From Blastococcus tunisiensis (lineage in GTDB: Bacteria; Actinomycetota; Actinomycetes; Mycobacteriales; Geodermatophilaceae), in NCBI RefSeq assembly GCF_900112815.1, contig NZ_FOND01000004.1:248001-312000 (forward strand): a stretch of DNA of 64,000 bases, read 5' to 3'. A program made the position numbers and the translations under genes. This document shows, piece by piece, positions 1 through 64,000 of this stretch. The number at the start of each line of letters is the position of its first letter. Positions within the stretch are counted from its first letter, which is position 1. The notes under the pieces are model-generated. The model was not told the DNA's origin and did no database searches. It saw only the letters and a list, made by a program, of their open reading frames with translations.

Positions 1-118
1 TGGCGAAGTTGGCGTACCCGGGACGGCGCTTGGCCGGGACGGCGTCGAAGAGCCGCGAGTAGAAGTCGACGGCGGCGTCGAGGTCGGCGACGCGGAGCGC
101 GAGCTGTACACGGGACAC
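1..118 (-). CDS. arsI: ArsI/CadI-like VOC-family dioxygenase (C-As lyase), 3' part outside window
   Basis: Only the first 39 codons lie in the window, starting at a GTG read leftward from 118. The visible N-terminus (SRVQLALRVADLDAAVDFY, then SRLFDAVPAKRRPGYANFA) has the beta-alpha start of a vicinal-oxygen-chelate/glyoxalase fold and the PAK-RPGYANFA stretch familiar from ArsI/CadI proteins. ArsI of the family cleaves the C-As bond of trivalent organoarsenicals using Fe(II) and oxygen. It is divergent from arsR across a 131-bp region with ATCGAT inverted repeats, so ArsR control of both directions is likely. The metal ligands and the vicinal thiols that distinguish ArsI from CadI are outside the window, so the exact subfamily is inferred. 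Confidence 0.75.
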   Translation of the reverse strand, partial: MSRVQLALRVADLDAAVDFYSRLFDAVPAKRRPGYANFA

Positions 119-140
119 GGGGGATCCACCTCTCGTCAGG

Positions 141-206
141 ACATCGACAGGCATCGATGTCTGAATACCGAATGAACACCAGGCATCGATACTTGTCAAT
201 ACGATG
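141..206. promoter_or_regulatory. ArsR operator region between arsI and arsR
   Basis: A perfect 7-bp inverted repeat, ACATCGA-N6-TCGATGT, lies at 141-160. A second, weaker one, CATCG-N13-CGATG, lies at 184-206. The 10-mer AGGCATCGAT occurs at both 149-158 and 181-190, 32 bp apart, which is three helical turns. The elements sit between the divergent arsI and arsR starts, and the second overlaps the putative -35 of arsR. Assignment to ArsR is inference from position. Confidence 0.6.
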
Positions 207-220
207 GACGTCGCTACGAT
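193..220 (+). promoter_or_regulatory. Putative arsR promoter
   Basis: TTGTCA at 193-198, a 16-bp spacer and TACGAT at 215-220 make a plausible sigma-70-type promoter. The start point would be near 227, just ahead of the GGAGGA ribosome site at 240-245. This supports ATG 250 rather than upstream in-frame starts as the arsR start. Confidence 0.5.
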
Positions 221-249
221 GGGCGGCGATGTCTGCGACGGAGGAACCG

Positions 250-594
250 ATGACCGACCCTGGCCTGGCGTGCTGCACGCCGCTCTCCGGCACGGCGATG
301 TCCGCCGAGCAGGCCGAGCAGGTCGCCCCCCTGCTCAAGGCGCTGGCGGACCCCGTACGGCTGCGCCTGGTGAGCCTGATCGCCTCGAGCGCGACCGGCG
401 AGGCCTGCGTCTGCGACCTCAACGACGCGTTCGACCTCACCCAGGCGACGATCAGCCACCACCTCAAGGTGCTGCACTCGGCCGGTCTGCTCGACCGCGA
501 CAAGCGCGGCGTGTGGGTGTACTACGCCGTGCGGCCCGCGGCGCTGGCCGCCGTCGCGAACCTGTTCCAGGCACCGGCGCTGATGCCGTCATGA
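250..594 (+). CDS. arsR: ArsR/SmtB-family arsenic-responsive repressor
   Basis: A 114-residue winged-helix repressor. The core LADPVRLRLVSLI and the recognition region TQATISHHLKVLHSAGLL (residues 64-81) are typical ArsR. Cys8-Cys9 near the N-terminus plus Cys53 and Cys55 match the As(III) site arrangement known for Corynebacterium ArsR, where an N-terminal Cys pair works with one Cys near residue 55. This differs from the E. coli CVC-only site. ATG 250 is chosen because GGAGGA lies 4 bp upstream. The stop overlaps the acr3 start (ATGA), so translation is coupled. It likely represses its own operon and arsI until arsenite binds. Confidence 0.92.
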   Translation: MTDPGLACCTPLSGTAMSAEQAEQVAPLLKALADPVRLRLVSLIASSATGEACVCDLNDAFDLTQATISHHLKVLHSAGLLDRDKRGVWVYYAVRPAALAAVANLFQAPALMPS

Positions 595-1715
595 GCGACA
601 CCGTGCACGAGCACGGCCGCCCCGCCGCCCCGGCCGACGCACCGGTGCTGCAGAAGCTGTCCACCCTCGACCGGTTCCTGCCGATCTGGATCATCGCCGC
701 CATGGCCCTCGGGCTGGCGCTGGGCCGCTGGGTCCCGGGTCTGGACGACGCCCTCTCGGCGGTCGAGGTCGGCAACGTCAGCCTGCCGATCGCGATCGGC
801 CTGCTGCTGATGATGTACCCGGTGCTGGCCAAGGTCCGGTACTCCGAACTCGACCGCGTGACCGGCGACCGGAAGCTCCTGGGCGCCAGCCTGGTGCTCA
901 ACTGGGTGCTCGGACCGGCACTGATGTTCGCCCTCGCCTGGCTACTGCTGCCCGACCTCCCCGAGTACCGGACCGGCCTGATCATCGTGGGTCTGGCCCG
1001 CTGCATCGCGATGGTGCTGATCTGGAACGACCTGTCCTGCGGCGACCGCGAGGCGGCGACCGTCCTGGTCGCGATCAACTCGGTGTTCCAGATCGTCGCC
1101 TTCGCCGCGCTCGGCTGGTTCTACCTGCAGGTGCTGCCCGGCTGGCTCGGGCTGTCCACGACGTCGGCGGAGTTCAGCGTCTGGGCGATCGTCGTCTCGG
1201 TGCTGGTCTTCCTCGGCATCCCGCTGGTCGCGGGGTTCCTCACCCGGACGCTGGGCGAGCGCCGCAAGGGCCGAGCCTGGTACGAGGAACGGTTCCTCCC
1301 GCGGATCGGCCCGGTCGCCCTCTACGGGCTGCTGTTCACCATCGTCATGCTCTTCGCCCTGCAGGGGGACGCGATCACCTCCCAGCCCTGGGACGTCGCC
1401 CGCATCGCGCTGCCGCTGCTCGCCTACTTCGCGCTGATGTTCGGCGGCTCGTTCCTCCTCGGCATGCGGCTGCGGCTGGGCTACGCCAAGACGGCGACGC
1501 TGGCCTTCACCGCCGCCGGCAACAACTTCGAGCTGGCCATCGCCGTCGCGATCGGCACGTTCGGCGTCACCAGCGGTCAGGCGCTGGCCGGTGTCGTCGG
1601 CCCGCTGATCGAGGTTCCCGTGCTGGTCGGCCTGGTCTACGTGTCCCTGTGGGCCGCCCGGCGCTGGTTCCCCGGCGACCCGACCGTCCCCGACCTCGTC
1701 CGGAGTGCCCGATGA
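591..1715 (+). CDS. acr3: Acr3-family arsenite efflux permease
   Basis: A 374-residue membrane protein of the bile/arsenite/riboflavin transporter superfamily with about ten hydrophobic segments. The Acr3 signature is clear: Cys138 in the ARCIAMVLIWNDL helix and Glu314 in GNNFELAIAVAIGTFG, the two positions required in characterised Acr3 proteins. It exports As(III) through the cytoplasmic membrane, driven by the proton gradient. The start overlaps the arsR stop by four bases and the stop overlaps the next start by four bases, so the first three plus-strand ars genes are tightly coupled. No ArsA ATPase is present. Confidence 0.93.
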   Translation: MSDTVHEHGRPAAPADAPVLQKLSTLDRFLPIWIIAAMALGLALGRWVPGLDDALSAVEVGNVSLPIAIGLLLMMYPVLAKVRYSELDRVTGDRKLLGASLVLNWVLGPALMFALAWLLLPDLPEYRTGLIIVGLARCIAMVLIWNDLSCGDREAATVLVAINSVFQIVAFAALGWFYLQVLPGWLGLSTTSAEFSVWAIVVSVLVFLGIPLVAGFLTRTLGERRKGRAWYEERFLPRIGPVALYGLLFTIVMLFALQGDAITSQPWDVARIALPLLAYFALMFGGSFLLGMRLRLGYAKTATLAFTAAGNNFELAIAVAIGTFGVTSGQALAGVVGPLIEVPVLVGLVYVSLWAARRWFPGDPTVPDLVRSAR

Positions 1716-2362
1716 CGACCGAGAAGTCCCTGCCCGGCCTGCTGACCCCCGAGGCCGCGCTGCACCGGCTGGCCGACGACCTCGCCGCCCGTTTCGCCGG
1801 CGTGTTCGCCCGCGAGACGGTCGACCGGTACGTCTTCGAGTCCTACACGGCGCTCGCCCGGACGGCGCGGGTCACCGCGCACCTGCCGGCGCTGACCGCC
1901 CGCTTCGCCACCGAACGGCTCACCGCGCTGGCCCAGGCGAAGGGAGCGGTCGCGCACGACGTGCTAGAGGTGCTCTTCGTCTGCGTGCAGAACGCGGGGC
2001 GGTCGCAGATGGCCGCCGGTCTGCTGCAGCAGCGCGCCGGCGGCCGGGTGCACGTCCGCTCGGCCGGCTCCCAGCCCGCCGCGTCCGTCGACGACGCCGT
2101 GATCGCCGCCATGGCGGAGGCCGGCGTCGACCTCGGCCAGGCCTTCCCGAAACCGCTCACCGACGACGTCGTCCGCGCCGCCGACGTCGTCGTCACCATG
2201 GGCTGCGGCGACGCCTGCCCGGTCTACCCCGGCAAGCGCTACCTCGACTGGCAGGTGCGCGACCCCGCCGGCCTCTCCCTCGGCGAGGTGCGCTCGATCC
2301 GCGAGGACATCGACTCCCGGGTGCGTGCGCTGCTCGCCGAGCTCCAGCCCGCCCCCGCCTGA
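1712..2362 (+). CDS. LMW-phosphatase-type arsenate reductase with N-terminal helical domain
   Basis: This 216-residue protein has two parts. Residues 1-80 form a helical segment with no phosphatase features, like the three-helix extension of mycobacterial ArsC proteins. Residues 86-213 form a low-molecular-weight phosphatase domain. The P-loop is CVQNAGR (Cys91, Arg97), followed by SQM, then VVTMGCGDACP and YPGKRYLDW. The family reduces arsenate using a thiol partner, in actinobacteria mycothiol with mycoredoxin. ATG 1712 overlaps the acr3 stop. The role of the N-terminal domain is unknown. A second reductase without this domain follows directly. Confidence 0.85.
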   Translation: MTTEKSLPGLLTPEAALHRLADDLAARFAGVFARETVDRYVFESYTALARTARVTAHLPALTARFATERLTALAQAKGAVAHDVLEVLFVCVQNAGRSQMAAGLLQQRAGGRVHVRSAGSQPAASVDDAVIAAMAEAGVDLGQAFPKPLTDDVVRAADVVVTMGCGDACPVYPGKRYLDWQVRDPAGLSLGEVRSIREDIDSRVRALLAELQPAPA

Positions 2363-2383
2363 ACTCCGATCGAGAGGCTCTCC

Positions 2384-2794
2384 GTGTCCGACACGCCCAG
2401 CGTGCTGTTCGTCTGCGTGCACAACGCCGGCCGCTCGCAGATGGCCGCCGGCTGGCTGCGCCACCTGGCCGGGGACGCCGTCGAGGTCCGCTCGGCCGGC
2501 TCCGTGCCGGGCGACCAGGTCAACCCCTCCGCGTTGCAGGCCATGGCCGAGGTCGGCATCGACATCTCCGACCAGCGACCGAAGGTGCTCACCACCGACG
2601 CGGTCGAGGCGTCCGACGTCGTCATCACCATGGGCTGCGGGGACGCCTGCCCGATCTTCCCCGGCAAGCGCTACCTGGACTGGGAGCTCGAGGACCCGGC
2701 CGGCAAGGGCGTGGAGTCCGTGCGGCCGATCCGCGACGAGATCGAGCGCCGGATCCGCAGCCTGCTGGCCGAGCTCGAGGTGCCGGTCGGCTAG
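2384..2794 (+). CDS. arsC: Arsenate-mycothiol transferase-type arsenate reductase
   Basis: A 136-residue stand-alone LMW-phosphatase-fold reductase starting at GTG 2384 with GAGAGG upstream. The catalytic loop is CVHNAGR (Cys11, Arg17), with MGCGDACP later and the acidic ending typical of ArsC. It is about two-thirds identical by eye to the C-terminal domain of the preceding gene, implying duplication. Family members in Corynebacterium and Mycobacterium join arsenate to mycothiol, after which mycoredoxin releases arsenite for Acr3. Its stop overlaps the convergent DUF4334 gene by four bases. Confidence 0.87.
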   Translation: MSDTPSVLFVCVHNAGRSQMAAGWLRHLAGDAVEVRSAGSVPGDQVNPSALQAMAEVGIDISDQRPKVLTTDAVEASDVVITMGCGDACPIFPGKRYLDWELEDPAGKGVESVRPIRDEIERRIRSLLAELEVPVG

Positions 2795-3360
2795 CCGGTC
2801 TCGCGCTCGAGCAGGAAGAAGAACGGGGCCGGCAGCCCCCGCATGTCCATCGCGCCGAGCACGACGTCGGGGCCGACCCGCCGGAACACGTCGATGATCG
2901 GCAGCGCGTCGTAGATCATCGCCGCGGTGCTCACCCCCCGGTGCTCGACGGTGCGCAGCCGCGCCTTCGGCCGGTGGGTGTGCAGCAGCGGTCGGATCCG
3001 CCCGAACACCGTGCGGACCGGCCACGTCCCTGCCAGGCCGGCGTGGTCGCGCAGCAGCGGCAGCGGGATCCAGGCGGGGTCGACCGCCCGGGGTCGGCCG
3101 CCGCGGCCGGTGAACAGCAGCGGGTGCACGGCCTCGGCGCCCAGGAACTCCTTGCCGTACCAGCCGTAGGCCTCCAGCAGCCCGTCCAGCCGGGATCCGG
3201 TCGGCAGGCCGCTCCCCCGCCACCTGCCGAGCAGATCGGCCGCCGGCACCGGAAGGAGCCCGTCGAAGAACGCCAGCGCCTCCGCGGGGGCCACCCCGGC
3301 TCGGTGCTCGGCCAGCCACCGGGCCGCCGCCTCGTCGCTGAGGTGCGGGATGGTGGTCAC
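2791..3360 (-). CDS. GXWXG / DUF4334 domain protein
   Basis: A 189-residue protein of unknown function. Residues 43-52 contain the GRWRG form of the GXWXG motif (Gly45, Trp47, Gly49). The C-terminal half, with TVEHRGVSTAAMIYDALPIIDVFR and the ending LPAPFFFLLER, matches the style of DUF4334, usually found fused to GXWXG. No signal peptide or membrane segment. Its ATG lies inside the end of the upstream DUF4177 gene, so the two are coupled. It meets the ars operon tail to tail with a 4-bp overlap. Confidence 0.75.
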   Translation of the reverse strand: MTTIPHLSDEAAARWLAEHRAGVAPAEALAFFDGLLPVPAADLLGRWRGSGLPTGSRLDGLLEAYGWYGKEFLGAEAVHPLLFTGRGGRPRAVDPAWIPLPLLRDHAGLAGTWPVRTVFGRIRPLLHTHRPKARLRTVEHRGVSTAAMIYDALPIIDVFRRVGPDVVLGAMDMRGLPAPFFFLLERETG

Positions 3361-3566
3361 GCCACGGGCCGCTCGAAGGTGACGAGCACGCCCTCGACGC
3401 CGCCGGGGCCGATCCGGCCCTTCACCTCGACCGAGGTGATCGCCTTGAGCTGCCAGCCCTCGCGCGCGTGCTGGTTGAGCACCTTCTCCAGCTTGTCGCC
3501 GGACATCTTGCCGCCGATCATCCCCTCGCGGATCTCGGCAACCGTGTACTCGTACCGCGCCGCCAT
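3357..3566 (-). CDS. DUF4177 domain protein
   Basis: A 69-residue protein whose sequence (YEYTVAEI, then KLEKVLNQHAREGWQLKAI, then VTFERP) has the short beta-alpha-beta pattern and the N-x-x-x-x-EGW core of DUF4177. These are small cytosolic proteins of unknown function. It overlaps the next gene by four bases. No upstream operator was seen. Confidence 0.7.
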   Translation of the reverse strand: MAARYEYTVAEIREGMIGGKMSGDKLEKVLNQHAREGWQLKAITSVEVKGRIGPGGVEGVLVTFERPVA

Positions 3567-3648
3567 CGCTGCGCTCCCTCCGTCGTCCCGGGTCCGTCGT
3601 CGCTGCCCACCCTGCCGCTGCCCGGCTCCCCCGTCGACCCTGGACCGG

Positions 3649-4518
3649 TCAGCCGAGGACGGGCACGGCGCGCCGGGCGGCCAGCCGGTCCATGCCGGCC
3701 TGGATGTCGGCCTGCACCCGGTCGTAGACCGACCGCACGTACACCGCGTCGTCGGCGCGGTCGGGGTCGTCGTCGACCTCGACCGGTTCGAGCAGCTCGG
3801 TCCGGATCTTGGCCGGCAGCGGCACGTGCGCCGGGAGGATCTCGACCGCCAGCGGGAACGGGAAGCCGGAGATGATCGGCAGGTTGGCGCCGCGCAGCGT
3901 CGACTTCAGGCCGGTGAGCCGGTCGAGGGCGTTCGCCAGCCACTTCCCCTCGGACAGGACGAAGACCGTGTCGTGCCCACCCACGGTGGCGACCGGCAGG
4001 ATCGGCACACCGGACCGGATGGCCTGCTTCACGAACCCGGTGCGCCCACCCAGGGTCGCGACGTCCCGCTTGCGCCAACTGCGCATCGCGTCGACCTCGC
4101 CCCCGGGCCAGACGACGACGTCCTCGCCGCCGGCCAGCGCCGCCGTCACGCTCGTCCGGTTGGCCGCGACGACCCCCACGGCCCGGAAGTAGTCACCGAG
4201 CCCGGGCGCGGCCATCAGCACGTCGTGCGCCGTGCCGTGCAGCACCCGCTCGCCACCGAAGTGCGTGTGCCACGCGTTGACCAGGGTCCAGGCGTCCATC
4301 GTGAGCGCGCCACCGGAGTGCACGCCGACGACCAGGCAGGTCTCGTCGGGCACCCGCTCCCAGCCGTCCACCTCGAGCCGGAACCAGTACCTGGTGAGCA
4401 GGTCGTAGAACGGCTGCTGCACCCTCAGCAGCGTCTCGTTCGGCGGGGTCGGCTCCATGGCCGCCCCCACCCGCCACGCGATGAGTCGTTCGATCAGGTT
4501 CCGGTCCTGCTCGCCCAC
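3649..4518 (-). CDS. PlsC-like lysophospholipid/diacylglycerol acyltransferase family protein
   Basis: A 289-residue protein. VVGVHSGGALTMDAW (His67, Asp75) resembles acyltransferase motif I, though His-Asp spacing is longer than the classic HX4D. VVWPGGEVDAMRSW resembles the FPEGT/FPGG motif III. GVPILPVATVGGHDT fits motif IV. The pattern is closest to the DGAT-like branch of the phospholipid/glycerol acyltransferase superfamily. There is no clear transmembrane anchor beyond moderately hydrophobic stretches. Substrates are unknown. It stands alone between the DUF4177 gene and the catabolic cluster. Confidence 0.75.
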   Translation of the reverse strand: MGEQDRNLIERLIAWRVGAAMEPTPPNETLLRVQQPFYDLLTRYWFRLEVDGWERVPDETCLVVGVHSGGALTMDAWTLVNAWHTHFGGERVLHGTAHDVLMAAPGLGDYFRAVGVVAANRTSVTAALAGGEDVVVWPGGEVDAMRSWRKRDVATLGGRTGFVKQAIRSGVPILPVATVGGHDTVFVLSEGKWLANALDRLTGLKSTLRGANLPIISGFPFPLAVEILPAHVPLPAKIRTELLEPVEVDDDPDRADDAVYVRSVYDRVQADIQAGMDRLAARRAVPVLG

Positions 4519-4646
4519 GGGCCCTCCCTCGTCTCCTCGAGGGTCAACGGCCGACCGGGCTCCCGGTCACGCGCGATGCGCGAAGGAATTCCTGGTCAGG
4601 GCGTCGTGCGGTCGGCGGTGACCCGCGCCGGCGGGGGCAACGCCGG

Positions 4647-5570
4647 TCAGACGATGGCGACGGGGTCGAGCATCGATCCGGTGGCGCCCTCGATCTTCAG
4701 CGGCAGGGCCACGAAAAGGAACTCGTGCACCCGCTCGCGGGAGATCTCCTCCAGGTAGACCGACTCGAAGAGGTAGATCGCGTTCTCGATCAGCAGCAGC
4801 GTGTGCACCGGCTGCGGGTTCGCCGGCGTGCCCGGGTCGGGCGCCGGCTGGACCTCGAAGGTCTCGGTGTCGCTGCCCACCGCGACCACGCCCTGCTCCA
4901 GCAGCCAGCGCGCCGCGCTGATGTCGGGACCGGCCGTGACGTGCCGGGCGAGGCCCTCCGGGTCGGGCCACTGGCTCAGGTACCCGGACCGGATGAGGAC
5001 GACGTCGCCGGCGCGCACCTGCACCCCCTGGTGCGCGGCCACCGCCTGCAGCTCCTCGGCGCCCACGGGCTCGTGCGCCGGCAGCGCCTCGATCCCCCGG
5101 AAGGCCGGCACGTCGAGCAGCACACCGCGGGTGATGAACGGCGGCAGCTTGGACCCGTCACCGAGCTTGGGCCCGCGGTCGCCCAGGTGCTCCCGGGCGT
5201 TGCCGCCGCCGTACCAGTGGTCGTCCTCACCGATGGTCATGTGCGCGAGCGCGTCCACGTGCGCGCCGCTGTGCGACGTGCCGCTGACCGTCTCGGCCAT
5301 GTAGCCCAGGTTGACCTCGTTGCGCGGGCCCCAGGGGTGGATGCCGTCGCCGCGCAGCCCGTTCGGCGTGCGGTACATGCTCACGTCGAACGGCGGGTGC
5401 GCCCCGAACAGCGGCATGCCGGTGTAGCGGGGCAGCGCCAGGGAGTAGGTGGTGCCGCGGGTCGGCAGGGCCAGCGCGGCGAGCAGCTCCTCCGGCCGCT
5501 GCCGCGCGGCGGGGCCGCGCTCGGGGTCCACGGGTGCGGTGGGGTCGGCGGTCCCTGCCTCGCTGGTCAT
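4647..5570 (-). CDS. Cyclase-family metal-dependent hydrolase (kynurenine formamidase fold)
   Basis: A 307-residue protein with the cyclase-family metal site SHSGAHVDALAH (His100, His104, Asp106, His110), a variant of HXGTHXDXPXH. A later GVVAVGSDTETFE segment is typical of this fold. Members hydrolyse amides or lactones (kynurenine formamidase, isatin hydrolase) using Mn or Zn. ATG 5570 is set by the ATGA overlap with the glycerate kinase stop, so both are in one leftward operon. About 80 residues precede the motif, longer than small bacterial formamidases, placing it with the larger cyclase subgroup. The substrate is unknown. Confidence 0.82.
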   Translation of the reverse strand: MTSEAGTADPTAPVDPERGPAARQRPEELLAALALPTRGTTYSLALPRYTGMPLFGAHPPFDVSMYRTPNGLRGDGIHPWGPRNEVNLGYMAETVSGTSHSGAHVDALAHMTIGEDDHWYGGGNAREHLGDRGPKLGDGSKLPPFITRGVLLDVPAFRGIEALPAHEPVGAEELQAVAAHQGVQVRAGDVVLIRSGYLSQWPDPEGLARHVTAGPDISAARWLLEQGVVAVGSDTETFEVQPAPDPGTPANPQPVHTLLLIENAIYLFESVYLEEISRERVHEFLFVALPLKIEGATGSMLDPVAIV

Positions 5571-6784
5571 CGGGTGGGGGTCCTCTCGGGTGGGGCGCTC
5601 TCGGGTGGGGCGCTCTCGGACGGGGTGCTCAGCCATTCGGCCGCGATCCGGTCGGCGGTCGTCTCGAGCAGGTCGGCGGCGTGCCGCATGCTCCGCCCGG
5701 CGTCGGGCTCCAGCTCGGCCAGCGTGTGGACGCGCTCGATCCCGACTGCGTGCAGCCGGTCGGCGGCGACGGTGCTGCGCCCGGCCACGGCGACGACGCG
5801 GGCGCCGGCCCGCGCCGCGGCGGCGGCCACCCCGACCGGCCCCTTGCCGTGCAGGCTCTGCTCGTCCAGGGAGCCCTCGCCCACGACGACGAGGTCCGCG
5901 CCGGCGAGCGACCGCTCGAAGCCGGTGAGCTCGAGCAGGGTGTCGATGCCCGGGCGCACCTCGGCGCCGAGCAGGGCCGCGGCGCCGAAGCCGAGCCCGC
6001 CCGCGGCCCCGGCACCCGGCAGGTCGCGCAGGTCGCGGCCGGTCGCGGCGGCCACCACGTCGGCCCAGCGCTCCAGCGCCCGGTCGAGGAGCGCCACGGT
6101 CTCCGTGCCCGCCCCCTTCTGCGGGCCGTACACGGCGGCCGCGCCGGACGGCCCGGTCAGCGGGTTGTCGACGTCGCACGCGACCACGACGGTCGCCTCC
6201 GCCAGCCGCGCGTCGAGCCCCGCGAGGTCCAGCCGCTCCACGTCCAGCAGGCCGGCTCCGCCCTCGGCCGGGAGGGGTCCGGACGCCGTCCGGAGACCGG
6301 CGCCGAGTGCGGCCGCCAGCCCGGCCCCGCCGTCGGTCGTGGCGCTGCCGCCCACGGCGAGCACGATGCGGCGGGCCCCCCGGTCGAGCGCGTCGCGGAT
6401 CAGCTCGCCGACGCCGTAGGTGGACGCCGTCCGGGCGGTCGAGTCGTCGGGGGTCCCGCCGGGCAGCAGCCCGAGACCGGCCGCGGCGGCCATCTCGACG
6501 AAGGCGGTCTCCCCGTCCAGCGCGTAGGTGGCCCGGACGGGGTCGCCCAGCGGCCCGCGCACCTGGCACACCACGGGCCGGAAGCCGTGCCCCAGCACCA
6601 TGTCCACCGAGCCCTCGCCCCCGTCGGCGATCGGGTGCTCGACGACGGAGGCGTCGGGGAGCCGCCGGCGGAGGCCACGGCCGAGCGCGGCGGCGGCCTG
6701 CGCGGCGGTCAGCGAGCCCTTGAACTTGTCGGGCGCCACGAGGATCCGTGGCGCGACCCGACCCAGCGGAGCAGCAGCGGACAC
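5567..6784 (-). CDS. glxK: Glycerate 2-kinase (type-1 glycerate kinase)
   Basis: A 405-residue protein starting ILVAPDKFKGSLTA, followed by PIADGGEGSVD and LAVGGSATTDGGAG, the canonical motifs of the GarK/GlxK family. It phosphorylates D-glycerate with ATP to 2-phosphoglycerate, linking glyoxylate or tartronate-semialdehyde metabolism to glycolysis. It is divergent from the BKACE gene. The 91-bp region between them carries an exact TCGATAATCGA element, so co-regulation with the rest of the cluster is likely. It is coupled to the downstream cyclase by a 4-bp overlap. Confidence 0.9.
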   Translation of the reverse strand: MSAAAPLGRVAPRILVAPDKFKGSLTAAQAAAALGRGLRRRLPDASVVEHPIADGGEGSVDMVLGHGFRPVVCQVRGPLGDPVRATYALDGETAFVEMAAAAGLGLLPGGTPDDSTARTASTYGVGELIRDALDRGARRIVLAVGGSATTDGGAGLAAALGAGLRTASGPLPAEGGAGLLDVERLDLAGLDARLAEATVVVACDVDNPLTGPSGAAAVYGPQKGAGTETVALLDRALERWADVVAAATGRDLRDLPGAGAAGGLGFGAAALLGAEVRPGIDTLLELTGFERSLAGADLVVVGEGSLDEQSLHGKGPVGVAAAAARAGARVVAVAGRSTVAADRLHAVGIERVHTLAELEPDAGRSMRHAADLLETTADRIAAEWLSTPSESAPPESAPPERTPTR

Positions 6785-6841
6785 CGTTCCCTCCCTTCCG
6801 AGGCACGTCAGGTTCCCAGGCGGTGCAAGGGCAGGCTACGC

Positions 6842-6852
6842 TCGATAATCGA
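6842..6852. promoter_or_regulatory. TCGATWATCGA operator, exact copy (glxK / BKACE divergent region)
   Basis: TCGATAATCGA is an 11-bp palindrome with a central A. It contains GATAAT, usable as a -10 hexamer for rightward transcription, and is followed by GAGAGA. The same palindrome-plus-GAGAGA occurs at 8582. It lies 24 bp before the BKACE ATG. It is likely an FCD-GntR binding site. Confidence 0.65.
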
Positions 6853-6875
6853 GAGAACCATCCAGGGGAGGCTCC

Positions 6876-7799
6876 ATGGCCACGCGAGCGACGTCGGCGA
6901 TCATCACCTGCGCCCCGACGGGCGCGATCCACACGCCGACGATGTCCCCGGCGCTGCCGGTGACGCCGGAGCAGATCGCGCAGGCGGCGCTGGGTGCGGC
7001 GGCCGCCGGCGCGGCGATCGTGCACCTGCACGTGCGCGATCCCCAGGACGGCCACCCGGTGCAGGACCCGGCCCTGTTCAAGGACGTCCTGGCGATCGTC
7101 CAGGACGGCTCCGACGTGGTCATCAACCTCACCACCGGCGGCAGCCCGCACATGTCGGTGGACGAGCGGATCGCCCCGGCCGTGGCGCTTGCCCCCGAGC
7201 TCGCCTCGCTGAACATGGGCTCGATGAACTTCGGCCTGTTCCCGATGCTCGACCGCTACCCGAGCTTCCAGCACGAGTGGGAGCGGGAGCGCCTGGCGGA
7301 CAAGGACGTCGTCTTCAAGAACACCTACGCCGACATCGAGCGGATCCTCAAGCTCTGCGGTGACCAGGGCACCCGCTTCGAGTTCGAGTGCTACGACACC
7401 TCCCACCTCTACAACCTGGCCAACATGCTCGACCGGGGCCTGGTGCGCCCGCCGCTGTTCGTCCAGACCGTCTTCGGTCTCCTGGGCGGCACGGGGGCCG
7501 ACTTCGAGGACCTCGCACACATGCGGCGGACGGCGCAGCGCCTCTTCGGCGACGACTTCGAGTGGTCGGTGCTGGGCGCCGGCTCCTCGCAGATGCGGCT
7601 CGGCGTCATCGCGCTGTCCCTCGGCGGCAACGCGCGGGTGGGCCTGGAGGACTCGCTGTGGGACGGACCGGGCAGACTCGCGGAGTCCAACGCGGCGCAG
7701 GTCGAGCGGATCACCGCCCTGGCCCGCCTGCTGCACCGCGACGTCGCCACCCCGGAGGAGGCACGACGCCGCCTCGACCTGCGCGACGCCAGGCCCTGA
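6876..7799 (+). CDS. BKACE (DUF849) beta-keto acid cleavage enzyme
   Basis: A 307-residue TIM-barrel protein. IITCAPTGAIHTP at the N-terminus, HLHVRDP (His50, His52) and INLTTGGS are hallmarks of the beta-keto acid cleavage family. The paired histidines are Zn ligands in the 3-keto-5-aminohexanoate cleavage enzyme. Members condense a beta-keto acid with acetyl-CoA to give acetoacetate and a new CoA ester; substrate range differs by subgroup. ATG 6876 has AGGGGAGG upstream. A GntR gene follows 22 bp downstream in the same operon. Confidence 0.88.
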   Translation: MATRATSAIITCAPTGAIHTPTMSPALPVTPEQIAQAALGAAAAGAAIVHLHVRDPQDGHPVQDPALFKDVLAIVQDGSDVVINLTTGGSPHMSVDERIAPAVALAPELASLNMGSMNFGLFPMLDRYPSFQHEWERERLADKDVVFKNTYADIERILKLCGDQGTRFEFECYDTSHLYNLANMLDRGLVRPPLFVQTVFGLLGGTGADFEDLAHMRRTAQRLFGDDFEWSVLGAGSSQMRLGVIALSLGGNARVGLEDSLWDGPGRLAESNAAQVERITALARLLHRDVATPEEARRRLDLRDARP

Positions 7800-7821
7800 T
7801 GACCGCCGGAAAGGACCTGCC

Positions 7822-8532
7822 ATGAGCGACGGCCAGCTCAGCCCCGAGATCGGCGGCGAGCTGCTGTCGGCGACGGTGAAGCGCCTCGTCCTGGACCGGA
7901 TCGTCCAGGGGCACTACCAGCCGGGCGAGCGGATCGTGGAGTTCAAGCTCGCCAAGGAGCTCGGCCTCAGCCAGTCCCCCGTGCGCGAGGGGCTCCGCGA
8001 GCTCGCCGCCGTCGGCATCGTCACGATCCACCCCCGCCGCGGCGCCCGGGTGCGGCTGCCGAGCGCCAAGGAGCTGGCCGACGTCAGCCTGGTCCGCGCG
8101 GAGATCGACGCCCTGGCCGCCCGGCTGGCGGCCGGACGCATCTCCGACACCCGGCTGGACGCCCTCGAGGGGCTCGTCGGGGACATGGTCGCGCGGCTGG
8201 ACGCGGGCGACTTCTCCGGCGTGACCGAGGCCGACGTCCGGTTCCACCACCTCATCGCCGAGGCCTCGGAGAACCACGCCCTGGAGCGGGCCTTCGAGCA
8301 GCTCGCCCCGTTCGCCCGGACCTTCATCACGCTGACCCTCCCGGACGTCGACGTCCGGGAGATCGTGGAGCAGCACCGCCCGATCCTGGCGGCACTGCGG
8401 GCCCGGGACGCCGAGCGCGCGGCGGAGGCGGCGCGCGCTCACCAGCTGTCGGTCAGCGAGCTCCTGCAGACCCACTTCCCGGCCGCGCTCGGCGACCCGG
8501 CCGAGGTCCAGGAGAGCTCCCCCGGGGCCTGA
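7822..8532 (+). CDS. GntR/FCD-family transcriptional regulator 1
   Basis: A 236-residue regulator. An N-terminal winged helix includes GERIVEFKLAKELGLSQSPVREGLRELAAVG (in two parts, residues about 33-63). An alpha-helical FCD ligand domain follows, with metal-type positions in VRFHHLI and VEQHRPI. FCD-GntR proteins usually bind small organic acids and repress catabolic operons. It is cotranscribed with BKACE. ATG 7822 is preceded by GGAAAGGA. Operators of the TCGATWATCGA type lie on both sides of this operon (6842, 8582, 8628). Confidence 0.9.
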   Translation: MSDGQLSPEIGGELLSATVKRLVLDRIVQGHYQPGERIVEFKLAKELGLSQSPVREGLRELAAVGIVTIHPRRGARVRLPSAKELADVSLVRAEIDALAARLAAGRISDTRLDALEGLVGDMVARLDAGDFSGVTEADVRFHHLIAEASENHALERAFEQLAPFARTFITLTLPDVDVREIVEQHRPILAALRARDAERAAEAARAHQLSVSELLQTHFPAALGDPAEVQESSPGA

Positions 8533-8581
8533 CCCGCCCCCTCCCCGCTCCCCGGCGGGAACGGCGGACACCGGTCCGCTG

Positions 8582-8637
8582 TCGATTATCGAGAGACCTT
8601 GACGGCCATGGGCATCGACCCCTAGTTTCGATAATCG
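8582..8637 (+). promoter_or_regulatory. Promoter with two flanking TCGATWATCGA operators (dehydrogenase/Mo hydroxylase operon)
   Basis: Operator 1 at 8582-8592 is an exact TCGATTATCGA followed by GAGAGA. A promoter TTGACG (8599-8604) plus TAGTTT (8623-8628) with an 18-bp spacer follows. Operator 2 at 8628-8637 reads TCGATAATCG and matches 10 of 11 bases. The two sites bracket the promoter about 46 bp apart, an arrangement suited to repression by looping or cooperative binding. Confidence 0.65.
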
Positions 8638-8709
8638 GTGATGCACCTGACGCCCTGGGCGTGCAGGACCCACCGCCGGGCCCACCCCGCGAACCACCTG
8701 GAGATACGA

Positions 8710-9765
8710 ATGACGGAGACGATGCAAGCGCTGGTGGTCCTGGAGCCCGACGTCCTGGAGATCCAGGAGAAGCCCGTCCCCGAGCCCGGCCCGCACGAGG
8801 TGCTCGCCCGGGTGCGGTCCACCGCCATCTGCGGCACCGACGCGCACCTGATCCGCGGCGACTACCCCGGTTTCTGGCCGCCGGCCTTCCCGTTCACCCC
8901 GGGGCACGAGTGGGCCGGCGACATCGTCGCGCTGGGCCCCGGCGCCGAGGCCTTCGGCTGGCAGGTCGGCGACCGCGTCGCCGGGACCAGCCACAACGCC
9001 TGCGGGGCGTGCCAGAAGTGCGTGGAAGGGCGCTACAACCTCTGCGAGAACTACGGCAAGCCCGGCCTGCACGCCCAGTACGGGCACAACGTCCAGGGCT
9101 GCGACGCCACCTACGTCGTCCACGACGTGAAGACGATCTTCAAGCTGCCCGACTCGATCTCCTACGACGAGGGCGCGGTGATCGACCCGGCCAGCATCGC
9201 CCTCCACGTGGCCCGGCGCGGCAACATCCAGCCCGGCGACACCGTCGTGGTGACCGGCGCCGGGGCCATCGGCCTGCTGGCCGCCGACAGCGCCCTCATC
9301 TGCGGCGCGGCCCGGGTCGTCGTCGTCGGCCGGGGCTACCGCCTGGAGAAGGCGGCGGCCCTCGGCTTCGAGACCGTCGACACCACCGCCGGCGACCCGG
9401 TGGCCGAGGTCCGCGGGCGCACCGGCGGGCTCGGCGCGGACGTCGTCCTGGAGTGCGCGGGGGTGCCCGACACCCTGACCTGGGCGATGGCGATGCTGCG
9501 GCGGGGCGGGCGCTGCGCGATGGTGGGCATCCCCACCGAGGACGTCGCCCTGAGCATCCAGCCGCTCGTCCTCGACGAGCTGGAGCTGGTCGGTTCCCGC
9601 GCCTCCGCCGGCGAGATGCGCCGGGTGATCCCGTTCGTCGCCGACGGGCGGGTCCGCGTCTCCGAGCTGATCACCCACCGCTTCCCGCTGGCCGAGTACG
9701 ACAAGGCGCTCGCCACCTTCAACGACCGCTCCAGCGGGGCGATGAAGATCATCGTCCACCCCTGA
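8710..9765 (+). CDS. Zinc-dependent MDR-family polyol/threonine-type dehydrogenase
   Basis: A 351-residue medium-chain dehydrogenase. The catalytic zinc site is Cys41 (ICGTDAH) with His66-Glu67 (GHEW). The structural zinc lobe is Cys98, Cys101, Cys104 and Cys112 (CGACQKC...C). The Rossmann motif is VTGAGAIGLLA. Its GTDAHLIRG and GHEWAGDI stretches resemble threonine/sorbitol dehydrogenase-type enzymes that oxidise secondary alcohols with NAD. ATG 8710 follows CTGGAGA. It is the first gene of the operon that continues into the molybdenum hydroxylase. Substrate unknown. Confidence 0.85.
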   Translation: MTETMQALVVLEPDVLEIQEKPVPEPGPHEVLARVRSTAICGTDAHLIRGDYPGFWPPAFPFTPGHEWAGDIVALGPGAEAFGWQVGDRVAGTSHNACGACQKCVEGRYNLCENYGKPGLHAQYGHNVQGCDATYVVHDVKTIFKLPDSISYDEGAVIDPASIALHVARRGNIQPGDTVVVTGAGAIGLLAADSALICGAARVVVVGRGYRLEKAAALGFETVDTTAGDPVAEVRGRTGGLGADVVLECAGVPDTLTWAMAMLRRGGRCAMVGIPTEDVALSIQPLVLDELELVGSRASAGEMRRVIPFVADGRVRVSELITHRFPLAEYDKALATFNDRSSGAMKIIVHP

Positions 9766-9792
9766 CCGGCCCACCGCGGAAGGACGGCGACG

Positions 9793-10647
9793 ATGCCGAA
9801 GTACTACCGGCCGACCACCCGGGCCGACGCGCTCGCCGCGCTGGCCGAGGGCGGTGCGGGCGCGCGGCCCCTCGTCGGGGGCACCGACCTGCTCGTGGGG
9901 CTGCGGCACCACACCCTCGAGCCGGACCTGCTCGTCGACCTCAAGGCGGTCACCGACCTGCCCGAGCCGATCGCCGTCGACGACGAGGGCATGCGGTTCG
10001 GCGCCACCTGCACGCTCGGCGAGCTGGTCGAGCACCCGGTGGTGCGCGAGTGGTACCCGGCCCTGGTGGAGGCAGCGCTCACCGTCGGATCCGTCGCGAT
10101 CCGCAACCGGGCCAGCCTGGTCGCCAACTCGTGCAACGCCTCGCCCGCGGCCGACACCGCTCCCCCGCTCCTCGTGCACGGGGCCCGGGTCACCATCGCG
10201 TCGCTGGACGGGGACCGCACCGCGGCCCTGGACGACTTCTTCCTCGGCCCCCGGCGCACGCTGTGCGGGCCCGGCGAGCTGGTGACCCGGATCGAGCTGC
10301 CACGGCCCGCGCCGGGGTCGGGGGCGGCCTTCCGGCGGCTGACCAGGCGGCGCGGGGTGGACCTCGCGACCGTCAGCGTCGCGGCCGGCGTCGGCCCGGA
10401 CGGCGCCCTCGTGCTCGGGATGGGCGCCGTGGGCCCCCGGCCCCTGCGCGCCGAGGTGCCCGGCCCGGTCGACCTGGACGACGAGGCATCGCTCGCGCCG
10501 GCGCTGGACCGGCTGCTGGCGGCCGCCACCCCGATCTCCGACGTCCGGGGCAGCCGCGAGTACCGGCTCGCCACGCTCCGCGTGCTCACCACGCGCGCGG
10601 TCCGCACCGCCGCGTCCCGACGCAACCCGAGGGAGATGGCGTCATGA
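9793..10647 (+). CDS. Molybdenum hydroxylase FAD-binding (medium) subunit, CoxM-like
   Basis: This 284-residue protein has the FAD-binding elements of xanthine/CO-dehydrogenase medium subunits: LVGGTDLLVGL near residue 30 and TVGSVAIRNRASLVANSCNASPAAD (split around residue 105), the counterpart of the usual TVGGN...SPAAD loop. The C-terminal part forms the CO-dehydrogenase flavoprotein C-terminal fold. It would carry electrons from the iron-sulphur subunit to FAD. It overlaps the 2Fe-2S subunit by ATGA, indicating a stoichiometric complex. Confidence 0.9.
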   Translation: MPKYYRPTTRADALAALAEGGAGARPLVGGTDLLVGLRHHTLEPDLLVDLKAVTDLPEPIAVDDEGMRFGATCTLGELVEHPVVREWYPALVEAALTVGSVAIRNRASLVANSCNASPAADTAPPLLVHGARVTIASLDGDRTAALDDFFLGPRRTLCGPGELVTRIELPRPAPGSGAAFRRLTRRRGVDLATVSVAAGVGPDGALVLGMGAVGPRPLRAEVPGPVDLDDEASLAPALDRLLAAATPISDVRGSREYRLATLRVLTTRAVRTAASRRNPREMAS

Positions 10648-11147
10648 CCAACGACGACCCCGTCGTCGACGACGGGCTGCAGACGGTCCGGCTCAGCGTC
10701 AACGGCACCCGGCGGACGGTCGCGGTGCCGGCGCACCGGACGTTGCTCGACGGGCTGCGCGAGGAGGTCGGGCTGCCCGGCACCAAGAGCTGCTGCGCGG
10801 AGGGCGAGTGCGGCGCGTGCACCGTGCTGCTCGACGGCAAGGCGGTGAACTCCTGCCTGGTGCTGTGCGTCGAGGCCGAGGGCCACGAGGTGACCACCGT
10901 CGAGGGGCTGTCCGCCGACGGCCTCACCGACCTGCAGGAGGAGTTCCTGAACGCCGGGGCCGTGCAGTGCGGCTTCTGCATCCCGGGGCAGGTGGTGTCC
11001 GCCGAGTACCTGCTGCGGACCAACCCCTCCCCCGACGAGGCGGAGATCCGCGAGGCCCTGTCGGGCAACCTGTGCCGCTGCGCCGGCTACCAGCGGATCG
11101 TGCGCGCGGTGCAGGCCACCGCCGTCCGGAGGGGGGCGGCGCAGTGA
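10644..11147 (+). CDS. Molybdenum hydroxylase 2Fe-2S (small) subunit, CoxS-like
   Basis: A 167-residue protein. The plant-type ferredoxin cluster is in CCAEGECGACTVLLDGKAV plus a later Cys, and the second [2Fe-2S] cluster is in CGFCIPG...LCRCAGY. Together these are the two-cluster signature of the xanthine oxidase small subunit family. The start overlaps the flavin subunit stop, and the stop overlaps the large-subunit GTG start. It transfers electrons from the Mo site to FAD. Confidence 0.93.
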   Translation: MTNDDPVVDDGLQTVRLSVNGTRRTVAVPAHRTLLDGLREEVGLPGTKSCCAEGECGACTVLLDGKAVNSCLVLCVEAEGHEVTTVEGLSADGLTDLQEEFLNAGAVQCGFCIPGQVVSAEYLLRTNPSPDEAEIREALSGNLCRCAGYQRIVRAVQATAVRRGAAQ

Positions 11148-13465
11148 CCACGGCCCCCGAACGAGCCATCGCGCAGCGCGACGCGCTCGGCGAGCCCGCC
11201 GACCTCTACCCGGGTGGCCAGGTCGGCCGGCCGGTGCTCCGGTACGGCGGCGGTGACCGGACGTCGGGCGCCCAGCAGTTCGTCGCCGACCTGCGCTTCC
11301 CCGGCGCGCTGCAGGTCGCCCTGGTGACGGTCCCGGTCGGGTGCGCCGACGTGCTGGGGATCGACACCGCGGCGGCCCGCGCCGTCCCCGGGGTGGTGGA
11401 CGTGGTGACGGCCGCGGAGCTGCCCTCGCCCGTGCCGCGGTTCGGGGTCTCCCACACCGACCGCCCGGTGCTCGCCGACGGCCGGGTCAACTACCACGGC
11501 GAACCGGTGGCCGCGGTGGTCGCCGAGACCCTCGACGCGGCCCAGGCCGCCGCGCGCGCGGTGGTCGTGGACTACCGGGAGCTCCCGGGCGTCTACTCCC
11601 TCGACGCCGCCCTCGCCCCGGGCGCGCACCTCGTGCAGGATCCCTCGATCCGGCCGGAGCACGCCCTCATCGACACCAACGTGCTGGAGGACGCGCACTA
11701 CGCCTGGGGAGACATCGAGGCGGAGGAGGCGCGCGCGGACGTCGTCGTCGAGAACACCTACACCTTCCCGATGGTCACCCACTTCCCGATCGAGCCGGGC
11801 GGCACCGTCGCCGTCCCGACCGACTCCGGCGGGCTGGACGTCTACTCCCCCGTGCAGCACCCCTACCTGCTGCAGCGCACCATCTCCTCGGTCTTCGGCC
11901 TGCCGCTGAACCAGGTGCGGGTGTTCGCGCCCGACCCCGGTGGCGGCTTCGGCGGCAAGCAGAACCCGAAGCTCGAGCCGCTGATCGCCTTCCTCGCCCT
12001 GCGCACCCGGCGGGTCTGCCGGATCGTGCTGTCCCTCGAGGAGACCTTCCAGAGCATGCGGCGGGCCGGCTGCCGGATGCGGGCGCGCACCGGATTCACC
12101 TCCGACGGCGAGCTCACCTTCCACCGGGTCGAGGCCGACTTCCAGATCGGCGCCTACGCCGACGTCGCGCCGCGGGTCATGGGCAAGGGCAGCTACGTCG
12201 CGGCCGGGCCCTACCGCATCCCGGGGGTGCGGATCGACGCCCGCGCCGTCATGACCAACACCACGCCGAGCACCGCCTTCCGCGGCTTCGGCAGCCCCCA
12301 GGTGTCGTGGGCGATGGAGTCCCAGCTCGACGCCGGCGCCCGGGAGCTGGGCCTCGACGGTCTGGAGATCCGCCGCCGGAACCTGGTCGCCCAGGGCGAG
12401 GCCTTCGTGCGCGGGGAGTCCGCCGCGCACGCCGACGGCGACTGGCACCAGAGCCTGGAGAAGGCCGCCGAGCTGATCGGCTGGGGGACGCCGCTGCCGC
12501 CGAACCGCGGCCGGGGCATCGCGGTGGGCATCAAGCCCGGTGCCACCTCGGGCCTGTCGCAGAGCCTGGTCCGCCTGCTGTGCGACGGCAGCGCGATCGT
12601 CTACGCCGGCACCTCCGACATGGGGCAGGGGGCACGGACGCTCTGGCAGCAGATCGTCGCCGACGAGCTCGGGGCCGAGCTGGACCGGGTCACGGTGGTC
12701 AGCGGCGACACCGGGACGGTGCCGTTCGACCTGCAGACCTCGGCGAGCCGGTCGACGGTGTTCATGGGCTCGGCCGTGCTGGAGGCCTGCCACGACGTGC
12801 GGCGGCGGGTGCTCGAGCTGTACGCCGAGTCGACGGGCGTGCCGGCGGAGCAGCTCGACGTCCGTCCCGGCCTGCTGATCACCCCCGACGGGGAGCTGAG
12901 CCTGCCGGAGGCCGCCCGCCAGGCGCTCGGCTCGCTGCGCGGGGAGTTCATCGGGCAGGGCACGCGGCGGCTGCGTGGCAAGGGCGCGCACCCGCTCGGC
13001 GGTGACGCGGCCTTCTACGAGTTCAACGCAACGGCCATCGAGGTCGAGGTCGACCGGGAGACCGGCGAGCTGCTGCTCACCCGGCACGTGACGGTCAGCG
13101 ACGTCGGCACCGAGCTCAACCCGCTGCAGGTCGTCTCCCAGGACGAGGGCGCGGCGATCATGGGCCTCGGCCACAGCCAGATGGAGCAGCTGCTGCTCGA
13201 CGACCACGGCCGGATCCGCAACCTGGGCGCCCTCGACTACCGGATCCCCACCTTCAAGGACGTCCCGCTGGAGCTGGTCAGCGAGGCCGTGGAGAACCAC
13301 GACGGCCCCGGGCCGTACGGCTCGAAGGGCATCAGCGAGGGCGCCCTGCTGTGCACCGCCGGCGCGCTCGGCGCCGCGGTGGCCGACGCCACCGGCGTCG
13401 TGATCCGCGATCTCCCGCTCACCCCCGAGCGGGTGTGGACGGCGCTCCAGGGCGCCGACAGCTGA
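11144..13465 (+). CDS. Molybdenum hydroxylase large subunit, xanthine dehydrogenase/CoxL-like
   Basis: A 773-residue molybdopterin-binding subunit beginning at GTG 11144, fused by overlap to the small subunit. It shows PDPGGGFGGKQNPK, AFRGFGSPQ and YGSKGISEGALL. The Glu in GSKGISEG is the conserved catalytic base position. The Cox-specific VAYRCSFR active-site loop is absent, so it is a hydroxylase and not a CO dehydrogenase. These enzymes hydroxylate an aromatic or aldehyde carbon using water. No accessory maturation gene (coxD, coxF, xdhC) is next to it. Substrate unknown. Confidence 0.9.
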   Translation: MTTAPERAIAQRDALGEPADLYPGGQVGRPVLRYGGGDRTSGAQQFVADLRFPGALQVALVTVPVGCADVLGIDTAAARAVPGVVDVVTAAELPSPVPRFGVSHTDRPVLADGRVNYHGEPVAAVVAETLDAAQAAARAVVVDYRELPGVYSLDAALAPGAHLVQDPSIRPEHALIDTNVLEDAHYAWGDIEAEEARADVVVENTYTFPMVTHFPIEPGGTVAVPTDSGGLDVYSPVQHPYLLQRTISSVFGLPLNQVRVFAPDPGGGFGGKQNPKLEPLIAFLALRTRRVCRIVLSLEETFQSMRRAGCRMRARTGFTSDGELTFHRVEADFQIGAYADVAPRVMGKGSYVAAGPYRIPGVRIDARAVMTNTTPSTAFRGFGSPQVSWAMESQLDAGARELGLDGLEIRRRNLVAQGEAFVRGESAAHADGDWHQSLEKAAELIGWGTPLPPNRGRGIAVGIKPGATSGLSQSLVRLLCDGSAIVYAGTSDMGQGARTLWQQIVADELGAELDRVTVVSGDTGTVPFDLQTSASRSTVFMGSAVLEACHDVRRRVLELYAESTGVPAEQLDVRPGLLITPDGELSLPEAARQALGSLRGEFIGQGTRRLRGKGAHPLGGDAAFYEFNATAIEVEVDRETGELLLTRHVTVSDVGTELNPLQVVSQDEGAAIMGLGHSQMEQLLLDDHGRIRNLGALDYRIPTFKDVPLELVSEAVENHDGPGPYGSKGISEGALLCTAGALGAAVADATGVVIRDLPLTPERVWTALQGADS

Positions 13466-13553
13466 CCCCGTCGCCTGCGAGGGCGAGGACGGCGGAGCCC
13501 ACGGGCCGCCGCCGACCGCACCACCGACCTGCACCCGTCACAAAGGAGTGGCC

Positions 13554-14840
13554 ATGTCCCGCAAGCCCGTCGTCTGTCTCGCCGGCACCCTGGACACCAA
13601 GGGGACCGAGTACGCCTACGTGCGCGACGAACTGCTCGCCAGCGACGTCGACGTCCTCGTCGTCGACTGCGGTGTCCTCGGCGAGCCCTACTTCCCGCCG
13701 GACATCGCGTCCGCCGAGGTGGCTGCCCGGGCCGGCGTGGACCTGGCCGAGTTCGCCGCGGGCGTCGAGGGCGGAGCCGGTGGCCGCAGCGCGGCGATCA
13801 CCAAGATGAGCGAGGGCCTGCGCGCGGTGATCGCCGACCTCTGCGCCGAGGGGCGGATCGACGCGGTCCTCGGCCTCGGCGGCACCGGTGGCACCGACCT
13901 CCTCGGGGGCGCCCTGCAGAACCTCGGCATCGGGGTGCCGAAGCTCATCGTGAGCACCATGGCGTCCAACAACACCCGGCCCTACGTCGGCCACTCGGAC
14001 ATGATGATGATGAACGCCGTCACCGACATCGCCGGGCTGAACCGGATCTCCAAGCAGGTGCTGAGCAACGCCGCGCACGCGGCCGCCGGCATGGCGCGCG
14101 GGTACGAGGCCACCAAGGCGCAGGCGGAGACCAGCAAGCCGCTCATCGCCATCTCGATGTTCGGCGTCACCACGCCCGGCGTCATGCGCATCCGGGAGCA
14201 GCTGGAGGAGAACGGCTTCGAGGTCGTCACCTTCCACGCGGTCGGCGAGGGCGCCGGCATGGAGCACCTGATCGACACCGGTGCCATCGACGGCCTGATC
14301 GACTACACGCTGCCGGAGATCATCAACCACTGGAACAAGGGCATCTTCGACCCGGGCTGCGAGCGCATGGAGGCCGCGGTCCGCACCGGGATCCCGCTGG
14401 TCGTCGTCCCGGGCGCGGCCGAGTGCTTCAACTTCGGCGCCCGGAACACCATCCCGGCCGAGTTCGACACCGACGAGCGCAACATCATCATCCACAACCC
14501 CAACATCACCTCCCTGCTGGCGACCCCGGACGAGATGCGGCGGCTCGGGACCTACATCGCCGAGCACGTGAACTCCGCCCCCGGACCGAAGGCGGTCGCG
14601 CTGCCGCTGAACGGGCTGGACAACTACTTCAAGGAGGGCAGCCAGTGGCACGGCGTGGACGTCTCGCCGCTGCTGGACTCCATCCGCGCGACGCTGGACC
14701 CCTCGATCGAGCTGGTCGAGATGGACAACAACATCAACGACACGGCGTTCGCCGACGCGGTCTACCAGCTGTTCACCGCGCAGTGGGAGCAGCGGAAGGC
14801 GGCCGGCATCCCCGCGGCCACCGCGACGACCGCCGGCTGA
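13554..14840 (+). CDS. Tm-1-like ATP-binding domain protein (UPF0261)
   Basis: A 428-residue UPF0261 protein with VCLAGTLDTKGTEYAYVRD at the N-terminus, LGLGGTGGTDLLGGAL, the SNNTRPYVGHSDMMMMNAV block and FGVTTPGVMR. These are signatures of the Tm-1-like family, named for the tomato virus-resistance protein whose N-terminal domain binds ATP. Bacterial members have no established reaction but recur in catabolic operons. ATG 13554 is preferred because AAAGGAG ends 5 bp upstream. It sits 88 bp after the hydroxylase and before a strong terminator, so it is probably the last gene of that operon. Confidence 0.88.
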   Translation: MSRKPVVCLAGTLDTKGTEYAYVRDELLASDVDVLVVDCGVLGEPYFPPDIASAEVAARAGVDLAEFAAGVEGGAGGRSAAITKMSEGLRAVIADLCAEGRIDAVLGLGGTGGTDLLGGALQNLGIGVPKLIVSTMASNNTRPYVGHSDMMMMNAVTDIAGLNRISKQVLSNAAHAAAGMARGYEATKAQAETSKPLIAISMFGVTTPGVMRIREQLEENGFEVVTFHAVGEGAGMEHLIDTGAIDGLIDYTLPEIINHWNKGIFDPGCERMEAAVRTGIPLVVVPGAAECFNFGARNTIPAEFDTDERNIIIHNPNITSLLATPDEMRRLGTYIAEHVNSAPGPKAVALPLNGLDNYFKEGSQWHGVDVSPLLDSIRATLDPSIELVEMDNNINDTAFADAVYQLFTAQWEQRKAAGIPAATATTAG

Positions 14841-14860
14841 CCCACCGTCCCACCCCGTCC

Positions 14861-14900
14861 CGCGCCGGGACGCCACCCTCCCGGGTGGCGTCCCGGCGCG
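14861..14900 (+). terminator. Hairpin terminator after the UPF0261 gene
   Basis: A perfect 18-bp stem (14861-14878 with 14883-14900) and a 4-nt TCCC loop. No T-tract follows, typical of high-GC actinobacterial terminators. It separates the Mo hydroxylase/UPF0261 operon from the phosphatase gene. Confidence 0.75.
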
Positions 14901-14925
14901 GTCGTCCCCCGACCCCGGAGGTCCC

Positions 14926-15582
14926 ATGACCCAGCGCCTGTTCCTGCTCCGCCACGGCGAGGTCACCTCGCACCGGGGCGACGTACCGGTCACCGACGAG
15001 GGCCTGCGGACGGCCGTCGAGGTGGGCCACCGGCTCGCCGGCCGGGCCGAGGGCCCGATCCGCGTGATCAGCGGCGAGACCCGCCGCACCCGGGACACCG
15101 CGGCGGCGGTGGCGCGGGGCGCCCGGGAGGCCGGCGCCACGGTGCTGGAGGACGGCGTCGCCTTCGCGCTGCGCAACCCCGACCTGTACCTCGCCGGCGT
15201 GCGCGTCGACATGGTCAGCAGCGAGGAGGCGTTCGCCGTGCAGATCCCGGGCTTCACCGAGGCCGACGTCGCCAAGGTGGCGTTCTTCGCCGAGTGGCTG
15301 ACCGCGCCCGACCGGGTCGGCTGGTGGGTCCGGCACCCCGATCCCCCCGGCGACGACGCGGCCGCGGTCGCCGCGCGCATCCGCTCCTTCGCCGCCAGCC
15401 TGGCCGACCGCGCCGACGACACCGCCGTCACCGTGGGCGTCACCCACTCCCCGGTCCTGCGTGCCTGCGGGCTCGACGTGGCCGGCTCCGACACCGGGGA
15501 GCCGGCCTGGCTGGCCGGGCTGGAGGCGGAGATCGGTGCCGATCGCTCCGTGACGCTCCGGGTGCTGGCCGAGGCACCGTAG
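14926..15582 (+). CDS. Histidine phosphatase superfamily protein
   Basis: A 218-residue branch-1 histidine phosphatase. The catalytic loop LLRHGE (Arg9, His10, Gly11) is present, with VISGETRRTRDTA as the second conserved segment and VGVTHSPVLRA carrying the distal His. These proteins dephosphorylate small molecules or proteins through a phosphohistidine. It follows a terminator and precedes another, so it is probably a single-gene unit or reached by read-through. A link to the dikinase downstream is possible but not shown. Confidence 0.8.
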   Translation: MTQRLFLLRHGEVTSHRGDVPVTDEGLRTAVEVGHRLAGRAEGPIRVISGETRRTRDTAAAVARGAREAGATVLEDGVAFALRNPDLYLAGVRVDMVSSEEAFAVQIPGFTEADVAKVAFFAEWLTAPDRVGWWVRHPDPPGDDAAAVAARIRSFAASLADRADDTAVTVGVTHSPVLRACGLDVAGSDTGEPAWLAGLEAEIGADRSVTLRVLAEAP

Positions 15583-15619
15583 CCGCCGGCAGGGCCCAGG
15601 ACGGCACGTCCGGGCGGAC

Positions 15620-15665
15620 GAGGGCCCGGTGCGCGGCGGATCGATCGCCCGCGCACCGGGCCCTC
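15620..15665 (+). terminator. Hairpin terminator after the phosphatase gene
   Basis: A perfect 15-bp stem, GAGGGCCCGGTGCGC at 15620-15634 with its complement at 15651-15665. The 16-nt loop is itself largely self-complementary (GGCG...CGCC). Confidence 0.7.
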
Positions 15666-15708
15666 GCGCGTCCGGCGGACATCGCCTGCGACGACACCCC
15701 GGTAGCTG

Positions 15709-15741
15709 TTGACACACAACGGATCGAGAATCGATTATTAC
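15709..15741 (+). promoter_or_regulatory. Promoter with degenerate TCGATWATCGA site (MBL/SDR/MDR operon)
   Basis: TTGACA (15709-15714) and GATTAT (15733-15738) have an 18-bp spacer. The -10 lies inside TCGATTATTAC (15731-15741), which matches the first eight bases of the TCGATTATCGA operator. A nearby ATCGAGAATCGAT adds a second half-site. This is a weaker member of the operator set. Confidence 0.5.
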
Positions 15742-15838
15742 TCCGTACCGGTCAACGCCGACCAGGCCGCAGCTCCCGCTGCACCGGGACGTGGCGCCGG
15801 GGTCGGCCCGGCCGCCGGCGCTCCAGGGAGGTTCCGTC

Positions 15839-16711
15839 GTGCAGCGCGTGACGCCCCATGTCTTCACGTCCACCGAGATCCGTGGCTGCAATCCCAGCTA
15901 CGTCGTGACGTCGGCGGGCGTGGTGGTGATCGACACCCCGCAGCTGCCGACCAAGGCGGTGCAGATGCGCCGGCAGGCCGAGGAGCACGGGCCCATCCGC
16001 TTCGTGGTCAACACCGAGCACCACGTCGACCACATCTTCGGCAACTACTGGTTCAAGGGCGCCGGCGACGTCGTGCACCACCAGGGCGTCGCCGACAACT
16101 TCATGACGGTCACGCCCGACCTCGATCCGTTCGCCTACGCGCTCGAGGCCATCCCGACCGACGACCCGGGCGCGGCCGGGATGATCCCCGACCGCGACAC
16201 GTACTACGAGGACCCGAACGCCGGCGACCTCGTCTTCACCGGCGACCTCGACATGACGGTCGGCGGCACCACCTTCCACCTGATCCACACGCCCGGCCAC
16301 ACCCCCGGCCAGGTGGCGGTCTACGTCCCCGAGGAGCGGGTCGTCTTCACCGGTGACACCGTGTTCTCCGAGTGCCAGACGTGGCTCATGACCTCCGACA
16401 TCGACCAGTGGGTCGGCGCGCTCGACGTGATCGCCGGCCTGGACGTCGACACCGTGGTCCCCGGCCACGGGCCGGTGACCACCCCGGCCTACCTGGCGAC
16501 CCAGCGCTCGGTGCTCCTGGAGTGGACCAGCGCCGTCGCCGAGGCCGTGGCCAAGGGCTGGTCGCGCGAGGAGACCATCGAGCGGGTCCACTTCCGCGAC
16601 AAGTTCGGCCCGGTCGACGTGGGACAGGGCTACATGATGGACCACATCCAGTCGCTCAACGCGGCCTCGCTCTGGGACAAGTTCACCGCCAAGCGCGCAC
16701 CCGTCCGCTGA
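15839..16711 (+). CDS. MBL-fold metallo-hydrolase
   Basis: A 290-residue protein starting at GTG 15839 with GGGAGG 7 bp upstream. Metallo-beta-lactamase fold motifs are present: EHHVDHIFGN (Glu60, His62, Asp64, His65), IHTPGHTPGQ, FTGDTVF and VVPGHGPV. The first position of the HXHXDH motif is Glu60 rather than His, so the Zn1 site is altered. It is the first gene of an operon with an SDR and an MDR dehydrogenase. Hydrolysis of a thioester, lactone or similar bond is the family role. The substrate is unknown. Confidence 0.82.
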   Translation: MQRVTPHVFTSTEIRGCNPSYVVTSAGVVVIDTPQLPTKAVQMRRQAEEHGPIRFVVNTEHHVDHIFGNYWFKGAGDVVHHQGVADNFMTVTPDLDPFAYALEAIPTDDPGAAGMIPDRDTYYEDPNAGDLVFTGDLDMTVGGTTFHLIHTPGHTPGQVAVYVPEERVVFTGDTVFSECQTWLMTSDIDQWVGALDVIAGLDVDTVVPGHGPVTTPAYLATQRSVLLEWTSAVAEAVAKGWSREETIERVHFRDKFGPVDVGQGYMMDHIQSLNAASLWDKFTAKRAPVR

Positions 16712-16752
16712 TCCCGCTCCCCCACTCACCGTCCCGGAGGTCTCCGCACGCC

Positions 16753-17553
16753 ATGAACCAGGCCAGCATCGAGGAACTGCAGCGCTTCACCCTCGCCGAC
16801 CGGGTCGCCGTCGTGGCCGGCGGCTCCGGCGGGGTCGGCGTCCGGACCTGCGCCGCGCTCGCCGCCGTCGGCGCCACGGTGGCCATCATCGGCCGCTCCG
16901 AGGAGCGGCTCGCCGAGGCCCGCGCGGCGGTGGAGAAGGTCGGCGGCGAGGCGCTGGTGGTGACCGGCGACATGTCGGACAAGGCGGCCGCCGACGGCGC
17001 GATCCAGCAGACCCTCGACGCCTTCGGCCGCGTCGACGTCCTGGTCAACGGCATCGGCGGCGGCGCCGGCACCGCGCTCTACCCGGCGGAGGAGTACCCG
17101 CAGGCGGAGTGGGACCGGATCCTCGACCTCAACCTGACGACGGCGCTGCTGGTGTCGCAGGCGGCGGCCCGCGCGATGATCGCCGGGGGCCGCGGCGGCT
17201 CGGTGCTCAACATCAGCTCGGTCCGCGGACAGCTCGGCATCGATGCGGGGTACTCCGCCTACGTCGCCGCGAAGGGTGCGATGGACGCCGTCACGCGGCA
17301 GCACGCCACCGAGTGGGCCAAGCACCGTATCCGGGTCAACGCCATCTCGCCGACCTTCGTCCGCACCGAGCAGGCGGCCACGCTGCTGGCCGCCCCGGGG
17401 TTCTACGACAACCTGGTCGCCCGCATCCCGCTGCGCCGGATCGCCGAGACCGACGACCTCGTCGGCGCACTGCTCTTCTTCTGCTCCGACGCCTCGTCGT
17501 TCGTGACCGGGCAGGTCCTCACCCTCGACGGCGGCCTCACGGCGACCCAGTGA
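16753..17553 (+). CDS. SDR-family oxidoreductase
   Basis: A 266-residue short-chain dehydrogenase of the classical type. The cofactor loop is GGSGGVG (residues 23-29), VNGIGGG stands in place of NNAG, and the catalytic residues are Ser155/Ser156 (NISSV), Tyr170 and Lys174 (YVAAK). TGQVLTLDGG at the end is typical. NAD(P)-dependent alcohol/ketone interconversion is expected. It overlaps the downstream MDR gene by GTGA. Two dehydrogenases in one operon suggest sequential oxidation. Confidence 0.87.
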   Translation: MNQASIEELQRFTLADRVAVVAGGSGGVGVRTCAALAAVGATVAIIGRSEERLAEARAAVEKVGGEALVVTGDMSDKAAADGAIQQTLDAFGRVDVLVNGIGGGAGTALYPAEEYPQAEWDRILDLNLTTALLVSQAAARAMIAGGRGGSVLNISSVRGQLGIDAGYSAYVAAKGAMDAVTRQHATEWAKHRIRVNAISPTFVRTEQAATLLAAPGFYDNLVARIPLRRIAETDDLVGALLFFCSDASSFVTGQVLTLDGGLTATQ

Positions 17554-18665
17554 CCCCCGACTCCCGGGCCGTCTGCGCGGTCGCGCGGGAGCCGGGTGGC
17601 CCGTTCTCCGTCGAGGCCGTCACGCTCGCCCCGCCCCGGGCCGACGAGGTGCTGGTCGACATCGTGGCCGCCGGCATGTGCCACACGGACCTGCTCGTGC
17701 GGGATTCGCGCCCGGAGTCCCTGCCGGCCGTCCTCGGCCACGAGGGCGCCGGGATCGTGCGGGAGACCGGCAGCGGCGTCCGGGACCTGGCCCCCGGCGA
17801 CAAGGTGGTGCTGAGCTTCCCGTCCTGCGGGTCCTGCATCCGCTGCCGGACCGGCCGCACGGCGTACTGCGACTCGATCGCCGCCCTGAAGTTCCGCTGC
17901 GCCCGGCCGGACGGCTCGGTCGCGACCACCGACGCGCACGGCCGCCCGGTCGGCGACCACTTCTTCGGCCAGTCGTCGTTCGGGACGTCCGCGGTCGCCT
18001 ACGCCCGCAGCGCGGTGAAGGTCCCCGACGACGTCGACCTGCGGATCGCCGGGCCGCTGGCCTGCGGGGTGCAGACGGGCGCGGGCACCGTGCTGGACGT
18101 GCTGCGGGTGGTGCCCGGGTCGTCCATCGCCGTCTTCGGCGCCGGCTCGGTCGGGCTGTGCGCGATCATGGCGGCCCGGCTGTGTGGCGCGACGACGATC
18201 GTCGCCGTCAACCGCCGGGCCTCCCGGCTGACGCTGGCCGCCGAGTTCGGGGCCACCCACCTGGTCAGCCCGACCGAGGTCGACCCGGTCGAGGCGATCC
18301 GGGACGCCACCGGCGGCCGCGGGGTGGACGTCGCGTTCGAGACCACCGGCGTCCCCGACGTCCTGACGGCGGCGGTGCGGTCGCTGGACTCGCTGGGCAC
18401 CTGCGCCTACGTCGGCACCGCCTCGCCCGGCGTGACCGGGGGCATCCCGATGCTCGAGGCCATGACCAAGGGCCTGACCGTGCGCGGCGTGCTCCAGGGC
18501 GACAGCACGCCGAGCCGCACCATCCCGCGCCTCTGGGAACTGCACCGGCGCGGGCTACTGCCCTTCGAACGGCTGATCACCACCTATCCGCTGGCCGACA
18601 TCGACCGGGCGGCGGCCGACACGGCGACCGGCGACGTCGTCAAGCCCGTCCTGCTCATGCCGTGA
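17550..18665 (+). CDS. Zinc-dependent alcohol dehydrogenase (aryl-alcohol type MDR)
   Basis: A 371-residue MDR enzyme starting at GTG 17550 inside the SDR stop. Catalytic zinc residues are Cys44 (GMCHTD) and His64-Glu65 (GHEG). The structural zinc lobe is SCGSCIRCRTGRTAYC. The Rossmann loop is VFGAGSVGL. The insertion between the structural lobe and VAYARSAVKVP resembles class-III/aryl-alcohol dehydrogenases. NAD-dependent oxidation of a primary or benzylic alcohol is likely. A large bidirectional terminator follows. Confidence 0.87.
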   Translation: MTPDSRAVCAVAREPGGPFSVEAVTLAPPRADEVLVDIVAAGMCHTDLLVRDSRPESLPAVLGHEGAGIVRETGSGVRDLAPGDKVVLSFPSCGSCIRCRTGRTAYCDSIAALKFRCARPDGSVATTDAHGRPVGDHFFGQSSFGTSAVAYARSAVKVPDDVDLRIAGPLACGVQTGAGTVLDVLRVVPGSSIAVFGAGSVGLCAIMAARLCGATTIVAVNRRASRLTLAAEFGATHLVSPTEVDPVEAIRDATGGRGVDVAFETTGVPDVLTAAVRSLDSLGTCAYVGTASPGVTGGIPMLEAMTKGLTVRGVLQGDSTPSRTIPRLWELHRRGLLPFERLITTYPLADIDRAAADTATGDVVKPVLLMP

Positions 18666-18718
18666 CCCGCCGTCCGGCGACGGGCGGGACGAGGTCGGCG
18701 GCGACCCCCGACTGCTGC

Positions 18719-18773
18719 GAGTGCGACGAACTGGTGGTCATCAGCGGCTGATGACCACCAGTTCGTCGCACTC
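18719..18773. terminator. 27-bp perfect inverted repeat, bidirectional terminator
   Basis: Two 27-nt arms (18719-18745 and 18747-18773) are exactly complementary around a single G at 18746. The pairing extends further with a 2-nt bulge (CGACTGC outside). It lies between the convergent MDR and transaldolase genes, so it should terminate from both sides. The length and perfection are unusual, and a mobile or repeated palindromic element is an alternative. Confidence 0.75.
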
Positions 18774-18796
18774 GGCAGTCGCCCGGACGGGGGCGC

Positions 18797-19921
18797 CTAC
18801 TTCTTCGGGTCGGGGAGCAGCACGTCGCGGACGATGCCCTCGAGGTCGTTGCAGGCGGCCAGGAACTGGCGCAGCGTCTTCCGGGTCGCGCCGAAGTCCT
18901 GGAACTCCCCGATCGTCATGCCGTCGGGGTCGTAGGCCCGCCGGAACTCGGGGAACCGCTCGTACAGCGTGTCCAGGATCTGCGGGGCGACCGGCTCGTC
19001 GATGCGCGGGAGCGGTTCGATCCCGCTGGCGTTGAGCCGGACCTGCCACTCGAACGGCGGGGAGATGACGACGTCGCCACCGACCAGCTGGCTCCAGTGC
19101 ATGTGGTTGCGGAAGGCGGCCGACAGCAGCCGGGTGCGGAAGCCCCGCTCGGTGAAGATCTGGTGGGCCCGCTTGAACGCCGCGACCCCGGCCCACTCGA
19201 GCACCCCCGGGTCGACGGTGACGGCGTCCCGCGCGGCGACCGTCTTCAGCCAGTCGTCGAGACGGCCGACCATGATCGTGCAGACCGGGCCCATCGCGGC
19301 GACGTCCAGGCCCTCCGCCTCGCGGCGCTGCAGGCCGCGCTCGATCGCCTCGGCGACCGCCACCGCCTGCGGCACGGTGAACGACACCGTCGCGTTGATG
19401 CTGACCCCGCGGTAGGTGGCCTCCTCCATCGCACCGATGCCGACCTCGGTCGCCGGGATCTTGACGATCACGTTGGGCGCCAGGGCGTCGAACTCGACGG
19501 CCTGCGCCACGAGGGCCGCGCCGTCCCGGTAGAGCCGCGGATCGGTCTGCACCGACAGCCGGCCGTTGCGGCCGCGGTGCTCGGTGAAGGCGCCGGCCAG
19601 CAGGTCCGCGGCCTCGACCGACAGCTCCTTGACCATGGCCCAGCCGATCTCGGACTCCGAGGCGGTGGGGTGCTCGTCGGCGTACCCGCGGATGCGCTGC
19701 CGCCAGCGGGGCAGGTCGCTCGTCAGCGCGGCCAGGGCGATGACCGGGTTGCAGGTGGCGCCCACCGCTCCCCAGCCGATCGCGGCGGACAGCTCCGCCG
19801 GGGTCGCCGAGTCGTTCCACAGACGGGTCGGGGTCTCCTGCGTCATGCGCAGCAGCGGCGGCACGCGGTCGGCCGCACCCGCGGCGGCTCCGGTCGCCAC
19901 GGCGGTCACCAGGTTCGTCAT
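18797..19921 (-). CDS. Transaldolase family protein
   Basis: A 374-residue protein with RLWNDSATPAEL, GATCNPVIAL and the Schiff-base lysine context NVIVKIPATEVG, all typical of transaldolases. SINATVSFTVPQA and GVAAFKRAHQIF follow. It would transfer a dihydroxyacetone unit between sugar phosphates or related aldehydes. A second transaldolase outside the pentose-phosphate operon suggests a dedicated role. It is third in the leftward operon gntR-mmsA-tal, 19 bp after mmsA. Confidence 0.85.
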   Translation of the reverse strand: MTNLVTAVATGAAAGAADRVPPLLRMTQETPTRLWNDSATPAELSAAIGWGAVGATCNPVIALAALTSDLPRWRQRIRGYADEHPTASESEIGWAMVKELSVEAADLLAGAFTEHRGRNGRLSVQTDPRLYRDGAALVAQAVEFDALAPNVIVKIPATEVGIGAMEEATYRGVSINATVSFTVPQAVAVAEAIERGLQRREAEGLDVAAMGPVCTIMVGRLDDWLKTVAARDAVTVDPGVLEWAGVAAFKRAHQIFTERGFRTRLLSAAFRNHMHWSQLVGGDVVISPPFEWQVRLNASGIEPLPRIDEPVAPQILDTLYERFPEFRRAYDPDGMTIGEFQDFGATRKTLRQFLAACNDLEGIVRDVLLPDPKK

Positions 19922-19940
19922 CGTCGGTCCTCGTCCCGGC

Positions 19941-21431
<1,491 letters not shown>

Positions 21432-21504
21432 CTGGTCTCCCTCGTCGTCGGGGGTGTGCCGGGCAGGAGCGCCCGCTGCCGGCCGGCGGCCGGCTCGTCG
21501 GGCG

Positions 21505-22212
21505 TCAGGACGTCCCGGTGGCCTGCGACTCCGCGCCGTGGACCTGCTGCTCGGCGACCTCGGCCAGGTGCCCGGCCAGCCGCTCGCGGACCTCGTCGAA
21601 GTGGGTCTCGATCGCGCGCACGACGGCCTCGGCGTCCCGGCGGCCGACGGCCTCGAGGATCGGGTCGTGCAGCGAGCAGGTCCAGCGCGGGTCGGAGTGG
21701 GGGCCGAGCAGGGTGATGTAGGTGCGCGACAGCGGCTCCAGCGACCGCCAGACGCGCAGCAGCGTGCGGTTGCCGGAGACCTGCATGATCTTCTCGTGCA
21801 GGCTGGCGTCCATGATCGCCAGCGCCCGTCCGTCGCCGGCGTCCGCCGCCCGGTGCATGTCCTCCCCGATGGCCAGCAGCGCGCTCACGTCCGCCTCGGT
21901 CAGGTTCGCCATGGCCAGGCGGGCGCCGAGCACCTCGATCGTCGAGCGGACGACGTAGGCCTCCAGCAGCTCCTCGGTGTCCAGCCGGCGCACCCGGGCG
22001 CCGCGGAACGGCGTGATGGCGATCAGCCCCAGCGCCTCCAGGCCGCGGAGTGCCTCGCGGACGGGGGCCTGGCTGGTGCCGAACTCCTTGGCCACCGCGG
22101 TCTCGACGATCCGCGAGTCGGGTGGGTAGGAGCCGTCGAGGATCCCCTCCAGCAGCCGCTCCTTCACCTGGTCGGCGAGGACGCTGCGCGTGAGGGCGTC
22201 GGGGCCGGACAT
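21505..22212 (-). CDS. GntR/FCD-family transcriptional regulator 2
   Basis: A 235-residue FCD-GntR protein. The winged helix contains [20 protein letters not shown] and a helical C-terminal domain follows. ATG 22212 has GGAGGT 5 bp upstream. The HTH recognition helix ([17 protein letters not shown]) is nearly the same as in regulator 3 ([16 protein letters not shown]) and close to regulator 1 (LSQSPVREGLREL). This predicts that all three see similar operators. It heads the leftward operon with mmsA and transaldolase and is divergent from the liv genes. Confidence 0.9.
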
Positions 22213-22374
22213 GGCCACCTCCAGTGATCGGTCGGGACGAGCACGGCCGGTGCCGGCTCCAACCCTCATGATCTCGGCACACCCGCCGCCGCGCTCGGAC
22301 GAACCCCCGCGCCACGCAGGAGCCCGCTGACCGGGCGCCGGACGACCGTTCGCACGGCCTCCACAGGTGCAGCT

Positions 22375-22385
22375 TCGATAATCGA
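22375..22385. promoter_or_regulatory. TCGATWATCGA operator, exact copy (gntR2 side)
   Basis: TCGATAATCGA, flanked by T and TGATCA. It lies 163 bp upstream of the gntR2 start in the 463-bp divergent region, which holds no gene. It presumably controls the leftward gntR-mmsA-tal operon. Confidence 0.65.
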
Positions 22386-22567
22386 TGATCAGCCTAGGAG
22401 GGCGTTCCCGCAGCGTCAAGAGCGCGGTCCGCGGACCGGTGATCGCCGCGGGCGTCACTGCGGGAGACCGCGGGTGGCCACCTCCGTGACCGGGCCGGCC
22501 GCCGTGTCCGTTCTGCAACATGGAGCCCTTGTGGCGCCCCTCACAGGGCCGCTATGGTCCCGCCCTA

Positions 22568-22578
22568 TCGATTATCGA
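22568..22578. promoter_or_regulatory. TCGATWATCGA operator, exact copy (liv side)
   Basis: TCGATTATCGA about 98 bp ahead of the livH-like ATG, with an embedded GATTAT. The next bases (ACCGATGTTCGATCGA) contain further ATCGA half-sites. It presumably controls the importer operon. Confidence 0.65.
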
Positions 22579-22675
22579 ACACCGATGTTCGATCGACGAG
22601 GAGCGCGATGCGACCGCACGGATCCCTTCCACGTCCCCCGGGCCAGGGGCACGTCGAGCGGGTGGTGGGCTGACC

Positions 22676-23545
22676 ATGGACACCTTGATCATCGGCCTCA
22701 TCGAGGCCGCGCCGCTGGTCCTCGCGGCCATCGGTTTCACGTTGATCTACTACCTCAACGGGTTCATCAACGTGGCCTACGCCGAGACCGTGACGTCCGG
22801 CGCCTACTTCGCGATCCTGTTCAACAGCATCCTGGGGCTGAACTTCTACGCAGCGATCGTCCCCGCCGCCCTGCTGGCCGGGGCGCTCAGCGCGCTGACG
22901 TACGTGGCCGTCTTCCGGCCGGCCCTGCGCCGCGGCGTCGGCAAGATCGAGATGATCGTGCTCTCGGTGGGCCTGTCGTTCCTCATGCGGCACGCCGTCC
23001 GGCTGTTCTTCGGGGTCGACCTCTACCTGTTCGACATCACCGACCCGTCGTACCTGTCGGTGTTCGGCACCGGTGTCACCAGCGCGCAGATCTGGGCGAT
23101 GGTCCTCGCCGTCCTCATCGCCGTCGGCGCCTACCTGCTCACGTACAAGACGACCTACGGGCAGCAGATCCGCGGGCTGGCCAGCAACGCCGACCTGGCG
23201 GCCACCAGCGGGATCGACCCGACGAAGACCTCGGTCCTGGTCTGGTTCGTCTCCGGCGTCGCCGGCGGGCTGGCCGGCATCTTCATCGGCGTCTTCTCGT
23301 TCGTCGACTACACGCTCGGCTGGAACCTGATCCTGATCATCATCATGGTCACGATCATCGGCGGGATCGGCAGCGTCCGTGGCGCCCTCGTGGCCGGGGC
23401 GGCCACCGGGATCGCCACCGCCGTCCTCACCAACCTCTCCGACCCGCTCTACGCGCAGGTGTTCCTGCTGCTGCTGTTCATCGCGGTGCTGCGGTTCCGC
23501 GCCGCGGCCGCACGGTCGGTCAAGACCCTGATGGCGAGGAGCTGA
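22676..23545 (+). CDS. Branched-chain-amino-acid-type ABC transporter permease (LivH-like)
   Basis: A 289-residue integral membrane protein with about eight hydrophobic helices. TLIYYLNGFINVAYAE at the N-terminus and the cytoplasmic coupling loop RGLASNADLAATSGID are typical of LivH. GGIGSVRGALVAGAA is the conserved C-terminal motif. It pairs with the LivM-like gene 3 bp downstream. The importer class carries branched amino acids, short amides or aromatic acids, so substrate cannot be called from the permease. First gene of the five-gene importer operon. Confidence 0.88.
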   Translation: MDTLIIGLIEAAPLVLAAIGFTLIYYLNGFINVAYAETVTSGAYFAILFNSILGLNFYAAIVPAALLAGALSALTYVAVFRPALRRGVGKIEMIVLSVGLSFLMRHAVRLFFGVDLYLFDITDPSYLSVFGTGVTSAQIWAMVLAVLIAVGAYLLTYKTTYGQQIRGLASNADLAATSGIDPTKTSVLVWFVSGVAGGLAGIFIGVFSFVDYTLGWNLILIIIMVTIIGGIGSVRGALVAGAATGIATAVLTNLSDPLYAQVFLLLLFIAVLRFRAAAARSVKTLMARS

Positions 23546-23548
23546 CCC

Positions 23549-24478
23549 GTGAACGCACTCGTCTTCCCGCTCCAGGGGCTGACGATCATCGTCTGCCTCG
23601 GCGTCCTGCTGCACCTGCAGTTCGGCCGGACCGGCATCGTGAACTTCGGGGTGGTGGGCTTCTCCGGACTCGGGATGTACACCACCGGCATCCTCGTCGT
23701 GAACTACGAGGTCCCCTTCGCCCTGGCGCTGCTGATCGCCACCGCGCTCACCGGGCTGGTCGCCTTCCTCCTGGGGTTGCTGATCCTCAACCTCGAGAGC
23801 GAAGCGGTCCTGGTCGCCACCCTGGCGTTCTCCACCATCGTCTTCTACCTCGTGACGTCGGAGTCCTGGCTGACCGAGGGCGTCGTCGGGCTGGGCACGG
23901 TTCCCCGGCCCTTCGACGTGGGCGACACGTCGACGAGCCAGCTGCTCTTCCTGCTGGTGCTCGTCGCGATCGCCGCGGCGCTCCTGGTCTACGCCGCCCG
24001 CCTCCAGCACGCGCCCTACGGGCGGCTGCTGTTCAGCATCCAGGACAACGAGACCCTGAGCCGCAGCCTGGGCAAGCCCACCTTCCGGCACAAGCTGGTG
24101 TTCTTCACGGTGACCTGCGCGGCGATGGGTGCCATCGGCGGGCTGGACGCCTCGGTGAACCAGTTCCTGGTGCCGCGGCTGCTCACCGCGGACCTCACCT
24201 TCGTGGTGTGGATCGCCCTGGTCCTCGGCGGCCGCAAGCGGGTGTTCGGCGCCGTCCTCGGCACCCTGCTCACCGTCGGGATCTTCGACATCGTGATCGA
24301 GCTCTACGTCGACGTCCCGCGCGAGTTCGCGCAGCAGCTCCCCAACGTCCAGCTGATGCTCTTCGGCCTCACGCTGATCCTGGTCATCCTGTTCCGCCCC
24401 CAGGGCCTGCTCGGCGAGCGCAGACGGAAGCCCCAGGACAGCCCCACCGCCGAGAGTCGGAAGAAGGTCCAGGCATGA
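23549..24478 (+). CDS. Branched-chain-amino-acid-type ABC transporter permease (LivM-like)
   Basis: A 309-residue polytopic protein starting at GTG 23549. LQFGRTGIVNFGVVGFSGLGMYT is the LivM N-terminal signature (split here at residues 23-45). The coupling loop SIQDNETLSRSLGKPTFRHK and VLGGRKRVFGAVLGT follow. The charged C-terminal tail is cytoplasmic. The LivG start overlaps its stop by four bases. It forms the membrane heterodimer with the LivH-like protein. Confidence 0.88.
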   Translation: MNALVFPLQGLTIIVCLGVLLHLQFGRTGIVNFGVVGFSGLGMYTTGILVVNYEVPFALALLIATALTGLVAFLLGLLILNLESEAVLVATLAFSTIVFYLVTSESWLTEGVVGLGTVPRPFDVGDTSTSQLLFLLVLVAIAAALLVYAARLQHAPYGRLLFSIQDNETLSRSLGKPTFRHKLVFFTVTCAAMGAIGGLDASVNQFLVPRLLTADLTFVVWIALVLGGRKRVFGAVLGTLLTVGIFDIVIELYVDVPREFAQQLPNVQLMLFGLTLILVILFRPQGLLGERRRKPQDSPTAESRKKVQA

Positions 24479-25284
24479 CCGGCGCATCCTCCGCCACGCG
24501 GCCTCCCGGCAGCCCGGCCGCCGGCGCGAAGACCCTGCACCTGCACGACGTGCACAAGCACTACGGCGGGCGGACGGTCGTCGACATCGACGACCTGGTG
24601 CTGGGCGCCCACGGCATCGAGGGGCTCATCGGACCCAACGGGGCCGGCAAGACCACGCTGATGAAGCTGATCACCCACGTGGTGTCGCCCGACCGCGGGC
24701 GCATCGAGTACCACTCCCCCGACGGCACGGTGCTGCTCACCCAGCACAGCCCCGACGCCATCGCGCGGATGGGCGTGGTCAAGACCAACCAGGTGATCCA
24801 GGACTTCGAGAGCCTGACCATCCGCGAGTCGCTGCTGCTGTCCCTGGCCGGCGCCGAGCAGGAGAAGTTCTACAAGGTGCTCCGGGACAAGGCGTTCCTG
24901 CGCCGGGCCGACCAGGAGATCGACGAGTACCTCGACATCTTCACCTTCCAGGACCCGGACGGCCGGGCCGGATCGGCCGGCGAGAAGAAGCTCCTGGACA
25001 TCCTCCGCTGCCTGCTGCTCAAGCCGCGGTTCCTCCTCATGGACGAACCGACGGCGGGGCTGCCGCAGGAGGAGACGGACAAGGTCATGGAGCTCATGCG
25101 GACGAAGACCCAGGAGACGGACCTCTCGATCCTGATCATCGAGCACGATCTCGATCTCATCTGGGGGACCTGCGAATTCGTCCACTTCATGGCGGAGGGG
25201 GAGATTCTCCTGCAAGGCACACCCAGCGACGTCCGCAGCAACGCCACCGTGGCGGAGAAGTACCTGGGGGCCAGCCATGCTTGA
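24475..25284 (+). CDS. ABC transporter ATP-binding protein (LivG-like) with divergent signature motif
   Basis: A 269-residue ATPase. Walker A is GPNGAGKTT and Walker B is FLLMDEPTAGL, with EHDLDLI as the H-loop. The region that should read LSxGQ is SAGEKKLLDILRCLL, a degenerate signature. An insertion-like stretch (HSPDGTVLLTQHSPDAIARMG) extends the usual pre-Q-loop region. The partner LivF has a normal LSGGEGQ, so one ATP site of the heterodimer may be non-canonical. The stop overlaps livF by eight bases. Confidence 0.87.
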   Translation: MTGASSATRPPGSPAAGAKTLHLHDVHKHYGGRTVVDIDDLVLGAHGIEGLIGPNGAGKTTLMKLITHVVSPDRGRIEYHSPDGTVLLTQHSPDAIARMGVVKTNQVIQDFESLTIRESLLLSLAGAEQEKFYKVLRDKAFLRRADQEIDEYLDIFTFQDPDGRAGSAGEKKLLDILRCLLLKPRFLLMDEPTAGLPQEETDKVMELMRTKTQETDLSILIIEHDLDLIWGTCEFVHFMAEGEILLQGTPSDVRSNATVAEKYLGASHA

Positions 25285-25969
25285 GGTCTCCGGGCTCCGC
25301 AGCGGCTACGGCGACGTCACCGTGCTCCGCGGCATCAGCTTCTCGCTGGACCACGAGATCTTCGCCGTGCTCGGCGCCAACGGCGCGGGGAAGAGCACGC
25401 TGCTGAAGACGCTGGCGCGGCTGCTGCCCATCACCGGCGGCTCCCTGACCTTCCGGGGACGCGACGTCACCCAGTCGCAGCCGCACCGCCTCGCCGCGGC
25501 GGGACTGGCCTACGTCCCGCAGGAGTCGAACGTGTTCCCCGACCTGACCGTGGCCGAGAACCTCTCGATCGGCGGGCTGATCGGCACGCGCACCAAGGAG
25601 GAGCGGCTCGAGGAGCTGTTCGACCTCTTCCCGGCCCTGTCGGCCCGGATGCGGCAGAAGGCCGGGACGCTCAGCGGCGGCGAGGGGCAGATGGTCGCCG
25701 TCGGCCGCGCGCTCATGCAGGACCCGTCGCTGATCCTGCTCGACGAGCCGACGGCCGGGCTGTCACCCAAGTACGCCGACGCCCTGTTCTCCATGATCTC
25801 GACGATCCACCGGGACAAGGGGCTGAGCGTCGTGCTCGCCGAGCAGAACGCCTCGAAGACGCTGGCCATCGCCCACCGGGCCATGGTGCTCAACCTCGGG
25901 GAGGTGTTCGTCATCGACCAGGCCGCGAATCTCGACACCGACTCGCTCCGGGAGGGCTACCGCCTGTAG
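25277..25969 (+). CDS. ABC transporter ATP-binding protein (LivF-like)
   Basis: A 230-residue ATPase with Walker A GANGAGKST, Q-loop YVPQESNVFP, signature LSGGEGQMVAVGRAL and Walker B LILLDEPTAGLSPK. AEQNASKTLAIAHRAMVLNLG is the LivF-type H-loop region. It starts at ATG 25277 inside the end of the LivG-like gene. It drives the importer with its LivG partner. Confidence 0.9.
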   Translation: MLEVSGLRSGYGDVTVLRGISFSLDHEIFAVLGANGAGKSTLLKTLARLLPITGGSLTFRGRDVTQSQPHRLAAAGLAYVPQESNVFPDLTVAENLSIGGLIGTRTKEERLEELFDLFPALSARMRQKAGTLSGGEGQMVAVGRALMQDPSLILLDEPTAGLSPKYADALFSMISTIHRDKGLSVVLAEQNASKTLAIAHRAMVLNLGEVFVIDQAANLDTDSLREGYRL

Positions 25970-26021
25970 CGGCCCTCCCCCCTCAGCCGGACACCCGTTC
26001 CCGCCCCACCTGGAGGCAATC

Positions 26022-27353
26022 ATGAAGAACACTGCACGATTCCGCGGCGCCAAGGCGCTGACCGTCGGCATGTCCATCCTGCTCGCGTCGGCATGCGCCT
26101 CCGGCTCCGCCGGCTCCGACGACGACGCCGCCGCCGGCGGTGGCGGTGGCGGTGGCGAGTGCGCCGAGGGGGACGGCCCCATCACCGTGGGGCACCTCAA
26201 CTACTACACCGGACCCTTCTCCGACGTCGGCCCGTTCTTCGAGGCCACCGTGGAGCTGGTCATCGACAACATCAACGAGAACCCGCCGCTGGACCGGGAG
26301 CTCGAGGCGTCCCACGACGACATCGGCACGGTCGGCGAGGCGCAGGTCGCCCGCAACTTCCTGCAGCAGGAGGACGTCGACATCCTGCTGAACCCGGCGC
26401 ACGAGTACTCGTCGTACCAGGAGTTCGCCCAGGACTACGTCGCCGAGAACGACGCGCCGATCATGCCGTCGCTGCACGGCGGGTCGATCCCCGCCGACAT
26501 CGGCGGCACCGCGGCGGAGCCCATCTTCCGCGGCCAGGCGATGGACACCGCGCAGGCGATCGCCGGCGTGCTCCAGGCGCGGGAGGCCGGCGCGGAGACC
26601 ATCGCGATCGTGGCGACGCAGATCTCCGGCAGCCAGCTGCAGAAGGAGGCCGCGGAGGCCGCCGCCGAGGAGATCGGCCTCGAGGTCGTCGAGGTCATCG
26701 ACGTCCAGCCCGAGCAGCCGAACTACCGCAGCACGATCAGCACGATCGCCGGCGCCGACCCCGACGCGCTGCTGCTGTTCAGCCAGGCGGAGGACGGCGG
26801 CACGATGGTGAAGCAGGCGGCGGAGGCCGGCCTGTCCCTCACCATCATCGGCTCCACCGAGTGGCTGCAGGAGGCGTTCCCGCAGTCGGCCACGCAGAGC
26901 GCGCTGGAGCAGCACGAGGCGGTCTGGATCGCCGGCCTCGGCACCGCGGACACCCCGGCCTGGGACGCCTGGAAGGAGCTGTGGGAGGGCTCCGACGCCA
27001 CGGAGTACGCCGACGCGGCGAACTCCTACGCCTACGGCTACTACGACCTGCTGAACGTGACGGCGCTGGCCATCGAGGCGGCCGGCAGCGTCTGCGCCAG
27101 CGACTGGGTCGAGGCCATGCCGGAGGTCACGGAGGGCGGCACCGAGGTGTTCACCTACGAGGAGGGCATCGAGGCGCTGCGCGACGGCGAGGACATCGAC
27201 TACAACGGCGTGAGCGGGAACTACGAGTACACCGACACCGGCGTGGTCGGCAGCCTCTTCGGCGTCTACGAGTGGCAGGGCGACTCCCTGGAGCAGGTCA
27301 CCACGGTGGACGAGGAGGAGGTCCTCGAGCTGGACACCAAGGTCAGCCAGTAG
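26022..27353 (+). CDS. ABC transporter substrate-binding lipoprotein (LivJ-like)
   Basis: A 443-residue periplasmic-binding protein type 1. A lipoprotein signal runs to the lipobox LASAC (Cys25), then a Ser/Asp/Gly-rich linker and the ligand domain starting ITVGHLNYYTGPFSDVGPF. AAGADP/DALLLFSQAEDGGTMVKQA is the hinge region of Leu/Ile/Val-type binding proteins. It is 52 bp downstream of livF with TGGAGG before the ATG. Its closest functional relatives bind aromatic or short-chain acids and amides. The ligand is not deducible. Confidence 0.88.
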   Translation: MKNTARFRGAKALTVGMSILLASACASGSAGSDDDAAAGGGGGGGECAEGDGPITVGHLNYYTGPFSDVGPFFEATVELVIDNINENPPLDRELEASHDDIGTVGEAQVARNFLQQEDVDILLNPAHEYSSYQEFAQDYVAENDAPIMPSLHGGSIPADIGGTAAEPIFRGQAMDTAQAIAGVLQAREAGAETIAIVATQISGSQLQKEAAEAAAEEIGLEVVEVIDVQPEQPNYRSTISTIAGADPDALLLFSQAEDGGTMVKQAAEAGLSLTIIGSTEWLQEAFPQSATQSALEQHEAVWIAGLGTADTPAWDAWKELWEGSDATEYADAANSYAYGYYDLLNVTALAIEAAGSVCASDWVEAMPEVTEGGTEVFTYEEGIEALRDGEDIDYNGVSGNYEYTDTGVVGSLFGVYEWQGDSLEQVTTVDEEEVLELDTKVSQ

Positions 27354-27366
27354 GCGGGTGATCGGT

Positions 27367-27446
27367 GCCCGCCGGTCCCCCGGGGCCGGCGGGCAGCACC
27401 GCCCGACGACGAGGGCGCCGCACCCCGTGGGTGCGGCGCCCTCGTC
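27367..27446. terminator. Double hairpin terminator between importer operon and gntR3
   Basis: Hairpin 1 pairs 27367-27375 with 27386-27394 (9 bp). Hairpin 2 pairs 27408-27425 with 27429-27446, an 18-bp perfect stem with a 3-nt CGT loop. It lies between convergent genes and can act in both directions. Confidence 0.75.
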
Positions 27447-27461
27447 GGCCGGCCGGCCGGC

Positions 27462-28124
27462 TCAGGTGCCGGCGCCGCCGAGGTGGCCGATCACCGAGGC
27501 ACCGAAGAACTCGATGTGGGCGCGCATCTCCTTGCCGAGCAGCTCGGGGTCGCGGAACTCGACGGCCTGCAGGACCGGCCGGTGCAGCTCGGCGATCGCG
27601 TGCAGGTCGGAGTGGCTCTTCAGCGCGCTGACCAGGCTCCGGGCCTCCACCCGCAGCGACCGCCAGACGTCCAGCAGGACCTGGTTCCCGGAGGCCTCGA
27701 CGATGATCTCGTGGAAGCGGGTGTCGTGGACCATGAGCGCGTGCAGGTCGCCGGCCCGTGCCGCGCGGCGCATCCCGGCGAGCTCGTCGCCGAGCAGGAC
27801 CAGCTCGGCCTCGGTGATCCGCGGGGCGGCCGCACGGCCGGCGACCTCCTCGAGCGCGGCCCGGACCGGGTAGATCTGGACGAGCTCCTCGCCGGTCACC
27901 TCGCGCACCCGCGCGCCGCGGTGCGGCTGCGACTCGACGAAGCGCATCGCCTCGAGGTCGCGCAGCGCCTCGCGCACGGGCGCCTGGCTGACGCCGAACT
28001 CGGCCGCCACGGCGCTCTCGACGATGCGCTCGCCGGGCCCGTACGTGCCGTCCAGGATGCGCTCGACGATGCGCTCCTTGATGGCGTCGCGAAGCAGCAC
28101 GGTGCGCCCAGCCGGTCGCGGCAT
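27462..28124 (-). CDS. GntR/FCD-family transcriptional regulator 3
   Basis: A 220-residue FCD-GntR regulator. The winged helix includes GERIVESAVAAEFGVSQAPVR, and the FCD domain has metal-site-type residues in HDTRFHEIIVEAS and AELHRPVLQA. ATG 28124 is chosen because GAGGTGAGG lies just upstream. ATG 28139 is an in-frame alternative. It is transcribed alone and diverges from the dikinase operon, with variant operators in the shared region. Confidence 0.9.
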   Translation of the reverse strand: MPRPAGRTVLLRDAIKERIVERILDGTYGPGERIVESAVAAEFGVSQAPVREALRDLEAMRFVESQPHRGARVREVTGEELVQIYPVRAALEEVAGRAAAPRITEAELVLLGDELAGMRRAARAGDLHALMVHDTRFHEIIVEASGNQVLLDVWRSLRVEARSLVSALKSHSDLHAIAELHRPVLQAVEFRDPELLGKEMRAHIEFFGASVIGHLGGAGT

Positions 28125-28135
28125 GCCCTCACCTC

Positions 28136-28175
28136 TCATCGATGAACAGTTCGGAGACCGCTCAGTTATCGATAG
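28136..28175. promoter_or_regulatory. Variant palindromes upstream of gntR3
   Basis: TCATCGATGA (28136-28145) and TATCGATA (28167-28174, in context GTTATCGATAG) share the ATCGAT core of the cluster operator. The first lies 12 bp ahead of the gntR3 ATG and could mediate autoregulation. Confidence 0.4.
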
Positions 28176-28276
28176 TTAGCGCTGCGGAGGCGGGCGCTGT
28201 CAAGCAGCCACCGGCCCGCTGCGGCGCCGCCTGTGGGCGGGGACGCCCGCGTCCGCCGGTCCGTGCCGGCAGGGGG

Positions 28277-28310
28277 TTGACGCCTGTCACAGCATCTGCT
28301 TGATTATCGA
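28277..28310 (+). promoter_or_regulatory. Dikinase-operon promoter with TCGATWATCGA site
   Basis: TTGACG (28277-28282) is followed after 17 bp by TTGATTATCGA (28300-28310), which matches the operator at 10 of 11 bases and overlaps the -10 (TTGATT or GATTAT). A repressor here would block the polymerase directly. The dikinase ATG is about 100 bp downstream. Confidence 0.6.
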
Positions 28311-28411
28311 TTGTTCGGCGTGAGGGCCGCCACATCCGGGTGCAGACCCGGAGGAGCCGCTCCTCCGCCGGCGCCCGACCTCGCACCACCACAACTCACG
28401 ACGGAGTGGGC

Positions 28412-30175
28412 ATGAGCGACGAGCAGGTCCTGGCAACCTTCTACGGGGACGACGACTTCCCGGTGCAGTGGGAGGAGGGACAGCGGGAGCTCTTCTGGGT
28501 GCACGACGACCTGCACATCCCGAACCCCATCTCCCCCATGTACGCCGACATCGGCGGCTGGTGGCTCAAGTGCGACTACATGTTCCGCCGCTTCGGGACA
28601 CCCTTCGCCGCCGACTGGATCTCCAAGGTCGTCAACGGCTACGTCTACACCGCGGCGATCCCGGCGACGCCGGGACTGTCGGCGGAGGCGTCGGAGTACG
28701 GCACCCGGTACACCCCGCGCGTGCCGCTGGACCCGGCGGACCCCGCCGAGCTCGGTGCCTACATGGGCTGGACGCTGCCCTACTACGCGGAGAACTTCCT
28801 CGACTGGTGGCGCGACCGGCTGCGCCCCGAGATGGAGCACAACTTCGTCCGGTTCGACGAGTACGACTACGACGGCGCCAGCCTCGTCGAGCTCGCGATC
28901 CTGCTCGAGGACGCGATCGACATGCACGACCGGCACTGGTCCATCCACTGGGTGCTCAACTTCGCCCAGTTCTCCTCGACCATGGCGCTCAACGCGGCGG
29001 TCGCCGCCGCCAAGGGCGAGGGCGACCACTCCGCGCTCATGGGCCGGCTGCAGAGCTCGACGGTCAACCGCAACTGGGACTCCATCGAGGAGCTCTGGCA
29101 GATCAAGGAAGGGCTGAAGAAGGAGCAGGGCGAGGTGGCCCGCGCCTTCGAGCGCCCGACCGCCGGCGACGTCCTGCGCGCCCTGCAGGGTTCCGACGCC
29201 GGCCGCGCCTTCCTCGCCGAGCACATCGAGCCCTACCAGAAGGCCTTCGGCTTCAAGTCGATGTACGCCCACGAGTTCTCGTTCAGGACCTGGCGGGAGG
29301 ACCCCACGCCGATCATCGAGGCGATCCGGGGCTACCTCGAGAGCGACTACGACTACCCGGCCGAGCTGCAGGCCGTCGCCGACGACCTGGAGAAGGCCAA
29401 GGCCGAGGTGTTCGAGGGCGTCGAGCCCGGCCCGGCACGCGAGGAGCTGGAGCGGGCGCTCGAGCTGAGCCTGCGGATGAACCCGCTGACGCCCGACCAC
29501 CACTTCTACATCGACCAGGGCACCAACGCCCGGGTGCGGCTGGTGCTGATCGCCATCGGCCGCACGCTGGTCGAGGCCGACGCGCTCGACGACGCCGAGG
29601 ACGTCATGTACCTCAAGTACAACGAGCTGCGCCGCCTCATGGCGGGCAGCAACTCCTTCGACGCCAAGGAGCTGGTCGGCGACCGCCGCGACGCCCGCGA
29701 GGACGCCTACGAGGTGCGCCCGCGCGACTGGATCGGCACCGCGACGGAGGAGTCGGTCGGCTTCCCGTACTGGTCGCTGTGGGCCTTCCCGGAGAAGCTG
29801 AACCGTCCCGCCCCCTCCCACGAGGGCGAGATCCCCGGCCTGCCCGCCTCGGCCGGCGTGGTCGAGGGCACCGCGCGGGTCGTCCTCTCCGCCGAGCAGT
29901 TCGGTGAGGTGGAGCGCGACGAGATCGTGGTGTGCCGCATGACCAGCCCGTCCTGGGTCGTGCTGTTCACCAAGATCTCCGGGCTGGTGACCGACGCCGG
30001 GGGCATGGCCTCGCACCCCGCCGTCGTCTCCCGCGAGTTCGGCATCCCCGCCGTCGTCGGCACCTCCGACGCCACCCGCCGGATCAAGACCGGCGACCGG
30101 GTGCGGGTGAACGGCTCCACCGGCCGCGTCGAGATCGTCGGCGACGTCCGCACCACGCCGGCGACGTCGCTCTGA
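28412..30175 (+). CDS. Split PEP-synthase-like dikinase: central plus phosphohistidine (mobile) domain subunit
   Basis: A 587-residue protein. Residues about 480-575 are a PEP-utilising-enzyme swivel domain: GLPASAGVVEGTARVV, then VTDAGGMASHPAVVSREFG with the phosphohistidine at His535. The first ~450 residues have no catalytic motif I recognise. They resemble in layout the substrate domain of rifampin phosphotransferase and phenylphosphate synthase subunits, with many aromatic residues (GGWWLKCDYMF, HDRHWSIHWVLNF). The ATP-grasp half is encoded by the next gene, 8 bp downstream. ATG 28412 has CGGAG upstream. The complex should transfer the beta-phosphate of ATP via His to an unknown acceptor, releasing AMP and phosphate. 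Confidence 0.8.
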   Translation: MSDEQVLATFYGDDDFPVQWEEGQRELFWVHDDLHIPNPISPMYADIGGWWLKCDYMFRRFGTPFAADWISKVVNGYVYTAAIPATPGLSAEASEYGTRYTPRVPLDPADPAELGAYMGWTLPYYAENFLDWWRDRLRPEMEHNFVRFDEYDYDGASLVELAILLEDAIDMHDRHWSIHWVLNFAQFSSTMALNAAVAAAKGEGDHSALMGRLQSSTVNRNWDSIEELWQIKEGLKKEQGEVARAFERPTAGDVLRALQGSDAGRAFLAEHIEPYQKAFGFKSMYAHEFSFRTWREDPTPIIEAIRGYLESDYDYPAELQAVADDLEKAKAEVFEGVEPGPAREELERALELSLRMNPLTPDHHFYIDQGTNARVRLVLIAIGRTLVEADALDDAEDVMYLKYNELRRLMAGSNSFDAKELVGDRRDAREDAYEVRPRDWIGTATEESVGFPYWSLWAFPEKLNRPAPSHEGEIPGLPASAGVVEGTARVVLSAEQFGEVERDEIVVCRMTSPSWVVLFTKISGLVTDAGGMASHPAVVSREFGIPAVVGTSDATRRIKTGDRVRVNGSTGRVEIVGDVRTTPATSL

Positions 30176-30183
30176 GGGCACCC

Positions 30184-31056
30184 GTGACCGCCACCCTGAA
30201 CACCCCGACCGAGGAGACCGCCGTGCCCACGCCCGACGCTCCGCTGGTGCTGCCGTTCGACGACCCCCGCTGCCGCGTGGTCGAGCTGACCGGCGGCAAG
30301 GGCGCCAGCCTCGCGACCATGACCGCGGAGGACCTGCCGGTCCCGCCGGGCTTCGTCATCACCTCCGCGGCCTTCGCGGCCGCGGTCGACGAGGAGTCCC
30401 TGCGGGAGGCCATGCGGCGTCAGGACGTCGAGGCCGCCCGGGCACTCGTCGCCGCGGCCCGGCCGCCCCGCGAGCTGATCGAGCAGGCCTTCGGCCGGCT
30501 GGAGGGGCTGGTCGCCGTCCGGTCGTCGGCCTGCGCGGAGGACTCCGACGGCGCCAGCTACGCCGGCCAGCAGGAGACCTTCCTCAACACCGAGGGCCTG
30601 GAGGCGGTGCTGCACAACGTCGTGGAGTGCTGGCTGTCCTTCTTCACCGACCGGGCGGTCTTCTACCGCCAGGAGAAGGGCTCCCTGGAGGACGTCGCCA
30701 TGGCGGTCGTCGTCCAGCAGATGATCGACAGCCAGAAGTCCGGCGTCCTGTTCACCGTCGACCCGGTGCACGGCCGCAAGGACCGCATGGTCGTCGAGGC
30801 CGCCCGCGGGCTCGGGGAAGCGGTCGTCTCCGGGGAGACCACCCCGGACAACTACACGCTCTCCCGCGAGGGGGCCGTGAAGCGGTCGAAGGTGGTCGAC
30901 GCCGAGCGGGTGCTCGACGACGCCGAGTGCGCGGCCCTGGCCCGGATGGGCCGGCAGCTCGCCCAGCTGCACGGCTGCCCGCAGGACATCGAGTGGGCCT
31001 TCGACGCCGCCGGTGACCTGTACCTGCTGCAGTCGCGCCCGATCACGACCATCTAG
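30184..31056 (+). CDS. Split PEP-synthase-like dikinase: PEP/pyruvate-binding ATP-grasp subunit
   Basis: A 290-residue protein matching the N-terminal nucleotide-binding domain of PEP synthase/PPDK. Seen are LTGGKGASLATM, VPPGFVITSAAF, VRSSACAEDSDGASYAGQQE, QQMIDSQKSGVLFTVDP and DIEWAFDAAGDLYLLQSRP. It lacks the His and PEP domains, which identifies it as the ATP-hydrolysing half of the two-gene dikinase. GTG 30184 is chosen for tight coupling. GTG 30223 with GAGGAG upstream is an equally credible start and would remove 13 residues. The stop overlaps the FAH gene by one base. Confidence 0.85.
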   Translation: MTATLNTPTEETAVPTPDAPLVLPFDDPRCRVVELTGGKGASLATMTAEDLPVPPGFVITSAAFAAAVDEESLREAMRRQDVEAARALVAAARPPRELIEQAFGRLEGLVAVRSSACAEDSDGASYAGQQETFLNTEGLEAVLHNVVECWLSFFTDRAVFYRQEKGSLEDVAMAVVVQQMIDSQKSGVLFTVDPVHGRKDRMVVEAARGLGEAVVSGETTPDNYTLSREGAVKRSKVVDAERVLDDAECAALARMGRQLAQLHGCPQDIEWAFDAAGDLYLLQSRPITTI

Positions 31057-31922
31057 TGAGGTTCGTGACCTACGCGTCGTCCGGCGTCCCCTCCCGGGTG
31101 GGCCGGCTCGATGGCGACACGGTGCTCGACGTCGGGTTCGACGGCGACATGGTGGCGTTCATCGAGGCCGGTGCCCCGCCCGGGGTGGAGCGGGCGGTCC
31201 CGGGTGCCCGCCTGCTCGCGCCGCTGGTGCCCCGCTCCTTCCGTGACTTCCTCGCGTTCGAGGGGCACCTGGTCAACGCCTACCGGAACCTGGGCCGCGA
31301 GGTGCCGGCCGAGTGGTACGAGGTGCCGGTCTACTACCGGAGCATGGGGACGACGGTCATCGGCCCCGACACCGTGCTGCCGTGGCCGTCCTACAGCCGC
31401 CAGCTCGACCACGAGCTGGAGCTCGCCGCGGTGATCGGCCGGCCGTGCCGGGACGTGCGCGCCGAGGACGCGCTCGACTCCGTCTTCGGCTACACGATCT
31501 GGAACGACATGTCCGCCCGCGACGTGCAGCGGCGCGAGCTGCCGGTCGGCATGGGCCCGGCCAAGGCCAAGGAGTGGGACGGGTCGAACGTCCTCGGCCC
31601 GTGCATCGTCACCCCGGACGAGATCGACCTCGACACCCTGGAGCTCGAGGTGCGGGTCAACGGTGAGCGCTGGGGCGGCGACCGGGTCTCGGCCATGCAC
31701 CACTCGTTCGGCGACCTCATCGCCTACGCCTCTCAGGACCAGACGCTGCTGCCCGGCGAGGTGCTGGGCTCCGGCACCGCCACCGGCGGCTCCGGCCTCG
31801 AGCAGGACCGCTGGATCCAGCCCGGGGACGTCATCGAGATGGAGGCCGGCCCGATCGGCGTCCTGCGCAACACCGTCGGCACACCCACCCCTGCCCCGAC
31901 CCACCAACGGAAGGACAACTGA
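31056..31922 (+). CDS. Fumarylacetoacetate hydrolase (FAH) family protein
   Basis: A 288-residue FAH-fold enzyme. LDHELELAAVIGRPCRDV contains the metal-binding Glu pair (ExE), IWNDMSARDVQ is the conserved FAH motif, and DGSNVLGPCIVTPDEI and GDVIEMEAGPIGVLRN follow. Family reactions are hydrolysis of C-C bonds in acylpyruvates, hydration or decarboxylation in meta-cleavage pathways. It begins at GTG 31056, sharing one base with the dikinase stop. Placement implies it acts on a product of the dikinase pathway. Confidence 0.88.
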   Translation: MRFVTYASSGVPSRVGRLDGDTVLDVGFDGDMVAFIEAGAPPGVERAVPGARLLAPLVPRSFRDFLAFEGHLVNAYRNLGREVPAEWYEVPVYYRSMGTTVIGPDTVLPWPSYSRQLDHELELAAVIGRPCRDVRAEDALDSVFGYTIWNDMSARDVQRRELPVGMGPAKAKEWDGSNVLGPCIVTPDEIDLDTLELEVRVNGERWGGDRVSAMHHSFGDLIAYASQDQTLLPGEVLGSGTATGGSGLEQDRWIQPGDVIEMEAGPIGVLRNTVGTPTPAPTHQRKDN

Positions 31923-31923
31923 C

Positions 31924-32217
31924 ATGGCGTTCGTCGTCGCTGCCACCTGGAAGGCCAAGCCCGGAGAGGCCGAGCGCGTCACCGAGGTGATCAAGAAGAT
32001 GACGCCGCTGTCCCGCGCGGAGCCGGGCAACGTCTTCTACCAGGCCCAGGTCAACCCGGAGGACCCGGAGACGTTCTTCCTCTACGAGCAGTACGCCGAC
32101 GCCCAGGCCTACGAGGACCACAAGAACACGCCGCACTTCCAGGAGAACGTGTTCGGCTACATCCTCGAGTACCTGGCCGAGCGCAGCGTGAAGACCTACG
32201 AAACCATCGATGCCTGA
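31924..32217 (+). CDS. Antibiotic biosynthesis monooxygenase (ABM) domain protein
   Basis: A 97-residue single-domain ferredoxin-fold protein: AFVVAATWKAKPGEAERV at the start, then FLYEQYADAQAYEDHKNTPHF, the ABM signature. Members include cofactor-free quinol monooxygenases (YgiN) and small isomerase- or chaperone-like proteins. It sits 1 bp after the FAH gene and overlaps the aldehyde dehydrogenase by eight bases. Catalytic role is uncertain because many ABM proteins have no proven activity. Confidence 0.82.
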   Translation: MAFVVAATWKAKPGEAERVTEVIKKMTPLSRAEPGNVFYQAQVNPEDPETFFLYEQYADAQAYEDHKNTPHFQENVFGYILEYLAERSVKTYETIDA

Positions 32218-33619
32218 GGTCACCACGGTCGACCCGGCCACCGGCGAGCCCCTGGCCCGCTACCCGGCGCAGGACGTCGACGCGGTCCTCGACGTCCTCG
32301 CCGCGGTGCACGCGGCCCAGCCGGCGTGGGCGGGGCGACCGGTCGAGGACCGGGCCGCCCTGGTGCGGGCCATCGGCAAGCAGCTGCGCGCGCGGGCCGA
32401 CGAGCTCGCCGGGCTGATGACCGCCGAGATGGGCAAGCCCGTCGGCGAGGCCCGGGCGGAGATCGAGAAGTCGGCCAGCGCCTGCGACTACTACGCCGAC
32501 CACGGGCCGGGCTTCCTCGCCGACCGTCCGGTGGAGACCGGCGCGCAGCGCAGCTGGGTGGCCGCCGAGCCGCTCGGCGTCGTCCTCGCGGTCATGCCCT
32601 GGAACTTCCCCTACTGGCAGGTGCTGCGCTTCGCCGCGCCGACGCTGCTGGCCGGCAACACGGCCGTCCTCAAGCACTCGCCCAACGTGACCGGGTGCGC
32701 ACTCGCGATCGAGCAGGTGTTCCGGGACGCCGGGCTGCCCGAGGACGTCTTCCGCAGCATCGTCGTCGCGGAGGCCGACGTCCCGGAGGTGAGCCGTGCG
32801 CTCGTCGAGGACGACCGGATCGCCGCGGTGAGCCTCACCGGCAGCGAGCGGGCCGGCGCGGCGGTGGCGGCCAGCGCGGGCCGGGCGATCAAGAAGAGCC
32901 TGCTCGAGCTGGGCGGGTCCGATCCGTTCGTCGTCCTGGCCGACGCCGACCTCGACGTCGCCGTGGCCGGGGCGGTGCGCAGCCGTTTCCTCAACACCGG
33001 GCAGAGCTGCCTGGCGGCCAAGCGCTTCGTCGTGCACCGGTCCGTGGCCGGGGAGTTCAGCCGGCGGTTCGCGGCGGCCGTGGCGGAGCTGAGCGTCGGC
33101 GATCCCCGCGACGAGGCCACCGCGATCGGGCCCATGGCACGGGCTGACCTGCGGGCGGACCTGGACGGCCAGGTGCGTGCCTCGATCGCGGCGGGGGCGA
33201 CCGTGCTGGCCGGCGGCGCTCCGTTGCCGGGCCCGGGCGCCTTCTTCGCCCCGACCGTGCTCGGCGACGTCACCCTCGACATGCCCGTCATGGCCGAGGA
33301 GACGTTCGGGCCGGTGGCGGCCGTGATGCCGGTCGACGACGACGACGACGCGGTGCGGGTCGCCAACGCCACCCGGTACGGGCTCGGCGCCAGCGTGTGG
33401 AGCCGCGATCCCCAGCACGCCCTCGCGGTGGGCCGGCGGATCACCTCCGGCGCGCTGTTCGTCAACACGGTCGTCGCCTCCGACCCCCGGCTGCCGTTCG
33501 GCGGGACCAAGCGGAGCGGCTACGGCCGGGAGCTCGGCGAGGCGGGCGCGCTGGAGTTCACCAACGCGCGGACGTACGTCCTCGGTGGCGGAGTGCCCCA
33601 GGGGCCCGCCACCGAGTGA
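32210..33619 (+). CDS. Succinate-semialdehyde dehydrogenase-like aldehyde dehydrogenase
   Basis: A 469-residue aldehyde dehydrogenase. VMPWNFPYWQVLRFAAPTL, the glutamate in LELGGSDPF, the catalytic cysteine in NTGQSCLAAKRF and EETFGPVAAVM are present. The MPWNFP and GQSC wording favours the NAD(P) succinate-semialdehyde dehydrogenase (GabD/Sad) group. It would oxidise a semialdehyde produced by the upstream enzymes. Last gene of the dikinase operon, followed by a terminator. Confidence 0.88.
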   Translation: MPEVTTVDPATGEPLARYPAQDVDAVLDVLAAVHAAQPAWAGRPVEDRAALVRAIGKQLRARADELAGLMTAEMGKPVGEARAEIEKSASACDYYADHGPGFLADRPVETGAQRSWVAAEPLGVVLAVMPWNFPYWQVLRFAAPTLLAGNTAVLKHSPNVTGCALAIEQVFRDAGLPEDVFRSIVVAEADVPEVSRALVEDDRIAAVSLTGSERAGAAVAASAGRAIKKSLLELGGSDPFVVLADADLDVAVAGAVRSRFLNTGQSCLAAKRFVVHRSVAGEFSRRFAAAVAELSVGDPRDEATAIGPMARADLRADLDGQVRASIAAGATVLAGGAPLPGPGAFFAPTVLGDVTLDMPVMAEETFGPVAAVMPVDDDDDAVRVANATRYGLGASVWSRDPQHALAVGRRITSGALFVNTVVASDPRLPFGGTKRSGYGRELGEAGALEFTNARTYVLGGGVPQGPATE

Positions 33620-33627
33620 CACCTCGA

Positions 33628-33663
33628 CCGCGGCTCCCGGGTACTGCCTGCCGGGAGCCGCGG
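33628..33663. terminator. Hairpin terminator at the end of the dikinase operon
   Basis: A perfect 13-bp stem, CCGCGGCTCCCGG at 33628-33640 with its complement at 33651-33663, and a 10-nt loop. It separates the convergent aldehyde dehydrogenase and aldo/keto reductase genes. Confidence 0.7.
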
Positions 33664-33683
33664 CCGGTGTGGTCCTCCCCCGC

Positions 33684-34715
33684 TCAGGCGGTGCGCGGCC
33701 CCTGCCAGAGGTCGATGCCGCTGTCGACGGCGTGCTCGTCGATCGACCGGAGCTCGTCGTCGCTGAAGGCGAGGTTCTCCAGCGCCGCCACGTTCTGCTC
33801 CAGCTGCGCGACGCTGCTGGCCCCGACCAGCACCGTGGTCATCCGCGGGTCGCGCAGCGCCCACGCCAGCGCCATCTGGGCCAGCGTCTGGCCACGGTTC
33901 CCGGCGATCTCGTTCAGCGTGCGGATGCGGCCCAGCGCCTCGTCGGTGAGCAGGTCGGCCGAGAGCGACTTCCCCTGCGTCGCGCGGGACCCCTCGGGGA
34001 CGCCGTCCAGGTACTTGGCGGTGAGCATCCCCTGGGCGAGCGGGGAGAAGGCGATGCACCCGGCGCCGACCTGCTCGAGGGTGTCCAGCAGGCCGTCGGT
34101 CTCGATCCAGCGGTTGAGCATGGAGTAGGAGGGCTGGTGGATCAGCAGCGGCGTCCCGAGGTCGGCGAGGATGGCCGCCGCCTTCCCGGTGTCCTCGGGC
34201 GAGTAGGAGCTGATGCCGGCGTAGAGCGCCTTGCCCGAGCGCACGGCGGTGTCGAGGGCGCCCATCGTCTCCTCGAGCGGCGTGGTCGGGTCCGGCCGGT
34301 GGCTGTAGAAGATGTCGACGTGATCCAGGCGCATCCGCCGCAGCGACTGGTCGAGGCTGGCGGTCAGGTACTTCCGCGAGCCCCCGCCCTGGCCGTAGGG
34401 GCCCGGCCACATGTCGTAGCCGGCCTTGGTGGAGATGACCAGCTCGTCGCGGTACGGGGCGAAGTCGTCGGCGAGGTGCCGGCCGAAGTTCGTCTCCGCG
34501 GAGCCGTAGGGCGGGCCGTAGTTGTTCGCCAGGTCGAAGTGCGTGATGCCGAGGTCGAAGGCGCGCCGCAGGATGTCGCGCTGGCGGTCGAACGGCACGT
34601 CGTCGCCGAAGTTGTGCCACAGGCCCAGGCTGATCGCGGGCAGGTCCAGTCCGCTGCGCCCGGTCCGGCGGTAGGTCATGGAGTCGTAGCGGTCGTCGGC
34701 TGCTCGGTAGGACAT
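33684..34715 (-). CDS. Aldo/keto reductase, YghZ-like (L-glyceraldehyde-3-phosphate reductase type)
   Basis: A 343-residue AKR barrel. It shows LGLWHNFGDDVPF, the catalytic Asp/Tyr region GITHFDLANNYGPPYGSAE, ISTKAGYDMWPGPYG and FSPLAQGMLTAKYL, all close in wording to E. coli YghZ (AKR14). NADPH-dependent reduction of small aldehydes is expected. ATG 34715 is preferred because CAGGAA lies upstream. ATG 34751 would add 12 residues. It forms the right edge of the catabolic cluster. No TCGATWATCGA site was seen at its start, so membership in the regulon is doubtful. Confidence 0.88.
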   Translation of the reverse strand: MSYRAADDRYDSMTYRRTGRSGLDLPAISLGLWHNFGDDVPFDRQRDILRRAFDLGITHFDLANNYGPPYGSAETNFGRHLADDFAPYRDELVISTKAGYDMWPGPYGQGGGSRKYLTASLDQSLRRMRLDHVDIFYSHRPDPTTPLEETMGALDTAVRSGKALYAGISSYSPEDTGKAAAILADLGTPLLIHQPSYSMLNRWIETDGLLDTLEQVGAGCIAFSPLAQGMLTAKYLDGVPEGSRATQGKSLSADLLTDEALGRIRTLNEIAGNRGQTLAQMALAWALRDPRMTTVLVGASSVAQLEQNVAALENLAFSDDELRSIDEHAVDSGIDLWQGPRTA

Positions 34716-34831
34716 GGCGACATCGTTCCTGGTCGTCCGCCGCGTGGACACCGGGGGCCACGGGCCCGGTGACCGCGGGCGGCGGCACTAGGCTGGGGAG
34801 AGCACCGGCCGCCTACCCAGGGAGAACTGCG

Positions 34832-35005
34832 ATGCTCCGCCTGCTCGGACTGCTGCTGGTCATCTGGCTGGTGGTCAGCGTCATCGGCGCCGTGATTGAG
34901 GGCCTGTTCTGGCTCACCGTCGTCGGGCTGCTGTTCTTCGCCGCCACCGCGGCGATCGGCTGGACCAAGCGCAACGACGGCACGGCCCTGCCCCGCGGCC
35001 GCTGA
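34832..35005 (+). CDS. Small hydrophobic membrane protein
   Basis: A 57-residue protein with two hydrophobic stretches (LLGLLLVIWLVVSVIGAVI and WLTVVGLLFFAATAAIGW) and a basic tail ending LPRGR. ATG 34832 follows GGGAGA. Likely an inner-membrane hairpin protein of unknown function. Similar 50-60-residue proteins are common in actinobacteria. Confidence 0.65.
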   Translation: MLRLLGLLLVIWLVVSVIGAVIEGLFWLTVVGLLFFAATAAIGWTKRNDGTALPRGR

Positions 35006-35030
35006 GCGGTTCTCGGAACAGCTGCGCGAC

Positions 35031-35201
35031 TCAGTCGCCGTCGGCGTCCGCGGACATGCCGTCGCCGTAGGGGTGCACGCCCGTCGACCGGTCGGGCGCG
35101 GGCTGCTGCGGTTCGGCGTGCACCTCGACCTGCTCGGTCACCGGTACCCGCGACCCGGCCACCAGCTCGTCGACGGGGATCGAGTAACGCTTCGCGCCCA
35201 T
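35031..35201 (-). CDS. Small hypothetical protein
   Basis: A 56-residue reading frame starting MGAKRYSIPVDEL with GAGG about 8 bp upstream and an acidic, Pro/Asp-rich C-terminus. No recognised domain. It lies directly after the minus-strand hypothetical gene and ends facing the small membrane gene. Codon pattern is plausible but evidence is limited. Confidence 0.45.
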   Translation of the reverse strand: MGAKRYSIPVDELVAGSRVPVTEQVEVHAEPQQPAPDRSTGVHPYGDGMSADADGD

Positions 35202-35211
35202 GCCCGCAGCC

Positions 35212-35823
35212 TCACGCACGACCGGTGGCCTGTCCAGCACGTCGCGGCCGGTCGAGCAGGGCGCGGGCCTGCTCCGGCCAGGCCAGGGCGAACACCCAGA
35301 CGTCGGGCGGGACCTGACCGTGCACCAGGAGCACGGCCGGCCCGAGGTCGGCGACGGCGGCGAACCCCTCGGGACGCCGGTGGTACCAGAGCACGAACGC
35401 ATGGCCGTCGACGTCGGCCTGGGTGCGCTGCCAGGTGCGCTGGTCCATCAGCCGCCGGGCCACCCGGTCGCCGGTGTCCCCCGCCGCGTTCACCAGCCGC
35501 CGGATGTCGTCGGCCGGCAGGCCGGACGGGATCTGGTTGAGCAGCAGCTCGACCACGGCGGTGGCCGCCGCGCGGTCGAGCGACGGGTCGACGGTCCAGC
35601 GGCCGTCCGAACCGGGACGGCAACCGCGGCGGGCCAGCGTGCGCACCGTCCACGGCCGCGGGCCACCGCGGTGCCCCGCCGGCCCGAGACTGATGTCGTC
35701 CCAGTACGCGGGGCCGCCGGCGTCGGCCCGCCCCGTGCCGGTCGACACGACCTCCACCGCGCCGGAGGGCACCCAGCGGGGCAGCACCACGGGCATGTCC
35801 AAGCCGGCGAGAGAGGTCTGCAC
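35212..35823 (-). CDS. Hypothetical protein
   Basis: A 203-residue protein with no recognised family. It is rich in Arg, Pro and Ala. Ordered segments include AVVELLLNQIPSGLPADDIRRLVNAA and FVLWYHRRPEGFAAVADLGPAVLLVHG. No signal peptide or membrane segment. The start sits 69 bp from the divergent serine hydrolase. It may pair with the small gene downstream. Confidence 0.55.
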   Translation of the reverse strand: MQTSLAGLDMPVVLPRWVPSGAVEVVSTGTGRADAGGPAYWDDISLGPAGHRGGPRPWTVRTLARRGCRPGSDGRWTVDPSLDRAAATAVVELLLNQIPSGLPADDIRRLVNAAGDTGDRVARRLMDQRTWQRTQADVDGHAFVLWYHRRPEGFAAVADLGPAVLLVHGQVPPDVWVFALAWPEQARALLDRPRRAGQATGRA

Positions 35824-35892
35824 CCCGCGGGTCTACCGGCTGGCGGCCGATGCGTCCAGGGGCGGCCCGCAGTCTCTCTAGGCTGACCGCCC

Positions 35893-37287
35893 GTGACGAC
35901 TCCCGCCACCGTCCGCTCCGCCGCCGGCTACCTGCTGTCCTGGATCGAGGCCCAGGCAGCCCACCGCCGCGTGCCGGGGGTGCAGGTGGCCGTCCGGTCC
36001 GGGGACGAGCTGGTGCTCTCCGCCGCGGTCGGCGTGGCCGACGTCGCGGCCGGCACCCCGCTGACCACCGGGCACCTGTTCCGCGTCGCCTCGCACTCCA
36101 AGATGTTCACCGCCACCGCCGTGCTGCAGCTGGTGGAGGCCGGCCGGATGCGGCTGGACGACCCGATCGGCCGGCACCTGCCCGAGCTGTCCGCCGGAAG
36201 CTCGCCGATCGCGCGGGCCACGGTGCGGGAGTTGCTGGGGCACCTGTCCGGCGTCGCCCGCGACGGTGCCGCCGCCGACTTCTGGCAGCTGGAGCAGCCG
36301 TTCCCCGACCGGGACGCCGTGCTCGCCGAGGTGCTGCGCGACGGCGTCGTCCACCGGCGCAACGAGTACTTCAAGTACTCCAACGTCGGCTACGCCCTCG
36401 TCGGCCTGGCGATCGAGGCGGTCACCGGCACGCCGTACGCCGAGCACCTGCGCTCCGCCGTCCTCGAGCCGCTGGGCCTGACGCGGACCGGCGCGGACCA
36501 CGACCCGGCGCGGACCGGGGAGTTCGCGGCCGGACACACCGCCCTGCTGCTCGGGGCGGACCGGCGGGAGACGCTGGGGCAGGCCGACACCGGGGCCATG
36601 GCCGCCGCGACCGGGTTCTTCTCGACCGCCGAGGAGCTCACCGTGTTCGGGGCGGGGCACCACTTCGGCGACGAGCGGCTGCTGGCCGACGACTCGAAGC
36701 GGCTGATGCAGCGCCTGGAGTCGGTGGTGACGGCGTACGGCAGCGAGGTGGGCCGCTACGGCATCGGCATGGCTCTCATGACCGTGGGCGACCGGGAGCT
36801 GGTCGGGCACAGCGGCGGCTACCCCGGGCACAGCACGCAGACCCTGATCGACCCGGTGGGGAGGCTCGTTGTCAGCGTGCTGACCAACGCGATCGACGGG
36901 CCGGCCGAGGACCTCGCCGTGGGGCTCGTCAAGCTGGTCGACCTCGCCCTGCAGCCACGGGTCGAGGTGCCGCCACCGCCGGACGGCGCCCCTCCCCCGG
37001 CCTCGTTCACCGGCCGGTTCTCCTCGCTGTGGGGCGTGCTCGACATCGCGGAGCTCGGCGGGCGGCTCGTCATGGTGCGACCGACGCTGCCCGATCCGCT
37101 GCCGACCGTGGAGGAGCTGCAGGTCGTGGACGGATCGACGCTGCGGAGCGCCGCCCAGCCCGGGTTCGGCCCGGCCGGTGAGCTGATCCGGCTCGAGCGG
37201 GACGCCGACGGGCGGGTCGCATCGCTGCGCTACGGCGGGGTCACCTGCCGGCCGGTGGCGCCACCCCTCCGCCATCTCCCCGGGTGA
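35893..37287 (+). CDS. Serine hydrolase of the class-C beta-lactamase/penicillin-binding fold
   Basis: A 464-residue protein. SHSK at 67-70 is the SXXK nucleophile motif, YSN at 162-164 is the YXN motif and HSGGYPG is the KTG-equivalent. An extra C-terminal domain (about 370-464) resembles the beta-barrel appended to many esterase-type members. No signal peptide is visible, so a cytosolic esterase or peptidase-like role is more likely than antibiotic resistance. It starts at GTG 35893. A hairpin separates it from convergent nrdJ. Confidence 0.82.
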   Translation: MTTPATVRSAAGYLLSWIEAQAAHRRVPGVQVAVRSGDELVLSAAVGVADVAAGTPLTTGHLFRVASHSKMFTATAVLQLVEAGRMRLDDPIGRHLPELSAGSSPIARATVRELLGHLSGVARDGAAADFWQLEQPFPDRDAVLAEVLRDGVVHRRNEYFKYSNVGYALVGLAIEAVTGTPYAEHLRSAVLEPLGLTRTGADHDPARTGEFAAGHTALLLGADRRETLGQADTGAMAAATGFFSTAEELTVFGAGHHFGDERLLADDSKRLMQRLESVVTAYGSEVGRYGIGMALMTVGDRELVGHSGGYPGHSTQTLIDPVGRLVVSVLTNAIDGPAEDLAVGLVKLVDLALQPRVEVPPPPDGAPPPASFTGRFSSLWGVLDIAELGGRLVMVRPTLPDPLPTVEELQVVDGSTLRSAAQPGFGPAGELIRLERDADGRVASLRYGGVTCRPVAPPLRHLPG

Positions 37288-37327
37288 GGCACGTCCCGGC
37301 GGACGGTCGCCTGCGTTCCAGGGGACG

Positions 37328-37379
37328 GACGACCGAGCGCCCCGGCCCCGCACGTGGCGGGACCGGGGCGCCGGTCGTC
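37328..37379. terminator. Bidirectional hairpin terminator between serine hydrolase and nrdJ
   Basis: A long stem of about 22 pairs with one bulged A and one mismatch. GACGACCG (37328-37335) pairs with CGGTCGTC, and GCGCCCCGG pairs with CCGGGGCGC. It lies between convergent genes. Confidence 0.65.
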
Positions 37380-37394
37380 GGGACTAGCTGCTGA

Positions 37395-40277
37395 TCAGCT
37401 GCACCCGCTGGTGGAGCCGCAGCCCTCGCAGACGTAGCAGCTGCCGGCCGGGCGCATCTTCGTGCCGCAGGTCATGCACAGCGGCGCGTCGGTGGCGGTC
37501 CCGGTGACCAGCTCGAGGAGCTCGGCCGAGGAGTGCGCCTCCTTGACCGACGTCGGGCCCTCCGGGGTGACCTTCTCCTCGACCTTGGCGGTCTCGATCG
37601 GCGCGGAGTTGCGCAGCTGCTCCAGGTCGACCTCGTCCTCCTCGGTGACCGTGTCGGTCGAGGCGGAGGTGCCGTAGCCGGAGACCTGCGCGGCCCGCTC
37701 CTCGGCGGTGAAGATGCCGAGCCCGGCCCGCTTCTCCACGGGCAGGTGGTCCAGCGCCAGGCGACGGAAGATGTAGTCCATCACCGACTGGGCGATCCGG
37801 ATGTCCGGGTCGTCGGTCATGCCGGCCGGCTCGAAGCGCATGTTGGTGAACTTCTGGATGTAGGTCTCCAGCGGCACACCGTGCTGCAGCGCGATGGACA
37901 GCGAGATGGAGAAGGCGTCCATGACACCGGCCAGGGTCGACCCCTGCTTGCCGAGCTTCAGGAACACCTCACCGAGGCTGCCGTCCTCGTACATGCCGGC
38001 GGTCATGTAGCCCTCGGCGCCGGCGACGCTGAAGGACGTGGTGACGCTGGTGCGCTTCTTCGGCAGCCGCTTGCGGACCGGGTGCGAGAGGGCGTCCGGC
38101 GCGGCGACCGCGACGGCGGCCTCCTCCTTGGTGCCGTCGTTCTTGCCCTTGCCACCGGAGAGCGGCTGACCGACCTTGCAGTTGTCGCGGTAGATCGCCA
38201 GCGCCTTGAGGCCGAGCTTCCAGCCCTCGAAGTAGATCTTCTCGACGTCCTCGATCGTCGCCGACTCCGGCATGTTGACCGTCTTGCTGATCGCGCCGGA
38301 GATGAACGGCTGCACCGCGGCCATCATGCGCACGTGGCCCATCGGGGAGATGGCCCGCTCCCCCATCGCGCAGTCGAACACCTCGTAGTGCTCCGGGCGC
38401 AGGGTCGGGGCGTTGACGACGTGGCCGTGCTCGGCGATGTACTCGACGATGGCCTCGATCTGCTCCTCCTGGTAGCCCAGGCTCTTGAGCGCGCGCGGCA
38501 CCGTCTGGTTGACGATCTGCATGGAGCCGCCGCCGACCAGCTTCTTGAACTTGACCAGCGAGAAGTCCGGCTCGATGCCGGTCGTGTCGCAGTCCATCAT
38601 GAAGCCGATGGTCCCGGTGGGGGCCAGCACCGAGGCCTGGGCGTTGCGCCAGCCGTTGTCGGCGCCGATCGCCAGGCACTCCTGCCACTGCTGGGTCGCG
38701 GCCTTGAGCACGTCGGCGTCGTCGGCGCCGACCGGGCGGATGGCGTCGTTGGCGGCGGCGTGCTTGCGCATCACCCGGGCGTGCGCGTCGGCGTTGCGCG
38801 CGAAGCCGTCGTAGGCGCCGACGATGCCGGCCAGCTCCGCCGAGCGGCGGTAGGCCGTACCGGTCATCAGCGAGGTGATCGCCGCGGCGAGGGTCTGGCC
38901 GCCCCGGGAGTCGTAGGCGTGGCCGGTCGCCATGAGCAGCGCGCCCAGGTTGGCGTAGCCGATGCCGAGCTGCCGGTAGGCGCGGGTGGTCTCGCCGATC
39001 GGCACGGTCGGGAAGTCGGCGAAGCAGATGGAGATGTCCATCGCCGTGATGACCAGCTCGACGGACTTCACGAAGGTCTTCGCGTCGAACGTGCCGTCGC
39101 TCTTGAGGAACTTCATGAGGTTCAGCGACGCCAGGTTGCACGAGCTGTTGTCCAGGCTCATGTACTCCGAGCAGGGGTTGGACGCGTTGATCCGGCCCGT
39201 CTCGGGGTTGGTGTGCCAGTCGTTGATCGTGTCGTCGTACTGGATGCCCGGGTCGGCGCACTCCCACGCGGCCTGGGTGACCTTGCGGAAGAGCGTCTTC
39301 GCGTCAACGGTCTCGATGACCGAGCCGTCCATGCGGGCCCGCAGGCCGAACTCGCTGCCCTCGTCCACCGCGCGCATGAACTCGTCGGAGACGCGCACCG
39401 AGTTGTTGGCGTTCTGGTACTGGACGCTGGTGATGTCCTTGCCGCCGAGGTCCATGTCGTAGCCGGCGTCCCGCAGCGCGCGGATCTTGTTCTCCTCGCG
39501 CGCCTTGGTCTCGATGAACTCCTCGATGTCGGGGTGGTCGATGTCGAGGACGACCATCTTGGCCGCGCGGCGGGTGGCGCCGCCGGACTTGATGGTGCCG
39601 GCGGACGCGTCGGCGCCGCGCATGAAGCTGACCGGGCCGGACGCGGTGCCGCCCGAGGACAGCAGCTCCTTCGACGAGCGGATGCGGGAGAGGTTGAGGC
39701 CGGCACCGGAGCCGCCCTTGAAGATCAGGCCCTCCTCGCGGTACCAGTTGAGGATCGAGTCCATCTCGTCGTCGACGGCGAGGATGAAGCAGGCGCTGAC
39801 CTGCTGCGGCGCACTCGTGCCGACGTTGAACCAGACGGGTGAGTTGAAGCTGAACACCTGGTGCAGCAGCATCCAGGTCAGCTCGTGCTCGAAGATCTCG
39901 GCGTCGCCCTCGCTGGCGAAGTAGCCGTGCTCGCGGCCGGCGGCACCGTAGGTGAGCACCACCCGGTCGATGAGCTGGCGCAGGCTGCTCTCGCGCTGGG
40001 GCTGCCCGACCGCGCCGCGGAAGTACTTCGTGGTGACGATGTTGGTGGCGTTGATGCTCCACTCGGCGGGGAACTCCACACCGCGCTGCTCGAAGTTGAT
40101 CGAGCCGTCCCGCCAGTTGGTCATGACGACGTCGCGGCGCTCCCAGGTCACCTCGTCGTAGGGGTGCACACCGGCGGTGGTGAAGACGCGCTTGATCTTC
40201 AGGCCCTTGCCCCGGCTCGGCGCCTTGGCCGTGCGTCGGGTGCGGGAGCCGGCCAAGCGGTCGTCGGTCTCGGTCAT
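37395..40277 (-). CDS. nrdJ: Vitamin B12-dependent (class II) ribonucleotide reductase
   Basis: A 960-residue reductase making deoxyribonucleotides with adenosylcobalamin. SFNSPVWFNVG, GSGAGLNLS, INASNPCSEYMSLDNSSCNLASLNL (active-site region) and LAPTGTIGFMMDCDTTGIEP are diagnostic. The C-terminal ~30 residues hold a zinc-ribbon-like Cys cluster (CMTCG...CYVCEGC...GC) used for thiol delivery. ATG 40277 is the only good N-terminus; upstream in-frame sequence runs into nrdR. It follows nrdR by 151 bp with no cobalamin-riboswitch-like structure. NrdR control is expected. Confidence 0.95.
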   Translation of the reverse strand: MTETDDRLAGSRTRRTAKAPSRGKGLKIKRVFTTAGVHPYDEVTWERRDVVMTNWRDGSINFEQRGVEFPAEWSINATNIVTTKYFRGAVGQPQRESSLRQLIDRVVLTYGAAGREHGYFASEGDAEIFEHELTWMLLHQVFSFNSPVWFNVGTSAPQQVSACFILAVDDEMDSILNWYREEGLIFKGGSGAGLNLSRIRSSKELLSSGGTASGPVSFMRGADASAGTIKSGGATRRAAKMVVLDIDHPDIEEFIETKAREENKIRALRDAGYDMDLGGKDITSVQYQNANNSVRVSDEFMRAVDEGSEFGLRARMDGSVIETVDAKTLFRKVTQAAWECADPGIQYDDTINDWHTNPETGRINASNPCSEYMSLDNSSCNLASLNLMKFLKSDGTFDAKTFVKSVELVITAMDISICFADFPTVPIGETTRAYRQLGIGYANLGALLMATGHAYDSRGGQTLAAAITSLMTGTAYRRSAELAGIVGAYDGFARNADAHARVMRKHAAANDAIRPVGADDADVLKAATQQWQECLAIGADNGWRNAQASVLAPTGTIGFMMDCDTTGIEPDFSLVKFKKLVGGGSMQIVNQTVPRALKSLGYQEEQIEAIVEYIAEHGHVVNAPTLRPEHYEVFDCAMGERAISPMGHVRMMAAVQPFISGAISKTVNMPESATIEDVEKIYFEGWKLGLKALAIYRDNCKVGQPLSGGKGKNDGTKEEAAVAVAAPDALSHPVRKRLPKKRTSVTTSFSVAGAEGYMTAGMYEDGSLGEVFLKLGKQGSTLAGVMDAFSISLSIALQHGVPLETYIQKFTNMRFEPAGMTDDPDIRIAQSVMDYIFRRLALDHLPVEKRAGLGIFTAEERAAQVSGYGTSASTDTVTEEDEVDLEQLRNSAPIETAKVEEKVTPEGPTSVKEAHSSAELLELVTGTATDAPLCMTCGTKMRPAGSCYVCEGCGSTSGCS

Positions 40278-40428
40278 GGTGTGGAGCTCTCCCTGTATCT
40301 GAATGGCGCGGTCGTCATTCGCCGTGTCGTGTGCGCGGTGGGTGGATCGGAGGGCTGGGGAAGAGCCGCGATCGTGCGGTGCTGTCGGGTGCGTCGTACT
40401 CGTGTCTAGCGGGTGGTACTGACAGTTC

Positions 40429-40929
40429 TCAGCCGCCCGCGGGGGCGCCCGAGGGGACGGATCCGGTCGGTTCGGGGGCCTGCGCCTGCCGGGCCCGGAG
40501 CTCGGCGATCTCCTTCTCGAAGTCGGCCACCGAGGTGAAGGACCGGTAGACGCTCGCGAAGCGCAGGTAGGCGACCTCGTCGAGCTCGCGTAGGGGCTTG
40601 AGGATGGCCAGCCCGACCTCGTTGCTGGGCACCTCCGCGGCACCGGTGGCGCGGATGGCGTCCTCGACCTGCTGGGCCAGCTTCTGCAGCTGGTCCTCGT
40701 CCACCGGCCGGCCCTGGCAGGCCCGCCGGACACCGGCCACGACCTTCGACCGGTTGAACGGCTCGCTGACCCCGCTGCGCTTGACGACGGCGAGCACGGC
40801 CTCCTCGACCGTGGTGAACCGGCGGCCGCACTTGGGGCAGGAGCGGCGACGCCGTGTCGTCGCTCCCTCGTCGGCCTCCCGCGAGTCGATGACACGGCTG
40901 TCGGCGTTGTGGCAGAACGGGCAGCGCAT
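40429..40929 (-). CDS. nrdR: Transcriptional repressor NrdR
   Basis: A 166-residue NrdR. It starts [18 protein letters not shown] and contains the second zinc-ribbon half [12 protein letters not shown], followed by the ATP-cone ([24 protein letters not shown]). It represses ribonucleotide reductase genes according to ATP/dATP levels. ATG 40929 has GGAGGT upstream. Longer in-frame starts would add residues before the universally N-terminal MRCPFC. The C-terminal Pro/Gly-rich tail is longer than in most orthologues. First gene of nrdR-nrdJ. Confidence 0.95.
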
Positions 40930-41054
40930 CGCGGGGACCTCCTCCCGGTCGAGAGCCGTTCCGTCAGCGGCTCCTGTGGACCCTCCTGGGGACATCCGGT
41001 GGACGTCCGGGGGAGAACCTGGGGAGCAGCCTGTGGACAGGCTTACAACTCTGT

Positions 41055-41102
41055 AACTACTAGATGTAGGGGAACCCTAGGCCGGTCCACACAAGATGTG
41101 CA
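41055..41102 (-). promoter_or_regulatory. Putative paired NrdR boxes upstream of nrdR-nrdJ
   Basis: Two related elements, ACTACTAGATGTAG (near 41056-41069) and ACACAAGATGTG (41089-41100), have AGATGT cores 32 bp apart. Each is an imperfect palindrome (CTAC-N5-GTAG; CACA-N-TGTG). Paired boxes about three turns apart are typical of NrdR operators. The match to the published consensus is partial. Confidence 0.45.
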
Positions 41103-41545
41103 AGAGATCGGATCGTCGGCGTGTTCCGTCCTGACCCTGCGGTCACCAGGGAGGACATCGCTCCCCACGAGTCACACGACACGCCGGGACGGCGCGCCCG
41201 GGAGACCCACCGCGGCAGTGCCGAACGACACCCGGAGCGACGCCGGCCCTCCACCGGCGCCGGCCCGGGCCGCCAGGCGGCACACACCCGTGGACGGCCC
41301 ACATCCGACGTCGGCACTCCCGGGACGGCACGCGCCCGACGACCGGAGGATCCGGGGACGACCGTGCCGGACAGGCCGGGGGCGAAACGTTCCGGACGAG
41401 CAGGGACGGCCTCGGGGCGCGCCGGGCGAGCCGGGGACGATCCGCACCCGCGGCGCCCCGGACACGCGTGGGACGGACTCTGCGGCGCCGACGACCCCCG
41501 GGTCGATGCCACCACGGTGGACGGCGCCGACGGGCCGGGTGGGTA
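41103..41545. other. Interval with no supported gene
   Basis: About 440 bp of very GC-rich sequence between the nrdR promoter and the next supported gene. Open frames exist on both strands, but their translations are low-complexity Arg/Pro/Gly/Asp sequences without domains or good ribosome sites. I treat it as intergenic or degenerate sequence. Confidence 0.5.
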
Positions 41546-42415
41546 TCAGGCGCGGCGCGCGGATCCGTCGAGACGGGGACGGCGGGCGTGCGGCACGTGA
41601 TCGCTGAGCCGCATCGGCCGGGTCAGCAGCTCCGGCTCGAGCCCTTCCGGCGCCGACCAGCCCCCGCGACCTCCGGGCTGCTCGGGACGGGCGGACGGGC
41701 GCGCCCGCGGCGGGCCGTCGACGGTGGACGCCGAGGCCCCCCGCTCAGGGGCCGAGGGGGACGGAGCGGGCACCGCCGCGAGCAGACCGGTGTCCGCGGC
41801 CCGGTGGCGACCCGGGATCGCCGGGACGGGCGGACGCGTCGGGGCCTCGGGGGCGCGGCGGCGCCCGACCGCGGGGGTCTCACCGGTCTCCGGCGCGCGG
41901 CGCCGGCCGACCGCAGGACGCTCCGCCGTCTCCGGCGCGCGGCGGCGGCCGGTCGCCGGGGCGACGGTGTCCTCCGGGGCGCGGCGGCGCCCCACGGAGG
42001 CGAACTGGGCCGTCTCGTCGGCGGTGCGGCGCCCCCCGGCCGACGGAGCGTCGGGGACGACGGAGAGGTCACGCACCATGGGCAGCCCGGCGGTCGCCGG
42101 GCCGTCGGCATCCGCGGACCGCGCCCGGCGACCGGAGGGGTGGCGGGCGACCGACATCTCCTGGGTGCCCGGGCCGGGTGCCCCGGAGCCGGTGCCCCCG
42201 GCCGCGACCGACAGGTGCCGTTCGGGCAGGCGGAGGGACGCGAGATCCGTCCACGCCGTCTCCTCCACCCCGCCGAGGACGACCCGCACCCAGACCTGGC
42301 AGGACCCGGTGGCGTCGTGCCGCCAGCCGAGGAGCTCACCGGCCCACCAGGTTCCGGCCTGGTAGACCTCGACCGCCTGCGGTTGGCTGGTGAACACAGC
42401 TGCTCGGTTCTCCAT
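41546..42415 (-). CDS. Hypothetical protein with SH3-like N-terminus and GRRRAPE repeats
   Basis: A 289-residue protein in two parts. Residues 1-70 look folded (AVFTSQPQAVEVYQAG, TWWAGELLGWRHD, CQVWVRVVLGGVEETAWTD), a beta-rich pattern like a Tudor/SH3 domain. The remainder is disordered and basic, with four or five GRRRAPE-type repeats spaced 14-17 residues apart. It starts MENRAAVF at 42415. No function is known. It lies between nrdR and the LysM gene, where other actinobacteria have nothing or a short hypothetical. Confidence 0.65.
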   Translation of the reverse strand: MENRAAVFTSQPQAVEVYQAGTWWAGELLGWRHDATGSCQVWVRVVLGGVEETAWTDLASLRLPERHLSVAAGGTGSGAPGPGTQEMSVARHPSGRRARSADADGPATAGLPMVRDLSVVPDAPSAGGRRTADETAQFASVGRRRAPEDTVAPATGRRRAPETAERPAVGRRRAPETGETPAVGRRRAPEAPTRPPVPAIPGRHRAADTGLLAAVPAPSPSAPERGASASTVDGPPRARPSARPEQPGGRGGWSAPEGLEPELLTRPMRLSDHVPHARRPRLDGSARRA

Positions 42416-42633
42416 GGCGCCTGACACGTGACGACCGTAGGCGGTCGAGTGACCACTGAGCGTGAAGGCGCTCGCACTGAGGATTGACGAAGTCGCGGCC
42501 CGACGTTGTGGACCTCTTGCCCTGGCGCCGGGCGACCGCGGTGCTCCGGGTGTCACTCCCCACCTGCCGGATTCCTGCTGGTGGGGAGCCCGATCGCCCC
42601 CGGGCGCCACGTGCCGGACCCCCGGGTGCCGGT

Positions 42634-43212
42634 TCACGGGAGGAGCAGGATCTGGCCCGGGAGGAGCTCGGCACCACCGAGGTCGTTCAGTTCCTGGATC
42701 CGGTCGATCACGGCACGGACGTCGCCACCACCCTCGAGCGAGGAGGCGATGGACCACAGCGTGTCACCCGGCTGGACCACGATGCTGCTCTCCCCCGCCA
42801 GGCGCAGCCCCCCGGCATCATCTCCGACGAGCGGCCCCAGCCAGGCGCCGACCGCCACGCCCGCGGCCAGCGCCATGACCACGGCGAGCCGCCGCGCGCG
42901 GCGGGTCAACCGCAGACCGGCCGCCGACGCCCGCTCCACCACCCCGTCCCGGCCGGACGCAGGTCGGCTGCCGGCACGGCCGGCCGGTGCGGGCACCCGC
43001 CCCTCGGGCCGCGGAGCCGCCGGGCGCCGGGCGGGCACGGACGGGACCGCGGGCGGGCGGCAGATGCCGACCCGCGACGGGCTCCGGCGCGAGGGCCGGG
43101 ACAGGGGTGCGTGCGCCGACGTCGAGCCCTCGGCGGCGACCACCAGGCGCGGCCGCCACGGCGCCCGCACCTCCTCGTCGAACTCCAGCACGGCCTGCGC
43201 GACGCTCCCCAT
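42634..43212 (-). CDS. LysM-domain protein, ChiZ/YneA-like SOS-linked division inhibitor
   Basis: A 192-residue protein. Residues 1-105 are a basic, Pro-rich cytoplasmic region. One transmembrane helix follows (LAVVMALAAGVAVGAWLG, about 108-125). The C-terminal LysM domain is SIVVQPGDTLWSIASSL...LPGQILLLP. The gene lies between nrdR and divergent lexA, the same position as Rv2719c (ChiZ) of Mycobacterium tuberculosis, a damage-induced cell-wall-associated division inhibitor. Two LexA boxes 38-70 bp upstream support SOS induction. Hydrolase activity is not evident from motifs. Confidence 0.82.
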   Translation of the reverse strand: MGSVAQAVLEFDEEVRAPWRPRLVVAAEGSTSAHAPLSRPSRRSPSRVGICRPPAVPSVPARRPAAPRPEGRVPAPAGRAGSRPASGRDGVVERASAAGLRLTRRARRLAVVMALAAGVAVGAWLGPLVGDDAGGLRLAGESSIVVQPGDTLWSIASSLEGGGDVRAVIDRIQELNDLGGAELLPGQILLLP

Positions 43213-43249
43213 GACCCGTCCTCCCCAGCTCTCCGGTGGTGCCCGTTGG

Positions 43250-43265
43250 TCGAACGCCTGTTCGA
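43250..43265. promoter_or_regulatory. LexA (SOS) box 1
   Basis: TCGAACGCCTGTTCGA is a perfect match to the actinobacterial LexA palindrome TCGAAC-N4-GTTCGA. It is nearest the chiZ-like gene. Confidence 0.92.
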
Positions 43266-43266
43266 T

Positions 43267-43282
43267 TCGAACGGCTGTTCGA
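43267..43282. promoter_or_regulatory. LexA (SOS) box 2
   Basis: TCGAACGGCTGTTCGA, a second perfect LexA palindrome 17 bp from the first (start to start). Confidence 0.92.
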
Positions 43283-43329
43283 TGTCTACCGCACGGGTCC
43301 GACGAAAGCCACCGGACACGGAGATAGCT

Positions 43330-43345
43330 TCGAACATGTGTTTGA
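43330..43345. promoter_or_regulatory. LexA (SOS) box 3
   Basis: TCGAACATGTGTTTGA carries one change from the palindrome and is placed for lexA autoregulation, 74 bp ahead of its GTG. Confidence 0.85.
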
Positions 43346-43418
43346 TCCGCGGGCGCCGAGGCGCTACCGTCCGGGGGACGGACACAGGCGCTGCGGGAGC
43401 GGCGGACGAGGAGGCGGC

Positions 43419-44174
43419 GTGGCGGAGAAGAGCGGGAGCTCAGGCGGTCGCAGGACGTCGGCGGACGGCGGCGCGGCGACCGGCACGGCGGCGGTCAGCT
43501 CGTTCCCCGACCGGGGTGCGGACGGCGACGGCCTGACCCAGCGCCAGCGCCGCGTCCTGGAGGTCATCCGCGACTCGATCGAGCGCCGCGGGTATCCCCC
43601 GTCGGTCCGCGAGATCGGCGAGGCGGTGGGGCTCTCCTCGGCGTCCTCGGTCGCCCACCAGCTCTCCGTGCTGCAGAAGAAGGGCTGGCTGCGACGCGAT
43701 CCCAACCGGCCCCGCGCGCTGGACGTCCGCCTGCCCGGCGACTCGCCGCACGCCGTCCCGGCACCCGCGGAGCCCGCGGCCGAGGACACCGGCTTGTCGG
43801 CACCCACCTACGTCCCGCTGGTGGGCCGCATCGCCGCAGGTGGTCCGGTGCTGGCGGAGCAGGCCGTCGAGGACGTCTTCCCGCTCCCGCGCGAGCTGGT
43901 CGGCGAAGGCACCCTGTTCATGCTGAAGGTGGTCGGTGACTCCATGGTGGAGGCGGCCATCTGCGACGGCGACTGGGTGGTGGTCCGGCAGCAGCCGAAC
44001 GCCGAGAACGGCGAGATCGTCGCCGCGATGATCGACGGCGAGGCCACCGTCAAGACCTACAAGCGGCGCGACGGGCACGTGTGGCTGCTGCCGCACAACC
44101 CTGCGTACGAGCCCATCCCGGGTGATGAGGCCACCGTCCTCGGCCGGGTGGTCAGCGTCCTGCGCCGCGTCTGA
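43419..44174 (+). CDS. lexA: SOS repressor LexA
   Basis: A 251-residue LexA. The winged helix (residues 38-105) includes [32 protein letters not shown] and [15 protein letters not shown]. The self-cleavage site is Ala140-Gly141 (GRIAAGG), and the catalytic dyad is Ser175 (GDSM) and Lys212 (ATVKTYK). GTG 43419 is preceded by GAGGAGG. The ~37-residue Ser/Gly-rich N-terminal extension is common in actinobacterial LexA. RecA-stimulated cleavage would derepress itself, chiZ-like and recA. Confidence 0.95.
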
Positions 44175-44180
44175 CGCCCA

Positions 44181-44220
44181 GCCCCGTCCGGTCGGGACGA
44201 GCGAGCCCACCGGACGGGGC
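44181..44220. terminator. Bidirectional hairpin terminator after lexA
   Basis: A perfect 12-bp stem, GCCCCGTCCGGT at 44181-44192 with its complement at 44209-44220, and a 16-nt loop. It lies between the convergent lexA and the secreted-protein gene. Confidence 0.7.
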
Positions 44221-44228
44221 GGTGCGGG

Positions 44229-45281
44229 TCAGGGACGCCGGCGCAGCATCCCGCCGATCCAGAGCACCACGGTGGCCACGGCGGCCGCGATCAGCGCCGA
44301 GGTCCACGGGGACAGCCCGGAGCTGCTCAGATCGGCGAAGCTCGGCACCGGCGACTCTCCTGCCGCCGGCGGAGCGGCGGTGGCGGCGGGCGTCAGCGGC
44401 ACCCGGGTGAGGTCGCTCGGCAGCCCCTCGCTGGCCACCAGCAGGCTCTGCCCGTCCGCCGCGAAAGTGATCGCCTCCCCCTGGGGAGAGTCGGGCAGCG
44501 GGATGACCACCGGCTCCGCGGAGAGGGCGCCGACGACGTCGTTGCCTGCCAACGGCCAGACGTAGGCGTCGGTGTAGGTCCGCAGCGCCAGCCGCAGGCC
44601 GTCCCCGGACACCGCACCGCCGGTGACCAGCAGCTGACCGGCCCGGCCGACGGGCCCTCCGGGCGTGCCCGTGAGCGTCATGTTCACGCTGGCCACCTTG
44701 GCCAGCGCCACGGTGCCACCGTCCACCAGCGCCGAGGTGGGGCTGTAGACGCCACTGGCGCCCAGCACCTCCTTGGTCACCACGTACGGCGTCCCGTCCG
44801 GCGCGAGCAGGAGAGCCTCGGCGTCGTGCGGGCCGTCGGGATAGGTGAGCCGGTGGACGCCGGTGGTGCCGTCCGGGCGGACGGCCAGCAGTGCCACGGT
44901 GGTGCGGGTGGCCGCGTTGTCCCCCGTGTCGGCCAGCCAGACGGTCCCGTCGGCCGCGACCGCCATGTCCTCCGGGTCGTAGGGGTCGACGGGAGCGGTA
45001 TGGGTGTCGATCACCTGGCAGGCGGGGTCGAGCAGGTGGACGGCCACCTCCTCGCCGCCGTCGTTCATGGCGAGGACCCCGTCGCCGACGTCGACCAGAC
45101 CGGAGATCTCGGCGAGTCGCGGGTCGGTGATCTGGCACTGGACGGTGGGTGCCGCGGCGGCGGCCGCGACCTCGGCGGAGGCGGGCACGGCGCAGCAGAG
45201 GACGGCACCGACACCGAGGACGCCCCCGGCGACCGACCGCCGTCCTCGCACGCCGCTACGCGGTCTGCCGGCCTCGGGCAC
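44229..45281 (-). CDS. Secreted, C-terminally membrane-anchored beta-propeller-like protein
   Basis: A 350-residue protein. A twin-basic start with hydrophobic core (VAGGVLGVGAVLCCAVPASAEV) is a signal peptide. The middle has repeated strand motifs of propeller type (DPEDMAVAADGTVWLADTGDN, AEALLLAPDGTPYVVTKE, GEAITFAADGQSLLVASEG). A C-terminal helix (SALIAAAVATVVLWIGGML) and basic tail (RRRP) anchor it to the membrane. No function is known. GTG 45281 is chosen because it places the signal peptide near the start. It overlaps the PAP2 gene end by 26 bp. Confidence 0.7.
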   Translation of the reverse strand: MPEAGRPRSGVRGRRSVAGGVLGVGAVLCCAVPASAEVAAAAAAPTVQCQITDPRLAEISGLVDVGDGVLAMNDGGEEVAVHLLDPACQVIDTHTAPVDPYDPEDMAVAADGTVWLADTGDNAATRTTVALLAVRPDGTTGVHRLTYPDGPHDAEALLLAPDGTPYVVTKEVLGASGVYSPTSALVDGGTVALAKVASVNMTLTGTPGGPVGRAGQLLVTGGAVSGDGLRLALRTYTDAYVWPLAGNDVVGALSAEPVVIPLPDSPQGEAITFAADGQSLLVASEGLPSDLTRVPLTPAATAAPPAAGESPVPSFADLSSSGLSPWTSALIAAAVATVVLWIGGMLRRRP

Positions 45282-45975
45282 GTACCCAGCGTGACAGAAC
45301 GACTGCATCGAGTCCGTGAACCACGCCCAACAGCACGATGCCCACCGCTCCCCCGACGATGGCGTCGGTGATCCAGTGGAAGTCCAGCGAGACCATCGAG
45401 ACGCCGGTGGCGACCGGCCCGGCGATGCTCAGCCACCAGAACGCCCGCTGCACCCGGGCGGGCAGTTCGTACTCGACCGCCAGCCACCGGGCGACGCCCC
45501 ACATGATGACGGCGTTCGCCACGTGGCCCGACGGGAACGATGCGCCGTCGACGTGGAAGAAGAGCTCGTCGGGGTGCCCCGGCGCGGTCCGCCCGGTACC
45601 GAACTTCACCGCGTAGACGCCCACGGTCAGCGTGCCCAGCGCGAGCAGCACGCGCAGCAGAGGGACCACGGTGCGGTGCCGCCAGGCCAGGTAGCCGACC
45701 AGGACGGCCAGGACGATGAGGATGGTCGCCCGACCGCCCAGCTGGGTGACCGCCCAGATGACCGGATAGGCGGCCGAGTCGCGCAACCCCCAGCCGCGGA
45801 CGGCGTCGGAGACCCACAGGTCCAGCGGCTCCAGTGCGCCGCCGGCGAGCAGGTCGGCGGTGACCACGCCGCCCACGAGCAGGGCGAGCAGCACCAGCCA
45901 CCACGGTGGGCGGCCGATCGTGGGAACGCGGGTGCGCTCGGACACGCCGGCGTCCCGCACCACGCCGCTCGTCAC
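45256..45975 (-). CDS. PAP2-superfamily membrane phosphatase
   Basis: A 239-residue protein with about six transmembrane segments. PAP2 motifs are visible: KFGTGRTAP (a variant of KX6RP), FPSGHVANA (PSGH) and SLDFHWITD (SRX5HX3D variant with His and Asp retained). Members dephosphorylate lipid phosphates such as undecaprenyl pyrophosphate or phosphatidic acid at the outer membrane face. It is downstream of hflX by 77 bp and could be cotranscribed. Confidence 0.85.
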   Translation of the reverse strand: MTSGVVRDAGVSERTRVPTIGRPPWWLVLLALLVGGVVTADLLAGGALEPLDLWVSDAVRGWGLRDSAAYPVIWAVTQLGGRATILIVLAVLVGYLAWRHRTVVPLLRVLLALGTLTVGVYAVKFGTGRTAPGHPDELFFHVDGASFPSGHVANAVIMWGVARWLAVEYELPARVQRAFWWLSIAGPVATGVSMVSLDFHWITDAIVGGAVGIVLLGVVHGLDAVVLSRWVRARGRQTA

Positions 45976-46052
45976 GTCGCCACCGTACCGGGCCGTGATC
46001 TCCCCGTGATCCGGACGAGCCGGTTCCCCGCCGTCCAGGCCGCGCGACAGGA

Positions 46053-47501
46053 TCAGGCGACCGGGACGGCGAACTGCTCGAGCGTCGCCGCCAGGCCACC
46101 GTCCACCCGGGCGCTGAGCCGGGTACCGGCGTCCTCGTGCCGTTCGCTGAGCACCTCGCCGTCGCGGTGCACCCGGGCGACCACGTCACCGCGGTCGTAG
46201 GGCACCAGCACCTCGACGTCGACGTCCGGGTGCGGCAGCCGGGTGGCGATCAGCTCGCGGAGGGCCTCGATGCCGGTGCCCGTCCGTGCCGACACCCACA
46301 CGGCGCCGGGCAGTGCCCTGCGCAAGGTCAGGATGTCGTCCTCGGTCATCGCGTCGACCTTGTTGACGACGATGACCTCCGGCACGGCCGCGGCGTCGAT
46401 CTCACCGAGGACCACCCGCACGGCGTCGATCTGGCCCAGCGGGTCGGGGTCGGAGCCGTCCACGACGTGCAGCAGCAGATCGGCGGCGGCGACCTCCTCC
46501 AGCGTGGAGCGGAACGCGTCGACCAGCTGGTGCGGCAGGTGCCGGACGAACCCGACCGTGTCGGTCAGGGTGTACTCGCGGCCGTCGGGCGACTCGGCCC
46601 GGCGGACGGTCGGGTCCAGCGTGGCGAACAGCGCGTCCTCCACCAGCACCCCGGCGCCGGTGAGCGCGTTGAGGAGGCTCGACTTCCCGGCGTTGGTGTA
46701 GCCCGCGATCGCCACGCTCGGCGTCGCGTTCCGGTCGCGACTGGAACGCTGGGTGGCCCGCGCGGTCGCCATGCCGGCGATCTCCTTGCGCAGCTTGCTC
46801 ACCCGGGCGCGGATCCGCCGCCGATCGGTCTCGATCTTGGTCTCACCCGGTCCACGGGTACCGATACCGCCACCACCGGCGACCCGGCCACCGGCCTGCC
46901 GGGACAGCGACTCACCCCAGCCGCGCAGTCGCGGCAGCATGTACTGCATCTGCGCCAGCTCGACCTGCGCCTTGCCCTCCCGGCTGCTCGCGTGCTGGGC
47001 GAAGATGTCCAGGATCAGCGCCGTCCGGTCGACGACCTTGACCTTGAGGATCTTCTCCAGCTGGTTGAGCTGGCCGGGGGTCAGCTCGCCGTCGCAGATC
47101 ACGGTGTCGGCGCCGGTCGCGGCGACGATGTCGCGGATCTCGTTGGCCTTGCCGGACCCCACGTAGGTGGCCGCGTCCGGCTTGTCGCGACGCTGGCTCA
47201 CCGCCTCCAGCACCTGGGAGCCCGCGGTCTCGGCCAGGGCGGCGAGCTCGGCGAGCGACCGGTCGGCGTCGGCCTGCGTGCCCTCCGTCCACACGCCGAC
47301 CAGCACGACGCGCTCGAGGCGCAGCCGGCGGTACTCGACCTCGGTGACGTCGGCGAGCTCGGTGGACAGCCCCGCCACGCGGCGCAGCGCACCGCGGGCC
47401 TCGAGGGCGTAGGAGCCGGTGGTGTCGTCGGGCTCGTCCCAGTGCCCGGCCGGTGCGGGACGGGTCTGGTCGTCGAAGGGGACGTCGGGAGCGGTCGTCA
47501 T
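46053..47501 (-). CDS. hflX: GTPase HflX
   Basis: A 482-residue ribosome-associated GTPase. The N-terminal HflX domain has LVGVWTEGTQADAD and TYVGSGKANEI. A glycine-rich linker (GGRVAGGGGIGTRGPGETKIETD) precedes the G domain, with G1 GYTNAGKSSLLNAL, G3 DTVGF and G4 NKVDA. HflX splits stalled 70S ribosomes. ATG 47501 is used because the conserved domain begins shortly after. Longer in-frame sequence has no homology. It is divergent from a small acidic gene. Confidence 0.93.
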   Translation of the reverse strand: MTTAPDVPFDDQTRPAPAGHWDEPDDTTGSYALEARGALRRVAGLSTELADVTEVEYRRLRLERVVLVGVWTEGTQADADRSLAELAALAETAGSQVLEAVSQRRDKPDAATYVGSGKANEIRDIVAATGADTVICDGELTPGQLNQLEKILKVKVVDRTALILDIFAQHASSREGKAQVELAQMQYMLPRLRGWGESLSRQAGGRVAGGGGIGTRGPGETKIETDRRRIRARVSKLRKEIAGMATARATQRSSRDRNATPSVAIAGYTNAGKSSLLNALTGAGVLVEDALFATLDPTVRRAESPDGREYTLTDTVGFVRHLPHQLVDAFRSTLEEVAAADLLLHVVDGSDPDPLGQIDAVRVVLGEIDAAAVPEVIVVNKVDAMTEDDILTLRRALPGAVWVSARTGTGIEALRELIATRLPHPDVDVEVLVPYDRGDVVARVHRDGEVLSERHEDAGTRLSARVDGGLAATLEQFAVPVA

Positions 47502-47642
47502 CGTCTCCAATGTGGCATGCCCCGTCCTCGGGGGCACCTGAGTTGTGCGCATCGCCCGGTACAACGCACGCGGGGTCCAGGTGCATCCCACCCGCTCCCG
47601 GGTAGGGGCGCAACGACGCATCCACACGACGAGGGGATCGCC

Positions 47643-47852
47643 ATGAGCGAGACAGGATCCAGCAAGCTCGGCTCGGACAGCGAGGTCGACGACCCGGGAC
47701 GCGACCCGAAGGGGCTCGGCGGGCCGTCGCGCAACCCGCTCGGGGGCGGCCCCGATCAGGACAGCGGGCGCGGCGAGGCCGACCCGCAGCCGGGCATCGA
47801 GGGCCAGTCGATGATGCCGGAGTCGCCCAGCGAGGACGACGACCGCGCCTGA
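47643..47852 (+). CDS. Small acidic, disordered hypothetical protein
   Basis: A 69-residue protein rich in Asp, Gly, Ser and Pro with no hydrophobic segment (MSETGSSKLGSDSEVDDPG start, EDDDRA end). GAGGGGA lies before the ATG. It is probably intrinsically disordered. Function unknown. It is divergent from hflX and meets dapF tail to tail. Confidence 0.6.
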   Translation: MSETGSSKLGSDSEVDDPGRDPKGLGGPSRNPLGGGPDQDSGRGEADPQPGIEGQSMMPESPSEDDDRA

Positions 47853-47862
47853 CCCCGGGCGC

Positions 47863-48741
47863 TCAGCCGGCCAGCCACTCCGGGCACAGCTCACCGGCGG
47901 CCACCAGCACCGCCGGCCCGGTGAGCAGCGTCGTCCCGGGGGTCACCTGCACCGACAGGCGGCCCCCGGGCACGTCGACGAGGACGGTCCCCTCGGCCCG
48001 TCCCGCGGCGGCCAGCGCCGCGTAGCCGGCGGCGCAGGCGCCGGTGCCGCAGGACCGGGTCTCCCCGACCCCGCGCTCGACCACGCGGAGGCGGATGTGC
48101 GCGCCGGCCTCCAGCACGTTCACCAGCTCCACGTTCACGCCGTCCGGGAAGAGCCCGGCGTCGACGGACGGCGTCCCGCTCAGGTCCAGCCCGTCGACGT
48201 CGACGTCGGTCAGGCAGGCCAGGTGCGGGTTGCCCATCGAGACGGCCAGGCCGGCGAAGGTCCGGCCGGCGACCCCGGCCTCCCCGGCGCCGAACTCCCG
48301 TGCCGGACCCATGTCCACCCAGTAGTTGCCGTCCGCGGTCGCACCGACCCGGCGCGGACCACCTCGGGTGCCCACCAGGATCCCGGCCTCGCAGGTGGCC
48401 CGGTCCAGCAGACCCTCGGCGACCAGGGCGTGCAGGAACAGCCGGATCCCGTTCCCGCACATCTCGGCGGTGGACCCGTCGGCGTTGCGGTGGTCCATGA
48501 ACCACTCGCAGCTGTCCAGGTGCGCCCCCAGCACGGCCGCGGCGTCGGGCACGTGCACGCTGCGCACGAGGCGGAGCACGCCGTCGCCGCCGAGCCCGCC
48601 GCGCCGGTCGCAGAGCCGCCGCACCAGGGCCTCGTCCAGCCGGTGCTCGGGCCACACGGCGCCGTCGGGGTCGGGCAGGACGACGAAGTCGTTCTCCGTG
48701 CCGTGGCCGGCGAGCACCCGGGGAGCGTTGGCGGAGGTCAC
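47863..48741 (-). CDS. dapF: Diaminopimelate epimerase
   Basis: A 292-residue DapF. GHGTENDFVV at the N-terminus, the first catalytic cysteine in EMCGNGIRL and the second in RSCGTGACAAGYA are both present. It interconverts LL- and meso-diaminopimelate for lysine and peptidoglycan synthesis. GTG 48741 overlaps the miaA stop, so miaA and dapF are coupled. The order extradiol-like gene, miaA, dapF, hflX is common in actinobacteria. Confidence 0.94.
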   Translation of the reverse strand: MTSANAPRVLAGHGTENDFVVLPDPDGAVWPEHRLDEALVRRLCDRRGGLGGDGVLRLVRSVHVPDAAAVLGAHLDSCEWFMDHRNADGSTAEMCGNGIRLFLHALVAEGLLDRATCEAGILVGTRGGPRRVGATADGNYWVDMGPAREFGAGEAGVAGRTFAGLAVSMGNPHLACLTDVDVDGLDLSGTPSVDAGLFPDGVNVELVNVLEAGAHIRLRVVERGVGETRSCGTGACAAGYAALAAAGRAEGTVLVDVPGGRLSVQVTPGTTLLTGPAVLVAAGELCPEWLAG

Positions 48742-49658
48742 GGCCCGATCGTACGGGCGGTGATCACCGAGGAGACCGCGTCGACCAGGTCGGGACGCCC
48801 GGCGTCGAATGGGCTGATCGTGGCGTCGCGCCGGAACCAGGACCGCTGCCGCCGCACGAACCGCCGCGTCGTGGACACGGTGCGCTCGCGCGCCTCCGAC
48901 GGCGTCAGCCCGCCGTCGAGCTGGGCCAGCACCTGCGCGTAGCCCAGGGCCCGGGAGGCGGTGGGGCCCTCCCGCAAGCCATCCTCGGCCAGCCGGGCCA
49001 CCTCGTCGACGAAGCCGGCGGCCCACATCCGGTCCACCCGGTCGGCCACCCGCCGGTCGAGCTCGGCCGGCTCCCGGTCCAGGCCCAGGACGACGGCCGG
49101 GTAGTGCGGGCGGGGCTCGGGCAGCTGGGCGCGGAACGGCCCGCCGGTGAGCTCGATGACCTCGAGCGCGCGGACGATCCGCCGTCCGTTGGTCGGCAGC
49201 ACCGCGGCCGCCGCCGCCGGGTCGAGCCCGGCCAGCCGCTCGTGCAGCGCGGCCGCGCCCACGGTGCCGAGCTCGGCCTCCAGCCGCGCACGCAGCGCCG
49301 GGTCGGTGCCCGGGAAGTCGAGCTCGTCGAGGACGGCGCGCAGGTAGAGGCCCGAGCCGCCGACCAGCAGCGGCACGGTGCCCGCCGCCCGGAGCCGGTC
49401 GATCTCGGCACGGGCGCGCTGCCGGTACTCGGCCACGGACGCCGCCTGCCGGACGTGCCAGAGGTCCAGCAGGTGGTGCGGGACGCCCTCCCGCTCGGCG
49501 AGGCCGGGCTTCGCGGTCCCGATGTCCATGCCGCGGTAGAGCTGCATGGAATCGGCGTTGACGACCTCCCCGCCGAACCGGTGGGCCAGCGCCACCGCCA
49601 GCGCCGTCTTGCCCGTCGCCGTCGGGCCGACGATCGCGACCACCGGCGGGGGCGTCAC
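48738..49658 (-). CDS. miaA: tRNA dimethylallyltransferase
   Basis: A 306-residue MiaA. P-loop GPTATGKTALA, DSMQLYRGMDIGTAKP and TNGRRIVRALEVIE are diagnostic, and the C-terminal RRQRSWFRRD region binds the anticodon stem. It adds an isopentenyl group to A37 of tRNAs reading UNN codons. MiaB, 3 kb away, methylthiolates the same base. GTG 49658 overlaps the upstream gene by four bases and the stop overlaps dapF. Confidence 0.94.
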   Translation of the reverse strand: MTPPPVVAIVGPTATGKTALAVALAHRFGGEVVNADSMQLYRGMDIGTAKPGLAEREGVPHHLLDLWHVRQAASVAEYRQRARAEIDRLRAAGTVPLLVGGSGLYLRAVLDELDFPGTDPALRARLEAELGTVGAAALHERLAGLDPAAAAAVLPTNGRRIVRALEVIELTGGPFRAQLPEPRPHYPAVVLGLDREPAELDRRVADRVDRMWAAGFVDEVARLAEDGLREGPTASRALGYAQVLAQLDGGLTPSEARERTVSTTRRFVRRQRSWFRRDATISPFDAGRPDLVDAVSSVITARTIGP

Positions 49659-50380
49659 GCCGCCACCCAGGAGGCCACGAGGTAGCCGACCCCGAACGGC
49701 GCGGCGTCGTGGTGCAGCCGGGCGCTGATCGTGCGCCCGTCCAGGGCGGCGCCCACCGCGCGCCACACGGGCACGCCGGCGGCGAGCAGGCGTGCCCCCT
49801 CCTCCGCGTCGAGGGCGGCGAGGGCACCGGCGTCCCCGCCGGCCAGCGCCCGGGCGACGGCGGCGTCGAACGGCCCGGCGGCGGCGTCCAGGTAGCCCGG
49901 GGCCCCGGTGCTGCGCCGGGCGGAACCGTCGCCCATCGCCAGGATCCCCACCGGTGCGGGCAGATCGCGCACCAGCTGTGCCAGGTCGACCGGGCCGACC
50001 CCCACGCGGCCGCCGGAGAAGCCCGCCTCGTCCAGCAGCCAGGCGCCCAGCGTGTGCGCCATCGGTGCCCGGCGGTCGCCTGGCCGGGCCCGTGCCTGGA
50101 AGGCGATCTCCAGGTCCAACCCGATCCCGCGGAGGGTGCCGGCGTCGCCGGGCCCGAGCCGAGGCCCCGGGGGCGCGCCCTCCCCCACCACCACGACGAC
50201 CTCGGGGCGCACCGCCAGCAGCTCGGCGACCGCGGCGGCGCAGGCGCTCCGCAACGCCGTGGTGCTCTCGTCCGCACGGCCCTCGACGGGGGGCAGCAGG
50301 AGCGGCGGCGCGGGGCAGAAGGCCACGGCGACCGAGGCGCGGGCGCCCGGCGGGGGCGGTCCAGGGGGAAAGGCGCTCAC
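49655..50380 (-). CDS. Class III extradiol dioxygenase-like (LigB fold) protein
   Basis: A 241-residue protein with a fold-level match to LigB-type dioxygenases: VAFCPAPPLLLPPVEG at the start, VVVVGEGAPPG, GILAMGDGSAR and the ending HHDAAPFGVGYLVA. The Fe ligands of true extradiol enzymes (usually two His and a Glu) are not obviously complete, so activity is doubtful. Genes like this sit next to miaA in many actinobacteria, suggesting a conserved non-catabolic role. GTG 50380 is preferred; ATG 50413 is possible. Confidence 0.75.
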   Translation of the reverse strand: MSAFPPGPPPPGARASVAVAFCPAPPLLLPPVEGRADESTTALRSACAAAVAELLAVRPEVVVVVGEGAPPGPRLGPGDAGTLRGIGLDLEIAFQARARPGDRRAPMAHTLGAWLLDEAGFSGGRVGVGPVDLAQLVRDLPAPVGILAMGDGSARRSTGAPGYLDAAAGPFDAAVARALAGGDAGALAALDAEEGARLLAAGVPVWRAVGAALDGRTISARLHHDAAPFGVGYLVASWVAA

Positions 50381-50421
50381 GCCGGCCAGTCTCCCGGATG
50401 CGACGTGGGACACTGCCGGAC

Positions 50422-52233
50422 GTGTCGAGCACGGACAACCCCGGGAACGGGGCGCAGCAGGACTCTCCGCCGATTGCGGAGACCACCGAGACGGTCAGCA
50501 CGGAGGTGGTGAGCCCCGCCGTGGCGGACGCTCCCCCGCCGGGGCAGGCCGCCGAACCCGAGGCTGCCGGCGCCGGGTCGACCACGGCAGAGGCGGAGGC
50601 ACCCGGCCCCGAGGCGCCCGAGGCGACCGCCCCCGAGGCGACGGCACCCGACACGGTGAACCCCGACGCGCCGAACCCCGACACGGCGACCCCCACGGAT
50701 GCGGCGACCCCCACGGATGCGGCGACCCCCACGGATGCGGCGACCCCCACGGATGCGGCGACCACCACGGATGCGGCGACCACCACGGATGCGGTGACCA
50801 CCACGGAGGCGGTGACCGGCTCGGAGGCGGTGACCCCCGAGGCGGGCACGCCGGCGGCACCGGCGCCCGGCAACGCCGCCCTCGCCGACCCCACCGCCGA
50901 CACGCCTGCTCCCGCCGCGCCGAAGCCACGTCCGTCGGCGCCCCGTCCGGTGCCGCGCCCGATGCCGCAGCCCACGGCCGCCGCGCCGGAGCCGGCCGTC
51001 GACGTGCCCGCCGTCCCGGCCAGTGATCCCACGCAGTGGGGCCGGGTCGACGAGGAGGGCACGGTCTACGTGCGCACGGCCGAGGGCGAGCGCGCGGTCG
51101 GGTCGTGGCAGGCCGGCGAGCCGGCGGCCGGGCTGGCGCACTACGGGCGTCGCTACGACGACCTGGCCACCGAGGTTGCCCTGCTCGAGGCCCGGCTCAA
51201 GGCGCACACCGGCAACCCGTCGGAGATCCGCAGCAAGGCCCAGGGCCTCGCGGAGTCCATCCCCACCGCCACCGCCGTGGGTGACCTGGAGGGTCTCGCC
51301 GCACGGGCCCGCGCCATGGTGCAGACGGCCGACGCGGCGGCCGCGGAGTACCGGGCCGAGAAGGCGGCCGCCCGCGCCGCCCAGATCGCCCGCAAGGAGG
51401 CGCTGGCCGCCGAGGCCGAGCAGATCGCCGCCGAGTCGACGTCCTGGAAGGCGGCCGGCGACCGGCTCAAGGCCATCGTCGAGGAGTGGAAGACGATCCG
51501 CGGGATCGACCGCAAGACCGACGACGCGCTCTGGACCCGGTTCGCCGCCGCCCGGGACGCGTTCGGCCGGCGCCGGGGTGCGCACTTCGCCTCCCTCGAC
51601 GCGCAGCGCGGTGAGGCCCGCGCCGCCAAGCAGCAGCTGATCGAGGAGGCGCGGCGGCTCGCCACCTCCACCGAGTGGGGGCCGACCAGCGCGGCCATGC
51701 GGGCGCTGATGGACCGCTGGAAGGCCGTGCCGCGGACCGGCCGGGAGGGCGACGACGACCTCTGGAAGGAGTTCCGCGCCGCCCAGGACGTGTTCTTCGC
51801 CGCCCGCGCGGAGTCGGACAAGAAGCGCACCGGCGAGGAACAGGCCAACCAGCAGCAGAAGGAAGAGCTCCTCGCCCAGGCTGAGAAGCTCGACCCCGCC
51901 GGCGACCTCAAGGGTGCCCAGAACGCGCTGCGCAAGATCCAGGAGCGCTACGACGCCATCGGGCACGTGCCCCGCGGGGTCATGCGGCAGCTCGAGGACC
52001 GCATGCAGGCCGTCGAGCAGAAGGTGCGCGGCGCGGCGGACTCCACCCGCATCCGGACCGCTCCGGAGAACCCGATGGTGACCTCGATGCGCGCCGCGGT
52101 GACCAAGGCCGAGGAGCAGCTGGCCAAGGCCGAAGCAGCCGGCGACGCCCGGCGGATCGAGGAGGCGAAGGCGAACCTGGCGACCCGCCGCGAGTGGCTG
52201 GCCGAGGCCGAGAAGTCCGCCGGCCGGCGCTGA
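50422..52233 (+). CDS. DUF349 domain protein with tandem-repeat N-terminus
   Basis: A 603-residue protein. Residues 1-205 are a disordered Pro/Ala/Thr/Glu region containing the TPTDAA repeats. A short ordered segment follows (WGRVDEEGTVYVRTAEGERAVGSW). Residues about 245-600 hold several DUF349 helical repeats with W-K-x-A signatures (TSWKAAGDRLKAIVEEWKTI, DRWKAVPRTGREGDDDLW). Strong coiled-coil tendency. DUF349 function is not established. GTG 50422 is a best guess; ATG 50398 is in frame but lacks a ribosome site. Confidence 0.82.
   Translation: MSSTDNPGNGAQQDSPPIAETTETVSTEVVSPAVADAPPPGQAAEPEAAGAGSTTAEAEAPGPEAPEATAPEATAPDTVNPDAPNPDTATPTDAATPTDAATPTDAATPTDAATTTDAATTTDAVTTTEAVTGSEAVTPEAGTPAAPAPGNAALADPTADTPAPAAPKPRPSAPRPVPRPMPQPTAAAPEPAVDVPAVPASDPTQWGRVDEEGTVYVRTAEGERAVGSWQAGEPAAGLAHYGRRYDDLATEVALLEARLKAHTGNPSEIRSKAQGLAESIPTATAVGDLEGLAARARAMVQTADAAAAEYRAEKAAARAAQIARKEALAAEAEQIAAESTSWKAAGDRLKAIVEEWKTIRGIDRKTDDALWTRFAAARDAFGRRRGAHFASLDAQRGEARAAKQQLIEEARRLATSTEWGPTSAAMRALMDRWKAVPRTGREGDDDLWKEFRAAQDVFFAARAESDKKRTGEEQANQQQKEELLAQAEKLDPAGDLKGAQNALRKIQERYDAIGHVPRGVMRQLEDRMQAVEQKVRGAADSTRIRTAPENPMVTSMRAAVTKAEEQLAKAEAAGDARRIEEAKANLATRREWLAEAEKSAGRR
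50689..50832 (+). repeat. 18-bp tandem repeat, about 8 units, inside the DUF349 gene
   Basis: Units of ACCCCCACGGATGCGGCG encode TPTDAA four times, then TTTDAA twice, TTTDAV and TTTEAV. The first four units are identical at the DNA level; later ones drift. The unit is a multiple of three, so copy-number change keeps the frame. Confidence 0.9.
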
Positions 52234-52240
52234 CGCTCCG

Positions 52241-52945
52241 GTGGCCACGTTCGTGCTGGTCCACGGCGCCTGGGGTGGCGCCCATGGGTTCCGGCACGTC
52301 CGGAGGGCACTGCGGGAGGCCGGGCACGAGGTGTTCACGCCCAGCCTCACCGGGATCGGTGAACGGGTGCACCTGGCCAGCCCGCAGGTCGGCCTGACCA
52401 CGCATGTCACCGACGTCGTCAACACGGTGCTCTACGAGGACCTCACCGAGGTCGTGCTCCTCGGGTTCTCGTACGGGGGCATGGTGGTCAGCGGAGCGGT
52501 GGACCACATCGGGGATCGCGTGGCGGCCCTGGTCCTCCTCGACGCGTTCCTCCCCGCGGACGGGGACACCGTCCACGGCCTCCTCGGGCGGACGGTCGCC
52601 GACACCGCGGCGCCGGGCCGGCCCTGGCTGGTCGACGGACCCGTGCGGGCCTACGACGATCCGGCCGAAGCGGCGTTCTCCGTCCCGCGGCGGACTCCGC
52701 AGCCGGTGCGGTGCTTCACCGAGCCGGTCCAGCTGCCTCGGCCGCTGGAGGACTTCCCGTTCTCCCGCACCTACGTACGGGCCACGGAGCCCGACCCAGA
52801 GGCAATCGGGAACGCGGCCTTCGACGCCGCGGCGGTCCGGGCCCGGACGTCCCCGGCGTGGCGCTACATCGAGCTGGCGACGACGCACCTCGTCGCGCAG
52901 AACCGTCCGGCCGATCTGGCGCGCCTGCTGCTGGAACTGACCTGA
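52241..52945 (+). CDS. Alpha/beta-fold hydrolase (EstC-like)
   Basis: A 234-residue hydrolase beginning FVLVHGAWGGAHGFRHV (oxyanion HG motif). The nucleophile elbow is LGFSYGGMV, and ELATTHLVAQNRP carries the catalytic His. The overall style matches the small esterase/salicylate-esterase-like group (methyl-jasmonate esterase fold). GTG 52241 is 7 bp after the DUF349 stop. It meets miaB tail to tail with no spacer; the two stop codons abut in TGATCA. Substrate unknown. Confidence 0.85.
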   Translation: MATFVLVHGAWGGAHGFRHVRRALREAGHEVFTPSLTGIGERVHLASPQVGLTTHVTDVVNTVLYEDLTEVVLLGFSYGGMVVSGAVDHIGDRVAALVLLDAFLPADGDTVHGLLGRTVADTAAPGRPWLVDGPVRAYDDPAEAAFSVPRRTPQPVRCFTEPVQLPRPLEDFPFSRTYVRATEPDPEAIGNAAFDAAAVRARTSPAWRYIELATTHLVAQNRPADLARLLLELT

Positions 52946-54427
52946 TCAGCAGCCGCTGACGGGTACCAGCGGCTCCGGGGGCGTGCCGATGCGCGGCATG
53001 CCCAGCAGGACGCCCGGCGTGGTGGGACGCGTGCCGGCCTCGCTCGCGTCGCCGGCGCGGGTGCGCCGGTGGGACAGCGGCGCACCGTCGGCGACGAGGA
53101 AGTGCGGCTTCGCGTCGGTCACGACCGTCTCGACGACGTCGCCGGGACGCACGCCCTCGGCCGCGGTGAAGTGGACCAGGCGCCCGTCGCGGGCCCGGCC
53201 GGAGAGCCGGCCGGTGGCCGCATCCTTGCTCCCCTCCCCCGCCGCGACGAGCAGCTCGACGCGGCGGCCGAGCTGTGCCCGGTTCTCCGCCCAGCTGATC
53301 TCCTCCTGCAGCGCGGTCAGCCGCAGGTAGCGCTCCTGGACGACCCCCTTCGGGAGCTGCCCGTCCATCTCCGCGGCCGGCGTCCCGGGGCGCTTGGAGT
53401 ACTGGAAGGTGAAGGCGCCGGCGAACCGGGCCTGCGCCACGACGTCCAGGGTGTGCTGGAAGTCCGCCTCGGTCTCGCCGGGGAAGCCCACGATGATGTC
53501 GGTGGTGATCGCCGCATCCGGCATGGCCGCCCGCACCCGGTCGATGATCCCGAGGTAGCGCTCCTGCCGGTAGCCGCGGCGCATCCGGCGCAGCACGTCG
53601 TCGGAGCCGGACTGCAGCGGCATGTGCAGCTGGTGGCACACCGCGGGCGTCCCGGCCATCGCGTCGATGACGTCGTCGGTGAACTCGCGCGGGTGCGGGC
53701 TGGTGAACCGCACCCGCTCCAGCCCCTCGATCGCCCCCGTGGCCCGCAGCAGGTCGGCGAAGGCGCCGCGGTCGCGGAACTCCACGCCGTAGGCGTTCAC
53801 GTTCTGCCCGAGCAGGGTCACCTCGAGCACGCCCTGGTCCACCAGCGCCTGCACCTCGGCCAGGATGTCGCCGGGACGGCGGTCCTTCTCCTTGCCGCGC
53901 AGCGCCGGGACGATGCAGAACGTGCAGGTGTTGTTGCAGCCCACGCTGATCGACACCCAGCCGGAGTGGGCGGAGTCCCGCTTGGCCGGCAGGGTCGAGG
54001 GGAACACCTCGAGGGACTCGGCGATCTCCACCTGTGCCTCGGCGTTGTGCCGCGCCCGGTCCAGCAGCGCGGGCAGGGAGCCGACGTTGTGCGTGCCGAA
54101 GACGACGTCCACCCAGGGCGCGCGCCGGACGATCTCGCCGCGGTCCTTCTGCGCCAGGCAGCCGCCGACGGCGATCTGCATGCCGGGGCGGGCGTCCTTG
54201 ACCGGCCGCAGGTGCCCGAGGTTGCCGTAGAGCCGGTTGTCCGCGTTCTCCCGCACCGCGCAGGTGTTGAGGACGACGACGTCGGCGTCGCCGTCCTCGG
54301 GCGCCGCGGCGTAGCCGGCCTGCTCGAGGAGGCCGGAGAGCCGTTCGGAGTCGTGGACGTTCATCTGGCACCCGTAGGTGCGCACCCGGTAGGTGCGCGG
54401 CGCGGGGGCCTCGGTTGCGCTGCTCAT
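52946..54427 (-). CDS. miaB: tRNA-2-methylthio-N6-dimethylallyladenosine synthase
   Basis: A 493-residue methylthiotransferase. The UPF0004 domain starts [16 protein letters not shown], the radical-SAM cluster is CNNTCTFC (CX3CX2C) and a TRAM domain follows near residues 375-450. It adds a methylthio group to i6A37 made by MiaA. The tail after the TRAM domain is longer than usual. Start ATG 54427. It is divergent from gluA. Confidence 0.94.
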
Positions 54428-54561
54428 GACACGTCAGAGGGTACGGCGAGCCTTCGCCGCCTCCTGGAGGTCTTGCTTCCGCGCGGTCACCGCCCGCTTC
54501 GTTACTCCTTCGTGATCGCGACGGTCACTCACTGTGGCGCCTGACCCCTAGTGTTCCGGGA

Positions 54562-55317
54562 GTGACCAGCCGTCCGAACGGAGAACCCCTCGTCCGCCTG
54601 TCCGGCGTCAACAAGTGGTTCGGCGAACTGCACGTGCTGCAGGACATCGACCTGGACATCGCCCGCGGGGAGGTCGTCGTCGTCATCGGCCCCTCGGGGT
54701 CGGGCAAGTCGACGCTGTGCCGCGCGATCAACCGGCTCGAGCCGATCGAGAAGGGCGAGATCTCGATCGACGGCGAGCGCCTGCCCGACGAGGGCAAGGA
54801 CCTCGCCCGCCTGCGCGCCGACGTGGGCATGGTGTTCCAGAGCTTCAACCTCTTCGCGCACAAGACCATCCTCGAGAACGTCACCCTCGGCCCGGTCAAG
54901 GTGCGCAAGAAGCCCAAGGCGGACGCGGACAAGCGGGCGCGCGAGCTCCTCGACCGGGTGGGCGTCAGCGCCCAGGTGGACAAGTACCCCGCGCAGCTCT
55001 CCGGCGGACAGCAGCAGCGCGTCGCGATCGCGCGGGCGCTGGCGATGGAGCCCAAGGTGATGCTCTTCGACGAGCCGACCTCGGCGCTGGACCCCGAGAT
55101 GATCAACGAGGTCCTCGACGTCATGGTCGGCCTGGCGAAGGACGGCATGACGATGGTCGTGGTGACGCACGAGATGGGCTTCGCCCGCCGGGCGGCCAAC
55201 CGCGTCGTGTTCATGGACGAGGGCCGCATCGTCGAGACCGCCGAGCCCGAGACCTTCTTCACCGCCCCGAAGTCGGAGCGGGCCAAGGACTTCCTGTCCA
55301 AGATCCTCACCCACTGA
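54562..55317 (+). CDS. gluA: Glutamate-type ABC transporter ATP-binding protein
   Basis: A 251-residue polar amino-acid ATPase. Walker A is GPSGSGKST, the Q-loop is [12 protein letters not shown], the signature is [15 protein letters not shown] and Walker B is [15 protein letters not shown]. The gene order ATPase, binding protein, two permeases is that of corynebacterial gluABCD, also placed next to miaB-recA in relatives. It powers glutamate/aspartate import. GTG 54562 is the start. A possible -10 TAGTGT lies just upstream. Confidence 0.9.
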
Positions 55318-55351
55318 TCGCACGAAGACCGTCAAGCGAGAGGACCCCTCC

Positions 55352-56242
55352 ATGAGTTTCCGTCGCGGCGCCCTGGCCGCCACCCTGACCACCACCGCCC
55401 TCGTCCTGTCCGCGTGCGGCGGTGACGACGGCGGGGACGCCCCCGAGCCCGACGTCGCCGAGGCCCCCGAGTTCGAGGCCGGCACCACCATGGCCGAGAT
55501 CGCCGAACGCGGCTCGATCACCGTCGGCACCAAGTACGACCAGCCCGGCTTCGGCCTGGAGACCCTGGACGGGGAGCTCGAGGGCTTCGACGTCGAGGTC
55601 GCCAAGATCATCGCCGCCGAGCTCGGCATCGCGCCCGAGGACATCCAGTGGGAGCAGACCCCCTCGGCCGTCCGCGAGGAGGTCATCGAGGGCGGCGAGG
55701 TCGACATGGTCGTCGCGACGTACACGATCAACGACGAGCGCGCGGAGCGGATCACCTTCGCCGGGCCCTACTACGAGGCCGGGCAGCAGATCATGGTCGC
55801 GGCGGACAACGACGAGATCACCGGTCCGGAGTCCTTCACCGAGAACCCAGAGCTGAAGGTCTGCTCGGTCACCGGCTCGACCCCGGCGGACCAGATCGAG
55901 CAGTACCTGGCGAACCCGTCCAGCCAGCTGGTCCTGTTCGACGAGTACTCGCAGTGCGCCGACTCGCTGTCCAACGGCCAGGTCGACGCCGTCACGACCG
56001 ACAACGTGATCCTGCTGGGCTTCGTCTCGGAGTCCGACGGCGAGTTCAAGCTCGTCGGCGAGCAGTTCACCGAGGAGCCGTACGGCATCGGCATCGAGAA
56101 GGGCGACGTCGCCTTCTGCGAGTTCATCAACGAGACGCTGGCCGACAACGAGGAGGCCTACGTGGCGGCCTGGGAGGCCACCGCGGGCCAGATCGAGGGC
56201 ACGCAGACGCCGGAGCTCCCCGAGCCCGCCGAGTGCGTCTGA
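55352..56242 (+). CDS. gluB: Glutamate-type ABC transporter substrate-binding lipoprotein
   Basis: A 296-residue type-2 periplasmic binding protein. The signal peptide ends at lipobox VLSAC (Cys22), with an acidic linker. ERGSITVGTKYDQPGFGLE and FDVEVAKIIAAELGI are the first-lobe motifs of polar amino-acid binders, and ERITFAGPYYEAGQQIMV follows. It captures glutamate or a related acid at the cell surface for GluCD. It lies 34 bp after gluA. Confidence 0.9.
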   Translation: MSFRRGALAATLTTTALVLSACGGDDGGDAPEPDVAEAPEFEAGTTMAEIAERGSITVGTKYDQPGFGLETLDGELEGFDVEVAKIIAAELGIAPEDIQWEQTPSAVREEVIEGGEVDMVVATYTINDERAERITFAGPYYEAGQQIMVAADNDEITGPESFTENPELKVCSVTGSTPADQIEQYLANPSSQLVLFDEYSQCADSLSNGQVDAVTTDNVILLGFVSESDGEFKLVGEQFTEEPYGIGIEKGDVAFCEFINETLADNEEAYVAAWEATAGQIEGTQTPELPEPAECV

Positions 56243-56346
56243 TCCCTGCTGTCGGACCGCGACCGGTCGGCCACGTCGGCCGGCCGGTCGTGGTCGGCCG
56301 CAGGCGGCACCGCACACACCGACACCGCTGGCACTGAGGGGGGCAC

Positions 56347-56997
56347 GTGGGCCCGGTCCTGGAGAACCTCGACCTGTACGTCGACGGCTTCCTGACGTCG
56401 CTGAGCATCATCGTCGTGGCGATGGTGGGATCCCTGCTACTGGGCCTGCTCATCGCGGCCTGCCGCGTCTCCCCGGTCCCACCGCTGCGCGCCTTCGGGA
56501 CGTTCTGGGTGTCGACCTTCCGCAACACCCCGCTGTCGGTGGTGCTGTTCTTCTGCGCCTTCGGCCTGCCCGAGCTGGGGATCAACCGGACCTTCTACTT
56601 CTTCGGCGTCCTCGGGCTCATCCTCTACACGTCGGCGTTCGTCTGCGAGGCGGTGCGGTCGGGCATCAACTCGGTGTCCGCCGGACAGGCGGAGGCGGCC
56701 CGCTCGATCGGCCTGAACTTCACCCAGGGCCTGCGCTACGTCGTCCTGCCGCAGGCGCTGCGGACGGTGGTGCCCCCGCTGGGCAGCGTCATCATCGCCA
56801 TGTTCAAGAACTCCGCCGTGGTCGGCGCCTTCGGCGTCGGCGGCGACCTGTGGAGCACCGGCCAGACGCTGACCAGCGCCCGCGGCTACGAGACGCTGCC
56901 GATCTTCATCGGCGTGGCGATCGGGTTCCTGCTCATCACGCTGCCGGCCGGCGCGGTCCTGCAGGTCATCGAGCGGAAGGTGGCGATCGCGCGATGA
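56347..56997 (+). CDS. gluC: Glutamate-type ABC transporter permease 1
   Basis: A 216-residue permease of the HisMQ family with about five membrane helices. STFRNTPLSVVLFF near residue 58 and the EAA-type loop QAEAARSIGLNFTQGLRYVVLPQALR are present. It starts at GTG 56347, about 100 bp after gluB with nothing recognisable between. It overlaps gluD by ATGA, consistent with a permease heterodimer. Confidence 0.9.
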   Translation: MGPVLENLDLYVDGFLTSLSIIVVAMVGSLLLGLLIAACRVSPVPPLRAFGTFWVSTFRNTPLSVVLFFCAFGLPELGINRTFYFFGVLGLILYTSAFVCEAVRSGINSVSAGQAEAARSIGLNFTQGLRYVVLPQALRTVVPPLGSVIIAMFKNSAVVGAFGVGGDLWSTGQTLTSARGYETLPIFIGVAIGFLLITLPAGAVLQVIERKVAIAR

Positions 56998-57896
56998 GCC
57001 AGCAGGACACCGTGCTCTACGACGCACAGGGACCGAAGGCCCGTCGCCGGACGAGGATCGGTACCGCGATCGCGGTGCTGGTCCTCATCGCGCTCGCCGT
57101 CGTCGTGGTGCTGCGCCTGGCCGAGCGGGACCAGTTCTCCATGGAGCTGTGGGGCCCCCTCATCAACCCGGGCAACGAGAACTTCGAACTCGTCTGGGAG
57201 GTCATCGGCGAGGGCATCGTCAACACCCTCAAGGCGGCGATCGTCGCGATGACGCTGTCGGTGGTGATCGGCACGCTGATCGCCGTCGCCCGGCTGTCGC
57301 TGGGCCGGTTCGCGCGGATCCCGCTGATCGGGTTCGTCGAGCTCTTCCGCGGCCTGCCGGTCGTCATCCTGGTGTACCTGAGCGTCCGGGCGCTGCCGGA
57401 CGTGGGCGTCGACCTCAGCGACTGGCCGGGCGGCCAGGTGTTCTGGGGCCTCATCATCGGCCTGACCGCCTACAACATGGTGATCTTCGCGGAGGTCGTC
57501 CGTGCGGGGATCGCGTCGCTGCCGCGCGGGCAGCGGGAGGCGGCGCTCGCGACCGGCCTCACCAACGGGCAGACCATGCGGATCGTGCTGCTGCCGCAGG
57601 CGTTCCGCATCATGCTGCCGGCGATCATCAGCCAGCTGGTGGTCGTGCTGAAGGACACCTCGCTGGTGGTCTTCGTGGCCAACTTCGACGAACTGCTCAG
57701 CCAGGGCGAGAGCATCATCCGCAACCTGGGCAACCCGATCCAGACCTTCACCGTCATCGCGCTGCTCTACATCGCGATCAACTACCTGCTCGGGCGGCTG
57801 GCGCAGTACATCCAGCGCCGTCAGGGCCGGGCGTCGACGCGGGCCGCCGAGACGACCGACGCAGGACCGAACGTGCCGGTCGGCGGGGGCGCCTGA
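56994..57896 (+). CDS. gluD: Glutamate-type ABC transporter permease 2
   Basis: A 300-residue HisMQ-family permease. A basic N-terminal extension precedes a first helix, then FVELFRGLPVVILVY and the EAA loop REAALATGLTNGQTMRIVLLPQAFR. KDTSLVVFVANFDELLS is the C-terminal family motif. It completes the four-gene transporter. The N-terminal extra ~80 residues with an additional helix is typical of GluD compared with GluC. Confidence 0.9.
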   Translation: MSQQDTVLYDAQGPKARRRTRIGTAIAVLVLIALAVVVVLRLAERDQFSMELWGPLINPGNENFELVWEVIGEGIVNTLKAAIVAMTLSVVIGTLIAVARLSLGRFARIPLIGFVELFRGLPVVILVYLSVRALPDVGVDLSDWPGGQVFWGLIIGLTAYNMVIFAEVVRAGIASLPRGQREAALATGLTNGQTMRIVLLPQAFRIMLPAIISQLVVVLKDTSLVVFVANFDELLSQGESIIRNLGNPIQTFTVIALLYIAINYLLGRLAQYIQRRQGRASTRAAETTDAGPNVPVGGGA

Positions 57897-57914
57897 CCCG
57901 TCCAGGGAGATCCT

Positions 57915-58745
57915 GTGACGGGGTCGATCTGCGCACCCGCCCCATCCGCCCCAGGCACGGCGCGCCGCGTACGACACGCCGGGCGCCCGGCGGCGAGACT
58001 GGGTTCCACCATGGAGACGATGCACGCCGCCGGACGGCGCACCCTGCCGCCCGTCCCCCGCTCGACCGGCCGGCCGGCCACCCCCCGCGTCGTGCGGGCG
58101 GACGAGGGCGACCCGGACACGCCGACCGAACGCTTCGTCGTCGACCTGTCGACCGGCGAGCAGCGGGCGGTCGAGGCGGCGGAGCGGGACCGGCCGACCG
58201 CGCCGAACCGGCCGGCGGAGCGGAGCCGGCCTGCGGAGCGGGACCGGCCTGCGGAGCGGGACCGGCCGGCGGAGGCGGCGAAGCCGGACCTGCCGGCGGA
58301 GGTGGTGGGCGAGGCCGCCGCAGGTGTGCCCGCGGGGGCCCGGACGGCGACGGCCAGGCGGTCGGGACGGCGCCCGGCGTCGGCCGCCGATCAGCGTGAG
58401 CTCGACCTCGCCCAGCAGCTCGTCGCCCGCCTGCGGGCGGGCGCTGCCGACTTCGCCGCCGCCGCCGGCGCGGAGTCCGCCGTCGTACGGGAGGCGGTGC
58501 CGCCGGCCCGGCACCGCCGCGCCCGGTGCCGGGTGGTGCTCCGCTACGCCGACGGGCGGGAGGTCGACGTCACCTTCCTCGGCTCTGCCGGTGCCCCGGG
58601 CACGCCGTCCCGGCACGGGTTCGACCGGCAGATCCGGCGCTGGCTGGCGTCCGGGCAGCGGCGGGACGGTGCGTGGCTGGTCACCGACCCCGACGCCCCC
58701 GACGGCCTGGCGATCGACCTGGGCGCCTGGGTCCGCGCCGCCTGA
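57915..58745 (+). CDS. Hypothetical protein with RPAERD repeats
   Basis: A 276-residue protein if started at GTG 57915, which has AGGGAGA 5 bp upstream. ATG 58011 (244 residues) is the alternative. The N-terminal half is disordered with an 18-bp-unit repeat (RPAERS/RPAERD, 58209-58274). The C-terminal half looks folded (QRELDLAQQLVARL, CRVVLRYADGREVDVTFLG, DGLAIDLGAWVRAA). No family is recognised. It follows gluD by 18 bp, so it may be cotranscribed. Confidence 0.6.
   Translation: MTGSICAPAPSAPGTARRVRHAGRPAARLGSTMETMHAAGRRTLPPVPRSTGRPATPRVVRADEGDPDTPTERFVVDLSTGEQRAVEAAERDRPTAPNRPAERSRPAERDRPAERDRPAEAAKPDLPAEVVGEAAAGVPAGARTATARRSGRRPASAADQRELDLAQQLVARLRAGAADFAAAAGAESAVVREAVPPARHRRARCRVVLRYADGREVDVTFLGSAGAPGTPSRHGFDRQIRRWLASGQRRDGAWLVTDPDAPDGLAIDLGAWVRAA
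58209..58274 (+). repeat. 18-bp tandem repeat, about 3.7 units
   Basis: Codes for RPAERS, RPAERD, RPAERD, RPAE. Units 2 and 3 are identical in DNA. In frame within the hypothetical gene. Confidence 0.8.
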
Positions 58746-58990
58746 GAGCGGCAGCCGCGGTCCGGCGCCGTCGCCGCACCGGCTCCGGGACGGATTCGTC
58801 GGCTCCCGGGTTTCCCTCTGCCCGAGGATGAGCCACGATGGCGGTGTCGCTACCGGTCCGGCGAACAACGTCGCGAACCGAAGGCTTGCGCCCAGCGCAG
58901 AAACACCGGGGAGCCGCTGATGTCCCGCAGCACGGGAATCCTCCGACGGGGCACCGTGTGCACCCGGCCGGCCGCATCGGCGGGCGCAGC
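58746..58990 (+). other. Untranslated leader of ctaD with possible RNA structure
   Basis: A 245-bp region before ctaD. From about 58830 it departs from local style, with more A and several short hairpins (GCCA-CGA-TGGC, TGCGC-CCA-GCGCA) and unpaired purine runs such as GAACCGAAGG and AGAAACACCGGGGAGCC. The in-frame extension of ctaD across it has no homology I recognise. A structured leader or regulatory RNA is possible; no known riboswitch consensus was matched with confidence. Confidence 0.35.
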
Positions 58991-60751
58991 ATGACCGCCA
59001 TCGCGCCGCAGCCGATCATCAGCCGGCCCAGTCCCGCGCACACGCCGGCCAAGGGTTCCCGGCTCACGCACCTGCTGCGGACGACCGATCACAAGACGAT
59101 CGGTCTGATGTACCTGACCACGTCGTTCGCGTTCTTCATCGCGGGCGGCCTCATGGCCATGCTGATGCGGGCGGAGCTCGCCCAGCCGGAGCTGCAGTTT
59201 CTGTCGCCGGAGCAGTACAACCAGCTGTTCACCATGCACGGCACGGTCATGCTGCTGATGTTCGCGACGCCGCTGTTCTTCGCCTTCGGCAACCTGATCA
59301 TGCCGCTGCAGATCGGCGCCCCCGACGTCGCCTTCCCGCGGCTGAACGCCTTCTCCTTCTGGCTGTTCCTCTTCGGCAGCCTCATCGCGGTGTCGGGCTT
59401 CCTCACACCGGGCGGTCCCCCGGACTTCGGCTGGACGGCCTACACGCCGCTGTCCAACGGGGTGAACACCCCCGGACCGGGCGGGAACCTCTGGATCGGC
59501 GGGCTGGCCGTCAGCGGTCTCGGGACGATCCTCGGTGGCGTCAACTTCATCACCACGATCGCCTGCCTGCGTGCACCCGGGATGACCATGTTCCGGATGC
59601 CGATCTTCGTCTGGAACGCGCTGATCACCAGCCTGCTGGTGCTGCTGGTCTTCCCGATCCTCACGGCTGCGCTGTTCGCGCTGCTGGCCGACCGCAATCT
59701 CGGGTCGCTGATCTACTCGGAGGAGAACGGGGGCGCCATGCTGTGGCAGCACCTGTTCTGGTTCTTCGGCCACCCCGAGGTCTACATCATCGCGCTGCCG
59801 TTCTTCGGCATCGTCACCGAGATCATCCCGGTGTTCAGCCGCAAGCCGCTGTTCGGCTACAAGGGCATGATCGGCGCCACCCTGGCCATCGGCTTCCTCT
59901 CGCTGGCCGTATGGGCGCACCACATGTTCGCCACCGGCGCGGTGCTGCTGCCCTTCTTCGCCTTCCTCACCTACCTGATCGCCGTGCCGACCGGGCTGAA
60001 GTTCTTCAACTGGATCGGCACCATGTGGCGCGGCCAGCTGACCTTCGAGACCCCGATGCTGTGGTCGATCGGCTTCATGGTCACCTTCCTGCTCGGCGGC
60101 CTGACCGGTGTCCTGCTGGCCAGCCCGCCGCTGGACTGGCACGTGCACGACTCCTACTTCGTCGTCGCGCACTTCCACTACGTCGTGTTCGGCACCGTGG
60201 TCTTCGCCGCCAACGCCGGCATCGCCTTCTGGTTCCCGAAGATGTGCGGCCGGATGCTCGACGAGAAGCTGGGCAAGCTGCAGTTCTGGATGACCTTCAT
60301 CGGCTTCCACGGCACGTTCCTCATCCAGCACTGGCTGGGCAACGAGGGCATGCCGCGGCGGTACGTCGACTACCTGCCGACCGACACGTTCACCACGCTG
60401 AACATGGTCTCGACCATCTTCTCGTTCGTGCTCGGCGCCTCCATCATCCCGTTCCTGTACAACGTCCGTCGCTCCTGGAAGTACGGCCAGCTGGCCGTGC
60501 GCGACGACCCGTGGGGCCACGGGAACTCGCTGGAGTGGGCCACGTCCTCGCCGCCGCCCCGGCACAACTTCGTCGAGATCCCGCGGATCCGCTCGGAGCG
60601 CCCGGCCTTCGAGGCGCACTACCCGCACCTCGTCGACCGGCTCCAGGCGGAGGCCCACGCGGGCCGGTCGCACGAGCCCTACATGGACCACTCGATCACC
60701 GGGGACGACCGGGGACCGCGGCAGGGACCGCGGGACCCCGACCCCACCTGA
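58991..60751 (+). CDS. ctaD: Cytochrome c oxidase (aa3-type) subunit I
   Basis: A 586-residue haem-copper oxidase subunit with twelve predicted helices. It shows [15 protein letters not shown] (haem a ligand His), [14 protein letters not shown] (CuB His and the cross-linked Tyr), [10 protein letters not shown] (CuB His pair) and [15 protein letters not shown] (haem ligands). It reduces oxygen with electrons from the actinobacterial bcc complex. ATG 58991 (MTAIAPQPI) is preferred over upstream in-frame starts. Subunits II and III are not adjacent, as usual in actinobacteria. Confidence 0.94.
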
Positions 60752-60865
60752 TCAGGCCTCGTCCGGAGGCTCGCGCCGAGCGTGCGAGGCGCGAGAAGGG
60801 CGGGTCCTTCTCCTGCCCCCACCGCTCACGAGCTCGCGGCGGGACCCCGCAGGGGGCGGGTCGAC

Positions 60866-60908
60866 ACCGGAGAGGCCCAGGACCGTCGTGGTCCTGGGCC
60901 TCTCCGGT
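60866..60908. terminator. Hairpin terminator between ctaD and recX
   Basis: A perfect 19-bp stem (60866-60884 with 60890-60908) and a 5-nt GTCGT loop. It lies between convergent genes. Confidence 0.8.
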
Positions 60909-60940
60909 TCAGCGGTCCGGACCCAGCCGCCCGCCGTCGC

Positions 60941-61588
60941 TCAGGGCAGCAGGGTGTCCTCGTCGAGGTCGTCGAAGTCGGGATCGGCTGCCTCGTCGGC
61001 ACCGGCGTCGTCGAGGACCTCGCGCACCACCGCGGCCGCCATCCCGCCGCTGTAGCCCTTGCGGGCCAGCATGCCCATGAGCCGGCGGGTGGCCGTGGCC
61101 CGGTCGAGCCGGCTCATCGCCGTGGCCCGCCGCTCCACGAGCCGGCGGGCGGACGCGCGCTCGTCCTCGTCGTCGACCGCACTGACAGCCTCGGCGGCCA
61201 CGTCCGGGTCGACCCCCTTGGCGCGCAACTCCTGGCTCAGTGCCCTCCGGGCCAGCCCCCGGCCCGCCTGCCGGGAGGTGACCCAGGCGCGGGAGAACGC
61301 TGCGTCGTCGATCAGCCCGACCTCGGTGAACCGGTCGAGCACCGCACCGGCCGCGTCCTCGGGCACGCCCCGCTGATCGAGCAGGTCGGCGAGCTGCTGC
61401 CGGGTCTTCGGCGCCCCGGTGAGCGCCCGCAGGCAGATGCCGCGGGCCACCGACTCGGGGTCGCTCATCTCCTCGTCCGGGCCAGGGTCGACGTCCGGGT
61501 TCAGGGGATCGTCGACCCGGGCTCCGGGCCGCCGCGCGCCCGGGCGGACGCCCGGGCCGCGGCGGCGGGTGGAGGGGAAGCCGGACAT
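60941..61588 (-). CDS. recX: Regulatory protein RecX
   Basis: A 215-residue RecX. Three helical repeats are seen in ALTGAPKTRQQLADLLDQRG, VGLIDDAAFSRAWVTSR and QELRAKGVDPDVAAEAVSAV. RecX limits RecA filament growth. The ATG at 61588 lies 8 bp after the recA stop, so the two are cotranscribed. The basic N-terminal ~40 residues before MSDPESVARG are a disordered extension; ATG 61468 would give a shorter canonical form. Confidence 0.9.
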   Translation of the reverse strand: MSGFPSTRRRGPGVRPGARRPGARVDDPLNPDVDPGPDEEMSDPESVARGICLRALTGAPKTRQQLADLLDQRGVPEDAAGAVLDRFTEVGLIDDAAFSRAWVTSRQAGRGLARRALSQELRAKGVDPDVAAEAVSAVDDEDERASARRLVERRATAMSRLDRATATRRLMGMLARKGYSGGMAAAVVREVLDDAGADEAADPDFDDLDEDTLLP

Positions 61589-61596
61589 GCGCCGAC

Positions 61597-62631
61597 TCAG
61601 AAGTCGGTGGGAGCGGCGTCCACGGGGGCGTCGAGCGTGGGACCGATCCCCAGCTTCTCCTTGATCCGCTTCTCGATCTCGTCGGCGAGGTCGGGGTTGT
61701 CCTTGAGGAAGTTGCGGGCGTTCTCCTTGCCCTGACCGAGCTGGTCGCCCTCGTAGGTGTACCAAGCGCCGGACTTCTTCACCATGCCCTGCTCGACACC
61801 CACGTCGATGAGCCCCCCCTCGCGGCTGAAGCCCTGGCCCCAGAGGATGTCCAGCTCCGCCTGCTTGAACGGTGCGGCGACCTTGTTCTTGACCACCTTG
61901 ACCCGCGTACGGCTGCCGACCGCGTCGGTGCCCTGCTTCAGGGTCTCGATGCGGCGGACGTCGAGCCGGACCGACGAGTAGAACTTCAGCGCCCGACCAC
62001 CCGTGGTGACCTCGGGCGAGCCGTAGACCACGCCGACCTTCTCGCGCAGCTGGTTGATGAAGATCGCCGTCGTCCCGGAGTTGCTGAGCGCGCCGGTGAT
62101 CTTGCGCAGGGCCTGGCTCATCAGCCGGGCCTGCAGACCCACGTGGCTGTCGCCCATCTCGCCCTCGATCTCCGCGCGCGGCACCAGGGCGGCCACCGAG
62201 TCGATGACGATGATGTCCAGCGCGCCGGAGCGGATCAGCATGTCGGCGATCTCGAGGGCCTGCTCACCGGTGTCGGGCTGGCTGACCAGCAGCGCGTCGG
62301 TGTCGACCCCGATGGCGCGGGCGTACTCCGGGTCCAGGGCGTGCTCGGCGTCGACGAAGGCGGCGATGCCCCCGGCGGCCTGCGCATTGGCCACCGCGTG
62401 CAGCGCGACCGTCGTCTTGCCGGAGGACTCCGGGCCGTAGACCTCGACGACGCGGCCGCGCGGCAGACCGCCGATGCCGAGCGCGATGTCGAGGGCGATC
62501 GAGCCGGTCGGGATGACCTTCATGGCCACCTCGGGGCTGTCGCCCAGGCGCATGACCGAGCCCTTGCCGAACTGCTTGTCGATCTGGGCGAGGGCCATGT
62601 CGAGGGCCTTGTCGCGGTCGAGAGTTGCCAT
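61597..62631 (-). CDS. recA: Recombinase A
   Basis: A 344-residue RecA with no intein. Walker A is [12 protein letters not shown]-type [11 protein letters not shown] is Walker B and loop-2 ([19 protein letters not shown]) is intact. It catalyses strand exchange and promotes LexA self-cleavage. A LexA box lies 120 bp upstream. It is followed by recX, the normal bacterial arrangement. Confidence 0.97.
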
Positions 62632-62750
62632 GGTGGATCACCTTCGGTTCGCAGAAGCGGGTCGAGCCGACGCTAGGACGAGGCACCGACAATTCGTGGT
62701 GACCGAGCGGTTCTGTGGAGAGACGACCGGCCTGTGGACGCCACTGTAGG

Positions 62751-62766
62751 GCGAACACCTGTTCGA
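62751..62766. promoter_or_regulatory. LexA (SOS) box of recA
   Basis: GCGAACACCTGTTCGA matches TCGAAC-N4-GTTCGA at 11 of 12 fixed bases and lies upstream of recA, downstream of the DUF3046 gene. Confidence 0.85.
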
Positions 62767-62804
62767 TCGCCAGGTCGACACGCCGGCGTCCCCGCCGCCG
62801 GGCC

Positions 62805-62999
62805 TCACCGCCCCTTCGGGGGCACCTCGTAGGCCTCGCAGATGGCCAGCCACACCTTCCGCACCGAGATCCCGGCATCGATCGCGTCGACCGCGCTGCG
62901 GCCACCCAGCTCGGCGAAGACGTGGTCGCGGGCCATGCTCTGGGCCCGCATCGACCCGAACTGCCCCTCGAGGCGGGACCAGAACTCCTGCAGTCGCAC
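62805..62999 (-). CDS. DUF3046 protein
   Basis: A 64-residue protein, MRLQEFWSRLEGQFG at the start and GGRSAVDAIDAGISVRKVWLAIC later, matching DUF3046, a small actinobacterial family nearly always just upstream of recA. Function is unknown. Position suggests possible cotranscription into recA, with the SOS box lying between them. Confidence 0.85.
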   Translation of the reverse strand: MRLQEFWSRLEGQFGSMRAQSMARDHVFAELGGRSAVDAIDAGISVRKVWLAICEAYEVPPKGR

Positions 63000-63105
63000 C
63001 CCTCGACGCTAGCGCGCCGTCGAGGACGGGCCGTCCGCGCCCGCCACGCACCTCCTGGCGGGCGGGGCGGCCCGGAACGGCCGACCGCCGTCCTACGCTG
63101 GGCGG

Positions 63106-63216
63106 ATGATCCCCGGCACCGGGAACGACACCCTCGACCTCGTCCTGGAGATCGGCATCGTGCTGGCCCTGCTGGTGATGATCGTGCTGATGATCAGGAA
63201 CTACCGGGACCGCTGA
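63106..63216 (+). CDS. Very small single-span membrane protein
   Basis: A 36-residue frame: an acidic start (MIPGTGNDTLDLVLEIG), one hydrophobic helix (IVLALLVMIVLMI) and a basic end (RNYRDR). It starts at ATG 63106 with GGGCGG upstream. It overlaps the end of the convergent MFS gene by 23 bp. The hydrophobic-then-basic layout is protein-like, but there is no homology support. Confidence 0.45.
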   Translation: MIPGTGNDTLDLVLEIGIVLALLVMIVLMIRNYRDR

Positions 63217-64000
63217 GCGCCCTCCGCCCCAGGAACCAGACGACGAGCAGCGGGAGCACCAGGACGGCGGAGACCGCCGAGACCAGCTCGAACCCGCCCA
63301 CGTCGAGGAGCGGCCCGCCCACCACGCCGGCCACGGCCGCACCCAGCCCCATGAGCAGGTCGGTGCCGCCCTGCGCGGTGGGCCGGATCGTCGCGTCCAC
63401 CGACTCCGTGACCATGGTGGACCCGGCGATCAGCCCGCACGACCACCCCAGCCCCAGCAGGAAGAGCCCGATGCCGAGCTGGACGGCCTGACCCGGGGCG
63501 GCCGTGCCCGCCAGGGCCGCGGCGGCCAGCAGCAGCACACCGCCCAGCAGCACCGTGGCCGACCGGCCCACGCGGTCGGACAGCACCCCGACGAGCGGGG
63601 AGAAGAGGTACATGCCGGCCACGTGCACGCTGATGACCAGGCCGATGACCCGCAGGGTCGTCCCGTCGTCGCCCCCGGCGTGGCCCATGTGCACCGGGGT
63701 CATCACCATGACGCCGACCATCACCGCGTGCGAGACCACCACGGCCGTCAGGCCCAGCCGCCCGCCGGCGGTCGCCCAGACCGCCGCCAGCGCCGCCCGC
63801 GTGGCGCGCCGTGGCCGCGCCGGCGCCGTCCCGGTGCCACCTCCCAGCCGTCGGGCCAGGAGCAGCGGATCGGGCCGCAGCAGCAGGACCAGCGCGACCG
63901 CGACGACGGCGAACACGGCCCCGGAGACGACGAACCCGCCGCCCAGGGCCGGGAGGCCGAGGGCTTCCCCCATGTCGGCGCCGGGCCCGGCCAGGTTCGG
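63194..64000 (-). CDS. MFS transporter, N-terminal part outside window
   Basis: At least 268 codons are visible and the frame runs off the right edge (PNLAGPGADMGEALGLPALGG at the visible start). Helices seen correspond to TM6-12. Between them the cytoplasmic loop carries ARRLGGGTGTAPARPRRATR, and the MFS repeat motif is LVGVLSDRVGRSAT. The PNLxGPG motif is common in actinobacterial multidrug-type MFS proteins. Substrate unknown. Confidence 0.85.
   Translation of the reverse strand, partial: PNLAGPGADMGEALGLPALGGGFVVSGAVFAVVAVALVLLLRPDPLLLARRLGGGTGTAPARPRRATRAALAAVWATAGGRLGLTAVVVSHAVMVGVMVMTPVHMGHAGGDDGTTLRVIGLVISVHVAGMYLFSPLVGVLSDRVGRSATVLLGGVLLLAAAALAGTAAPGQAVQLGIGLFLLGLGWSCGLIAGSTMVTESVDATIRPTAQGGTDLLMGLGAAVAGVVGGPLLDVGGFELVSAVSAVLVLPLLVVWFLGRRALSGPGSS

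Follow-up and report, generated by a model that had tools for sequence, protein, structure and literature searches.

Bacterial repressors of the GntR type are numerous, and many have no known operator. Members of the FadR subfamily, which combine GntR and FCD domains, are described as reading TKGT-N2/3-ACMA operators, with extra half-sites 7–12 nt from the centre (Suvorova et al. 2015, PMC4494728). Atu1419 of Agrobacterium fabrum, an FCD-type GntR repressor, uses Arg45 to read a G in its operator ATGTATACAT; once this G was mutated to A, the protein no longer bound (PMC7797058). BioR, which controls alpha-proteobacterial biotin genes, is an exception within the subfamily, having an A at this place of its operator TTATMKATAA (PMC4494728, PMC4554459). 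Two further comparisons are GntR1/GntR2 of Corynebacterium glutamicum, paralogous and redundant regulators of one gluconate-catabolism gene set (PMC2230225), and NanR, a GntR repressor with several dimers on a short operator of 6-bp direct GGTATA repeats (PMC8012715, PMC4494728).

The locus described here, from the soil bacterium Blastococcus tunisiensis, resembles each of these in part. It shares with the FadR subfamily the GntR and FCD domains, short palindromes, and regulator genes among the apparent targets, but it falls outside the canonical class as set out in PMC4494728: Gln replaces Arg38, and the sites are either an 11-mer, TCGATWATCGA (TCGA-TWA-TCGA), or an even-dyad form, TTATCGATWG, where A takes the place of the conserved TKGT guanine (TTAT-CG-ATAA). 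Like Atu1419, it has a catabolic region, operators over the −10, and paired palindromes, yet its Gln-type operators carry the very A that abolished Atu1419 binding (PMC7797058). Of the operators described in PMC4494728, that of BioR comes nearest in sequence to the even-dyad form. However, its centre is MK rather than CG, both of our forms miss the second half of TTATMKATAA, and no biotin genes were found among the scanned cluster genes. Where C. glutamicum has two redundant paralogues, this locus has three divergent lineages and another operator; where NanR has direct repeats, the period here is 7 bp and palindromic (ATCGATW).

A search of 289 genomes for the BioR-like pattern gave 30 loci; a GntR-type helix (SHVP) lay next to one site, and a further pattern match was unrelated. 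That helix, SHVPVREA, does not have the Gln, and the protein's identity as BioR is only putative. Most of the 30 loci have AT-rich sequence and seem to be chance matches. In open-licence PubMed Central, the motif strings gave no title on a GntR operator among the 30 listed of 142 matching papers, GntR combined with any of five degenerate or longer motif forms was absent, and nothing further appeared beyond two already known kinds.

Putative operator sites and their promoters

A preliminary description of the window (the whole 64,000-nt stretch analysed) had claimed a recurring TCGATWATCGA operator in the promoters of a catabolic cluster, and this observation is confirmed. All four exact copies and both one-mismatch copies that it listed are present (Table 1). 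Its three weaker sites need qualification: the one at 15731 is overlapped by a one-mismatch copy, TCGAGAATCGA at 15724, which had been missed, while those at 28136 (TCATCGATGA) and 28167 (inside TTATCGATAG) exist as sequences but follow the even-dyad pattern rather than TCGATWATCGA. The window holds seven copies within one mismatch, compared with 0.15 in shuffles, and 0 of 100 shuffles reach seven. Across the whole genome (5.04 Mb), all four exact copies lie inside the window, as do 7 of the 19 places within one mismatch; the other 12 comprise 11 with a G/C centre (TCGATSATCGA) and one TCGGTAATCGA. The 11-mer forms the centre of an extended array with a period of 7 bp, approximately TATNATCGATWATCGATNATA.

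Table 1. Sites and genes of the catabolic cluster, in window coordinates, with conservation among nine cluster genomes
Feature	Position	Strand	Evidence and conservation
Operator TCGATAATCGA before BKACE-G1 operon	6842..6852		Exact; site in 9/9 genomes (7 exact, 2 one-mismatch)
BKACE beta-keto acid cleavage enzyme (DUF849)	6876..7799	+	Pfam PF05853 1.6e-104; NCBIfam NF053538 472.9 bits (cut-off 430)
G1, FCD-GntR regulator, helix SQSPVREGLREL	7822..8532	+	Pfam GntR + FCD
Distal operator of ADH1 operon, directly upstream of TTGACG −35-like element	8582..8592		Exact; 9/9 genomes, 3 with G/C centre
Proximal operator TCGATAATCGG, ADH1 promoter (−10 end and start region)	8628..8638		One mismatch; within one mismatch in 7/9 genomes (not in G118, G123)
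Zinc alcohol dehydrogenase ADH1 (likely start 8710), heads molybdenum-hydroxylase operon	8638..9765	+	Pfam ADH_N, ADH_zinc_N
Molybdenum hydroxylase, three subunits (FAD, 2Fe-2S, large)	9793..13465	+	Large: Pfam MoCoBD, best PDB match 4-hydroxybenzoyl-CoA reductase alpha (1e-89); two small: sequence only
UPF0261 (Tm-1-like) protein	13548..14840	+	Pfam
MBL-operon operator TCGAGAATCGATTATTAC, two overlapping 11-mers, second degenerate	15724..15741		TCGAGAATCGATTAT conserved in 7/7 genomes whose fetched stretch showed the MBL operon
MBL-fold hydrolase, SDR, ADH2 operon	15839..18665	+	MBL: Pfam; SDR: sequence only; ADH2: NCBIfam matches under cut-off
Transaldolase-like and methylmalonate-semialdehyde-dehydrogenase-like genes	18797..21431	-	Pfam TAL_FSA, Aldedh; TIGR01722 711.9 bits
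G2, FCD-GntR regulator	21505..22212	-	Pfam GntR + FCD
Operator before G2, directly downstream of TTGACG-N17-TAGGCT	22375..22385		Exact; 7/7 genomes with G2 (2 exact, 1 half-site mismatch, 4 G/C centre)
Operator before liv-type ABC transporter operon	22568..22578		Exact; also in G067, sole other fetched cluster genome having this transporter
Branched-chain-amino-acid-type ABC transporter and binding protein	22676..27353	+	Pfam BPD_transp_2, ABC_tran, Peripla_BP_6
livG	24475-25284	+	Named by sequence only
G3, FCD-GntR regulator	27462..28139	-	Pfam GntR + FCD
G3-side operator, even-dyad TTATCGATAG	28166..28175		TTATCGATAGT conserved in the three genomes compared here (G000, G017, G005)
Operator TTGATTATCGATTGT over −10 region of PEP-synthase-like (PEPm) operon	28300..28314		Within one mismatch in 8/9 genomes; ninth (G005) has ATTATCGATAG
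PEP-utilising mobile-domain protein, PPDK-N protein, FAA hydrolase, aldehyde dehydrogenase	28340..33619	+	Pfam

The family name of BKACE hinted at a phloroglucinol pathway, which we rejected: the ring-opening cyclase, as described in PMC10470551, was not among the scanned cluster genes, which are a subset.

Conservation in related genomes, one of the checks proposed at the outset, was examined in nine genomes of four genera, where the sites are kept operon by operon. Deviations specific to one promoter are conserved as well, e.g., TCGATWATCGG at all 7 listed ADH1-proximal sites. The site at 28136, which overlaps the G3 start codon, has no full copy in G017 or G005.

For promoter geometry we used a list of 54 sites, all within one mismatch and including G/C centres, which omits sites near the MMSDH/TAL genes and near glyK. 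A TTGAC element stands at constant spacing from the sites of G2 (7/7), MBL (7/7), ADH1-proximal (7/7), PEPm (7/8), and ADH1-distal (9/9). It begins 19–20 bp ahead of the site centre at MBL (as TTGACA) and 11–13 bp past it at ADH1-distal. Each G2 site has a TTGAC-N17/18-TAnnnT promoter, and each ADH1-proximal site has TTGACG-N17/18-TAnnnT with the site centre 10–11 bp after the −10 start. No TTGAC occurs from 55 bp upstream to 25 bp downstream of 17 of the 54 sites, a group that takes in every BKACE site (9), the two livH sites, and all 5 second-UPF0261 sites. The earlier claim that the palindrome contains the −10 hexamer holds, by eye, for the PEP-synthase-like and MBL promoters (GATTAT) but not for ADH1-proximal and G2, where the best TAnnnT sits immediately upstream of the palindrome, which itself spans the start region.

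Sites thus often overlie promoter cores, as expected for repressor operators. The FCD proteins could instead be activators, or mixed activator-repressors, acting via the ADH1-distal site, which occupies a possible activator position just upstream of a −35-like element in 9/9 genomes. The MBL, G2, PEPm, and ADH1-proximal sites, however, lie on or just downstream of core elements, and we consider activation improbable.

Three regulators and one probable operator type

The three regulator genes do encode GntR-FCD proteins, as had been proposed: each has GntR (PF00392) and FCD (PF07729) domains above the Pfam cut-offs. The proposal of a local regulon with three paralogous regulators survives in that one operator type recurs throughout the nine genomes (in two of which no G2 was found), but the motif is not private to the cluster. 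The DNA-binding domains of G1, G2, and G3 are 53–64% identical and their FCD domains 33–39%. With a different domain cut, used for a paralogue control, the DNA-binding domains are 47–60% identical. The remaining 63 pairwise comparisons in a set of 12 proteins from this genome (9 of its 11 additional FCD proteins could be parsed) have a mean of 39% and a maximum of 57%, so the excess identity is modest. A recent local duplication was not supported: the three fall in different subclades of the regulator tree and, judged by sequence, are separate old lineages.

FCD pockets hold a metal bound by one Asp and three His, and the candidate ligand residues D135, H139, H182, and H204 are invariant in our 24 aligned rows. 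The AlphaFold model, made for G2 (mean pLDDT 85.6), predicts an all-helical effector domain, with seven helices after the wHTH, one of just 6 residues. None of the other 11 FCD genes in the genome has Gln at the corresponding place in the recognition helix, and none has a site with two or fewer mismatches in the ~450 bp upstream.

All three regulators are linked to the motif, since each lineage accompanies it where the other two were not found. One genome (G427) has a single strong regulator match, of G2 type, and its 5.2 Mb contain one exact copy, located ahead of the PEPm-G2 genes. The G1 type occurs in G430 and in Streptomyces cellulosae (G429); each of these genomes has two motif copies, both within 9 kb on the contig that carries G1. 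A metagenome-assembled genome (MAG; G428) has one regulator match, G3-like, with a motif copy beside it. Within the cluster, sites upstream of G2, of G3, and before the BKACE-G1 operon form a layout of putative autoregulation.

A division of labour would give TCGATWATCGA to G1 and G2 and restrict G3 to the even-dyad forms (TTATCGATAG, TTATCGATTG) at the divergent promoter of G3 itself; cross-talk would then be slight. The G3-side site does stay variant in the three genomes compared, and on the PEPm side TTGATTATCGATTG is retained in seven. However, G129 has an exact TCGATTATCGA at its G3 promoter, the Micromonosporaceae MAG in which only the G3 type was found has overlapping ACGATAATCGATAATCGA upstream of the regulator, and in several subclades both forms overlap within one array (20 of 55 exact copies). 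These same three results led us to drop the idea of an unrelated operator for G3, and they leave a strict division of labour rather unlikely. A G3-specific preference for the variant site is possible, because the G3 promoter region uses it.

G1, G2, and G3 probably all read TCGATWATCGA, and we think it likely that this motif and the even-dyad form are operators of three FCD-GntR repressors jointly controlling one catabolic cluster. Dimers sitting on ATCGATW elements, which recur every 7 bp at or next to the promoter core, would prevent initiation, and a carboxylate-type metabolite in each FCD domain would release the repressor. Given their similar recognition surfaces but differing FCD domains, G1, G2, and G3 probably each signal a different intermediate through a shared set of operators.

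A proposed operator class across phyla

The operator is not local: it accompanies a cross-phylum clade of FCD-GntRs with an SQ recognition helix. In 63 loci fetched by protein patterns, mostly SQ-helix FCD-GntRs, TCGAT-W-ATCGA ranks first of 1024 palindromes (half-sites), with 55 copies seen vs 0.23 expected, and exact copies near such regulators cover five phyla. In a tree whose SQ rows were nearly all fetched with patterns or profiles built from G1-G3-type regulators, 63 of 65 form one clade (99/99), with L126 and L196 outside; the tree is rough because of long branches and unsettled bootstrap. Exact copies were not found in the fetched flanks of 21 of 58 SQ loci, some of which have even-dyad variants and some nothing recognised, and one of five SQ plasmid regulators (L222) lacks a convincing site. 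Among 30 control FCD loci, a single one, whose helix is SR, carries an exact copy no more than 1.5 kb away; L196, a control with an SQIP helix, has none in that range.

The association does not run equally well in reverse. As a general rule, prediction of the regulator from the motif was rejected: an SQ-FCD helix lies within 1.5 kb at only 2 of 29 loci (29 genomes of the class), so the motif alone is not diagnostic. One Sulfurimonas genome has a single motif copy and two of the reversed control pattern, so its copy could be chance. Because 27 of the 29 sampled loci had no SQ-FCD helix nearby, palindromes of this kind may also serve other proteins, and an unrelated regulator encoded elsewhere might bind the palindrome with the FCD proteins as bystanders. 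Set against this are the five-phylum association and a set of 13 whole genomes, selected for having a known copy, in which 24 of 47 exact copies are no more than 20 kb from the regulator, and we judge the bystander explanation very improbable.

Position 38 of the HTH, in the recognition helix, is Gln in all 24 aligned rows and Arg (FadR Arg45) in the canonical class; this Gln is Q51 of G1, Q48 of G2, and Q52 of G3. The site of an SR-helix relative reads ATT-G-TCGACAAT, those of SQ-helix relatives ATT-A-TCGATAAT; three orthologous Nitratireductor loci pair SR with ATTGTCGACAAT, and Desulfofustis pairs SQ with ATTATCGATAAT. One amino-acid change in the sensor thus seems to accompany one changed DNA letter, making the Arg/Gln–G/A pair a candidate natural specificity switch. 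In the FadR-family recognition register, Gln at this position would pair with A·T and Arg with G·C, and a Gln-to-Arg exchange would shift preference from TTATCGATAA to TTGTCGACAA.

With somewhat more confidence than doubt, we propose that the Gln-for-Arg clade of FCD-GntRs defines a class of operators not described before (arrays of ATCGATW with a 7-bp period, in which A stands in for the canonical G), that the cluster is a three-input, one-operator switch, and that Arg/Gln–G/A is a one-residue, one-base specificity switch. If the SQ-helix rule is true, the operators of uncharacterised FCD-GntRs from several phyla, and with them the regulons, can be predicted from the helix signature, and an ancient specificity switch of a single residue is open to testing. 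The cluster itself would be a clean example of three sensors acting through a common set of operators.

Motif copies and genes of the cluster

The preliminary description had claimed three paralogous FCD-GntR regulators (G1, G2, and G3) around a recurring TCGATWATCGA element, and the Pfam domains of each protein agree with this assignment. A scan of the window recovered all four of the exact copies it had placed, along with both of its one-mismatch copies (8628 and 28300) and a third at 15724; shuffled versions of the window held a mean of 0.15 copies at up to one mismatch. Nor is the motif equally frequent elsewhere: the whole genome (5,036,776 bases, 43 contigs, 99.74% complete) has no exact copy beyond these four. 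Of its 19 places at up to one mismatch, seven are those of the window; the remaining 12 comprise 11 copies with G/C at the centre and a single TCGGTAATCGA.

Regulators, motif copies, and operon sites in the window
Feature	Position	Strand	Content
G1	7822-8532	+	Pfam GntR + FCD
G2	21505-22212	-	Pfam GntR + FCD
G3	27462-28139	-	Pfam GntR + FCD
Exact TCGATWATCGA	6842, 8582, 22375, 22568		
One-mismatch TCGATWATCGA	8628, 15724, 28300		
Site			ahead of operon of BKACE (beta-keto acid cleavage enzyme) and G1
Site			ahead of ADH / molybdenum-hydroxylase / UPF0261 operon
Site			ahead of MBL-SDR-ADH2 operon
Site			G2 side, with MMSDH- and transaldolase-like genes
Site			ahead of liv-type ABC transporter
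Sites			divergent pair: G3 / PEP-synthase-like, FAA hydrolase, and aldehyde dehydrogenase genes

The closest PDB relatives of the molybdenum hydroxylase are 4-hydroxybenzoyl-CoA reductase and nicotinate dehydrogenase, and BKACE scores above the cut-off of an NCBIfam model whose name refers to 3,5-dioxohexanoate. Our guess is that the substrate of the cluster is an aromatic or alicyclic acid. Separately, two 27-base inverted arms seen by eye at 18719-18773 (GAGTGCGACGAACTGGTGGTCATCAGC / GCTGATGACCACCAGTTCGTCGCACTC), where the ADH2 and transaldolase-like genes converge, are probably a two-way terminator.

Conservation of the sites and their promoter context

G1 was matched at E ≤ 1e-33 in 10 of 112 family genomes. 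Nine of these hold an orthologue (72-100% identity, four genera), while the tenth (G100, a fifth genus) has a G2-type match only. Seven of the nine have all three regulators; G005 and G129, the latter an 80% complete genome, yielded G1 and G3 but no G2. Across the nine genomes the sites recur operon by operon: BKACE 9/9, ADH1 distal 9/9 (three with a G/C centre), ADH1 proximal 7/9, PEPm (the PEP-synthase-like operon) 8/9 at up to one mismatch, G2 7/7 (four with a G/C centre), and MBL 7/7 where the operon was found. Promoter-specific deviations from consensus (TCGATWATCGG, TCGAGAATCGATTAT, and TTGATTATCGATTG) are also kept. Five genomes carry one-mismatch copies ahead of a second UPF0261 gene, which suggests that added operons carry the element. 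In G067, the only ADH2 matches (E ≤ 1e-20) are two short stretches of the C-terminal region (C1:3040323-3040774), which may mean a disrupted or truncated gene.

TTGAC lies within 55 bp upstream at 28 of the 54 listed sites, i.e., at G2 7/7, MBL 7/7, ADH1 proximal 7/7, and PEPm 7/8, and all nine ADH1-distal sites adjoin a TTGAC on the opposite (downstream) side. Sites without one are those of BKACE (9), livH (the ABC transporter operon; 2), the second UPF0261 gene (5), and one PEPm. The simplest reading is that the regulators would repress by blocking the promoter core, either as one dimer on the odd centre or as two on even centres. G1, G2, and G3 diverge more in their FCD domains than in their DNA-binding domains, a pattern that fits different ligands but is partly usual for the family.

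Operator form and the recognition helix

The flanks of the 11-mer are non-random (T 0.67, one free position, A 0.55, T 0.53, A 0.45; background 0.17), giving an extended operator of approximately TATNATCGATWATCGATNATA. When even palindromes were ranked across 59 loci, TTATCGATAA came first of 1024 (26 seen in 17 loci versus 0.13 expected). The even form, TTAT-CG-ATAA, is the FadR-family TKGT-NN-ACMA (2-nt spacing) with A in place of G. According to PMC4494728, FadR Arg45 is HTH position 38, four residues ahead of the Arg of the conserved Arg-Glu pair, and Gln prefers A; PMC7797058 reports that G to A at the Arg45-contacted base abolished binding by Atu1419. Position 38 is Gln in 24/24 aligned rows.

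A plasmid set was fetched by similarity to G3 alone, and 8 of its 12 matches were read. Its three orthologous Nitratireductor regulators, which count as one observation, have an SR helix (Arg at position 38) and ATTGTCGACAAT upstream. Its five SQ-helix (Gln) regulators have an ATCGAT-centred palindrome upstream in three cases, with nothing convincing found for one; the fifth, from Corynebacterium occultum, has the array TAGATAATCGATAATCGGTAATCGA ahead of the next gene. All five SQ-helix loci read from Desulfofustis and its kin have ATTATCGATAAT, and an Acidobacteriia SQ protein outside the main clade (L126) has it upstream as well; no exact copy lies within 1.5 kb of an SQIP protein also outside that clade (L196).

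Four of five Streptosporangiaceae SQ-helix regulators (L109, L113, L118, L122, and L226) have ATGATCGATCAT upstream, and L122 retains only the ATCGATCAT part; this element is a sister operator variant. Locus L253 (1494-1518), from a genome of the same class as a Rhodospirillaceae MAG, has a GntR-type protein with an SHVPVREA helix beside a BioR-like site, ATTATCTATAAT, perhaps a third residue type at the specificity position.

Distribution across regulator lineages and phyla

Each lineage can be linked to the motif in genomes where the other two types did not turn up. In G427, judged to be the G100 assembly again, the three-regulator profile has one strong match (G2 type) and seven others with non-SQ helices; the single exact copy in 5.2 Mb is ahead of the PEPm-G2 genes. 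G430 has a single G1-type match plus a second match, whose helix is SR. Streptomyces cellulosae likewise has a single G1-type match, besides 14 others; 11 of those were retrieved, and an SQTP helix was seen in one of the 10 that could be parsed. Each of these two genomes has two exact copies, all on the same contig as G1 and at most 9 kb away from it. The one match in a Micromonosporaceae MAG is of G3 type (78%); an exact copy adjoins this gene, and three more are on other contigs. Over 13 genomes, picked because a motif copy was known in each, 24 of 47 exact copies (counted from listed positions) are no more than 20 kb from the regulator that had led to the genome, or from another match below 1e-75; the more distant ones are mostly in Desulfofustis genomes.

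One contig profile search with 24 aligned regulators yielded 63 loci, 58 with an SQxP helix (strict pattern); because the SQ helix is part of the patterns used for retrieval, the sample is enriched by design for that helix, not for the motif. Within the flanking sequence retrieved (at most 10 kb on either side), an exact copy occurs at 37/58 SQxP loci versus 0/5 others; within 1.5 kb of the regulator start, the count is 23/63. Over 1.04 Mb, TCGAT-W-ATCGA ranked first of 1024 half-sites (55 seen versus 0.23 expected). As controls, none of 11 other FCD regulators in the own genome has a nearby site at up to two mismatches, and a class-wide set has an exact copy within 1.5 kb at 1 of 30 FCD loci (one of the 30 from the own genome), with 21 parsed helices (19 SR, one SK, and one SQ).

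Exact-copy loci were found in Actinomycetota, Chloroflexota, Thermodesulfobacteriota, a Sulfurimonas, and the Rhodospirillaceae MAG; in this MAG the site is doubled and stands ahead of an RND-like gene. On a Thermomicrobium roseum plasmid, an SQ-helix GntR with GAGAATCGATTCTC upstream sits inside a related cluster (Tm-1-like, PEP-hydrolase-family, cyclase, PEP/pyruvate-binding, FAD-binding, and FAA-hydrolase genes). In the G2 clade of the tree (L069-L087), actinobacterial G2-type regulators nest inside Chloroflexota ones, and many have neighbours in common, PEPm and molybdenum-hydroxylase genes among them. Together, the nesting and the shared neighbours suggest that the module has passed between phyla.
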